64,000 nucleotides of DNA from Brachycybe producta (lineage: Eukaryota; Arthropoda; Diplopoda; Playtdesmida; Andrognathidae): assembly GCA_036925085.1 (NCBI GenBank), contig JAUPFP010000002.1, positions 9,345,321 to 9,409,320 on the forward strand, read 5' to 3'. The notes beneath the pieces were generated by a model, which worked only from the letters and a program-made list of their open reading frames with translations, was not told the origin of the DNA and did not search any database. Each line of letters starts with the position of its first letter. Within the stretch, counting starts at the first letter, position 1. Shown here piece by piece: positions 1 through 64,000 of the stretch. Both the position numbers and the translations under genes were made by a program.

Positions 1-457
1 GTATTTTTTATTATCTATGTAGTTATCGATCTATGACGATGATCGTCACTGTGAGGTCACTTTAGCAAGAGTCGTTCCTCAGGTTTCTCAACTGGAGCTG
101 GAAGTGGGCCGAGTACGTCATTTGGTTCTAAATTCACTGGACGCTTTGACCGATACGAAAGACAGGGCGATTTCTTTTTACGAGACCGGAAAAGCGCACA
201 CGATAGGTTTTTTCTTTCCTAGATCTCAATAATTATTAAGAAAGAAAAAACCTATCGTGTGCGCTTTTCCGGTCTCGTAAAAAGAAATCGCCCTGTCTTT
301 CGTATCGGTCAAAGCGTCCAGTGAATTTAGAACCAAATGACGTACTCGGCCCACTTCCAGCTCCAGTTGAGAAACCTGAGGAACGACTCTTGCTAAAGTG
401 ACCTCACAGTGACGATCATCGTCATAGATCGATAACTACATAGATAATAAAAAATAC
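1..457. repeat. Perfect 218-bp inverted repeat (foldback) at window edge
   Basis: Bases 1-218 are the exact reverse complement of 240-457, with a 21-nt loop at 219-239; I found no mismatch. The left arm runs off the window, so the true length is unknown. Reading rightward from about 250 there is an open frame ending at a TGA near 402, rich in Lys/Arg/Pro, that looks protein-like but is unidentified; the same frame exists mirrored in the left arm. The arms are less AT-rich than most of the window. Either a natural foldback/young palindromic duplication, or a fold-back sequencing/assembly chimera, which is common at contig ends. Confidence 0.95.
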
Positions 458-960
458 ACGCATTAACATAACGTAATAAAGTTACTTTTTTATTATTAGG
501 TGAATACGTCGCTTGGTCTGAATAGTTTCGGTTTATGTTGTTGTCCTCCATCTTCACCTTCCGTGTTGCTTGCAACCGTAACCGCAGCAAACAAAGGTAA
601 AAATCCGCCTCTAAACATTCCCTGTGCAGAAGAAACACGTGGATATCAGAATGAGGATAGAAACTGCCCGTGGGCCAACTTACCGACGAAGCGGCACGTG
701 CAGCAGCCATAATTTTAGGCCCCCTGAAGTTAGAACCAAATAGCCGAATAGCGACCCTAGTGGCAAGTTTGGTGAACTACTTCCAGCGTCGAAAGGCAAT
801 CGTCAAATTTGGCGCCTTTAAAGAAGGATTCCGTCGCCACTCGAAGTTTTATCAGCTGCAATTTCCCCTTTGCTCAAAATAAAATTAAAATTTAAAATTA
901 TTTTAATTTTAATTATTTTAATTTTAAAATTATTTTAAATTTAAAATTATTTTCAAAAGC
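458..960 (+). other. Unidentified open frame 661-882 and AT-only tract
   Basis: A 74-codon open stretch (661-882) follows an in-frame TAG and has no clear ATG. Its base composition is higher in GC than its surroundings, and its C-terminal half contains a FKEGFRRH-type motif faintly like those in DIRS-type or tyrosine-recombinase retroelement proteins. That resemblance is weak and I would not name it. From 884 to 958 the DNA is almost pure A/T built of TTTAAAATT-like words. Confidence 0.25.
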
Positions 961-1324
961 CAACAGTCGATCTACTAAGGACCCAGCTCCAACCCGAATT
1001 TCAATGCAATCATATAGTTTTCATGTGTACTTGGGAGATATCAGGGAGATATTGCAACAGTATGGTAGCCTCTGACCGAGGGCTCGAAACCCACTGGACT
1101 CCCTGTCACATCTTCTCCCGTCGTATCTTTCCGACACTTTCAACCAACTCAACCAACTCTGGTGGGCAGCGCAGCCTCTTAAGGCCTCTTACCGAGAGGT
1201 TGGGAACCACCAACCTACACCGGACCATGTACCGCAGCACATCCCCACAGAGAAGGATTGAATATGACAACACATTCATTCAATTGAAACATTGCAGCAG
1301 AGCAGATCAACTCTGGTAGACATA

Positions 1325-1412
1325 TGCATGAAAAAGACACGTCCTGGATTCGAACACATGACCTTAAGTTACCCCAAGGTTCATAGTCAGGTGCTCTAAC
1401 CAATTGCACTAT
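1325..1412 (-). repeat. tRNA-like sequence, probably a SINE/pseudo-tRNA remnant
   Basis: On the minus strand an A-box-like TAGTGCAATTGG and a B-box-like TGTTCGAATCC sit at tRNA spacing. The anticodon stem and the T stem do not pair properly, so this is unlikely to be a working tRNA. A second similar piece lies about 165 bp away on the same strand. Confidence 0.45.
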
Positions 1413-1569
1413 TCAGGCATCTACATATACCATATGTTTAAAACTTATATTTATATTCATATTATGATGAAATTTATTTTTTAAATCGATTTTAAATCGA
1501 TATTTTTTCGATATTATTTTTAAATCGATATAATGGTTATTAACAATTTAAATTAAATAATTAAAAATT

Positions 1570-1650
1570 AACAGTACCAACAGAGAATCGAACCACGGAC
1601 CACAGATTCTGAAGGCCGAGACTTTACCATTACGCCACTCAGCCAATTCA
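1570..1650 (-). repeat. Second tRNA-like sequence (SINE/pseudo-tRNA)
   Basis: Minus strand. Starts GGCTGAGTGGCGTAATGG, with a B-box-like GGTTCGATTCT about 40 bases on. Acceptor and T stems are imperfect. A degenerate tRNA gene or a tRNA-derived SINE head. The surrounding DNA holds nothing else I can recognise. Confidence 0.45.
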
Positions 1651-1768
1651 TAGCCTACAATTTTAAAACTTATGGTTGTTGCAAATAAGGTCGTTAATTT
1701 ATAATTCTAAAGACGGCCTTGCAAACACGGCCGTTTATTCCCGCTTTTTCCCCCTCTGTGCTCACCCA

Positions 1769-2612
1769 TAAGAGCCTAGATCCACGTCCATCTTGTTGTT
1801 TTGAGCAGACGACAACGAGGCAAATGAGTGTTCTTATATGGTGTTACTAAAACTGCAAGAAATCACCTCACAATCGCTCAATTCAAATACAGTAAAGCGC
1901 AAAATGCAATAAAAAGTATTGTTCTTCACGTGCTCGATTTATATAATTTTTGAAAAGGTCCTTCTATTTTTAAATAAGGTTCAAAGTCGCTCGTTTTTTC
2001 AACCCCATGTTAAATCCCATAGGATCGAAAACCGTCCCACAAACATTTGAAAAACTCTCGTTAAAACTGATTTACAACAATAACAAAATAATTAGCACAT
2101 ACATTCATGTATTGGCTTCACGATGTTTCCTTTTTATAAATTTTGAAAAGGTCCTTCTATTTTTTAATAACGTTTAAAATCGTACGTTTTTAAACTCCAT
2201 GTTAAGTCCCATAGGACTAAAACACCGTCCAACAAAAGTTAAGAGAACTCTCATTAAAATGATTTAGAGCAATCAGAAAAATCAGCACGTACTTACATGT
2301 GTTTATTGCCTTCAGGATTATTCCTTTTTATAAATTTGAAAAGGGCTTTCTATTTTTAAATAACATTTAAAATCTTACGTTTTTTTAACTCCATGTTAAT
2401 TCCCATAGGACCAAAAAAACGTCACCAAAACATTTGAAGAACTCCCATTAAAAACGACTTAGAACAATCACACAAAAATTAGCACGTGTATTAATCTACT
2501 GGCTTCACAATGTTTTCTTTTTAGAAGGTTAGCTCGCGAAATTATTTTTCAATTAATTATTATGTGACTTCAAACCGGGAGAAAAAACGTTAAAAAACCG
2601 TTTTTCAATTTT
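1769..2612 (+). mobile_element. TTAA-type MITE, copy a (3'-truncated)
   Basis: Begins TAAGAGCCTAGATCCACG and runs through three diverged ~190-bp subunits, each carrying the word CCATGTTAANTCCCATAGG (about 2007, 2201, 2386). It stops after GTTTTTCAAT, before the terminal block seen in complete copies, so the right end is lost. The left TTAA is reduced to TAA. No coding capacity. Confidence 0.85.
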
Positions 2613-3368
2613 AAAATCCTACTTGAAAAATATTTCAAATTTGCATTTTTTTTTTGTCCGCGTTAAACACAAATCTAATTAGCAGAATAAATATATCACA
2701 GGGTAATTAACAGGGATTTCTTTTTTTAAACTAATATTTAAAGATATGCAGCTACACATCCTAATTATTACTTATTTTCTTCTTCTTAATTCTGCCTAAA
2801 TTATAAGCATAATTAATTAATATATAATTACGAATATATTTTCAGAAAAAAAAAATTGTTTTCATCGTTATACAAAGCAATTAAATTTTGCATTTTGAAA
2901 AATAAATTGCAGCTGTAATTAACTATTGTGATCTTTGCTTTTACTGAGTTTGATATGAAAGTGATTGGAATGTCGAAACTCATAAAAATAACTTTCGTTC
3001 CTTTTCGATTTTATAATTTCTGCTCCTATTTTTGTGAAAAAAAAAAGTAACTCAAGTAATATGAGTTACAATTACTTTCAACAACCAAAGAGAAGTGAGC
3101 AATAAATGCTATTCTTCTTCTAAGGTGATAGTCTAAGCTATTATGTAGTATCCTTGCATAAACGACATTATAAAGAGCGTTGTAACCTAAAATTCATTTA
3201 AATATTGTTTTTATATATAGGCGCGCCCTCTTTTATGAAAAGCAGTCAAACTAGGCGGACATCTTGTGTCGTCATTCTGGGCAGCGTCTTTCAAGTACGA
3301 AAACCCCACCCCATTTCTCTCGACCAATAAGGTATTGTGCACGATTACTTCTTTCTCACTGGTGCTCC
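2613..3368. other. AT-rich intergenic DNA, no feature seen
   Basis: Low-complexity A/T-rich sequence with scattered homopolymer runs. No open frame with coding character, no hairpin and no recognisable repeat. Confidence 0.6.
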
Positions 3369-3716
3369 AAATGGGACATTTTATTGTGTGTGCGCGCGCA
3401 ATATTATTGCGTGTGTGTGTGTGCACAATATTATTGTGTGTGGGTGCACAATATTATTGAGTGTGGGTGCACAATATTATTGAGTGTGGGTGCACAATAA
3501 TATTGAACGTGCGCGCAATATTATTGTGTGTGTGTGCACAATATTATTGAGCGTGTGCGCACAATATTATTGAGCGTGTGTGCACAATAATATTGAACGT
3601 GTGTGCGCAATATTATTGTGTGTGTGCGCGCAATATTATTGTGCGTGTGCACAGTATTATTGAGCGCGCACGCAATATTATTGAACGTAAATTATTGTGC
3701 AAAATGTCCCAAACGG
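3369..3716. repeat. Bipolar minisatellite of CAATATTATTG units inside inverted ends
   Basis: About eleven ~27-30-bp units alternate a (GT/GC)n stretch with CAATATTATTG or its reverse complement CAATAATATTG. The array is bracketed by inverted ends, GGGACATTTTATTGTG on the left and ATTGTGCAAAATGTCCC on the right, so it looks like the body of a foldback transposon. The units are themselves nearly palindromic and could extrude cruciforms or form Z-DNA in the alternating GTGCGC runs. Confidence 0.85.
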
Positions 3717-4687
3717 GCTTCCATAGCATAGTAGAAAAAAGGTAAATAAAAATTTGACATCGGGTTAAATTATCGATACTTGTAAAAATATCGTTTATAT
3801 CGATGACTTAACTTGCCTCCTCCTCCTCCTCTGTCTAGCAATTAGAGACAGCGTTAACAATTCATTTTCACCGTTTCGAATTGGTTTGATTAGTGGTCTG
3901 ACGTCATATGTCACGCCCTTTTATGAGGAACAGCAATCTCTAATTGGTTTGATGAAAAATCGTAAATGCTGTCTCCAAACGCTTGTCTTTCTGTTTGACC
4001 GGGAATTTGATACATTTATTACATTCTAAGTGGCAAATTACGTTATTTGTCGAGTGCGTCCATGTTTTCTAGTAATGTAATCAGTTTATTTTGCTGTTTA
4101 ATGTCTAATTTTGTATATTTTAAGTTTGCATAATGTAATTATAAATTATTATCACGGTTTTATTTTACGAAAAGTTTTAATTATCATGAATTATGGAGGA
4201 GAACAAAGTCTAAACTTCACATTCTTTTCACTTATTCTACTTCATTAATCATTATTATATATTGAATATTCGGTAAGAGAAGGAAAAAACACAAAACATG
4301 ATTTGGAATCGATGTTAAAATATGTTTATTTTATTACTTTTAAGATTTTAATCAATTTTAAAGACTGGACCCATGTATTTGTTGTTATTGCGCAATCTAC
4401 AGCTGCGGCATATCGGGAGTTTCGGAAAGTTGTCACTAGATGGCGACACCACCTCCATTGGTATATATTTTTTTCTTATTTGCTTTCATTTTTTTATTTT
4501 ATTGAAATTACACCCGTTTATAAAAAAATATTTATAAATTATGACATTATTTATAACATGAATTTAATTTTTATGTCAAATAATGCAGGTTTTATGTGAT
4601 AAACTGATAATTAAGGTAAGATTATCCCTTTGGTGTATTTGGAGACACTATCTGCTAATAGATGGCGTTCTCTGTAGTTGCTTTTTT
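3717..4687. other. Intergenic AT-rich DNA with a MITE fragment
   Basis: About 3880-3980 carries a degenerate piece (GACGTCATATGTCACGCCC, then CTAATTGGTTTGAT) of the GC-box foldback family found intact at 9648-9898. The rest is A/T-rich and noncoding; the open frame at 4303-4599 has no protein-like composition. Confidence 0.5.
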
Positions 4688-6493
4688 TTAAGAGCCTAGG
4701 TACACCGCCATCTTGTTGTTTTGAGCAGACGACAACGAGACAAATGAGTGTTCTTATATGGTGTTACTAAAACTGAAAGAAATCGCCTCACAATCGCTCA
4801 ATTCAAATACAGTAAAGCGCAAAATGCAATAAAAAGTATTGTTCTTCACGTGCTCGATTTATGTCATTTTTGAAAAGGTCCTTCTATTTTTAAACAACGT
4901 TCAAAGTCGTTCGTTTTTTTAACCCCATGTTAAATCCCATTGGCCCCAAAACAGCCCCACAAACATTTGAAAAACTCTCGTTAAAACGATTTAGAACAAT
5001 AAAATAATTAGCAGATATATTCATGTATTGGCTTCACGATGTTTCCTTTTTATAAATTTTAAAAAGGTCCTTCTATTTTTTAATAACGTTTAAAATCGTA
5101 CGTTTTTTAACTCCATGTTAAGTCCCATAGGAGCAAAACACCGTCCCACAAACGTTAGAAGAACTCCCATTAAAATGATTTACAACAACCAAAAAAAATT
5201 AGCACGTACTTACACGTGTTTATTGCCTTCAGGATTATTCCTTTTTCTAAATTTTAAAAGGGCTTTATATTTTTAAATAACATTTAAAATCTTACGTTTT
5301 TTAACTCCATGTTAATTCCCATAGGACCAAAAAAACCGTCACCAAACATTTGAAGAACTCCCATTAAAAACGACTTAGAACAATCACACAAAAATTAGCA
5401 AGTGCATTAATCTATTGGCTTCACCATGTTTTCTTTTTATAAGATTAGCACGCGAAATTATTTTTCTATTAAGAGCCTAGGTACACCGCCATCTTGTTGT
5501 TTTGAGCAGACGACAACGAGACAAATGAGTGTTCTTATATGGTGTTACTAAAACTGAAAGAAATCGCCTCACAATCGCTCAATTCAAATACAGTAAAGCA
5601 CAAAATGCAATAAAAAGTATTGTTCTTCACGTGCTCGATTTATATAATTTTTGAAAAGCTCCTTCTATTTTTAAACAACGTTCAAAGTCGTTCGTTTTTT
5701 CAACCCCATGTTAAATCCCATAGGATCAAAAACCGTCCCACAAACATTTGAAAAACTCTCGTTAAAACTGATTTAGAACAATAACAAAATAATTAGCACA
5801 AATATTCATGTATTGGCTTCACGATGTTTCCTTTTTATAAATTTTAAAAAGGTCCTTCTATTTTTTAATAACGTTTAAAATAGTACGTTTTTTAACTCCA
5901 TGTTAAGTCCCATAGGAGCAAAACACCGTCCCACAAACGTTAGAAGAACTCCCATTAAAATGATTTAGAACAACCAAAAAAAATTAGCACGTACTTACAC
6001 GTGTTTATTGCCTTCAGGATTATTCCTTTTTATAAATTTTAAAAGGGATTTCTATTTTTAAATAACATTTAAAATCTTACGTTTTTTAACTCCATGTTAA
6101 TTCCCATAGGACCAAAAAAACCGTCACCAAACATTTGAAGAACTCCCATTAAAAGCGACTTAGAACAATCACACAAAAATTAGCACGTGCATTAATCTAC
6201 TGGCTTCACGATGTTTTCTTTTTATAAGATAAGCACGCGAAATTATTTTTCTATTAATTATTATGTGACTTTGAACCGGGAGAAAAAACGTTAAAAAACC
6301 GTTTTTCAATCAAGAACGATCGCAGCGCCTACATTCGGAGAAATTTCGAATTAAACGATGTATCTAGCCTCTTAATTATTATGTGACTTCGAACCGGGAG
6401 AAAAAACGTTAAAAAACCGTTTTTCAATCAACAACGATCGCAGCGCCTACATTCGGAGAAATTTCGAATTAAACGATGTATCTAGCCTCTTAA
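4688..6493 (+). mobile_element. TTAA-type MITE, copy b, interrupted by copy c
   Basis: Outer element: left part 4688-5472, right part 6373-6493, both ends TTAA. It starts TTAAGAGCCTAGGTACACCG and ends with the inverse CGATGTATCTAGCCTCTTAA. Its own internal TTAA was the insertion site for copy c. Removing c restores the sequence found uninterrupted in other copies. Interior of three ~190-bp subunits, no coding capacity. Confidence 0.9.
5469..6376 (+). mobile_element. TTAA-type MITE, copy c, nested inside copy b
   Basis: Complete ~900-bp element in the same orientation as its host. Terminal inverted repeats are GAGCCTAGGTACACCG and GAGGCTAGATACATCG, about 13 of 16 identical. It is flanked on both sides by TTAA, which is single in the unoccupied family sequence, so the target duplication is exactly TTAA. 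A TTAA target is the hallmark of the piggyBac superfamily (known); membership is inferred because the ends do not begin CCC. Confidence 0.9.
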
Positions 6494-7637
6494 CATTGAA
6501 GAACATGATCATTATGAGTGAAGATGTAACTTTTTTGCACGTGCTTTAGAAAGTATAGAAGAGTTATTTGATCACTGAAGGAATTTTCGTATTGGTGCAT
6601 TTACAAATAAGCTTTTTATGGCTTTTTCAAAATTTGACTAAATTTACCAAATTGAGAATAAAATTTTATTTCAGAGAAACAAAACTCATGAAAAGTCAGT
6701 CGAGGTTGAAAATGGCGCTTATTATTTCAATTTTAGCCTTGAGTCTGTACTTGCATTCACAGCCTTACCTCATTAAGTCAATATAAATAAAAGTAGACTT
6801 ATTCTAGTTTACAATTCATGTGTCAAAAACTGTTTCCATAAAAAAAAGAAGTAACATTGACTAACACGATATAAACATAGAGGTTATTCAACTATGAGTT
6901 CTGCCTATGGAGCAGCGTACACTCAGCATTCGAGGAGATTGTTTTTTCTCCCAAACTCAATAAGTCCATATTTTGTAAACAGGTTTTCAGAGCTGAATAT
7001 CGATATCTGTAATCTTTTTTTTTTTTTACCTAGGTAAAACAAATTGTGCCCCGCCGAATTCAGGGTTTTACGTTTTCTAAACAATATTTGAGTAATTTAA
7101 AATTGAGTTAAGATTCTTTTGTATAAAGGATATGTAAAGGATATACTGGAATCATATAGATATGTATAATTGAAATTGTATATTCAAAATATAAAAATAG
7201 AGGTAGCTCAACTCAATGTTTAAAGAACAATGTTTTAAAAACATTGAGTTGAGCTACCTCTATTTTTATATTTTGAATAGAAATCAATCTGATTTGAATA
7301 ATACTTTTGGTTTCTCAAGAAACCATTTCTGTTGAACTACCCAAAGTAGGTTAATTTATTTGTAAAATTTTTATATTATTTTATGATAATTTAAGCTCCC
7401 GACGTCAATAGTTTCGTAGCTAGAGAAAGTCCGTAGCGCCACCGAGTTTCTTAATTTTCCCTCAGTATCGCGATTTTTTCTTTGGCGCGCGCCTTGAACG
7501 TCCAATTTTTAGTACATACAGCTTCCAAAAGTCAAAATTTTTAAATCAAAAGTATTTACATGGAAAAAAAAAAATAATTAGCAAACACCAGAGGCTGCAA
7601 AATCTCAAGAGTGTCAAGGATTGAAATACACTTTCAG
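6494..7637. other. Intergenic DNA downstream of the fucosyltransferase
   Basis: Holds one perfect hairpin (7182-7278) and a TTTATT at 7355-7360, which read on the minus strand is an AATAAA 278 nt past the fucosyltransferase stop and a plausible poly(A) signal. The open frame at 6568-6786 is not protein-like. Confidence 0.5.
7182..7278. repeat. Perfect 40-bp-arm hairpin
   Basis: 7182-7221 and 7239-7278 are exact reverse complements with a 17-nt loop. Compact size and perfect pairing suggest a recent miniature foldback or a small-RNA precursor. It lies in the presumed 3' region of the fucosyltransferase gene. Confidence 0.95.
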
Positions 7638-9071
7638 TTAATGTGGAAGCCCCTGAACATTGTATTGACAATTTGCTTTTGTAATATAGAAGTCGTGAAG
7701 ATCTTCTATAACTTTTGGTTCGTGTTTTTCATGTAGTTTTGCACACAAATCGCAAAATGCTTGAAAATATTTCACTTCGTACTTCGATTTCCATTCGAAA
7801 TACTTGTTGTAAAGTTTGTCATCACTGTCCAACTTAATTAGATATTCTGCTAATTGTTTTGGACTAGAAAAATCCTTGACGTTGATAACTGAATTTGGTG
7901 GTGCCACCAGCGAATAATTTGCTGCACCGTAAACGATAGGTACGATTTCACGATCCAGTGCGTTGAGTACTTTTTCCGTGACGTAATCCTTACAAATGCT
8001 GTTCTCGAAAGAGAGATAGAACTTGTAGTTGTCAAACACGAGATTGTTGCATTCTGACCTCGGTCCTTTAGGACACGGTTTTCCACAGGCTCCAAAAACG
8101 TCTACCGGAATGTGTTTCTTAAGTTCTTCGACGTATTCCTCACGTCTTCCTTTGGTTTTGCAATTGCTGACCAACCACGATACGAGTCCTCGTTTACGTT
8201 TCGATACGACGTATTCTGGTTGTTGTTCGGCATTTTCCTTTTTAAAATCACAATTGAAAACATCATTAACCACTTATGCAACTCTGGTTATTCTACGTTT
8301 TAGAGCAGGTAAGGAGAAATTGGAAGGTCTGTTAAAAACTAGAACGGTAGCTGAATCACGTAAATAGTAATTTCATGTTGACATCTTTAAAAATTGTTTG
8401 CATTTTCAAACTTATCATAAAAAGTTCAATTACAAAAGATATCAACCTTGAAATTTGAGCTACACTTCTAGTTTCTAAAATATTTTCCAGTTTTAAAATG
8501 TGAGGGTAGTTTACACTTTGTTACCACCAGAAAGTAGCTTTCGAGTTACCTTTTTAAGTGTTCTTATGTATGGATGGTAAATGTCACAGTCTGTCCTGTA
8601 GCATGTTGTCCAGTTGAAAACTCCTTTCATGAGGTTCCAATCGAGGTTTAAGAAGTCAGCCGATTCAGAAATATGAAAAATCCATCTCTGATCGGAAGTT
8701 CTTTTGTCCGGAAAAGGTTTTCCCGATTTATAATTAATGTCGTAAGGATGAAATACGACAGCGTCACTTTCTAGAAGTCGGTTTTTATCGGCCGTAGTTT
8801 CGCAAGTGTTCACTTTGCAGCCTCGATCAAGGAACGGTTTTTGACCAAATCCCCAGTTGTAATCAGCTGCTCCAAAAAATGGAACGTAAAACAAAATCAA
8901 TTTGTTATTAGATTTAGTTTTGTGTTTTTCTTCTTCTTCTTTAGGTTTCAATCGGTTTTCTTTGTTTCGTTCGACAAACGTTACGAAGTAGACAATCGTT
9001 AGAATTACGGTTACGATTGCGAAATAAATACATTTTCTCCCTTGAATTCTTCTTAGGTTGAGGATGGACAT
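7638..9071 (-). CDS. Alpha-1,3-fucosyltransferase, GT10 family (two exons)
   Basis: Exon 1 is 8525-9071 and exon 2 is 7638-8272, joined in phase 1 (GTG|GTAACA donor, ATAAG acceptor), giving about 393 residues, the usual GT10 length. It should move fucose from GDP-fucose onto GlcNAc of glycans in the Golgi. Seen: a short cytoplasmic tail, a type II membrane anchor at residues ~14-33, a charged stem, then the catalytic region. Exon 2 contains the family signature FENSICKDYVTEK with VPIVYG and APPNS following, plus the VSNC and FGACG segments expected upstream. The start is the first ATG ahead of the anchor. The single intron is largely a MITE and its acceptor lies at the MITE edge. Which fucosyltransferase subtype it is cannot be decided. 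Confidence 0.9.
8278..8490. mobile_element. Intronic near-palindromic MITE (family 3) in the fucosyltransferase
   Basis: Left side contains ACTAGAACGGTAGCTGAATC and right side GAGCTACACTTCTAGTTTCT, the inverted signature of the family that recurs at about twelve other places here. It fills nearly all of the 252-bp intron. The intron acceptor is immediately next to its end. Confidence 0.8.
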
Positions 9072-9647
9072 TTTAAATAATGAACTTTATCTATAAAAAA
9101 AGTGATACAAAATGATAGAAAACAGTTAAATGAAAAATGAAGGTGTTCAAGTCTTGACACAAAAATTTTATTTATTCAATCTTGGCAACATTTCTAAATT
9201 GTAATTGTTAGTTAATTCTCTGCAACGTTAGCAACGGTAAGTTATATGGTTTTTATTATATTTACTACAGTGTTGCTAATGCTTTACAAACCATTAGCTA
9301 GCAATGATAATTTAACAATGCTGCGGCTCTTGTATGTGTTATTCTTATATATTGAACGCATTTCGATAACGAATGGTGAATGGTTTTCTTAGAAATCCTG
9401 GTACAAAGGTTCCCTTGAAAAGTAATTGGAAAAAAAAACTATCTTTAAATGTGATTTGCTCTTAAATCTATTTGTATTGATAAAGATAACTGTGATGGCA
9501 ATCTAGTAATTCCAAAAAGTATCTTTCTTTATAACAATTTTTCAGTCAGATAAATTGGCTGTATCCGGAAAGAAATGAAATTTCTGAATGTGCTGCCACA
9601 TTTGTGCCATTTTTTACTCAAATATGAGGTCTTACAGAACCTTAAAT
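9072..9647. other. Upstream region of the fucosyltransferase gene
   Basis: A/T-rich. 9190-9340 repeats GTTAGC/GCTAAC-like words (CGTTAGC, GTTGCTAATGC, TTAGCTAGC), perhaps a decayed foldback. No promoter element is convincing. Confidence 0.35.
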
Positions 9648-9898
9648 GACAGGCAATTAGAAAACGGGACAAACAGAAGTTGGCTCCGCCCTTTTTATGA
9701 TGAACACAACTTCTAATTGGTTGGTTATGTAGTCTGACCTTAGACTATTACTTTACTAGTAAAGTAATAGTCTAAGGTCTGACGTCACATGCTCCGCCCT
9801 TTTCAACGTCGAATTACAAAACAAACTAATTAGAAGTTGCCAGTCGTTATAAAAAGGGCGGGACCAACTTCTGTTTGTCTCGATTTCTAATTGCCGGC
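9648..9898. mobile_element. Foldback MITE with GC-box arms (family 2)
   Basis: Ends AGGCAATTAGAAAACGGGAC and its inverse GTCTCGATTTCTAATTGCC. The arms carry GGCTCCGCCC...AAGGGCGG and CTTCTAATTGG. The core (9730-9781) is a perfect 52-bp palindrome. Other copies: 16503-16684 and 31874-32082. Confidence 0.88.
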
Positions 9899-9944
9899 CC
9901 TTGTATGTGGAAGTCATATTGGCAAACATTACGTCTACATTCTA

Positions 9945-10136
9945 CAGGCATCTGTAGACAGCTTCAAAATGTCTTTGGCTCCGCCCCTTTTATGAGCGTC
10001 AGACCAAATATCAACCAATTATAAATAAAAAGGGCGGGGCATGTGACATCAGACCTAGTAACAAACCAATTAGAAATTGATGACGCTCATAAATGGGTGG
10101 AACCAAAGAAATGCTGAAGCTGTCTACAGATGCCTG
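9945..10136. mobile_element. Foldback MITE related to family 2 with different ends
   Basis: Terminal inverted repeats of ~20 bp (CAGGCATCTGTAGACAGCTT and its inverse) flank family-2-like material (GGCTCCGCCC, ACCAATTA, GGGCGGGGCATGTGAC). The interior is shared with 9648-9898 but the tips are not, implying exchange of ends between MITE families. Confidence 0.82.
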
Positions 10137-11025
10137 GTACATTCTTGACATTCTGACCTTCACACTGAAGGTCGTGACTGGTCAACATATTCAATTTAAT
10201 CTTCTTCAGATTGTAAGTATGTGGATAAGATGCTTGTTTTCTTGAGAAAGGTTTGCAGCGTTCTTTACAGATGCCCGCTCACATGTTGTTTCTTGAAACT
10301 ATTTTCTTCAGAAAATGGCTTTTACTTTAGTTTCCGAACATGTAAATTGTCAGAGCTTTTTTTAAATATTTAAAAAAAAAAAGTTACTGCAACAAACATT
10401 AGTTTCCGGATGAACATTTCTTCTCAGAAATGAAGAAATTACTTTCATTGCAATTTTCAATGCAAAATTTACACTGTTTATTTCCTCCTGCAAATCTCTT
10501 GTCTGAACGTAAAAAAGATTTAAGATCTAGTTATTATAAGAACGATTGTCATATCTTGATAACAAATTGCCATTCTTAAATCGTAACTTAATAAAGGAGC
10601 TTTTCCACGCTCAACTTTTTCAATAACTTTTTATAAAGAAACTAATTGCCCAATTTATTTTAACTACTTAGCCAATTTTTTTGTTTTTGCGCCAAAGACA
10701 CTTACACATTTTTCTTTCTTACAAGTCTAGCTCAATTTATATAGCCTCTAACTAGTCTTTTTTTATTGGATAAAAGTGATATTGTGGTTGTTTCTCTCCA
10801 CTTTTAAACTTATGAGCTAAGTTGTCAATACAGTTTAGTAGAACGTCGATTATCGGTTATAATGTCGGACAGGTCTAATTTTTTTTAAAAATTTAAATCA
10901 TATTTTTTTTCCATTTAATTAAAATTTCACAAGTGAAAAATCCGATTAATGACAAATATTGTTCAACATAGAGCGCCGATAATCCTGTCTAATTGGTTCA
11001 CATTTGTCCGGATTTTCGACCATAA
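10137..11025. other. A/T-rich intergenic DNA
   Basis: No gene. Around 10700-10860 is a degenerate stretch with GCCTCTAACTAGTC, a word also present in the foldback at 56512-56803, so probably an old fragment of that family. Confidence 0.4.
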
Positions 11026-11211
11026 GACCTTGTTTCCATTGCGGTGAAAATTTGAATTTTTTGAAAATGTCAACTGGTGAAAAATTGAACAAACGTGACC
11101 TTTGCCTATGATAGTGAATGGGCGCCACTGGGCGGGGGCCACATTTCTTCTATTTTTCACCAGTTGAAATTTGCAAAAAGTTCAAATTTTCACCACAATG
11201 GAAACAAGGCA
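11026..11211. mobile_element. Foldback MITE with TAA target duplication
   Basis: Inverted ends CCTTGTTTCCATTGCGGTGA and CCTTGTTTCCATTGTGGTGA (inner arms continue AAATTTGAA). TAA sits directly outside both ends. The interior repeats TTTTTCACCAGTTGAAA-like words in both orientations. A 3-bp TWA duplication is typical of PIF/Harbinger elements (known); assignment is inferred. Confidence 0.82.
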
Positions 11212-11259
11212 TAAAGTATACCAAAAAAAAAATCACTAAAAAACTCAGCATTATACCTT

Positions 11260-11714
11260 GTACACACATAGTTAAATGAATTCAAATTAAATGTCTTTAG
11301 GTGAATTATACGGAATCCAGTTAAGGACATGAACAAAAAATAAAAATTGACTTTATTATTAATATTTTAAATTGAAATACTAAATCATTATTTTGTCAAT
11401 AGTTTATATATTACTAGTGGGATAATCCGTCATAAATGACGGGAGCAAAATTCACAGGCAATTGTGCGCATGAGCGTCGTTTTTTCCTTTTTTACTCCTT
11501 TTATTTCAATTTCAGTCACCCCCTCCCACTTTTCTCTCTCTCTCTCCTTCTACACTTTCCAACCTTTTCCCCTCACCCCCTCCCACATTTTTCTCTCTCC
11601 CCCTTTCTACACTTTCCAAAGGAAGAGTTCAACATATAGTTGACCTTGAGAAAAAAAAAAGGTTCATTTATTCAAATTTATATAAATTCCGACGTGCTTC
11701 AATGGCTTTTGTTA

Positions 11715-11783
<69 letters not shown>

Positions 11784-11860
11784 CTGGGATATTATATATA
11801 TAATATTTAAGTATTAACTCAATATTTTCAAGATTATTAACTGAATAAATTGAATTCGAC
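11260..11860. repeat. Composite repeat with a (CA)n microsatellite
   Basis: 11265-11410 is one arm of the foldback family complete at 15045-15368. From about 11412 another unit starts (TACTAGTGGGATAATCCGTC), goes through a polypyrimidine CCCCTCCCAC stretch, and ends near a (CA)33-like tract at 11716-11781. The same unit, inverted, forms 20716-21330 within the GCPII-A gene. Confidence 0.65.
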
Positions 11861-12330
11861 ATATTGTTTGTCCGTCACAGGGATCTGTAGAACGCGTTTA
11901 TTATTTAAATGCATTTAAATTATCAGGTGTGTTCTAGGTATTAACTAGAAACATCATTTTCACTATATTTAAACTAAAAACATACACAAATATTTTATAA
12001 ATAAAATCAGAAATATGTAAATTATAAATTCCAAAAAAAAAAACATCTCCAATTTTTGTTTTTGGAACAAGGCTGTTGTTTGACGAAATTTGTTTCTGTG
12101 GACGAATCCGGACTTTTGACGTTGAGGGATATTATCGACGCTCTCCTCCTCTTCTGCATGATTTAAATCCCTTGACTTTTTATGATGATGATGATAATTT
12201 TTTTTACATTAAATCTCAAACTAAATTAAATTAAGATTAAATCATGACTTTAAACCATGTTGATTTTTAATCAGAAACAAAAAAAATCAATTGCTTTAAA
12301 TCGCGATTTAATTTAATGGGTCTCCCTAAA
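11861..12330. other. A/T-rich intergenic DNA
   Basis: No gene or clear element. Words such as TTAAATCGCGATTTAA appear next to the following minisatellite. Confidence 0.4.
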
Positions 12331-12556
12331 ACGCAAAAATTGCAAAAACGTATTTAAAACAACCCAAATTAATGGGAAATTTCAGAAACGCATTTAAAAC
12401 AACCCAAATTAATGGGAAATTGCAAAAACGCATTTAAAACAACCCAAATTAATGGGAAATTGCAAAAACGCATTTAAAACAACCCAAATTAATGGGGAAA
12501 TTGCAAAAACGCATTTAAAACAACCCAAATTAATGGGAAATTGCAGAAACGCATTA
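12331..12556. repeat. 40-bp minisatellite, about 5.5 copies
   Basis: Unit contains AACGCATTTAAAACAACCC followed by AAATTAATGGGAAATTGCAA. Central copies are almost identical (single-base differences such as CAGAAACG for CAAAAACG), so expansion or homogenisation is recent. Noncoding. Confidence 0.92.
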
Positions 12557-13758
12557 ATTTGAGTCATGTTAAATAAGTTTCTGCATTTTCTACAATTTCT
12601 GTGTTTTAGGGTTTTCCCAATTTAATTAAAATCGAAATCTTTTATCAAAGATTTGCCAATTTGTATTAGTAATTTTCATTAATATAATTTATTCTTACCT
12701 GATTGATAAATTGCATAGAAAAATCATTTGTTTAATTTTTGAAATCAACACCTTCACAAAAACTCAGAGTTTTTTTTTTATCAAAATTGATAAGAAATAC
12801 TGTATTTTTTGTGTTTGTATATGTTTGATACAATATAAATCACTGACGTTTGAAGCTGTTTTTTAATAGCTCAGTTGAAGAAAAAAAAAAGCTAAATGAA
12901 ACAAACAGTACAATCAATAATAATATACGAACCGTAAACATGAAATTTCCCAGCACCACGTACACGGCAGCTGTGCTTCCTCCCCTTCTTGGACAACAAC
13001 GACAATTCATGCATTCAGCATATGCATTGGTAAACACCATATGGGAATGAGGAGTGTAGACTAGTCAATGTGACGTTTAACTACTATTGGCAAAAATTGA
13101 CTAAAAAGAAAAGTCTATATTATTATAGTATAATATAAAATCCATTTGCTTGTCAATTTCTTTGTCTCTTCTTGGCTCAAATCCACATCTGACTGAAGAA
13201 TTATGAAAAAGAATAATAGTACGAGCTTGTATTTTTATTTTTTTTCATAAGATTCAATAGAAAAAAGTGAGGAAAATTCTACCCTCTTTTATGTTTAAAA
13301 TGAACTTACCCCTTGAGAATTTTTCCCTCTTTTCTAACCTACATAAGTGTAATGGAGGCACCTGTACTCTCGCACAACATCCTACCAAAAATAAAAGTGA
13401 ACAATGAGATATTTAAAAACAATACATTTACAATACAAACAGAAATTTTGGTGGCATTTTCAAAAAGGGGCCATTCGCAAAAAGTTCACTTATTACAAAA
13501 AGTATAGTTTTTTTAATCAAGTTTATGTCTTGTTTCCTTGTGGAACAAATCGCACCTCAGCTGGAAGGGTGGCACAACTCAAAAAACCACTTTTTTTTGG
13601 GGGGGGGGGGAAATGAGTTTGTAGTTAAGAGGGCAAATTCATGACTTATACCTACCTACCTAGTACACACTTGATAATTTAAATACATTTCAATAATAAA
13701 CATTTTCTACAGAGCCCCGCGAAGGACAAAAACAATATGTCGAATTCAATATATTCAG
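12557..13758. other. A/T-rich intergenic DNA
   Basis: No convincing gene. Open frames at 12850-13050 and 13313-13616 lack any recognisable domain and overlap low-complexity tracts (a T8G12-like run near 13590-13611). Confidence 0.4.
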
Positions 13759-14667
13759 TTAAGAGGCTAGATACATCGTTTAGTTCAAAATTTCTCCGAA
13801 TGTAGGCGCTGCGATCATTGTTGATTGAAAAACGGTTTTTTAACGTTTTTTCTCCCTGTTCGAAGTCACATAATAATTAATAGAAAAATAATTTCGCGTG
13901 CTAACCTTATAAAAAGAAAACATTGTGAAGCCAGTAGATTAATGCACGTAATAATTATTTTGTTATTGTTCTGAGTTGTTTTTAACGGGAGTTCTTCAAA
14001 TGTTTGGGTGACGGTTTTTTGCTCCTATGGGACTTAACATGGAGTTAAAAAAACGTAAGATTTTGAATGTTATTTAAAAATAGAAAGCCCTTTTAAAATT
14101 TAGAAAAAGGAATAATCCTGAAGGCAATAAACACATGTAAGTACGTGCTAATTTTTCTGATCGCTCTAAGTCATTTTTAATGGGAGTTCTTCTAATGTTT
14201 GTGGGACGGTGTTTTGCTCCTATGGGACTTAACATGGAGTTAAAAAACGTACGATTTTAAACGTTATTAAAAAATAGAAGGACCTTTTCAAAATTTATAA
14301 AAAGAAAACATCGTGAAGCCAATACATGAATGTATGTGCTAATTATTTTGTTATTGTTCTAAATCAGTTTTAACGAGAGTTTTTCAAATGTTTGTGGGAC
14401 GGTTTTTGATCCTATGGGATTTAACATGGGGTTGAAAAAACGAACGACTTTGAACCTTGTTTAAAAATAGAAGGACCTCATCAAAAATTATAAAAATCTA
14501 GCAATTTGAAGAACAATACTTTTTATTGCATTTTGCGCTTTACTGTATTTTAATTGAGCGATTGTGAGGCGATTTCTTTCAGTTTTAGTAACACCATTTA
14601 AGAACACTCATTTGTCTCGTTGTCGTCTGCTCAAAACAACAAGATGGACGTGGATCTAGGCTCTTAA
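13759..14667 (-). mobile_element. TTAA-type MITE, copy d (complete)
   Basis: TTAAGAGGCTAGATACATCG at the left and the inverse of the CCTAGATCC-type end at the right, each bounded by TTAA. The flanks CAATATATTCAG and TAATCTGAAAATATTGAG match, uninterrupted, the sequence at 15170-15215, an empty site in another repeat copy. This proves the boundaries and the 4-bp duplication. Three ~190-bp subunits, no coding capacity. Confidence 0.94.
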
Positions 14668-15044
14668 TAATCTGAAAATATTGAGTTAATACTTAAATAT
14701 AAATATATAAACTATTGAAAAAATATTGATTTAGTATTTCAATTTTAAAATATTAATAATAAAGTCAATTTTTATTTGGTTTTCATGTCCTTAACTGGAT
14801 TCCGTATAATTCACCTAAACACATTTAATTTGATTTCATTTAACTCATGTGTGAGTACAAGGTATTAGTTTGTTGTGCTTTACTTGGCTTCCCTGCAACA
14901 GAATTGAGATAGAAAAACTGCAACTTTAAACTCATTTTTCCCCAAAAAAAAGTTTTTTTTAGTTGTGCCACTCTTCCATCCGAGGTGCGAATTGTTGGTC
15001 AGAATTTGTTTAAAAAAAGTGGACTTATTATCAAGTACAGTATT
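14668..15044. repeat. Half of a foldback repeat downstream of copy d
   Basis: 14668-14870 is the right half of the repeat into which MITE copy d inserted (AATATTGAGTTAATACTTAA through to GTGTGAGTACAAGGTATTAG). The remainder is unclassified. Confidence 0.7.
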
Positions 15045-15368
15045 ACCTTGTACACACACATGAGTTAAATGAATTCCAATTAAATGTGTTTAGGTGAATT
15101 ATACGGAATCCAGTTAAGGACATGAACACCAAATAAAATTGACTTTAATTATTAATATTTTAAAACAATATATCGAATTCAATTTATACAGTTAATAATC
15201 TGAAAATATTGAGTTAATACTTAAATATAAATTATATAAACTATTGATTTAGTATTTCAATTTAAAATATTAATAATAAAGTCAATTTTAGTTGGTTCAT
15301 GTCCTAAAATGGATTCCGTATAATTCACCTAAACACATTTATTTTGTATTCATGTGTGTACAAGGTAT
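15045..15368. mobile_element. Foldback element with >80-bp inverted ends
   Basis: Left TACCTTGTACACACACATGA and right TCATGTGTGTACAAGGTA are inverted; the arms continue through GGTGAATTATACGGAATCCA. The centre contains CAGTTAATAATC, the empty target for TTAA MITE copy d. Partial relatives at 11265-11410, 14668-14870 and 24040-24225. Confidence 0.88.
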
Positions 15369-15447
15369 AAGAGTATGTGGATTATAATTATGATTGGCTG
15401 TCTTGAAGAAAAAAAGTAGGTGGAGTTAGCAACTTAGCATGGTAATT

Positions 15448-15469
15448 CCCCCCCCCCCCCCCCCCCCCC
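15448..15469. repeat. Poly(C) tract
   Basis: About 22 consecutive C residues; the length is likely to be unreliable in any assembly. Confidence 0.9.
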
Positions 15470-15712
15470 GAATACGTTTTCTTTAAAACCGCTTCCGCTA
15501 ACATGTTGTGTCCGGATGCTACTTTTCTTGGGTTTTTCTTTACAGATAGACATCAAATAAGATTTTTCTTTAGTATCCATCCGGTTACAGCCATTATAAT
15601 AGAAAATTAAGAGAACTTTTTTTTCAACATGTTTTTACCAAAGTTTATTTCTTGTTAAAATAGTGTGGGAAGGGAAAAGAATTTCTTGTGTCATTGAGTC
15701 CAGTAGAAAAGT

Positions 15713-15978
15713 ATATAAACGGTGAGTAAAATACAAATGAGATAAAAGAGACACTAAAATACATCTAAAACCTTAACTCAACATACAAATATACTTTTTA
15801 TTATTTTATCAAATTATCAAATTCAATCAATATGGATAAGAAGAAGGTACTTCACTATGTTTATTTTACTAAGCCATATGATATGATAGCGGTTTTATAC
15901 GTGGAAATATCGTTAATTGCATTCAGTCCTCTGTTTACACAATCATTTCATAAATATTCATTATATAATTTCAAATAA
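15713..15978 (+). CDS. Possible small gene: TATA box plus 48-codon open frame
   Basis: TATAAA at 15713-15718 is followed about 115 bases later by an ATG (15832) in a good context, opening a 48-codon frame that ends TAA at 15976-15978. The peptide starts MDKKK, then has one hydrophobic stretch. Alternatively MDKKK is a first exon, since GTACTTC follows directly and could be a donor; no matching downstream exon was found. Nothing about it is recognised. It might equally be chance sequence. Confidence 0.25.
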
Positions 15979-16502
15979 AAAAATAGGTACGAAATAATTA
16001 TTCCCTTGGTAATAAAAAAAATCTCCAGAATCCAGATGCAGAGTGATGAAGAGGTTATTATCACCTTATTATACATGTAATTGACAGGTGTTTATGAGAG
16101 GTAAAATACGAGGGTTGAAAACAAAGTAAACATTTTTAGTGAATGTCATTCATACTCTAAAGCGGACTAAAATAATTCTGCAGTGGCGCCATCCAGTGGA
16201 ACAAAAACCAAATAAATATATATTCAATGACCTACAAAAATAAACATCTATACAAATGTTGTACTGTAAAATCTAGCGTATAAAATATGCACGTTTGATT
16301 TAGCCCAAAAATATTTGATAAAACGACATAAAATGACGTATTTTTAATATACTCGAGTATAATATGGAACCGAGTTTGAGCGGACAAAAGATGAGTAAAT
16401 ATTGTGCGTATTATACTGCGAGATTTTACGTCATAATTTATTTAATAATATTATTTGGAATCAATCATACTATTGGTAGACTTATCTGAATTTAGAACAC
16501 AG

Positions 16503-16684
16503 CCATTTAGAAATCGGGACGAACACAAGTTGGCTCCAACTTCTAATTGGTTGGTTATGTAGTCTGACGTCACATGCTCTCTGCCCTTTTCAACGTCAAA
16601 CCACACAACAAACCAATTAGAAGTTCCCGGTAGTCATAAAAAGGGCGGAGCCAGCTTGTGTTCGTCCCGATTTCTAAATGCCTG
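16503..16684. mobile_element. Foldback MITE with GC-box arms (family 2)
   Basis: GCCATTTAGAAATCGGGACG at the left is inverted at the right (CCCGATTTCTAAATGCC). Arms contain CTTCTAATTGGTTGGTTA and AAAGGGCGGAGCC. Shorter centre than the 9648 copy. Confidence 0.88.
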
Positions 16685-17243
16685 TTCTTTATTGTTAGAG
16701 AAAAACAAAACAATTTAATGTATTCTACTGAGAGCTTGAAGGATTCAAGCTGTGTGTGAACAACATCCTTAAATATGACTTAATTACTTTTCCAGTTTAA
16801 TAATTAGCTCTGACAGTTTGGTGAAATGAATAACACCATTACAATAGTTTTATACTCCATTTTTTGTAAACCATTTGAATCAGAAAATGTAAATTTGGGA
16901 AATAACTGGTAATGCACTTTTATTATAGAGACCTACATAAAGGGCAATGGGTTTTGTGGGCCTCGTGAACCTAGCAGGGGTTTGAAAAAGCCCAACATAT
17001 GAACTTTGTTGGCTTCTTGGTCTTTATGGGCATTATACGCTGAGCTGGACCTAAATTATGTTACGAAATGTTGCTCTCTAATTTTAAATACACTCATATT
17101 TGTTTATTTTAAACTAATTAGAATCTTACGAATTAAATGCTGTGAAAAAAAAATTGTTATGGAATTAAAAAAAAATCCACGAAAAGTCAATTTTTGGTAT
17201 TCATTTATTTGTCATTAAAACAATTCAATCAGTTATTCAGTTA
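16685..17243. other. A/T-rich intergenic DNA
   Basis: No gene, no hairpin. The open frame at 17006-17218 is not convincing as protein. Confidence 0.4.
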
Positions 17244-17697
17244 AACCTCTTTTCTACTACAAAAATGAACTATAGTTAAAAAGTTAACCACAGTTAAAAA
17301 GTTAACCACAGTTAAAAACACATGTAATTACATTTAACATGGTTAAACTTCTGTATAATGGAATTAAAAACTCAACTGCCATTGACACAATGTGGTTAAC
17401 CACATTATTGAATGGTTAAATACGTCACTTGAACTCACTTCATGTGTTTAAACAAATTTTTAGCCTACAAACAACATGGCGGATAGGGAGAGTACTCAGT
17501 TTTTGACTTGTTTGAGGAATGAAAATTTGGACACAAAATTCACAACTGTTTAGTTCGTTTAACAATTAAAATCATCTAAACAAGTATGTCTTAAAAAAAT
17601 GGAAACACACTTAAGTACCACTTCTAACTTGTCGGCAGTCAACTATAAATCTTGGTTAAGTAACTGCAGTTAATTTCTGTAGTGAAAACGAGGGGTG
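17244..17697. mobile_element. Foldback element iterating GTTAA/TTAAC, TTA duplications
   Basis: Imperfect inverted ends (CTCTTTTCTACTAC on the left against CTCGTTTTCACTAC on the right). TTA lies outside both ends. The interior repeats GGTTAA and TTAACC many times in both orientations. Only 15 bp separate it from the next foldback element. Confidence 0.7.
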
Positions 17698-17712
17698 TTA
17701 TGAAGTGTGTAA

Positions 17713-18146
17713 AGCCGATGCTACACGTAGCAACAATTCAGCAACTTTAGAACAACATAGCTGTGTTGCTGCTCTATTGTTTCATAAACGTTGAAACATC
17801 TGTCATAAGAGCAACAAACCCGAATTGTTGCTCACAGATTGAAAGCAACAGAATTTTCAAATAGAACTTGGTTCTATTTTCGAGCAACCATTTCAGCCAA
17901 CAGGCAATAAAAACGGCTTGAATAATCACATGACTATTTCAAATTTTCAACTGATGAAGAAGAGAAAGACGAAACAAAATGTCTACAATCTTTGGCTCAC
18001 AACCTCTTTGTTTCGTTGGTTGTTGCTTTCATGTAAGTTTCATGAACGTTGCAACATGTATCATAGGTGTTGCTTGCAACAAATAGGAAACTACTGTTGC
18101 TACAACTAGTATTGTTGCTTGACTGTTGCTACGTGTAGCATCAGCT
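17713..18146. mobile_element. Foldback element iterating GCAAC/GTTGC, TAA duplications
   Basis: Ends AGCCGATGCTACACGTAGCA and AGCTGATGCTACACGTAGCA (inverted), each immediately flanked by TAA. More than fifteen GTTGC/GCAAC words occur in both orientations. It begins about 20 bp beyond the GCPII-A stop codon, so it must be transcribed as that gene's 3' untranslated region unless cleavage is immediate. Confidence 0.9.
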
Positions 18147-18166
18147 TAATGAATGTCTGAATGAAT

Positions 18167-20730
18167 TTAGATTAAATGATGAGGTTTAAGAAAATGTGTT
18201 GCTTGATGTATGGCTATTATGACATCAGAGACATGTTTCTTTACTTCTGTCCAAGTTTCTTCCGGATTACTTGAACTGTCAATATCAAACATAAGGTCCT
18301 GTATTCCCGGAAATGCACTGCTACCATAAAAGTTATGGAAACTCAAAGAGAAAACCACATGTCTATAACACAATAGAATAGAATTAACAAAGAAACGCCA
18401 TGTTAAGTACATATTTTTTTACATTTTAAGCTTCATTTTTAAAAAAAAACATACCTGTATTGCTTTTGAAGTGGTAGACCTTGATGTAATAAAAGAGTTT
18501 GATCCAAGTGTATCATCTGATCATTCAGGCTCCTCAATACATTTGGACTATTTTTTTTTAAATAATAGATGAAAACAATTAGCTTCATCTATTGCTTTTT
18601 TGTTGAAAATATACAAATAAACTGACTTTTTGGTGTTTGTTTTCAATAAACGAGCATTAAATTCGTTAGCTGTCTCGACGAAATCCTCAATTTTAGTTTC
18701 AAGAAGATCTAAAGTGCAAATCAAAAAATGGAAATTTTTAGTTTTAATAAAAGTCAGAATTGTGCAAAATTGTTTTTGACTTTATCTACAGTGAAAATCG
18801 TTTAACACGAAATATCGGATGACATGGAATACGTTTTTATACGAGCTTAGCATAAAAATTCTATTAAGATGGTTTATGAACACCTGATTTCCGAAATCTT
18901 GATTCTTTTGTCTTTTAGAAGAACAAAAGTTAAGGAAAACTAGAAAGTGTTTTAGAAACTAGAAGGATAGCTCATGTTGATTTTTAGGGTCAGAATTCAT
19001 GTTGATATCTTTCAAAATAAACGGTTTTATAGACAACAATTTAAAAAAAAATATATTGTCTGCTTAAAGTTGGGTTATTTTTAAACTGACATTTAAAAAA
19101 AAGACATATCAACATGAAAATACCCATTAAATGATTGAGCTACTCTTCTAGTTTCTAAAACACTTTCAAGTTTCTCTTCATTTTGCATGTGAAAGACACA
19201 ATAATCAGAGTTCGAGAGGCATGTTTACACTTTAAAAACCACTTTAATACGAAAAACATATGGCAGTCTCTTCCATTTCGTGTTAAACGGTTTCCACTGT
19301 GTATGCATTCTACTGTATTTACCAATATTAATGTTGTGATTTAAGATTTTCTCATAAAGTCCAATTGTTTTAAGTTGCTGAAAAGCTTCAGAAATCTTTT
19401 TAGCATAGTGAGTCACATTGAAGGGTAAAATATCAGCATCTTTTAATAAAAATTAATATAGAAATTAGTTTTACTGATATATTTTCATTGATAAATTATA
19501 GTTGTCATAGAATGGATTCAAGGAAACCTGCTAGTTTGTGTAGAAGTAATCCATTCAAGTGTCCACAAGCTTTGTGTTGATTAAAATGAGGATCAATAAA
19601 ATTGTCCACAAGGTAAAATGTGTCGAATCCAGTGTGATAAGCTGGATATGAACCGAATTTCCTCGGTGTATGAAGCTAAAATTTTGCAAAGAAACAAAAC
19701 AACATTGGAATTTCAGCGTAATTATTGAAATTTCAAGGATGTTAAGTAAAACAACTAAGATAGTTTGATTTGCAAATTTGTAACGTTTTGAACACCTTTG
19801 AAGAAAAGTATTTACACCTTTATTTTGTGCCATACTTATCCGTTTACCTTATTTGGTTGAAATGTTAAGTCAATCGAAGCAACTCCAGCCGTAAATGCAA
19901 ATGGGACATGATCAGTTCCACCTCCCAGAAAATTCAGACTAAAAACACATTGTAAGCAAAAGAAAATATAAACTGTTTTGTACTAAAATTGGTACAGACA
20001 CCGATGTCTTGAAGTATAAAAACATTTCAGGACAGCGTGGATGGATTTAAATCAGTTGCTTTTTTGCCTCATTAAAATTAACTTGATTTAAATTTTTAAA
20101 AAAATTGGCAATATTGCACCATAAAAAATTAGGTGATTAAGATCACATTTTGTAATTTGGTTCAGAATTATTCTTTGGTTTTCTTTAAAAAAAAAGTGAA
20201 TTTTTCTTTTATGAAATAAGTTTGTCATGCATGGATTTTCAGTTTTTAAAAGAGAAATTTTATGAAATTTTTTAAATAAATAAAAATAATCTGATTAAAA
20301 TCTAAAAAAAAAAATGCAATTTTCTTGATTTTTTTAAAATAAAAATTATGATTTTTATCTACCCTGTTTTAGAATGATTTTTACTGTATATGTAAGCATT
20401 GCAGAACATTTATTTTCTTACACTACTGAATCATTTAAACGATTTTTTTCCCAGTTTTTACGAAATACATGATCCAAATTAGCTGTTTCTGCTTGAATTT
20501 CTTTCCATGCGTCGAATAATGTTGCCGAATTATTGTTTGGAGCAGGAACCTAATGCAATTTTTCTATTTGAGAGTTTCTATACATTTACAACTGGTGTAA
20601 TTTTCAAATTTCCGGTTACCTGTTTTGATGTTTCAACAACTAAGTGTTGAAGAAGTGGTGAGGCACTTGCTGAGAATACGTCACCTGATGACAAAAGTAC
20701 ACAAAATTCTATATATATTAAGCCAGGTCT

Positions 20731-20772
<42 letters not shown>

Positions 20773-23700
20773 TCTAACGCTGTACAAACAAGGACAAAAA
20801 CCTTGAACCACGTCGGAGTTTATATAAATTTAAATGAATAAATGAACCGCTTTTTTTCTCAAGGTCAACTATATGTTGCACCCTTCCCATCCAAGAACCC
20901 CATGATATTAAAGTGGAGAGGGGAAAAGGTTTGGAAAGAGTATAGAGGGGGGGAGAGAGAGAGAGAGAAACGTGGAGGGGGAAAAGTGGGAGGGGGTGAC
21001 TGAAATTGAAATGAAAGGAGTAAAAAAGGAACAAACGACGCGCGTGCGCACACCAGAGAAAATGAAAAACTCATTTTCTCTTTAAAATATAAAAAAGGGG
21101 AGGGGATAATAGTAGCAAAATTAAACTACAGTTTATCACAGGCAATTGTGCCAAGCATTAGAATTTCTTTTACTCCGCCCTTTTATGAACATCATCAATT
21201 TCTAATTGGTTTGTTACTTGGTCTGATGTCATAAAAGGGCGGAGGAAAAGAAATTCTAATGCTGGGCACAATTGCCTGTGAATTTTGCTCTCGTCATTTA
21301 TGATGGGTTACCCCACTAGTAATATAATAGAAATTAACAGAACATTTCGAAAAATATTAATTTACCTGAAGTGCAGATATCTGTGTTGATGTAGGCGACA
21401 GCACGACTAGATAGTTTCACTAAATTGTCCTGAAAAACAAAACAAAAAACAAAGCAATGGTTCATAGACCAGTTACCCTAACTTGTAATTATCAATACTT
21501 TACCTCCACCCATTCTGTTGATCCAATCAACCCAAATTCTTCACCACCCCAACTACAGAAAACCAAAGTTCTTTTTGGTCTCCAATTTCTCTGTTTTACT
21601 AGTTTTCCCAAAACTCTGGTCACTTCCAATAATTGAGATGTACCACTAGATGCATCAACTGCACCAAATCCCCATGAATCTCTGTGGTTCCCAGCCAAAA
21701 CATAACGATCTACCAAAAAAATATCATCAAAACATTAATTTATGCCAATTTTTTTTAACCTTTTCTTCCTTCATGAGTCATTACATACCTGGTTCAGTGG
21801 ATCCTCTGATGATTCCAATAACATTCGTAACATTGACAGTTTTCAACTGATTGTTGACAACCAGTCTGACTTTTCTAGTAATTTTATGGTTTAATAAAAT
21901 AAATTAGAACCAAATTGAAATTGAAAATTAATGTTAAATGGATAAATTATTAACTTTGCTGTTGAATTTGGTGTGAATCCTGGTCCTAAATTTCTATGAG
22001 TTTCATTTGATTTTTGCCAATTTGCTGGTGATTTAGCTCCACCTAACAGTCTTATAAAATTTAATTAAATTTAATGACATTGTGACGATTCTTATTGTTT
22101 TTATGTGAGGAGGGTGCGGCCATTGGGTGTCCAATGTACCTCCTCCTCTCACTTCATTATTTGAAAATAATGGAGTGTCAAAACGAATTCAATTGATTTG
22201 ATTTGAATTGATTTGACGGGTAAGTCACCGACACAACAATTTAAAGAAAGTGATATTGAGATGATGATTGTTGTGGTCTGCAAAAATACAAAAAAGGTCC
22301 TTAAGCTCTCCTGTTGGTGACCCTATTTCCATATAGGGTCATAAACAGGATAAAAAGAGTTGAACAAAGTGATTTATTTTCGAACTAAAGAAAAGAAAAA
22401 GTTTATTTTTTAAGTGCTGGTCTTTTCTGGCCGTTTCTTTGTTGACTGCTGCTCTTGAATCATCTCATTCAGAATTGTTGCATTGTGTTCATTTCCACCT
22501 CCACTATAGGATTCACAGAAATGAATAACGTCTTATTCTGTAAAATTTAGTAAAGACTCGAAAAGACGATCCGACCCGAACGAGTATGAGGTAGACTGTC
22601 CACGTCGATGTGACGCTTCTGCTCATAGTTTGATGGAGATAAGCTGCTGTCCGATTCCGATGAATAATCGTTTTTGTAAAAAAAAAAAAAAACTACAAGC
22701 TCGAAAGGCAAAGGAAAAGGAACGCTTTTCCTTTGAGTTTCGAGCTTGTCGTTTTTTGGTTCTGTGTCCGAGCCAGGCTAAAAGCTCAGATGGACAAGCT
22801 CCTAGTTCGTCACAACATTCACACTTTTTTTTTAATAAAAAAGGAGGTCATTTACATACTTTAGTAGTTCTTTAGCATCTCCGTATCCAATTGGTTGACA
22901 AGGAATTCTGGGAATGGCTGCATCGTCTTCAGGAATTCTATATGCACCATCTATAATGCCATGAAAATATTTAAAATTGGATCATTTTATATGGTTAAAA
23001 ATAATAATACTAATAATAATAAATAATGCAATGCCTATGGATGGATATTCTGGTGTCAATGGGTCTCCTTTTTCTGATTTCACACTTCCTCTTTGAGCTC
23101 CTGATGACTGGAGCCACCAAGTGTTTGGATAAACATTTTTAGCTTCTTCACCAAGTTGTGCATATTCAAAAGGGTCACTGAATAGGATTATTCCCAAGGC
23201 ACCGTAAGATTCAGCTAGTTTAACCTAAGAATCAGTGGTTATAAAATGCAGAATATTTTTTTTTGTTGTTTTTAAGTAAAAACCTTATTTCCACGGTATA
23301 TGATTCCATATCTAGCTATGACAATCTTTCCAGTTACATTTATTCCGGAATCGATTAACGTTTTGAAATCGTCTGGTCTAGCGTAATTGGCATACACAAG
23401 TTCTCCCTTTTTGCAAACAAAAAATACATATTTTTATATAAATGGTTAAAATGTCTTGAGGCTCGAAACCTACTTTCATACAACTTTCGAGAGTTGTAAG
23501 TTAGGTTTCGAGGAGAGGTATATATAGTTATACTTCAACAGTTCCATTGGCAGCATAGGCATTGAACATATGAACAAAATCGTCATGTTGATCTTCTGGT
23601 CTCAATACGTCTTCCTTATGTTTGCTCGTAAAGATGATGTTGTCATTTGAGTCTAACAGATGAACCTAAGATTTCAATATCTATATTTGAAAAAACTGCA

Positions 23701-24586
23701 AGACATTTTTACATTTTTGAATTGAATTAAAATCACCTTATTTGGATTTTCTACATCTGGATAGGAGAGTAGACATTCGTATGATATTTTCTTGACTGAA
23801 TCAAGTCCTTGCGCTGTCCATTGGTCGTGGATGTAATCTGCTAAGTGATCATCATGAATGGTGCCAGCCATGTGAGGATTTCTTGTTAGATATCTGAAAT
23901 TATGAATTTAGGATTTTGTTGCATTGTGTAATGGACACTACTTCACATAAAGCTACGTCCACACGAACTGCAACAAGTTTCTTAAACTTATGGCTGTATT
24001 CTAAAACACCGTCATTTATGACGGGTTACCCCACTACTACTTAAATAAAATATAATGAACTATCAACAAAATATTGATTTAGTATTTCAATTTAAAATAT
24101 TAATTAATAAAGTCAATTTTAATTTGGTGTTCATGTCCTTAACTGGATTCCGTATAATTCACCTAAACACATTTAATTTGAATTCATTTAACTCATGTGT
24201 GTCCATTGTACAAGGTATTACGATACACATAAATTAACCGAATAGTTATTTCTGATCAGTTTAGTTATCTATTTCAACATATTTAGTTTTTATTTTGAAA
24301 CTTACCTTAGATTTTTTCTTATGAGAGTAGCATTCACTTCTCTGAGAATTGTTTCAGTAACAATATTAGATTTTTGAAGATCACTATAAGATGTTACGTT
24401 TTCATTTTCAACTGTGTTTAAAATGTAAACAGGTTCATTACTTTCATCAATTTCTATGATGTCACTATTTAGTGATAGACCTAATATCGGTATACTTGTA
24501 GCTGTTGTAACAGCGAATACGCAAGACAATAAAAACAGTACAAATGTTAAGACCTGCATATTGTACTGCTGTTGTTTGTTCTTCAT
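18167..24586 (-). CDS. FOLH1-like: Glutamate carboxypeptidase II-like M28 peptidase, copy A (18 exons)
   Basis: Exons: 24306-24586, 23737-23893, 23534-23665, 23284-23406, 23035-23224, 22860-22950, 21955-22050, 21789-21874, 21504-21709, 21366-21429, 20620-20684, 20422-20549, 19848-19938, 19528-19675, 19323-19439, 18627-18708, 18455-18547, 18167-18362. They sum to 781 codons (human GCPII has 750). Family role: a membrane-anchored zinc exopeptidase releasing C-terminal glutamate. Seen: hydrophobic signal anchor at residues ~11-29; PA domain ([13 protein letters not shown]); zinc/catalytic block GNHRD, GFGAVD, GGEEFG; AYINTD; SGN-region equivalent GGGTDH; final zinc His in [11 protein letters not shown]-terminal TFR-like dimerisation domain. 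All intron phases agree. One oddity: intron 5 starts GC, not GT. Introns 6 and 10 carry repeat insertions. Possibly functional if the GC site splices. Confidence 0.93.
18860..19215. mobile_element. Intronic near-palindromic MITE (family 3) in GCPII-A intron 15
   Basis: AAACTAGAAGGATAGCTCA on one side and GAGCTACTCTTCTAGTTTCT on the other, with CATGTTGATATCTTTC/ AAAGACATATCAACATGAA near the centre. The outer arm ends near CAGAGTTCGAGAGGC. Confidence 0.85.
20716..21330 (-). mobile_element. Composite repeat with (TG)n in GCPII-A intron 10
   Basis: Inverted relative of 11412-11800: AGCCAGGTCTCTCTGTG, a (TG)19-like tract at 20734-20771, GTCGGAGTTTATATAAATTT, polypurine GGGGGAGAGAGAG, then GTCATTTATGATGGGTTACC. 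A family-2-like foldback (GGCAATTGTGCCAAGCATTA and inverse) occupies about 21139-21282. GCPII-B lacks this insertion. Confidence 0.7.
22090..22859. other. Unclassified insertion in GCPII-A intron 6
   Basis: The corresponding GCPII-B intron is only about 70 bp, so ~740 bp was gained in A or lost in B. Contents: AGGAGG...CCTCCTCC words near 22110-22150, CCCTATTTCCATATAGGG near 22320, and a strong hairpin at 22692-22750 (ACAAGCTCGAAAGGCAAAGG and inverse). No coding similarity recognised; a decayed transposon is likely. Confidence 0.55.
24040..24225. repeat. Half foldback repeat in GCPII-A intron 1
   Basis: Shares GGATTCCGTATAATTCACC and the ACAAGGTATTA end with the complete element at 15045-15368; preceded by GTCATTTATGACGGGTTACC as in 21290-21320. 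Confidence 0.7.
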
Positions 24587-24775
24587 TTCTTACTAAAAGT
24601 GATATTACTGATTTCAAAATATCTTCTTCTGGGCAAAAGACAAAAAAGTAATTAGTTATAATCAGTTAAGAAATCTTTGAGAGTCCAGTTTTGAGTGTAA
24701 TTTGAAACTTAACATGTAACTAATTGTTGCATGTCACATTCAAAAAGGTCATAGATCAATTCTTCTGATTCATAA

Positions 24776-24981
24776 GGCTAGATTCACACGGAACACAGTG
24801 TGGCGCTACAAAGTGGATGGATCACCATTGAAAACAATGGCTTGCTGTTAGTTCGGCTCAACTTTGATCATCACTGACTCGATTCTGTTGCTCTTATGAA
24901 CACCCCTTATGTAGTCAATGGCCTGCTGAAAACGACAAACTTAATGTGGTTACACAAAAGGTGGTCCATGTGAAGCTGGCC
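24776..24981. mobile_element. TAA-flanked MITE upstream of GCPII-A
   Basis: Inverted ends GGCTAGATTCACACGGA and GGCCAGCTTCACATGGA, with TAA on both outer sides. Interior repeats CTACAAAGTGG/CACAAAAGGTGG words. A diverged copy lies at the matching position upstream of GCPII-B. Confidence 0.85.
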
Positions 24982-25332
24982 TAACAGTTGAGCAATGGTC
25001 TGTTTTGGTATACACTGTATACTTTGAAATTTAGACCATTTTTGTATATTTTTAAGGTATTTTTTTTAAAAAAAATATATTGCGGCCACAAATATCAAAT
25101 TCATCAATTCCATATCATGTTACACATTATTTTAAAAACAAAAATGAATTTCAGAATGACTAGAATTGATTTTACGTTTTTTTCTTCTTAGGCCAGTTGC
25201 AACTTAAACAAATTTCAGTGATGAAAAGCAAAATTACAAATTGAAATTTATGTATTCCATGGACTTTATTGAATATCTCCGATTTGAATCAATAATATTG
25301 GAAGAAAAAAATTCCAAATTAAGTGTAATGAA

Positions 25333-28300
25333 TTATATGGAATGAAGTGGTTTTAGAAATTGTGTCGCTCGATGCATCGCAATGATGACATCAGAGACAT
25401 GTTTCTGCAGTTCTATCCTAGTCTTTTCCGGATTTGTAGAACTGTCGATATCAAACATAAGGTCCTGTATTCCTGGGAACGAACTACCACCATACTGGTT
25501 ATATTCACTCACTGAAAACAGTGCGTGCCTGAAAATAAATTAAACAACAATTGCTTATCAGTATAGCTAGCTCATAAATCATAGTGATCTGAGGTAAGTA
25601 TTAGTTTAATAAGTGCTTTTTTTTTGCCATTTATTGGCAACACTCAACTATGGCATGGAATGCTCCTATTTAGTTGAACAACCTCTAGGTATATAATATC
25701 TAGTTACCTGTTGAGCCCTTGTATTGGTAGACCATCTTGTAATAAAAAGGTTTGATCCAGATGCATCAACTGATCATTCAGACTCCTCACTATAATTGGA
25801 CTTTTTAAGGCATAAAATAAAACCAATTAGCATCATCTATTGTGACAAACACTTCATTTTCAACATTCCTACTGAGATTTCTTACTCATTTAAATTTGTT
25901 TCAGTAAACCTTGCGTTAAATTCGTTTGCTGCTTTACTGAAATCCTTGATTTTAGCTTCAAGAATATCTAGATGTAATCAGTAAAAACAAGAATTAGCTT
26001 AAATCTTATGAATAGAACAGCCAAATTGCACCGAAATTATGTATTCACCTATGTTAATACCAAAATTTAAAATTTTATTATAAAGTCCATATGTTTTTAG
26101 ATCCTGAAAACCTTCAGTTATCCTTTTAGCATAATGGGTGACGTTGAAGGGTAAAATATCAGCATCTAAAATAAACAGATTGATTATAATTGTCCAAGAA
26201 TGGACTTTTAATTTAATTTGGGTTCTCAGACCTGCTAAATTTTGTAAAAGTAATCCATTCAGGTGTCCACACGTCTTATGATAGTTGAAACCAGGATCGA
26301 TGAAATTGTCCACCAGGTGAAATGTATCGAACATGGTGTGATAGGTTGCATACGGAAAGAACTTTTTTGCCGTATGGAGCTAATATTTGCATAAACAGCT
26401 AATTAGTTATCAAGTACACGTAAGTAGAGCCTAAGTACATTGTTGCACTTTACCATATTTGGTAGAAAAGCAAAGTCAATGGTTGAAACTCCTGCAGTAA
26501 ATGCGAATGGAACATGATCAGATCCACCTCCCAGTAAATTCACTCTAAAACATATTCAAAGCAAAAATTGAATTCAACTTTTCCATAAAATTACTAAAGA
26601 TGGGGAAAAGGTTTCAGTAAAATCCTTACACTACGGAATCGTTTATGCGAGTTTTTTCCCATTTCTTTCGAAATTCAGGATCCAATTGAATAGCTTCCAA
26701 TTGGTATCGTTTCCAGGCATCGAATAATGTTTCTGATTTGTTTTTTGGAGCAGGGACCTAGTTTTGATTTGGTATTAGAAAGTATACAAATATATATATA
26801 AGAGTTTTGGTCGCGTATAGCCAGCCCAGAATAAAAATCCCGGTGTATTAACAAAGTATAACTGTTATATGGGTTGTATAAATTTTATTGTTTTATTGTT
26901 TATTTTATTGTTTAAAAGTGAATATCACAGTATCTAAAGGAGCTACACATTTATCAAAATGTATATAGTTCAACGAAAAATGAAATTTTAAGGAAAATTA
27001 TAATTTACACCTCTGTTTTTAATAATCAATAATTATTTTTTATAATTCTTTACAAATTTGTTTCATTTTATTTATAGAACTTCATTTGGAAATGTTCTTA
27101 ACAATCAAATGAAGTTTTAAATGTGCGACATTTATAATTTCTGAGATATTTAATTTTAAACGATTTAATAAGATTGTTTATAAACAGCTTATTTTCTAAC
27201 TCGAATTATTTTGGTCTTTCAGAAGCAAAATTAAGAGAATCTAGAAAGTAGTTTAGAAAATAGACGGGCAACTCACTCATCAAAGGGTATTTTTCTTTTT
27301 GATATCTTTCAAATTAAACTTTTTATGGACAGAAATTTAAAAAAAAAATTATCGTTTGCTTTAAATTGGGTCATTTTCAAACTGACATAAGTTAATTTTG
27401 AAATATAACATGAAAATACACACATAAAGCCTCGTTTTCACGGCGATAGTCCTATCGTGAGAGTAGCTATCATGAAAGTTGTGATAGTTCACTCTCACGA
27501 TAGCAACTGTCTACACGTCTTGAAGTAACGTGATAGTTGTGTCACATGACAAGTGTGACGTCTACTTCACAGATATATCATTTGAGTCAACAACAGTGTT
27601 GCCTCTCCCTCCAGAAGCCAAATATCCCTACAAGGGGCTATTTCCCAACAAGCGGTCACTCAACAACTATTACTATCGCGACAGTACTATCAACTATCTC
27701 TAGTCAAACGAGATAGTTGTGATAGTGCTATCGCGACAGTGCGATAGTAACTATCATGTGGTTTTCACAATGATATTTCTCGCGATAGTTGCTCTCATGA
27801 CAGTAACTATCGTGACAACTATCATCGTGAAAACGGGGCTTAAGTGTTTGAGCTGCCCTTCTAGTTTATAAAACACTTTCAATTTTGTCTTCATTTTGCA
27901 GCTGAAAGACAGAATAAATCAGAATTCGAGAGGCGCGCCGTTCACAACTTTAAAACCACCTCGGCAATTAGCTACACAATGCACTTATTGGTGCATTCGT
28001 TCTGAGACATAATGCAAAGTACAAAATGTGTGTTTACTTGTTTTGATATTTCTACAATGAAATCTTGAAGAAACGGCGATGCATTTGCAACGAGTACATC
28101 ACCTTGTGAAAGGAATAAAAGGAAAATTAGTTGAAAATACAATAGGAAAAAGTGGAATTTGTTTCAGTATACCTGCTGTACAGACGTCAGTATTAATGTA
28201 GGCAACGGCGCGACTTGATAATTTCACTAAATTATCCTGAAAAAATATCAGAAATTGACTTTGAATTAACTGATATTCCAGCGTCATTCAGTAGTCAATT

Positions 28301-30563
28301 GTGAATTATAACTTGTAATAAATTAATAATAGTTACCTCTACCCATTCTGATGATCCAATCAACCAAAATTCTTCTCCGCCCCAACTACAGAAAACCAAA
28401 GTTCTTTTTGGTCTCCAATGTCCCTGTTTTACAAGATTTCCAAGAACTCTGGTCACTTCCAACATTTGAGCTGTTCCACTTGATCCATCCACGGCACCGA
28501 ATCCCCACGCATCTCTGTGGTTACCAGCCAAAACATAACGATCTACAAAGAATACCATCAAAACATTCATTTATACCAATTTGGGTCTCAACTTCAGTCG
28601 TTTTGTACCCGGTTCAGTGGATCCTCTGATGATCCCAATCACATTCGTAACATTGACAGTTTTCAGTTGGTTATTGACAACCAGTTTGACTTTTCTGTGA
28701 ACGTTTTGTTTTATTTAGAATTTCATGGATCCGTGATGAAAACGAAATTTTAAAAAAAACCTTGCTATTGAGTTCGGTCTGAATCCTGGTCCCAAATTTA
28801 AAGTCGTTTTGTTTGATTGTTGCCAATGTGCTGGTGCTTCAACTCCACCGAGTTGTCTTAGAAAGATGAAAAAAGGCATTGATATTATAATTAAAAAAAA
28901 TACAAATTAGGCTTATTTTTTGTACCTTATTAGGTAGTTTGCATCTCCGTAACCAATTGGTTGACAAGGGATTCTAGGAAGAACAGCTTCTTCTGTAGGA
29001 ATTCTATAGGCACCATCTAGAATTAATAAATTAAAATTATTCCTGGTTAATTTACGGCTTGTCTAATTTGTTTTTAACACCTATGGATGGATAATCTGGT
29101 GTCAATGGGTCTCCTTTATTTGTTTTTATGCTTCCTCTTTGAGCTCCGGACGACTGGAGCCACATTGTGTTTGGATAAACATTTTCAGCTTCTTCTCCAT
29201 TTTGGGCATATTCTGATGCATCGTTGAATAGGATTATTCCCAAGGCACCATAAGATTCAGCTAATTTTACCTAATAATCAGGGTTTTATCTTGTAAATTT
29301 CGTTGTTATATCTTCATTTTTTTAAATGAAGACCTTATTTCCACGGTATAGTAATCCGTATTTAGCAATGACGATCTTTCCAGTTACGTTTATTCCAGAA
29401 TTGATTAACGTTTTGAAATCGTCTGGTCTAGCATAATTTGCATACACAAGTTCACCCTTTTTACGTATAAAATACATATTTTTATATGAGAAGTTTAAAG
29501 TTATAAGGATGTCTCGAAGCCTACTTTTACAACTTTCGAGAGTTGTAAGTTAGGTTTCGAGAGGAGGTATAGTTATACTTCAACAGTTCCATTTGCAGCA
29601 TAGGCATTGAACATATGAACAAAATCTTCATGTTGATCTTCCGGTCTCAGTATGTCTTCTATATGTTTACTCGTAAAGATGATGCTGTCATTCGAGTCTA
29701 ACAGATGAACCTAAAATTTTAATTCTATATTTGAAAAACTGCAAGAAATGTTTGCATTTTTTAATTGAATTAAAATCACCTTATTTGGATGGTTTACATC
29801 TGGATAGGAGAGTAGACATTCGTATGATATTTTCTTGACTGAATCAAGTCCTTGCGCTGTCCATTGGTCGTGGATGTAATCTGCTAGGTGATCATCATGA
29901 ATGGTGCCAGTCATGTGAGGATTTTTTGTCAGATATCTGAAATTATGAATATTGTTTCATAATTTAGGTATGCATAAATTAATTATGGTAAGTAGTGGTG
30001 GTACCATTAAAGCAGTAAACTTCTATGCCTATTTTTTTAGATTTATTCCTGATTAGTTTAATTATTTACAGCATATTTAATTGTTACTAGTAAATTCGTC
30101 GTGCAATTTGCACAAAACGAAAATGAAGGAAACGAATTTTGATGAATTTTTGAAGTTTTTTTTTTTTGGAACTTTTCTCTCTGTATATCAGGGTTTCAGG
30201 TCAAAACCTGTATTGCGTACTTTGCATTGTATTGAAGTTTGTTTTTATATAAATCTGGTATGCTAGGTATATTAGATTTGGTACTTACCTTAGACTCTCT
30301 CTTATGAGAGTAGCATTGACTTCTCTGAGAATTGTTTCAGTAACAATATTAGATTTTTGAAGATAAGATGTTACGTTTTCATTTTCAACTGTGTTTAAAA
30401 TGTAAACAGGTTCATTACTTTCATCAATTTCTATGATGTCACTATTTAGTGATAGATCTAATATCGGTATACTTGTAGCTGTTGTAACAAGGAATACGCA
30501 AGACAATAAAAACAGTACAAATGTTAAGACCTGCATATTGTACTGCTGTTGTTTGTTCTTCAT
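25333..30563 (-). CDS. FOLH1-like: Glutamate carboxypeptidase II-like M28 peptidase, copy B (18 exons)
   Basis: Exons: 30289-30563, 29780-29936, 29579-29710, 29334-29456, 29081-29270, 28926-29016, 28761-28856, 28609-28694, 28337-28542, 28173-28236, 28038-28102, 26630-26757, 26454-26544, 26232-26379, 26049-26165, 25886-25967, 25708-25800, 25333-25528. Exons 2-18 match copy A in length base for base; exon 1 is 6 nt shorter. Total 779 codons. Signal anchor, PA domain, zinc ligands ([32 protein letters not shown]) and dimerisation domain are all present. All introns are GT-AG. Odd: Trp follows the catalytic EEF where copy A and the family have Gly. A minus-strand AATAAA (25265-25270) lies 63 nt past the stop. 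Intron 11 is enlarged by nested MITEs. The start is the first ATG, shared with copy A together with ~80 bp upstream. Confidence 0.94.
27180..27970. mobile_element. Family 3 MITE in GCPII-B intron 11, split by another element
   Basis: AAAATAGACGGGCAACTCA at the left and GAGCTGCCCTTCTAGTTTAT at the right, ending near CAGAATTCGAGAGGCGCGCC. The element at 27428-27840 is inserted within its right arm; deletion of that element restores the family consensus. Confidence 0.88.
27428..27840. mobile_element. Foldback element iterating ACTATC/GATAGT, TAA duplications
   Basis: Ends AGCCTCGTTTTCACGGCGAT and AGCCCCGTTTTCACGATGAT (inverted) flanked by TAA on each side. Its host MITE has TAA once in other copies, so the 3-bp target duplication is directly supported. 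The interior is dominated by ACTATC/GATAGT and TCTCACGATAG/CTATCGCGA words in both orientations. Confidence 0.93.
30092..30250. repeat. Short dispersed repeat in GCPII-B intron 1
   Basis: ACTAGTAAATTCGTCGTGCA followed by AAACGAAAATGAAGGAAACG; the same unit recurs at 31545-31700. Unclassified. Confidence 0.6.
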
Positions 30564-30743
30564 TTCTTACTAAAAGTGATATTACTGATTTCAAAATATC
30601 TTCTTCTGGGCAAAAGACAAAAAAGTAATTAGTATATCAGTTAGGAATCAATGGTAATCGAAGTGTAATTTAAAACGTTTACTATGCCACTTTCATAAAG
30701 GTCATAGATCAATTTTCTATATATATATATATCTGTTTCATAA

Positions 30744-30924
30744 AGCCGGATTCTCATGGTACTCTTTGCGACGCTATACTTTGATGTCTTACAAAGTGGT
30801 TGACATGACTTTGTTTCGTCACTGATTTGAGTCTGGTGCTGGAGTTAACACACTATTTAATAAATGCTAGGCTGAAAACAGTTACTTCGTATGGCGCCAC
30901 AAAGTGGTCCGTGCGAAGCAGGCC
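30744..30924. mobile_element. TAA-type MITE upstream of GCPII-B
   Basis: Starts AGCCGGATTCTCATGGTA after TAA and ends TGGTCCGTGCGAAGCAGGCC. Homologous to 24776-24981 and at the same distance (about 180-190 bp) from the start codon, so its insertion predates the gene duplication. The right-hand TAA has decayed. Confidence 0.8.
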
Positions 30925-31278
30925 AAATGGCCAAGCAAATATTGTCATTTTTTTAGTATATACTTTGGAATTTGGACCATTTCATATCTAGACACTGCAG
31001 ATTTTTAGTTTTTTTATTTATTAAGTGGCGGTCTCAAGTATCAAATTCAAGAATTTCATACTATAACAGCATGTAGATATCTGAATATAACAATATAACG
31101 AATTTATATTGATCAAATGTAAAAATTAAACTTAGCATTTGAATTTCGACTTGAACTCTCAGGAGTCAGAGCACTGGGTTCTAACATAGAAAAACTTTTG
31201 TTTTTTTCAATTCAATTCAATTAAATACACCTGCAATTAGCTCGAAAGCCATGTGGCAGGGGGGGGGATTGCTCCCAA

Positions 31279-31566
31279 TCACGACTGATTGCCATTATTT
31301 AAAAATAAGACATCATCACGAAATTGAAATCGTCCTAACAAAGAACTATTCACAGGAAGAGAATTCCATAGTCTAACAACATTAGGAAGAAAAGACCAAA
31401 AATATGCATCAGTCCTAGCCATTAATTCTTTGAAAGTCTTTGAATGCCCAAATCTACCTTTACGAGGATTTCTAGTTAGTAAACCATTAAGCAGAGTAAT
31501 GTTATCACAAGACAGCAAACGCCCTAGAAGAGCGAGGCTTTTGTTACTAGTGAATCCGTTGTGCAA
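31279..31566 (-). pseudogene. Non-LTR retrotransposon reverse-transcriptase C-terminal fragment
   Basis: A 95-residue minus-strand reading frame ends in the segment typical of the C terminus of jockey/RTE-like reverse transcriptases: a TDAYFWSFLPNVVRLWNSLP stretch, like the SFFPRTIRLWNSLP motif known in these elements, preceded by an RKGRFGH region. No upstream polymerase core is present, so this is a 5'-truncated dead copy. It lies between GCPII-B and the relic exon. Confidence 0.75.
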
Positions 31567-31873
31567 TTTGCACGAAACGAAACTGAAGGAAAGGAATTTT
31601 GATGAATTTTCTTAAGTTTTTCGCAACTTTTCTCTACGCATTTCAAGGGTTTCATTTTGAAACCCGTTTTGTGCACTGTGCATTGTATACACTTAGCACG
31701 TGAACTTCGACTTGAACTCTCAGAACACTGGGTTCCAACATAGAAAAACTTTGTTTTATTGAGTATTAATAAACTTGAACTGAGTTTTTTTATGTTGATA
31801 CCCTGCTTAAGGGGTTCAAGTGCCATGTTGTCTTATTCGATTTGGATACATATTAAAAAAATGCCAAGCAATA

Positions 31874-32082
31874 GACAGGCAATTAGAAATCAGGACAAAC
31901 AGAAGTTGGCTCGGCCCTTTTTATGATGACTGGCAACTTCTAATTGGTTTGTTGTGTGGTTCGACGTTGAAAAGGGCGGAGCATGTGACGTCAGACTACA
32001 TAACCAACCAATTAGAAGTTGCTGGTCGTCATAAAAAGGGCAGAGCCAACTTCTGTTTGTTCCGATTTCTAATTGCCTGTAG
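31874..32082. mobile_element. Foldback MITE with GC-box arms (family 2)
   Basis: AGGCAATTAGAAATCAGGAC and the inverse TCCGATTTCTAATTGCCT at the ends, with GGCTCGGCCC / AAGGGCAGAGCC arms. Lies between the retrotransposon fragment and the GCPII relic exon. Confidence 0.9.
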
Positions 32083-32237
32083 CAATAGCGACACCATTGA
32101 AGCAATAAATGTTATATGATCATTCAAATGCTACAATAAATTCTTATTAGTTTGTTTACATAACAGTATATGTTATATATTATTATTATGATTATTATTA
32201 TGAATATATTTTCTCAAATAAAGAGCAATGTTTTTAC

Positions 32238-32428
32238 CTTAGGGTTTCTCTCATAATAGTTGCATTCACTTCTCTGAGAATTGTTGCAGCAACATGAGTT
32301 ATCACCACCATCATCATCAGCTAGCTGTTGTATTGCTTTGTTGTGAAGCTTTTGTAACAACAACAATAATGCAACAGAATAAAAACAATGCAACAAATTA
32401 TAAACAGAACAGCTTTTGAAACCTTCAT
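32238..32428 (-). pseudogene. Relic first exon of a third GCPII-like copy
   Basis: Reads from ATG at 32426-32428 into a hydrophobic anchor, then hits TAG at 32321-32323, and continues in the same frame to [17 protein letters not shown], matching the end of exon 1 in copies A and B ([13 protein letters not shown]). It keeps the CTAAG|GTAAAA donor and phase 2. No exon 2 equivalent lies between it and GCPII-B, so it is either the stump of a deleted third tandem copy or a disabled alternative first exon for copy B. A downstream in-frame ATG after the TAG could restart translation without the anchor. Confidence 0.85.
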
Positions 32429-32884
32429 TGTTACTTCAACTTTCTCAAACTATACTAAACTATTTTTGATTTTGAAATGTAATAATATTCATAGACACAT
32501 AAAGAATGTGTTTGTTTTTTTCTCCCTAATTTTGTTTTCAATAATTTAAATTATATATCATTATCTCAATGTCAATTTAATAGAAACTATTCTCGTGCAT
32601 TTGTTAGTTTCATAAAATTACTATATATTTTGAAAAATCTAAAAGCTTGTAAATCACTTTACTTAGTTTGTATTATAATTTATAACATGTGTAATTTATA
32701 CTTTTAATATTAGTTTCTTTTAGAATTTTGCAACTTTGTTGCTTTCCAAAAAGCAGTAAAAGGAAAGAAACTTGTATAATAAAAAGTATGTCCTGGTAAG
32801 AATCTGACAAATTTATTTCATTTATTTTCCAAAATATAAACATTTAATTTTTGTGTAAGTAATTTAAATCTAATTAAAGTGTTA

Positions 32885-33115
32885 AAATGGTTAATGAATA
32901 GCTGATTTTCAAACTCTTGATTATTCTGTCTTTCAGGAGCAAAATTAAGAGAAACTAGAAAGTGTTTATAAACTAGAAGGATAGCTCAAAATAAACTTTT
33001 TATAGACAAAAATTAAAAAAGAAAATATTGTTAAATTAAAGTTATTTTCATTTTCAAACTTGAAATAAAAAGCTTATTTTAAAAGATAACTTGAAAATAC
33101 CCTTAATAATTAAAA
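32885..33115. mobile_element. Near-palindromic MITE (family 3), partial
   Basis: TGATTATTCTGTCTTTCAGG, then AACTAGAAGGATAGCTCA; the right arm is shortened before its CTTCTAG signature. Confidence 0.75.
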
Positions 33116-34127
33116 CTAATAGATGAACCAACATGGCGTCTAGACACTATACAATTCAATGTATACTGTCTAGACACTATACAATCATAGGCTCTTTTAC
33201 AATATTATAAAGGAGGCTATGATACTGTACAATTGAATTCAATGTGATAAAGCGCCACCTTAGTTCACCCATTTGTCACTGCAGTTGCATTTGGATTGAA
33301 AATGGCGTTACACATTTAGTTGGCCAGTATAATCATATAGCTCATTCCGTCATTCATCGAATTCTACAGCGGTGTGACGTCATGCTCATATATATTTTTA
33401 AAGTGACGTCACAATGATGGATAAGTCGATGAATAATGGAATGTGCTTATATTGTCGTGTTGCCTTGTTGGTTTTGTATGGAATTGGCATCAAAATGGCG
33501 GCTATCCTATTCATTTGGCCGCGCACTGATTTCGTCACTTACATGACGTATATCTTTTGTGACGTCAGAAGTCAAATATCGTCGTTGTGGCGTTTGAAGA
33601 TTTCTCTTTCTCTGCTTCATTTTGTTGCAATTTTTTACTTAAATTATTCGCTTTTTGAACAGTTCTGAATGTGTTTTCGTCTATTCTATCCGTATGTTTG
33701 TCGAAATAGTTCCTCATAGGTGAGATTTAATCTACTTTTGAAGTTCTTTTGCAACGCTCTTTTGATGACGTAATCATCAACTGTGACCCAAATTGCTATC
33801 GTGAAGTAACAATTTATTGAATTTATTCTAGTTTTATTTTCATTTAATACGAATTGATAAAGTTATCTTAGCTTTTAGAATTAATGAAATTCAAAATAGG
33901 TCGTAAATATTGGTTTGAAAATGTATAAACCTTTAAAAGTAGGGTTAATGTGGCTCTTTCATTGACGTCTGTGAATTTCGCTTAACATTAACTAAAATGG
34001 AAAAACCACATCCGTCCTACTTTTATGTTTTACTTTCGCTATTTCATTATTTTCATGTTTCTGAAGTTCTATTAATTTTTTCTTTCTAGTTCGCGTTTCT
34101 TAGTTTCATTATATTTTGGCCGTGACA
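33116..34127. other. Upstream region of the BEGAIN/TJAP1-like gene
   Basis: Contains GTGACGTCA words (33370-33570) arranged around GATGGATAAGTCGATGAA, partly echoed at 46300-46370, so probably a TGACGTCA-rich repeat. A CTTTCTAG near 34081-34089 ahead of the start codon could be the acceptor of a 5' untranslated intron. Confidence 0.4.
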
Positions 34128-35655
34128 ATGGCAAACAACCATTTTCAGTGTCAGGTAAAGAAAAATCGTGTCGTTATAACGACGAAACTATTGTAATCTT
34201 AATTATTTTGTCCTTTTTTTAGGAATGTGGTTGTTATTGTGATAGTTGCCACAATAATAACAGGTAAAAGGGTCAATTTCAGACGATTCCAGCGTTCTTG
34301 AAGTCTGTTTTAACGTTCTTAGCTTCTCTTTCTGCCGTTTTTACGAATAGTTTACATCTTCACAAAGAGATCGAAGATCTGAAACGTCAAGTTCTCGAGC
34401 GTGAATATCACATTCTACAAATGGAAACGAATGTCATGGCCGATGCAGATAAATATCCAAACGGAGAATTTGCAGCACTGAACGATCAAATGCAACTCTG
34501 TCAGGACAAATACGAAAGGTTTTCTTGTCGAACACATTTATTAGTCGAACAGCTAAAACCGGTGTTGCTTTTGCACGTTGCAGGCTTTTAGAAAGTCATC
34601 GCAAGTTACAAAGGGTTAATCAAGGTTTAGAAGATAAACTTTTGAAGATTGTAAGGGTTTTCATGTTCTACTTTTAAAATTTTTTCAATATTTCTCATGT
34701 TTTTTTGGTTCGCATTTAGGTTGATAAATACGAAACGGAGAAAACTGCTTTGAATCGTGACCTTGCAAGCCTTACGTCGAGGTTAGTCGAAGCTAGAGTT
34801 TCCCTGGCACAACTTGAAGAAGAAAATGTAACTAATATTAAGTTTGAAACGAGTTTGAACTGTTTTTAAAGTTATTTTCTTGATTTAGGAGCTTTATCGT
34901 AACGATTGTAACATTGCCATACAATTGTTACAATGCAAACCATCGAATTTCGTGGCGCAGCGTCTCGATTCGGTACGTCACGATGCTATCACGTTAGCAA
35001 TTTCCGATTGAGGCTAATTTTTGTTGTTGTTTGCTTTTAGTTTCCACTTGAATTTCAACACAAAGCCAAACAGCATTTAAATACTCGTAAGACAGATACT
35101 TCTAAAGATCAGGGAAGCCATTCGCCTGAGGTTCGAACGATAAGAGTTCCGATTCCTACGTTTCCACCGACGGCTATGGTTTATTCGGTAAATAACGGTG
35201 AGGTAGGTTCGTCTAATAAAGTTTCGTCGTCTGCTCCATCGACACCGACGACGAACGGACATCCCAACGGGTCGAACGATCTCGTATCGGCTGCCATCAT
35301 GGCCAAAGTGCTTGAGGAACGGGCAAAAGAGAGGAATACGGAGAACGGTTGTTGTTCTGCTCGAAGGAAATCGTCTAGTTGTACTTGTAAGTGTAAGACG
35401 AGGTTATCTAACGAACCATACGGTTTCGTTAGCATTACGTCTCAGACTCAATGGTCGATCGCTCCCGATGCAGTCCTTAGAAATCGATACGTCGACGGTG
35501 GACCACCTCAATGTTCTTGTGCGACGATGTCGGCAGCCGCTGTCCATTCGCAACGGTGGGTCTTGGATACTTCTTCCTCTCAATCTCAAGAGGTTATGGG
35601 TGGGAGAAAGTGGCAACGGTCCGGTTCAACTACGAGTACGGAGACTGAGATCTAA
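34128..35655 (+). CDS. BEGAIN/TJAP1 (Pilt)-family coiled-coil protein (7 exons)
   Basis: Exons 34128-34154, 34223-34263, 34351-34518, 34584-34650, 34720-34827, 34889-34972, 35041-35655, all GT-AG with matching phases: 369 residues. In vertebrates the family comprises BEGAIN (synaptic PSD-95 partner) and TJAP1 (tight junction/Golgi), so a junctional scaffold role is inferred. Seen: a Cys/His-rich head encoded by two tiny exons (CQECGCYCDSC), then ~140 residues of coiled coil with family blocks LQRVNQGLEDKLLKI, LTSRLVEARVSL and RNDCNIAIQLLQC, followed by LPLE-like FPLEFQ. The last exon is Ser/Pro-rich with IMAKVLEER, comparable to the IAKVLEKP motif of BEGAIN. There is a Cys-rich CCSARRKSSSCTCKCK patch near residue 275. 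AATAAA at 36363-36368 is a candidate poly(A) signal. Confidence 0.85.
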
Positions 35656-36380
35656 ATTATGTTGTTGTTACGAGTAATTTTTTTTTTAAAGATGTCTATT
35701 TTCTATCGATATAAATGAATTGAGGACATGAAATGGTACTTTAGAATTGTTAATGGTTTTCAAAGGGTTTAAGCATGAAATCGTTTTGGTTTGTATTGTA
35801 GAAAAGAGACAAGAATGCTTTTTTTTTTTGTAATTTCAACATTTAATTGAAATTGAATTAAACTGAAGTGCTTGAGTGCTCCGTGTACACCCTGCTGATG
35901 ACGTAGTGTTCGTTAGTGGGGCGGTACTTGTGTCAAACGAATCCATTTCGAACGATCTTATCTCAAACGACGAAGGTTGGAAGTGGAGGCTAGTATACTC
36001 CACCTCCAACGCTCGTTGTTTGAAATGGAATCGTTCAAAATAGTATCGTTTGAGATGGAACACGCCGTCAGTGGGCCACATAAAGCAGAGCATTAGATAA
36101 GCCAAACACGAAATGAAGTTCGCTCAGACAGAAAAGAAACGAAATCGTTTAACCGATGGGCAAATCGTAGTTGAGTTCGCAGCTTGTACATGCGTATTAG
36201 AGGTCTTTCCCGTTGCAAATGAAAAATGTCATGGTGTGCACCAGACTAAGGAGTATATTACGTCTTATTATTATAAATTCTATAAGAACTTCCATAATAA
36301 AATGTATTTCCAAAGATATCGTGAAAATTATTTATGCACCTTCGTTTACTTCTCAAATTTGAAATAAATTTTGAAATTAT
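35656..36380 (+). other. 3' region of the BEGAIN/TJAP1-like gene with a small foldback
   Basis: About 35915-36080 is a foldback iterating CAAACGA/TCGTTTGA and GGAAGTGGAGG...CCTCCAAC words. If the AATAAA at 36363 is used, this lies in the 3' untranslated region. Confidence 0.5.
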
Positions 36381-38347
36381 AAATTTAAATTATACGTAGC
36401 TTAAAAAAAACGTTCTCGTCATTTTTTTATTTGATACATATTGAAAAATGAAATAATACAACGATCTTCATCTGAAAGAAACCCTCATTCTGTTATTGTT
36501 TTCTAATTTTTTTGTTACTATGTATTTTGAAGGCCGAGAGCTTAAGAGTCTAGTTTTCTGACTGCGCTTGTCGGTATTTTCTACAAGAGATTTTCTTTGT
36601 TTTTTTCATTCCTTAATTCGTTCCTTCTCGGTCTTCGTACTTGTAGAACGATAAACTTTTTATGCTTTTTGAAGTTCAGGAGAGAGAGAAAATGATGTTT
36701 TTAAAAAATGATATAATTTTGTTATTTGAAATGCGCTTAGTCGATGGCAAAGACGAAAGAGTTTGATAAATTCTATTATTTTGCTGTCGAAATTTGTTAA
36801 AAGATTCGTTTTAATTTTGTCGTGGCTGAGACTAACTAGGTTTTATCGTATCACAGATTGAAATTCTATGTCAGAAATTAACTTATACAAAGATATGAAA
36901 TATTTTTATGCTTATTTCTTGCACATTTTGTAAAAATGAATTCTTTTATTTAATGAGATGATTTTTTTTAAAGTTTTTCCTTCTGCACGGCATCATGAAA
37001 TTTTTTTTTTCAAAAAAAATCTTTGTAATTAAGAGATTGATTCCAGATTTTTAATTATAAATTTTTGTTTCTTGTTTTTCTTTTTATTTTTAGTGTTTCG
37101 AAACAAGAAAAATGTGGCGGAAAAATGCGCGTAGAAACCATTTAGAAAAAACAAAAAAAAACATAGTTGCCTTTGGATTACAATTAATGAGGTTTTTAGA
37201 CTTTTCTTTTTTCCTACCTTTTTTTTTGTTCGTTTTTTCTCAGTTTTAAATGACTAGAACTACTTTTTATTTATGTTTTATGTGTAGTTCTGCTGTACAA
37301 ATGTAAATTTAAATTATAAAAGAGAGAAAAAGTACATTATATAATATCTGTTCATTAATATGTTGACAAGCCAAAGTGATAAAAAAGGAACGCAAGATTT
37401 GAACTGAAGAGTATTTCTTATTCAACTTTGTATTAACAAAAATAAGTTTAAGCTATTTTTATTGCACAAAATCTCATCAAACTCTGGTTTCTTTTGTCTT
37501 TCAGGAGCAAAACTATGAAAAACTTGAGTGTTTTAGTAATCAGAAGGGTAGTTTTCATGTTATTTTTTAAAAAAATAAGCTTTTATGTCAGGTTGAAAGA
37601 GTGACAACGTAAGGAAACGATAATTTTTTTAATTTCTGTCTAAAAAGTAGGGTTAATTAATTTAAATATGATTTAAATCACGATTTAAATAAAAAAATTG
37701 GCAACAAGATAAAAGTGAAGTGATTTAAATCACATTTCGAAAAAAGAAATTTCAGAATTTTTCATAATTATTTATTTTTTAAAAAAGTAAATTTTTTCTC
37801 TTTTATGAAATTTCTTATAATAATGTGCTTAGCAGATGAATACATTGAATAAATTAAAAGAGCATTTTTTAAATTTTAAATAAATTATCTAATACTGATT
37901 TAAGTAAAAAAAATCATGATTTTTATTCATTCTGATAAAAAGTTTATTTTGAAAGATGTCGACATGAAAATACTACTAAACTACCGTTTTAACACTTAAT
38001 TTCTCCTTAAGCGTAAAATAAACCAGTTCGAAAACCAGCTATTCTTAAAATATCTTAAGACATATCACATACATACGATTCATTCACTCAATGAGGAATA
38101 TGATCATTACATTCATTTTCAGTAGAATCAATCAGAAGTTAAGTCGAAGATTAATTAATAATTATTTGAAAGTCACAATTAAAATTAATTTAGTTTTTAC
38201 AATAGAAACAATTAGCGCAAATCATGAACAAAATTTGTGTTGGACGTTTGTGACCGTCTTTTGAAATTATAATGGGCTGATGATCACTGATCAGACTCGT
38301 ATTTTTTTGGTCGTTTGTAAATAGTCATTTGTGAATGGAACGTAATT
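36381..38347. other. A/T-rich intergenic DNA with a family 3 MITE
   Basis: No gene. 37480-38060 carries a family 3 element (TTTAGTAATCAGAAGGGTAG; CGTTTTAACACTTAATTTCT) with an internal ATTTAAATCACGATTTAAAT insertion. Confidence 0.5.
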
Positions 38348-41300
38348 TCAGAGGATGTTGTTGTTCATATGGGTGCTATTTGGACAAGGCATATTTACTA
38401 ATACGAGTAACTAACGTTCAGTTGTATTTCACATTTGCATTGAGGCTATGATTATAGTAGGTGTTTACTAGTGAAAGATTATATTAACAATACATTATTA
38501 TGCTGTTTTTAGTCTAAATAGTCCTTCTGAAACAAGAGGCCCTCTGGAGTTACTTGCAGAATAATTATTCAAATTCAAACTAATGAATTGTGGTAGTTGA
38601 CATAATTTGTTCCAATTGTTTCCATAAATGAATTTTTTTAACTTATATTCAGAACAAAAACCTTACCTGGATACGGACAAGTGTCATTGTTGTCTTTGTA
38701 TTCGTTCAGTATACCAGGTGTTTTAACATCAAACACGTTTCCTATGTAAATAATGATATACAATATATATGTACACATCACGATGATGTCGCCGTATGGC
38801 TAGACATGCGGCATTTTATATCTTCTTTTTTTTACTGATATACCTGCTTCACAGTCTGGAATTTCAATTGCACTCCAGTTACCAGTATTCATGCAGGTCA
38901 CATTGATAAGATTTGTAGAAAGGTTTTTAAACAGATGACCTAAGCAACAATACGAAATAACATATCCCTCCGATGCATATTGGTTGTAATTCTGGGCTGT
39001 CGTTAGTGGAGGCACATCGCGACATTCTATTGAAAAATCAAAATGGGACTGAATTTTAGATTTTCGATTTACAGGTATTATCGTGTATTCTAAAAATGGT
39101 ACCCGCGATACAACGAGGTAACTTGTCAGGCGACCAAGTTCCGTTTCTTTGACATTGTGAAGTGAAGATGTTTGATCGGAACTCTCCTTCGAAAAAGCCG
39201 TAAGTACAATTAAATGTTGCTGTAGAGTTTGTTCCAATGTTATCTCTTTCTATTATGATTCTGTTGTCGAAGTTTGGTTGTTCAGACCATATATTTTTGC
39301 AGTCTTAATAAAGAAATCATTAAGTTTTTTCAAAGTTTGGAGACTTTGAATTCCAGACTTAACGCTCGTAATACTGACCAGTTTGATTTTTATAATAACT
39401 GTTGGCCGAAAACTGTATTATGTGCGCATACATGTGGCCAGTAAAAATAATATAAGGAGTTTCGATGTCAGAGTTTTCACAATCTGAAAAAAATACACAT
39501 TTTATTTAAGTTGGTCTAAACGACACTCGAACTTTTATTATTCTGTCTTGATCAGAAACGAAAGAGAAATTTGAATGTGTTTTAGAAACTAGAAGGGTAG
39601 CTAAATCACTTAAGGCATTTTCATTGTAGTTTTTTTTTTTTCAAAATAACCTTTTGATGTGAGCTTGGAAAAGTTTATTTGGAAAGATATCAACATGAAA
39701 ATACCTTTAAGTGATTCCGCTACCCTTTCTAGTTTCTAACACACTTTCAATTTCTCACAGAATAACCAAAGTTCGAAAATCAGCTGTTCATTAAACACAT
39801 TTCAATTTGAACTTTCTTACTTTGAAATGTGTCGTTTGTGTTTGGAAAACAGGCAATCATTTGAATATCTTTGTGTTCATCAAGATTTTTAAACTTGCTT
39901 TTATAGTCTGTTAATTGAGAATATTGGTTTCTAATTAAAAGGAGCTTAAGGCTCTTGGCACACGAACCACTTTTTACTGGTCGAGTTTGACTGCAAAATG
40001 AAGTCGGCATGTGAATCGTGTGCAAAGGTCCAGCGTCTTCCATAGTAATACTTTGCAACCACACCGGTGATCGTTTTTTTTTTTACTTTACTTAAGAAGC
40101 CGTTCGTGTGCAAAGGTCGGCGTCTTTTTATAGCAGCACTAGGTCAATCACAGCTCAGCCACTTGCGACAACATTTTGTAATCGAACTCGACCACTCAAA
40201 AGTCTTAGCTCTAAAATTCTAATTGAATTTTCAATTATTTTATTTATTTTAATGGTTAAATGCAATAATGAACCTTTTTCCGCTTGAACTTCGATGTCAC
40301 AAGTCTTGTTGTTATTTACATTGCTGTAGTCTTCATTGTTTCCAAGGTAAAATTTACAATAATTATTCATTATCCATCTAAAAGATGGACGACCGGTTAT
40401 GGTAATCTGAAAATGAAAACATCCAAAAGTTTCCTAATTGTTTATTTCAACTTTCTCAATACCTGTGTTGTTATGTTCAATTTAGCAAATTAACAGTTTC
40501 AAAGACACAACAAAACAATGGTGTCATGTATAATTACATTTTGAATGAGAATTCGGTGATTTTCTTCGTTACCGTTACCAATACTAATTTTCTTGAATTT
40601 TCCAATATTTCTGCTTTGTATTTCAAAGTTAATTTCACTGCATTGTAAAATGAAATTGAAAAGAGACTGTTGTTAAATTAATGCGGACATTTCATTTAAA
40701 ACTACTGTATGTCCAGTATTTGAAAATAAAGACAAAACAGTGAGCATATTCGGAAACGAAAGAGGAAAACTATTATCTGTAAAGAAAATAGAAAAGTGTG
40801 TCCGGAAACATGTAGATGGAGCAAGAAAGCAGAAAAGTAGCATCAGGAAGCAAGATGTGGGGCGGAACATCTGTAAAGAAAATTCGTGCGGGGAATTATG
40901 CAAGCGACACCTACCCTTAATCTCAAGAAAGCAAGTGTCTAATGTACATAATTTCTAGAGAACATTAAATTGAGTGTTCCTGTATGCACCATGGCCAATG
41001 AATCTTTATAAGGCTTCATATATGAGCAGAAAATTGCGAAATCAAGAACATCCGGAATTTATTTTCTTTTAAAAAAAATTGTATTGGAAGAGGAGTAATC
41101 ACACTTCTAGATTCTTTCGAGATTAAAGGAATAAATAGTCTTTTGTTTCCGATTATGCGCAGTAACTTAACTAAACTTAACTAAATCCCGATTCTCGGTT
41201 AATAAACATGCATTAAAATACAAGTTATGACGTCAACAAAAGTGACTATTTGCGTTAACAGCAAACGTTAAATTAGAATTTGCTATTGTAGTGAAAGCAC

Positions 41301-44300
41301 ACATTTTTTTTTTTTTGCTTCAAGCTAAGCTTAGATTTAAGCTTAGCTTAGCTCTGAAGCATATAGGTTTTGTCTTGAGCAAAGGTTTTCAAATATGGCT
41401 GTTAAAAATGGTTGACTTACTTTCCATTTGTGGTATTAAAAGAAACCCATTTGACTCCAGTGTCAATATTTTTCTCGCCAATTATATTAACACTGAACTG
41501 TGCATCAAAATTGACATTCCTGTCTGTTTTTTCATATAGGATGTAAACATGGTAAACTGTCTGACCTTTTATGACCACAAATAAAAAATATTATTACATC
41601 TAAAGGTAGGACTTTTATGTTTTATTTTCTTTGTGTTGAATTATTTTGTTTACCTGTTGTGAATATCTGAGCCTTTGCATTGCAATCTTCCTTGTTGCAT
41701 TTTGGTTGAATGCTTGTTAGAATATGGTCCGTACAGTAACATGCGTTTGTCTTGAATCGAAAAAGAGAGTCTTGAGCTGAAGGAGGGAGGGAGGGTCTCC
41801 AAACTTTATAAAATATGGATAATTTTATATTTTTTTTATATATTATAATTTTTTATTTTTTTATATTTTTTATATTTTTTTTTATATTTTATATTTTTAC
41901 AAACTGTAAAACACCTTCCAAATCGGGTATGTACTGTAAGTATATAGTCAATAAGGCTAAACGTTTGCACAAACTACATAATGACAGTTCCAAACCCTTT
42001 TCAGTACACTATAATATCATCTAAGTGCATTATGTTCATTTAAAAACACTTTCAGCCAAAATAAACCACACAATTTTCATAATCTTTAGAAACTTGCAAA
42101 AAGTTGCTTAATTTCACTTATTTTTAAAACAAAACCACTTTTTTGGGGATAGAAAAACTTCTACTAAAGGGTTTCCTGAACCAAATCAGTTTTGCATCTA
42201 TCTCCTGACATTTAATTAGCTGAGTTGTGCTTTTGCTGTATATTTTATATTTGTATAAAATTAACAATTTCTATTTATTTGCATATATTACATAATTTAT
42301 CGAATCATTTAGCACAGTTTCGAATTATTATTTGCATAAAAGTTTTGGTTTTATGATGATTTTAAGAGGTTTTGTTATTTTTCTAAGGGGTGTTTTTTGG
42401 AGTTAGGCCTTTAGACGTTATATACTGAATATACAGCGGAGCTTTTTTTTAAAAAAAAGTTAAAAACTCAATACGTCCATATTTTGGCCATACCTATTTT
42501 ATTGCAGTTTTCCTAAGTGGAAATAAACTCAACGCAAAAGCCACTCCAAATTCAGGTTTTCTATTTCTTTATATGTAAAAGGATTTTTTTTTTTTGCGTT
42601 TGCTGAACAAGTTCAGTTACTGGACTTCTTCAGTTTTAAAAAAAAAAAGTTTCTCAATTATACTTTTATGTCGATATTATTGGCGCATTCACACTAGGCT
42701 GGTTTATCAGCTGCTGGTTGCTGCTGGCTAGTTGTAGCGCTCTAGCAGCATAGTGTGAACTGCTACCAGCAGCTGCTTTCTCCAGCACGCTAGTGATTTT
42801 AACAGTGGCTGGTGAAGTTGAACATGTCCAACTTTAGCAGCTACCAGCTGGTCATGTGACTCCCTTCCTGCTGCTACCAGTGTTTAACTCCACTGCTTGG
42901 GTTGGTTGTTGTTAGAGTTTATGTTTTTGCAAGATGGTGATTGGATGACTTGCGCTGCTAATACCAGCAGTGACTGGAGAAGTGTGAACTCAAAGCAGCC
43001 GCTGCTTGCTGTTGCTGCTAATAGCCAGCAGCAACCAGCGGCTTGTAAACCAGCCTTAAGCGGCAGTCACACTAGGCTGGTTTACAAGCTGCTGGTTGCT
43101 GCTAGCTATTAGCAGCAACAGCAAGCAGCAGCTGCTTTGGGTTCACACTTGTCCAGTCACTGCTGGTATTAGCAGTGCAAGTCATCCAATTACCGTCTTG
43201 CAAAAACACAAACTCTAACAACAACCAACCCAAGCAGTGGAGTTTCAACTACCACTAGTGCCACTACTAGCAACAACAAGTTCACACTAGATGGCAGCAG
43301 CAGGAAGGGAGTCACATGACCAGCTGGTAGCTGCTAAAGTTGGACATGTCCAACTTCACCAGCCACTGTTAAAATCACTAGCATGCTGGGAAAAGCAGCT
43401 GCTGGTAGCAGTTCAGACTATGCTGCTAGAGCGCTACAACCAGCCAGCAGCAACAGCAAGCAGCAGCTGCTTTGGGTTCACACTTGTCCAGTCACTGCTG
43501 GTATTAGCAGCAACAGCAAGCAGCAGCTGCTTTGGGTTCACACTTGTCCAGTCACTGCTGGTATTAGCAGCAGTGCAAGTCATCCAATGACTGTCTTGCA
43601 AAAACACAAACTCTTAACAACAACCAACCCAAGCATTGGAGTTTCAACTACCACTAGTGACACTACTAGCAAGAAAAAGTTCACACTAGATGGCAGCAGC
43701 AGGAAGAAGTCACATGACCAGCTGGTAGCTGCTAAAGTTGGACATGTCCAACTTCACCAGCCGCTGTTAAAATCACTAGCCTGCTGGAGAAAGCAGCTGC
43801 TAGTAGCAGTTCAGACTATGCTGCTAGAGCGCTACAACCAGCCAGCAGCAACCAGCGGCTGGGAAACCAGCCTAGTGTGACTGCGGCATTAGTGTGAATG
43901 CGCCTTTAATAATTGGTGATTTTGGTTGCGGGCAGGACAAATCGAAGTCGGGTTTAATGTATTAGAAAAATAAAAATCTCTTGATGTAAGGTTACTTATT
44001 AAGTTATAATAAGAATATATAATAGAAATCCTTATACCGTTGTGACAATGTAATTGAATTTAGAAAGTCCACAGACGTCTGAGCAGTTGTTGATTGATAA
44101 CTTGGAAATGTTTGAAATGTATAAGTAAGGAATTCCTACTTTTGGAATTTCAACATATCCTAAGCTTTCATTTGCTGAAATTAGTAAAACAAAAATAGGT
44201 TTTAAGAGAATTTCTTTTAAATCCGAAATTAGTGAAAAGTACTTGTATGAGCATTAGTTGTATGGTCGTTAGACTGTATTATATTGAATTCCCAGTCATT

Positions 44301-44739
44301 GTGGTGACCGTTTAGCTGTAAAGTTAAACTTGTCACAATCTGAAAAATAAAAGGGAATCATAAAATTTTAAATTGTAAACGTACTCTTTGACATCTGGTT
44401 ATTTCTGTCTTTCCGGAGCAAAATTAAGAGATACTTCAAAGTGTTTTAAATACTAGAAGGGTAGCTTAATCACTTAATAGTATTTTTATGTTGATATCTT
44501 ATAAAATAAACGTTTAGTTTTTAATTTTTGTCTTTATAAAAATTTATTTTGAAAGATGTCAACATGAAAATAATTATGAAGTGATTCCGCAACCTGTTCT
44601 AGTTTCTACCACACTTTCAATTTCCGAAATGAACAAATAACCAGTGTTCAAAAAAACCATCTTTTCCACAAAACATCTACATTTGAAAACTCTTAAAAAT
44701 TATTTTACTTACACAAATTAAAATGCTAAAGTAGTCCAT
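38348..44739 (-). CDS. Secreted protein with Cys-rich (WSC-like?) region and two sushi/CCP domains (12 exons)
   Basis: Exons: 44713-44739, 44243-44339, 44038-44174, 41654-41750, 41421-41565, 40538-40637, 40274-40406, 39379-39483, 39103-39303, 38844-39026, 38667-38741 and, tentatively, 38348-38397; total 449 residues, phases consistent. Not a gene I can name. Seen: exon 1 encodes MDYFSILIC and joins a hydrophobic continuation, a clear signal peptide. Exons 3-4 hold CSDVC...ACYC...C...C spacing, like a WSC carbohydrate-binding domain but unproven. Exons 9 and 10 are each a single sushi (CCP) domain bounded by phase-1 introns, with four Cys and the conserved NGTWS / TGNWS tryptophan. No membrane segment. 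Likely an extracellular adhesion or immune-type protein. The last exon is the weakest part. Intron 3 contains the 1.2-kb foldback at 42680-43905. Confidence 0.75.
39510..39795. mobile_element. Intronic near-palindromic MITE (family 3)
   Basis: In intron 7 of the sushi gene: AACTAGAAGGGTAGCTAAAT and GCTACCCTTTCTAGTTTCT arms, with GGAAAGATATCAACATGAAA near the centre. Confidence 0.88.
39950..40204. mobile_element. Putative TAA/TTA-type MITE in the same intron
   Basis: Starts GGCTCTTGGCACACGAACC after TAA and ends CCACTCAAAAGTC before TTA. GCACACGA/TCGTGTGC and GGTCGAG/CTCGACC words occur in both orientations. Related material at 51648-51820 (GACTGCAAAATGAAGTCGG). Confidence 0.6.
42680..43905. 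mobile_element. 1.2-kb CAG/CTG-rich foldback element, three arms
   Basis: Inverted tips GGCGCATTCACACTAGGCTG and its inverse (GTGTGAATGCGCC) with TTA outside each end. Inside, a ~370-bp arm (42680-43056) is followed by its reverse complement (about 43069-43442), then a partly duplicated further inverted arm to the right tip; a 62-bp block near 43440-43560 is tandemly repeated. CAGCAG/CTGCTG and CCAGC/GCTGG words fill it in both orientations, making it much GC-richer than its surroundings. Lies in intron 3 of the sushi gene. The long open frames here are by-products of the CAG repeats. Confidence 0.92.
44385..44665. mobile_element. Intronic near-palindromic MITE (family 3)
   Basis: In intron 1 of the sushi gene, between the signal-peptide exon and exon 2: TACTAGAAGGGTAGCTTAAT and CGCAACCTGTTCTAGTTTCT. 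Confidence 0.88.
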
Positions 44740-47480
44740 AGTTGTTGACTTTTTTCATTGAAATGTTTTGGGTTCTCAAAGTCAGTTAATGTATATTTTT
44801 TAACATTTCCTGGCTTGTTTATTATTTCAACTAAAAAACGGCTAGAATCGATTTTTCTAAAAATGATTCGTTCTCAAATTTCCATTAGTTCTTTTTGTAT
44901 TGTTTAGTTTTTTCTTTTCCACTTTTATATAATAAAACATGGGCGGCACTGAATAATACATGGATATATGGGTTCTTGATGTGCAATTGTTACTTAAAAC
45001 ACATTTACTATTGCATTATCATGAATTTTCAAAAAAAAAATAACATAAAATAAAAGATCTATTGATCTATTGATCATTTACTTTGGTAAATTGGTATCCA
45101 ACTGGTTTAAGTTACATTAAATTATATAAAATACAATTACTATCATTTTTATGTGGGCGAAACACTTAGTTTCAATGGAAACTAATGACTGACAAAAATT
45201 CTCATATTTCAACCCACTGATTTATTTAAATTATATTTGGTCAAAATGACTTCTCAGATAATTTATAGAAGAAATTTTATTTTCGAATTGTTAAGCTGGA
45301 TACACAATGGTCAATTCTGACTTGTCCATTTTTGGTTTTGCTCATTTTCCATAATTTCAAAGCATTGCGATTTAAACAGATGTGTATGTTTCCACAGTCC
45401 ATGATTGACAAGCCAGAATTGAGCTTCTGTACTTATCTTAAGACCCTTAAAATGCCGTTTAAATAAACTTACTAAAACATGTTATGCCAATGGAAGCCAT
45501 TTAAAATGAGCGGCAGATATTTTTATTATTAAATAATAATGTATCACATTTTCTACAGTCAAATAGCATTGGTTATTGTTTTTTTTTTAAATTAATAACT
45601 TGAATTTGTGACCAGTACATTAATCAACACAGTTAAGTTTCATTTGGTTATCATAATATGAATAACAATAAATATAATTTCACTATAGGAATAGTTCACC
45701 GGCTTTCTATAAACATAATTATCATTTGGTGTATATTTTTTCATAATGGTGTTTATATGGGGAGAGAAACATTCAATTATAGATTTTTTTTAGCAAAAAA
45801 AATCTTTTGTGCGATATTTATGAGTAATTTTTCTTTCTTTTTTTTTTTCTTCTTCTTGCAATTTAAGTGGACACTTGTTTCACATATTTTTTGGGGTATT
45901 TTAAAATTGTGATTATGTGTTTTCTTTTTATGTTAATGAAAGACAAACAAAAAAAAATTTCTTGATTAATTTGATAAATAATTTTTAAAACTCAACATAC
46001 TTTAACAGCAGCTTCAATGAAACATAATTAAAAAATATAATTATTAAGTATATATAAATTTAAAAATAATTGAGCAATATTTAGAAACTATTTCGAATTA
46101 ACAGTAATTTGAGTAAATGTTTTTTTTTTTATTAAAAAAAAATACTAGAACATAAATTTAAACCTGAATTTATATCAAGTTATTTTACTTATTGCCAATT
46201 ACTATTAAGATAAAATAACAACAAAAAAATATATATTGGTTAAAAAATAATCACTGTAAATTTGCTACAATATTTCTTTATTTATCGATTTAATCAACAT
46301 TTTGTGACGTCACTTCCATAGATATCTATAGACTTGACGTTACAACAATGAATAAATCGGTAAGTAAAGGAATAATGTATGGATAATTTCACATTTTGTT
46401 TGATGTTTTATTTCTTCTGCTCTGAAACGAGCAACCGAACTTAAGAAAGAAAGAAAAACGATTTGAATTATCAAAGCCAGCTTTGAGTTCAAATCAAACA
46501 TTGAGTTTTACAAGAAATCCTTAGGTAGTTTGGTTTTAGAGTTTTGGTTTTGGGTTTTCTGAGGTGAGAGAGGAACGAGGGGGCGGGTCAAAAGAAAATA
46601 ATTTCTGAATTTCATTGTTGAAGTTGTTTAATGTTGTTTTTAAGTGCAATTTGTGAAACAAGAGTATTTTTCTTAAATGATTATGAGGTGCAAAGACATA
46701 AAAACAAATTTCAATACAAACACAAATTCACTTTTCTCTACAAAATTACATCAGTACAATTATTACAAAAAAATTGTGATTACATTACACTTTGACTGTG
46801 TGCTTCTTCTAAACATATTCAATTCTAAATGTTTTACGAGCTTATTCTAGTTTCTAATAATTGTGACAATGTTTAACAAATGATAACATGGTTTAATAAT
46901 TAATTAAAGCAAAAAGAATTATGCTTTTTTTTTTTTGCAAATCAAAGAAACTGGTTAGAGGCGAGAGTTAACTTGCAAAAATGCATAATTCTTTTTACTT
47001 TATTAATAATATATTTGATGAATTTTCTTTGACATTTTTTTGGTCATTTTTTGGCAAATTACTGTTTTCACTTGATTGTGGTTCAAATTGACTAGTTTTA
47101 ACCTTAACATCGAACCACAATATCTTACTCTTTAACCTCTCAAAACATTACACAAAATAATAGTTTAAAATGAACAACTGTTGGCACATTTTCTCAACTG
47201 AGTTTTGGTGTAAATGTTTCTAGAATAAATAGGGATAAAATTACAAAGAGTACCCAGGAATTAAAATGATTCGTCGCTTTGATTCAAATTGAATGGCACG
47301 AAAACGTTTGGAGCTAATCCGCAGTTTAAAAAAAATGTTCCAAATTGATCATTCCAGCATTTGACTCAAGGTTGAAACTGGAATTTGAGCAGAGATTCCA
47401 TCATTGTTGCTCCTTACAAATGCATGTGCATATCCCGTCAAACATGTAAGTCACCAAAGATCTCATACTTTGGTTAGACT
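44740..47480. other. Intergenic DNA between the sushi gene and ALK
   Basis: A/T-rich. 45294-45440 looks like a further TAA-type MITE (AGCTGGATACACAATGGTCA and an inner inverted GACAAGCCAGAATTGA). TTTATT at 46999-47004 is a minus-strand AATAAA about 480 nt beyond the ALK stop and may be its poly(A) signal. Confidence 0.5.
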
Positions 47481-60072
<12,592 letters not shown>

Positions 60073-60605
60073 CTGTGTCCAAGAAACGTAAACTTTATTT
60101 TAATAATATGCCAGACTGCATATTTGTTTTGTGCAGCTTTTAAAGCTAAGCTTTGCATCGCATTTTGTGGTTTTTTTGTGTTACTGCATATTTGCGTTTT
60201 AATGCATCTATAAAAAAAAGCAGAACTGCTTACTGCTTGCGTTTTGAAGTTTCCGTTTCGTTTGATATTAGCAGCAGGTTATATAGCATTGAAATACTAA
60301 TTAACCAATTAGATCCCATGAAAAATGCAAACGCTTGTCAGTTGATTACGACATAGAAGCAACATATCATTTTTGACGCAACGATGCAGTATTGACTACG
60401 TGGCTTTAAATTTTACTGCTAAAGAAATCAAGCAGGAAGCGGTAACTTTAAAGCTACATAAAGCAAACATGCAATCTGGCTTTAAGCCTCCTCTTGTAAA
60501 TCTTTAGAGACATGCTTGACGTCATAACGGTCACCTACGTAGAATTACAAGTTGTTGGGTTTTAATTAAACAAACTTAAGTTGAAAGGTTTCATGTGTAA
60601 TATGT

Positions 60606-60643
<38 letters not shown>

Positions 60644-62350
60644 TTTCATTTATCTTTCTCGGAACCCAATAATAGGTTAGTGCCTACAAGAGATAATAAT
60701 AACTACTGAATGCAATTTATTACTTCCTGGTAAACATGAGATTTAAATTGGGAATTTAATTTCTTAATAGCGAATCTTCCCAAATTTTACTCAAAAAGAT
60801 GAATTTAAATATTGTTATATTGTTATCTTATAGAATGTGTTCTTAGAATAAGTACAATTAAAGTAATATCAATTAAGCTCCTGGGTTTTTAAATTTAAGG
60901 TGGAGAGAGAGAGAGAGAAGAGGTTAAGTTAGATTATTTGAAGTCTAAGGAGGATCCATGGATGGATAGAGAATTGTCATCATATATATAATTGTCCTTG
61001 TTTATGCGGCAAGTGTATTTGGCCATTGACGTTTTTGAATGGGTCATTAAATGAGGATTTTATGGGTTTTATGCATTTCAGTCATTCTTCTGATGGCAAA
61101 TAGTTACGATGGGGAGGGTTTTTATTGGAGTGAATGATGTATATTTTCAATGTGGAGTGAAGAGAAGAAAGATTTAGGAGGAAATGTGGATGGAGAGAGA
61201 GAGAGAGAGAGAGATCTTAGAGCCAAATCTCAAGAAGAAAATCTGATACTCTCTGAACAGGGTTCCAACATATGGAGAGAAAAAAAACCCTAAGTTTTAT
61301 TTCAATACCCATTAAGAGGTTATCGGTATGACTGACATTAGGTATGATGCAATATCTGGTATAACCATTGTTGGTTTTCGTTTACAGTTGTTTTTTTTTT
61401 GGACACATTTATTTCTATAAATGTATTTTAAATTGTAATAAACACTTAAATATGTTGTTGATCTACTCATACTTTTGTATAACCGAATTATAATTCTTTC
61501 TATTTTTTAAAAAAGTTTAAAAATGGCCTACATGCTAATTTCCATAGACGAACAAAAGTTGATCACTAAAAATTCTTTCCATTCGTCAAAAAAAAAACAT
61601 CCAATAAGGTTTAAACAAATTCATTGGATGCCTTATAATATGAAACATCCACTGATCTACTTTCATATCACTCGAGTGTAACTGGCGTCACCACAGTAAT
61701 TATTTTAGTGACAATAAAAAATAGGAAAAAATGCTCTATATTTCAGGTGAAAATATGGCACTCCAGATAGACTCCTCACACAGTATTTATCTTGTTTTGA
61801 TATCCTGATATGAGAGGGTTCAAGTTATAAGTTGTGCCAAACAGAAGCGGACTGGGCAATTGAGCATTTTTCCGATTGGCTTATTAGTTTGAGGGCCGGT
61901 TTTTTTTTTATTAGAGGGCCGATTTTATGATAAAACTCAATAAAAAGTTTATAAATCACACAAAAAACATGCCAGAAAGCTGATTTTTTTGCTTCAAATA
62001 ATAGAAAATTTTAAAAAAAATAAACTGAAACATTTATGATGGAAACCAGAAAAAAAGATTTTAGATATTAAAAAAAAAAACATCAGCTCGCTGCACTTGC
62101 TAAAAGTTTGTACAAAATGGTAAAATAAATAGACAATTTCATACTAGGCACAAATGAAAATAAAACCATTTGTCATTCTAGGCCATTTTTGTAGTTTCTA
62201 CTCCTTAAGGCTGAAAAAATATTTTTTCTCTTCTGGCCGTTTTTTTTTTCTTAAAGTCAGCTCCTGGTCTCAAGTTTTTCTTCTTGAATTTGAACCGTAG
62301 TTTTGAGTCACTTTGAATCACAACACAAACGATCAGAAGAAAAAAAGGCA
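60073..62350. other. Probable ALK intron: simple repeats, no exon found
   Basis: (GA)n tracts at about 60608-60640 and 61192-61214. I searched for the first MAM1 exon and a signal peptide on the minus strand and found none. The ALK first exons should lie beyond 64 kb. Confidence 0.5.
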
Positions 62351-62368
62351 GAATCGTTTCAGATGAAG

Positions 62369-62370
<2 letters not shown>

Positions 62371-62450
<80 letters not shown>
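62371..62450. repeat. (TA)n microsatellite
   Basis: About 40 TA units. Confidence 0.97.
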
Positions 62451-62453
<3 letters not shown>

Positions 62454-62717
62454 GAATATAGAAAGAGAGTCATGTGTCAAAACCACGTAAAATTTTCTTG
62501 ACCATAATGAAAAGCGACTACAATTCAATCGTGCGTATATACAGTACAGTAACCAATGGAGTGATGCCTTTTTTTTCTCCTTTCTAGTTTCTTGGAATTA
62601 TCTTCTTATTCTTTATGGTGGTGGACTTCTTTGAAATACGGTTTTTTATATTTGAGATTGAAGAAATAGGAGGAAGGAGGAGGATAAGGGAGAAAAATAA
62701 AATAGAACGTTCTTTTT

Positions 62718-62719
<2 letters not shown>

Positions 62720-62783
<64 letters not shown>

Positions 62784-62813
62784 GTATAAAGAGAGAGAGA
62801 GAGAGAGAGAGAG
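62720..62813. repeat. Compound (TA)n-(GA)n microsatellite
   Basis: About 28 TA units (62720-62777), a short TATGTATAAA spacer, then about 12 GA units (62791-62813). Confidence 0.97.
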
Positions 62814-63259
62814 GGGGGATAACCTTCTAAGGCACCTCACACTCCCACACATCTTTTCCCTCTTTTTTTTACTTTTTGAATTCCCCTTGTTTATTTGGAG
62901 GAGATTTTCCTTCCAAATTTGGAAATTTCATTATCCAAATGGAAATTTATACTTAAGTATATATGTTTCTAAGCATATTTATTTAAAAGTTAACTGATTA
63001 GAATAATGCATTTTATGTTTAGTGATTAAACAAAAGCTTTTGAGATTTCTAGTTGCTTTTAATTATAAAATGAATTGAAATGACAAAAAAAAAAGACAAA
63101 GAAAGGGGTATTATTTTAGTAATCAAACTTTTCAAGTGAAAACAAAGTCAAATTTGGAAACAATTCTACATCTCTCATAAGCTGTTATGACAACTAATTG
63201 CTAGCAATTAGTAAATTATTACTTGTAACTCTATTTATTTCAGTCAACTTTAAGTTTAT

Positions 63260-63580
63260 TTTAAATTGTAAACGTCCCTCGAACTCTGGTTATTCTGTTT
63301 TTTAGAAGAGAAATTAAGAAATATTTGAAAGTATTTTAGAAACTAGAAGGGTAACTCAATCATGTTTATATCTTTTAAAATTAGCTTTTTATGGCAGTTT
63401 GAAAATTTATGATCGAACTTTAATTTTCATTATGACATTATAACTTGTTATGACATTTTAACAAATTCAAATTCTGAATTTTCGGAGATTCACTTCAAGT
63501 TGGGGTTAAAAAAGCACTAAATGAAAACACCTTTATGTGATTTAGTTACCCTTCTAGTTTCTAAAACATATAAATTTAGC
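63260..63580. mobile_element. Near-palindromic MITE (family 3)
   Basis: TCCCTCGAACTCTGGTTATT, AACTAGAAGGGTAACTCAAT and TAGTTACCCTTCTAGTTTCT arms. The centre has diverged (GTTATGACATT words). Confidence 0.88.
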
Positions 63581-63649
63581 TGTAATAAGGCAATAACACT
63601 CTTAATACTTCACTACTACATGAAATACTCTCTTTAGAATCTGTGGAGA

Positions 63650-64000
63650 TTTAAGGTGATTTTAAAGTGCTGATTATTTTATCATTCGGGTGCAATATGA
63701 AAAGAAACTTGATTGTGTTATATAAACTAGAAGGGTAGCTCAATCACTTAAGGTTATTTTCAGGTTGATATCTTTCAAAATAAACTTTTTATGTGAGTTT
63801 GAAAAATGATTCAACTTTAAGCAGACGATATTTTCTTTTAATTTTTGTTAATAAAAAGTTTATTTTGAAAAATATCAATATGAAAATACCCGCATGTAAT
63901 TGAGCTACTATTCTAGTTTCCAAAACGTATTCAAATTTCTCTCAATTTTACTCCAGAGTTTAAAAAAAAGATCAGCTGTTTCATAAACCAAGTTAACATG
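63650..64000. mobile_element. Near-palindromic MITE (family 3), reaches window edge
   Basis: TAAACTAGAAGGGTAGCTCA and GAGCTACTATTCTAGTTTCC arms; the outer right arm ends ATCAGCTGTTTCATAAACCA. Confidence 0.88.

Follow-up and report, generated by a model that had tools for sequence, protein, structure and literature searches.

The analysed window is a stretch of 64,000 nucleotides from Brachycybe producta (contig JAUPFP010000002.1, positions 9,345,321 to 9,409,320 of the forward strand), and window positions are counted from its first letter. Fucosyltransferase and tyrosine-kinase exons are present in the window, together with the following short elements:

11026..11211, no strand assigned: E6, an additional small element, TAA-flanked, with the tips KRCCTTGTTTCCATTG, absent from the original prediction
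17244..17697, no strand assigned: E1, Harbinger-type MITE with the word GTTAA/TTAAC; TTA at 17241-17243 and 17698-17700
17713..18146, no strand assigned: E2, Harbinger-type MITE with the word GCAAC/GTTGC; TAA at 17710-17712 and 18147-18149
24776..24981, no strand assigned: E5, old Harbinger-like MITE with no enriched word; TAA and GGCYAGNTTCACAYGG tips
27428..27840, no strand assigned: E3, Harbinger-type MITE with the word ACTATC/GATAGT; TAA at 27425-27427 and 27841-27843
42680..43905, no strand assigned: E4, nest of MITE units with the word CAGC/GCTG; outer tips GGCGCATTCACACTA; TTA at 42677-42679 and 43906-43908
43059..43888, no strand assigned: inner E4 stretch, running between a pair of tips of the AGCGGCAGTCACACTA type and flanked by TTA on either side

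The very start of the window (1-457) is an inverted repeat of 221 bp, perfect and with 15 nt between its arms, which is either a real hairpin or an assembly artefact. Dispersed tandem arrays with a unit of ~193-195 bp, apparently of one family, are found at 1938-2523, 4869-6227, 13907-14496 and 58949-59538. A TTA-flanked stretch at 11254-11940 has the tips TACCTTGTACACACAT and TACCTAGAACACACCT and a (CA)32 run inside, and a possible 299-bp relative of it is located at L065, 1062-1360.

According to the original prediction, E1 to E5 share one design, while each is dominated by its own short word. We compared the word counts with those in 500 dinucleotide shuffles of each element. E1 holds 15 copies of GTTAA/TTAAC (shuffle mean 3.4, maximum 11), E2 holds 15 copies of GCAAC/GTTGC (mean 1.7, maximum 6), E3 holds 13 copies of ACTATC/GATAGT (mean 0.37, maximum 3) and the E4 nest holds 79 copies of CAGC/GCTG (mean 41, maximum 56), such that the observed count was reached by 0 of 500 shuffles in all four. 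The words occur on both strands and in both orientations, and the family consensuses concur, with the top 5-mer and 6-mer of each of the E1-E4 families lying above all 500 shuffles. The enrichment proposed for E5 was not recovered, its word, CAAAGTGG, being found there once.

Relatives of these elements were searched for in the genome (295 Mb, 442 contigs). E1 to E4 are ~409-435 bp in size, non-coding and present in high copy number, with at least 40 scored copies per family. The main scored copies of E2 are 95-97% identical, those of E3 are 88-92% identical and the ~432-435-bp unit of E4 reaches an identity of up to 99%; exact tips of these three families were found 247, 451 and 277 times genome-wide, respectively, and the reversed-pattern control of the tip searches gave 0 in all three. 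For E1, a first look yielded 1033 candidates genome-wide, 40 of which were scored, and the main non-self matches are 71-78% identical; E1 is an old, mostly decayed family. E5 has 34 relatives in the genome, diverged and partial. E4, which had been taken for one element, is in the window a nest of inverted ~432-435-bp units, and its inner stretch includes a ~432-bp unit with 98-99% identity to many copies.

Inverted tips with TAA or TTA directly outside, another predicted feature, were found by scan for E2, E3 and E5 and by eye for E1 and the E4 nest. In the window's E1, the TTA/TTA pair needs a 2-bp insertion in the right tip, and the automatic count scored this copy as 'other'; the E1 tip itself had been misread, as the family tip is TACCTCGTTTYCAC. 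A scan for inverted tips flanked by TWA (TAA or TTA) returned 87 matches, as compared with 7, 19, 0 and 9 with other trinucleotides, a comparison that is biased since most of the scanned loci had been fetched as E1-E4 copies. The predicted common tip plan can be seen in the E1-E4 consensuses, where AGCC, AGGC or TACC is followed by a few bases and then by a CAC core. The Harbinger TIR is of the GG(G/C)CC type (PMC4423477, Table 1); E2-E4 carry AGCC, AGCG or AGGC tips, and the TACCTCG start of E1 is a looser fit to the Harbinger type.

Among the genome copies, identical TWA trinucleotides lie on either side in 20 of 27 scored rows for E2, 15 of 31 for E3, 14 of 19 for E4 and 7 of 21 for E1, those of E1 being visible when the tip TACCTCGTTTYCACTACA is used. 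When referring to these numbers, it should be considered that the rows exclude ambiguous pairs, duplicated flanks and copies for which the two tips could not both be located under the permitted mismatches, with 28 loci giving 21 rows for E1, 30 giving 27 for E2 and 20 giving 19 for E4, and that nested copies and L128 added rows for E3. The TWA duplications of all four families fit PIF/Harbinger.

The genome contains at least 79 DDE_Tnp_4 matches in at least 72 loci and at least 132 MADF matches. A MADF match lies within 4 kb at 29 of the 72 transposase loci, on the opposite strand in 29 of 29, against a chance expectation of ~0.26 loci. Ten of the 72 transposase loci were read. One of these, L111, is a complete element of 2916 bp with TTA on either side and a TIR, AGGCTCAGCCACACT, that matches at 15 of 15 positions. 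It encodes a DDE_Tnp_4 protein (1e-34). A MADF (Myb/SANT) protein (7e-7) is encoded on the other strand, and a separate open frame gives a BESS match that falls short of the cut-off. Its word, CATTCA, is present in 9 copies in the two 150-bp ends (shuffle maximum 5, 0 of 500), including an array of four copies at exact 10-bp steps, and four windows in the interior gave no enriched 6-mer. The stretch at 700-1023 of L111 is an inverted copy of the element's left end, placed head to head with it and with TTA in common.

The first 105 bp of L111 have 14 near-complete matching places in the genome. We fetched five short derivatives, of 263, 263, 263, 150 and 482 bp, and all of them carry L111 tips with TWA on both sides. 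CATTCA was the top 6-mer in all four derivatives that were tested (1 of 500 shuffles for L123, 0 of 500 for the others), L126 not being among these. The three 263-bp derivatives, L123, L124 and L125, lie on different contigs with common flanks. These common flanks point to a duplicated region with one insertion, and the five derivatives thus represent three independent insertions.

A second complete element, L114 (3132 bp, TTA, one mismatch in 15 TIR positions, 6 places in the genome), has a weaker word, TACTG/CAGTA, with 1 of 500 shuffles for the 5-mer and 59 of 500 for the 6-mer. By these end-word counts, one autonomous element shows the word pattern clearly and a second shows it weakly. L121 has a TIR and no clear word, L119 and L120 hold longer bidirectional motifs with ends that are not resolved, and ends were looked for in L109, L110, L112, L113 and L122 and none were found. 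L113 (C52:363700-367700), with a transposase ORF and an opposite-strand MADF match, is possibly a pair that has been domesticated, or else an element whose ends have decayed. The assignment of E1-E4 to PIF/Harbinger MITEs, as originally predicted, is supported by the TWA duplications in all four families, the Harbinger-like tips, the at least 72 DDE_Tnp_4 loci and an autonomous relative with the same anatomy.

None of the ten transposase loci that were read, out of 72, has the tip or the word of E1-E4, and no parent of these families was found there. The search for parents by tips considered the first 100 tip places listed per pattern for E2, E3 and E4. One E3 tip lies 4.0 kb away from a transposase and belongs to an ordinary MITE with 90% identity over 426 bp. 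An E4 tip at a distance of 5.3 kb from a transposase consists of ~35 bp of tip with no words behind it and was treated as a broken copy, the stretch between not being read. When the E1-E4 interiors were compared with the 10 transposase loci (40 comparisons, 60 shuffles each), two E3 interior matches reached 0 of 60 and 1 of 60 shuffles; these are short and about as expected from 40 tests. The E1 centre resembles the beginning of MADF in L114, but not significantly so (4 of 60). The further claim that each family switched to a new word can be kept only in part: the families do differ in word, but no switch was traced.

Among known systems, zebrafish Harbinger3_DR has a Myb-like protein that recognises a motif of 9 bp located subterminally (PMC9710019), and ORF1 was shown to bind TIRs, the transposase having no obvious binding domain (PMC2836001). 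It is plausible that the transposition machinery binds the word; indirect support comes from the enrichment of the L111 word at the ends and not in the four interior windows, and from its retention in the short derivatives. Counted from the tip, the first word begins at nt 18 in E2, E3 and E4 (E3 being scored with CTATC and E4 with GCTGG rather than with the originally predicted words), at nt 19 in L111, at nt 23 in E1 and at nt 29 in L114. The agreement at nt 18-19 in E2, E3, E4 and L111 suggests that the ends may be built of two parts, an outer tip for the transposase and an inner array for its partner, a split in keeping with both papers. Words are spaced 10-10-10 in L111 and 11-11 in E2, a regularity that was seen without a control.

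We consider it fairly probable that E1-E4 are non-autonomous PIF/Harbinger MITEs whose tips are read by the transposase and whose words are the predicted sites of a fast-evolving MADF partner. The transposase would recognise and cut the outer ~17 nt of the tip; the words arrayed from ~nt 18-19 would be bound by the MADF partner, which would recruit the transposase to the ends. Internal deletion that keeps tips and arrays would yield MITEs dominated by words, and, with MADF evolving more quickly than the DDE domain, each lineage would end up with a different word beneath a similar tip. L111 and L114 are 53% identical in the DDE domain and 29% in MADF, and MADF identity is below DDE identity in 5 of 6 element pairs. 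We infer that each MADF would bind its own word, and E1-E4 would be tied to this scheme by their duplications, their tips and their likeness to L111. If the word is a MADF site, the specificities of a fast-evolving, repeatedly domesticated family of DNA-binding proteins could be read from MITEs, and the separate roles of the tip, for the transposase, and the word, for the partner, could be tested by word swaps between families.

One alternative is that E1-E4 are Harbinger MITEs whose words are filler of low complexity, spread by slippage or by duplication on a local scale and carried along by good tips. An 18-bp tandem piece in E1 and a 60-bp duplication in E4 agree with such spreading, as do the word-rich tandem repeats of L109 and L112, which were not placed at resolved ends. 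However, filler does not account well for words in both orientations, for a word in L111 that is enriched at both ends but not in the four internal windows, or for a first word at nt 18-19 in four lineages of differing words, and we regard this reading as unlikely. We find it quite unlikely that the words are instead sites of host regulators of the MADF/Myb type, acting in expression, silencing or host recruitment, rather than of the element's own partner. The genomic MADF matches are indeed far above the number near transposases, and the MADF protein ADF-1 of Drosophila is known to recognise trinucleotide motifs that are repeated (PMC11893794) and that are loosely like the E4 and E2 words. 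Nonetheless, the family that carries the L111 word has a full copy with its own MADF gene, and its gene-less short derivatives keep the word, where a regulatory role is hard to see.

As to the 'foldback' class of the original prediction, this is a misnomer for the single elements because their arms agree, with few mismatches, over the outermost part only (~35 bp in E1, 23 in E2, 24 in E3 and ~48 in E4). The aligned halves show identities of 111/201 (E1), 100/209 (E2), 115/189 (E3) and 123/204 (E4), that is 48-61%, with no control alignments. True foldback elements of the FB/Galileo type, with long inverted arms, are thus highly improbable given these short arms and the 3-bp TWA duplications, even though words in two orientations look palindromic and the window's E4 nest has real inverted units.

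Taken as Harbinger MITEs with putative partner sites, E1-E4 resemble rice mPing (Tourist type) and Harbinger3_DR in the 3-bp TAA/TTA duplication, the short tips and the lack of coding capacity, and the two-protein parents of both (transposase and Myb-like) have their counterpart here in the sister family L111 (PMC2836001, PMC9710019). Unlike in Harbinger3_DR, each element of ~400 bp holds ~13-18 copies of the word here, with both orientations represented, and families within one genome have different words. The claim that no such architecture had been described was overstated, as MtPH-A6-4 of Medicago truncatula is a comparable PIF/Harbinger element, with AAACNNCTTATT triplicated in 60-bp repeats that lie in opposite orientation in both subterminal regions and sometimes fill nearly the whole element (PMC2213677). 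It differs in being one subfamily with a long tandem unit, and the available part of that paper describes no set of lineages with different words. Acropora coral CMITEs likewise form several related MITE families with tandem arrays in one genome, but with a conserved interior, differing tips and TTAA duplications of the piggyBac type (PMC2872659). As Harbinger elements with subterminal motifs have been described before, E1-E4 are a variant rather than a new class. In CACTA transposons, subterminal motifs are family-specific. These transposons share with E1-E4 the arrays of short motifs near both ends, but have CACTA/G tips and variable 3-bp duplications, as opposed to AGCC/TACC tips and TWA (PMC4423477). 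In the literature on Harbinger subterminal repeats, MADF, binding sites and MITEs, of which few subscription papers were covered and the rest was available in part, no arrays of different words in several lineages of one genome were found.

The target duplications have a further property. In 15 of 64 TWA-flanked E2-E4 rows (5 for E2, 8 for E3 and 2 for E4), the two flanks differ at the middle base only, TAA on one side and TTA on the other; without nested copies (L014, L043 and two in L057), the count is 11 of 60. L015, L025, L026, L040, L048, L089 and L098 are examples. As other single-base differences between flanks total only 9, mutation is expected to yield ~1 middle-base swap. If the donor strand were carried over and mismatches repaired at random, discordance of ~25% would be expected, and for mPing it has been proposed that the duplication is cut in a staggered way, leaving 5' overhangs (PMC4561436). 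The discordance possibly reflects carry-over of a donor strand to the new site. Against this, the discordant E2 rows are all TAA/TTA (5 to 0), a bias that the simple model does not foresee, discordance is found in 0 of 7 TWA-flanked E1 rows, and 45 of 46 insertions of TCA-flanked mPing are in TTA/TAA (PMC4561436), which we count against carry-over. Hairpin conversion is disfavoured as the cause, as the AGCC/AGCT difference at the fourth base of the tip is kept in all 5 discordant E2 copies. Through this middle-base discordance, the way in which Harbinger elements join their target could be tested from sequence alone. A combined reading, in which Harbinger lineages would keep a common transposase tip and swap arrays along with fast-evolving MADF partners, making MITEs a fossil record of MADF specificities, and in which the A/T discordance would reflect an old target strand carried into the new site instead of gap-fill synthesis, is put forward tentatively, as a possibility on the doubtful side.

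With regard to insertion sites, 4 of 30 E2 copies (L016, L022, L028 and L030) lie in the same site type, (T)CTAGTTTC abutting TAA. The motif CTTCTAGTTTCTAA is also present in L112 and L117, and a version of it with one change is found at window position ~27857.
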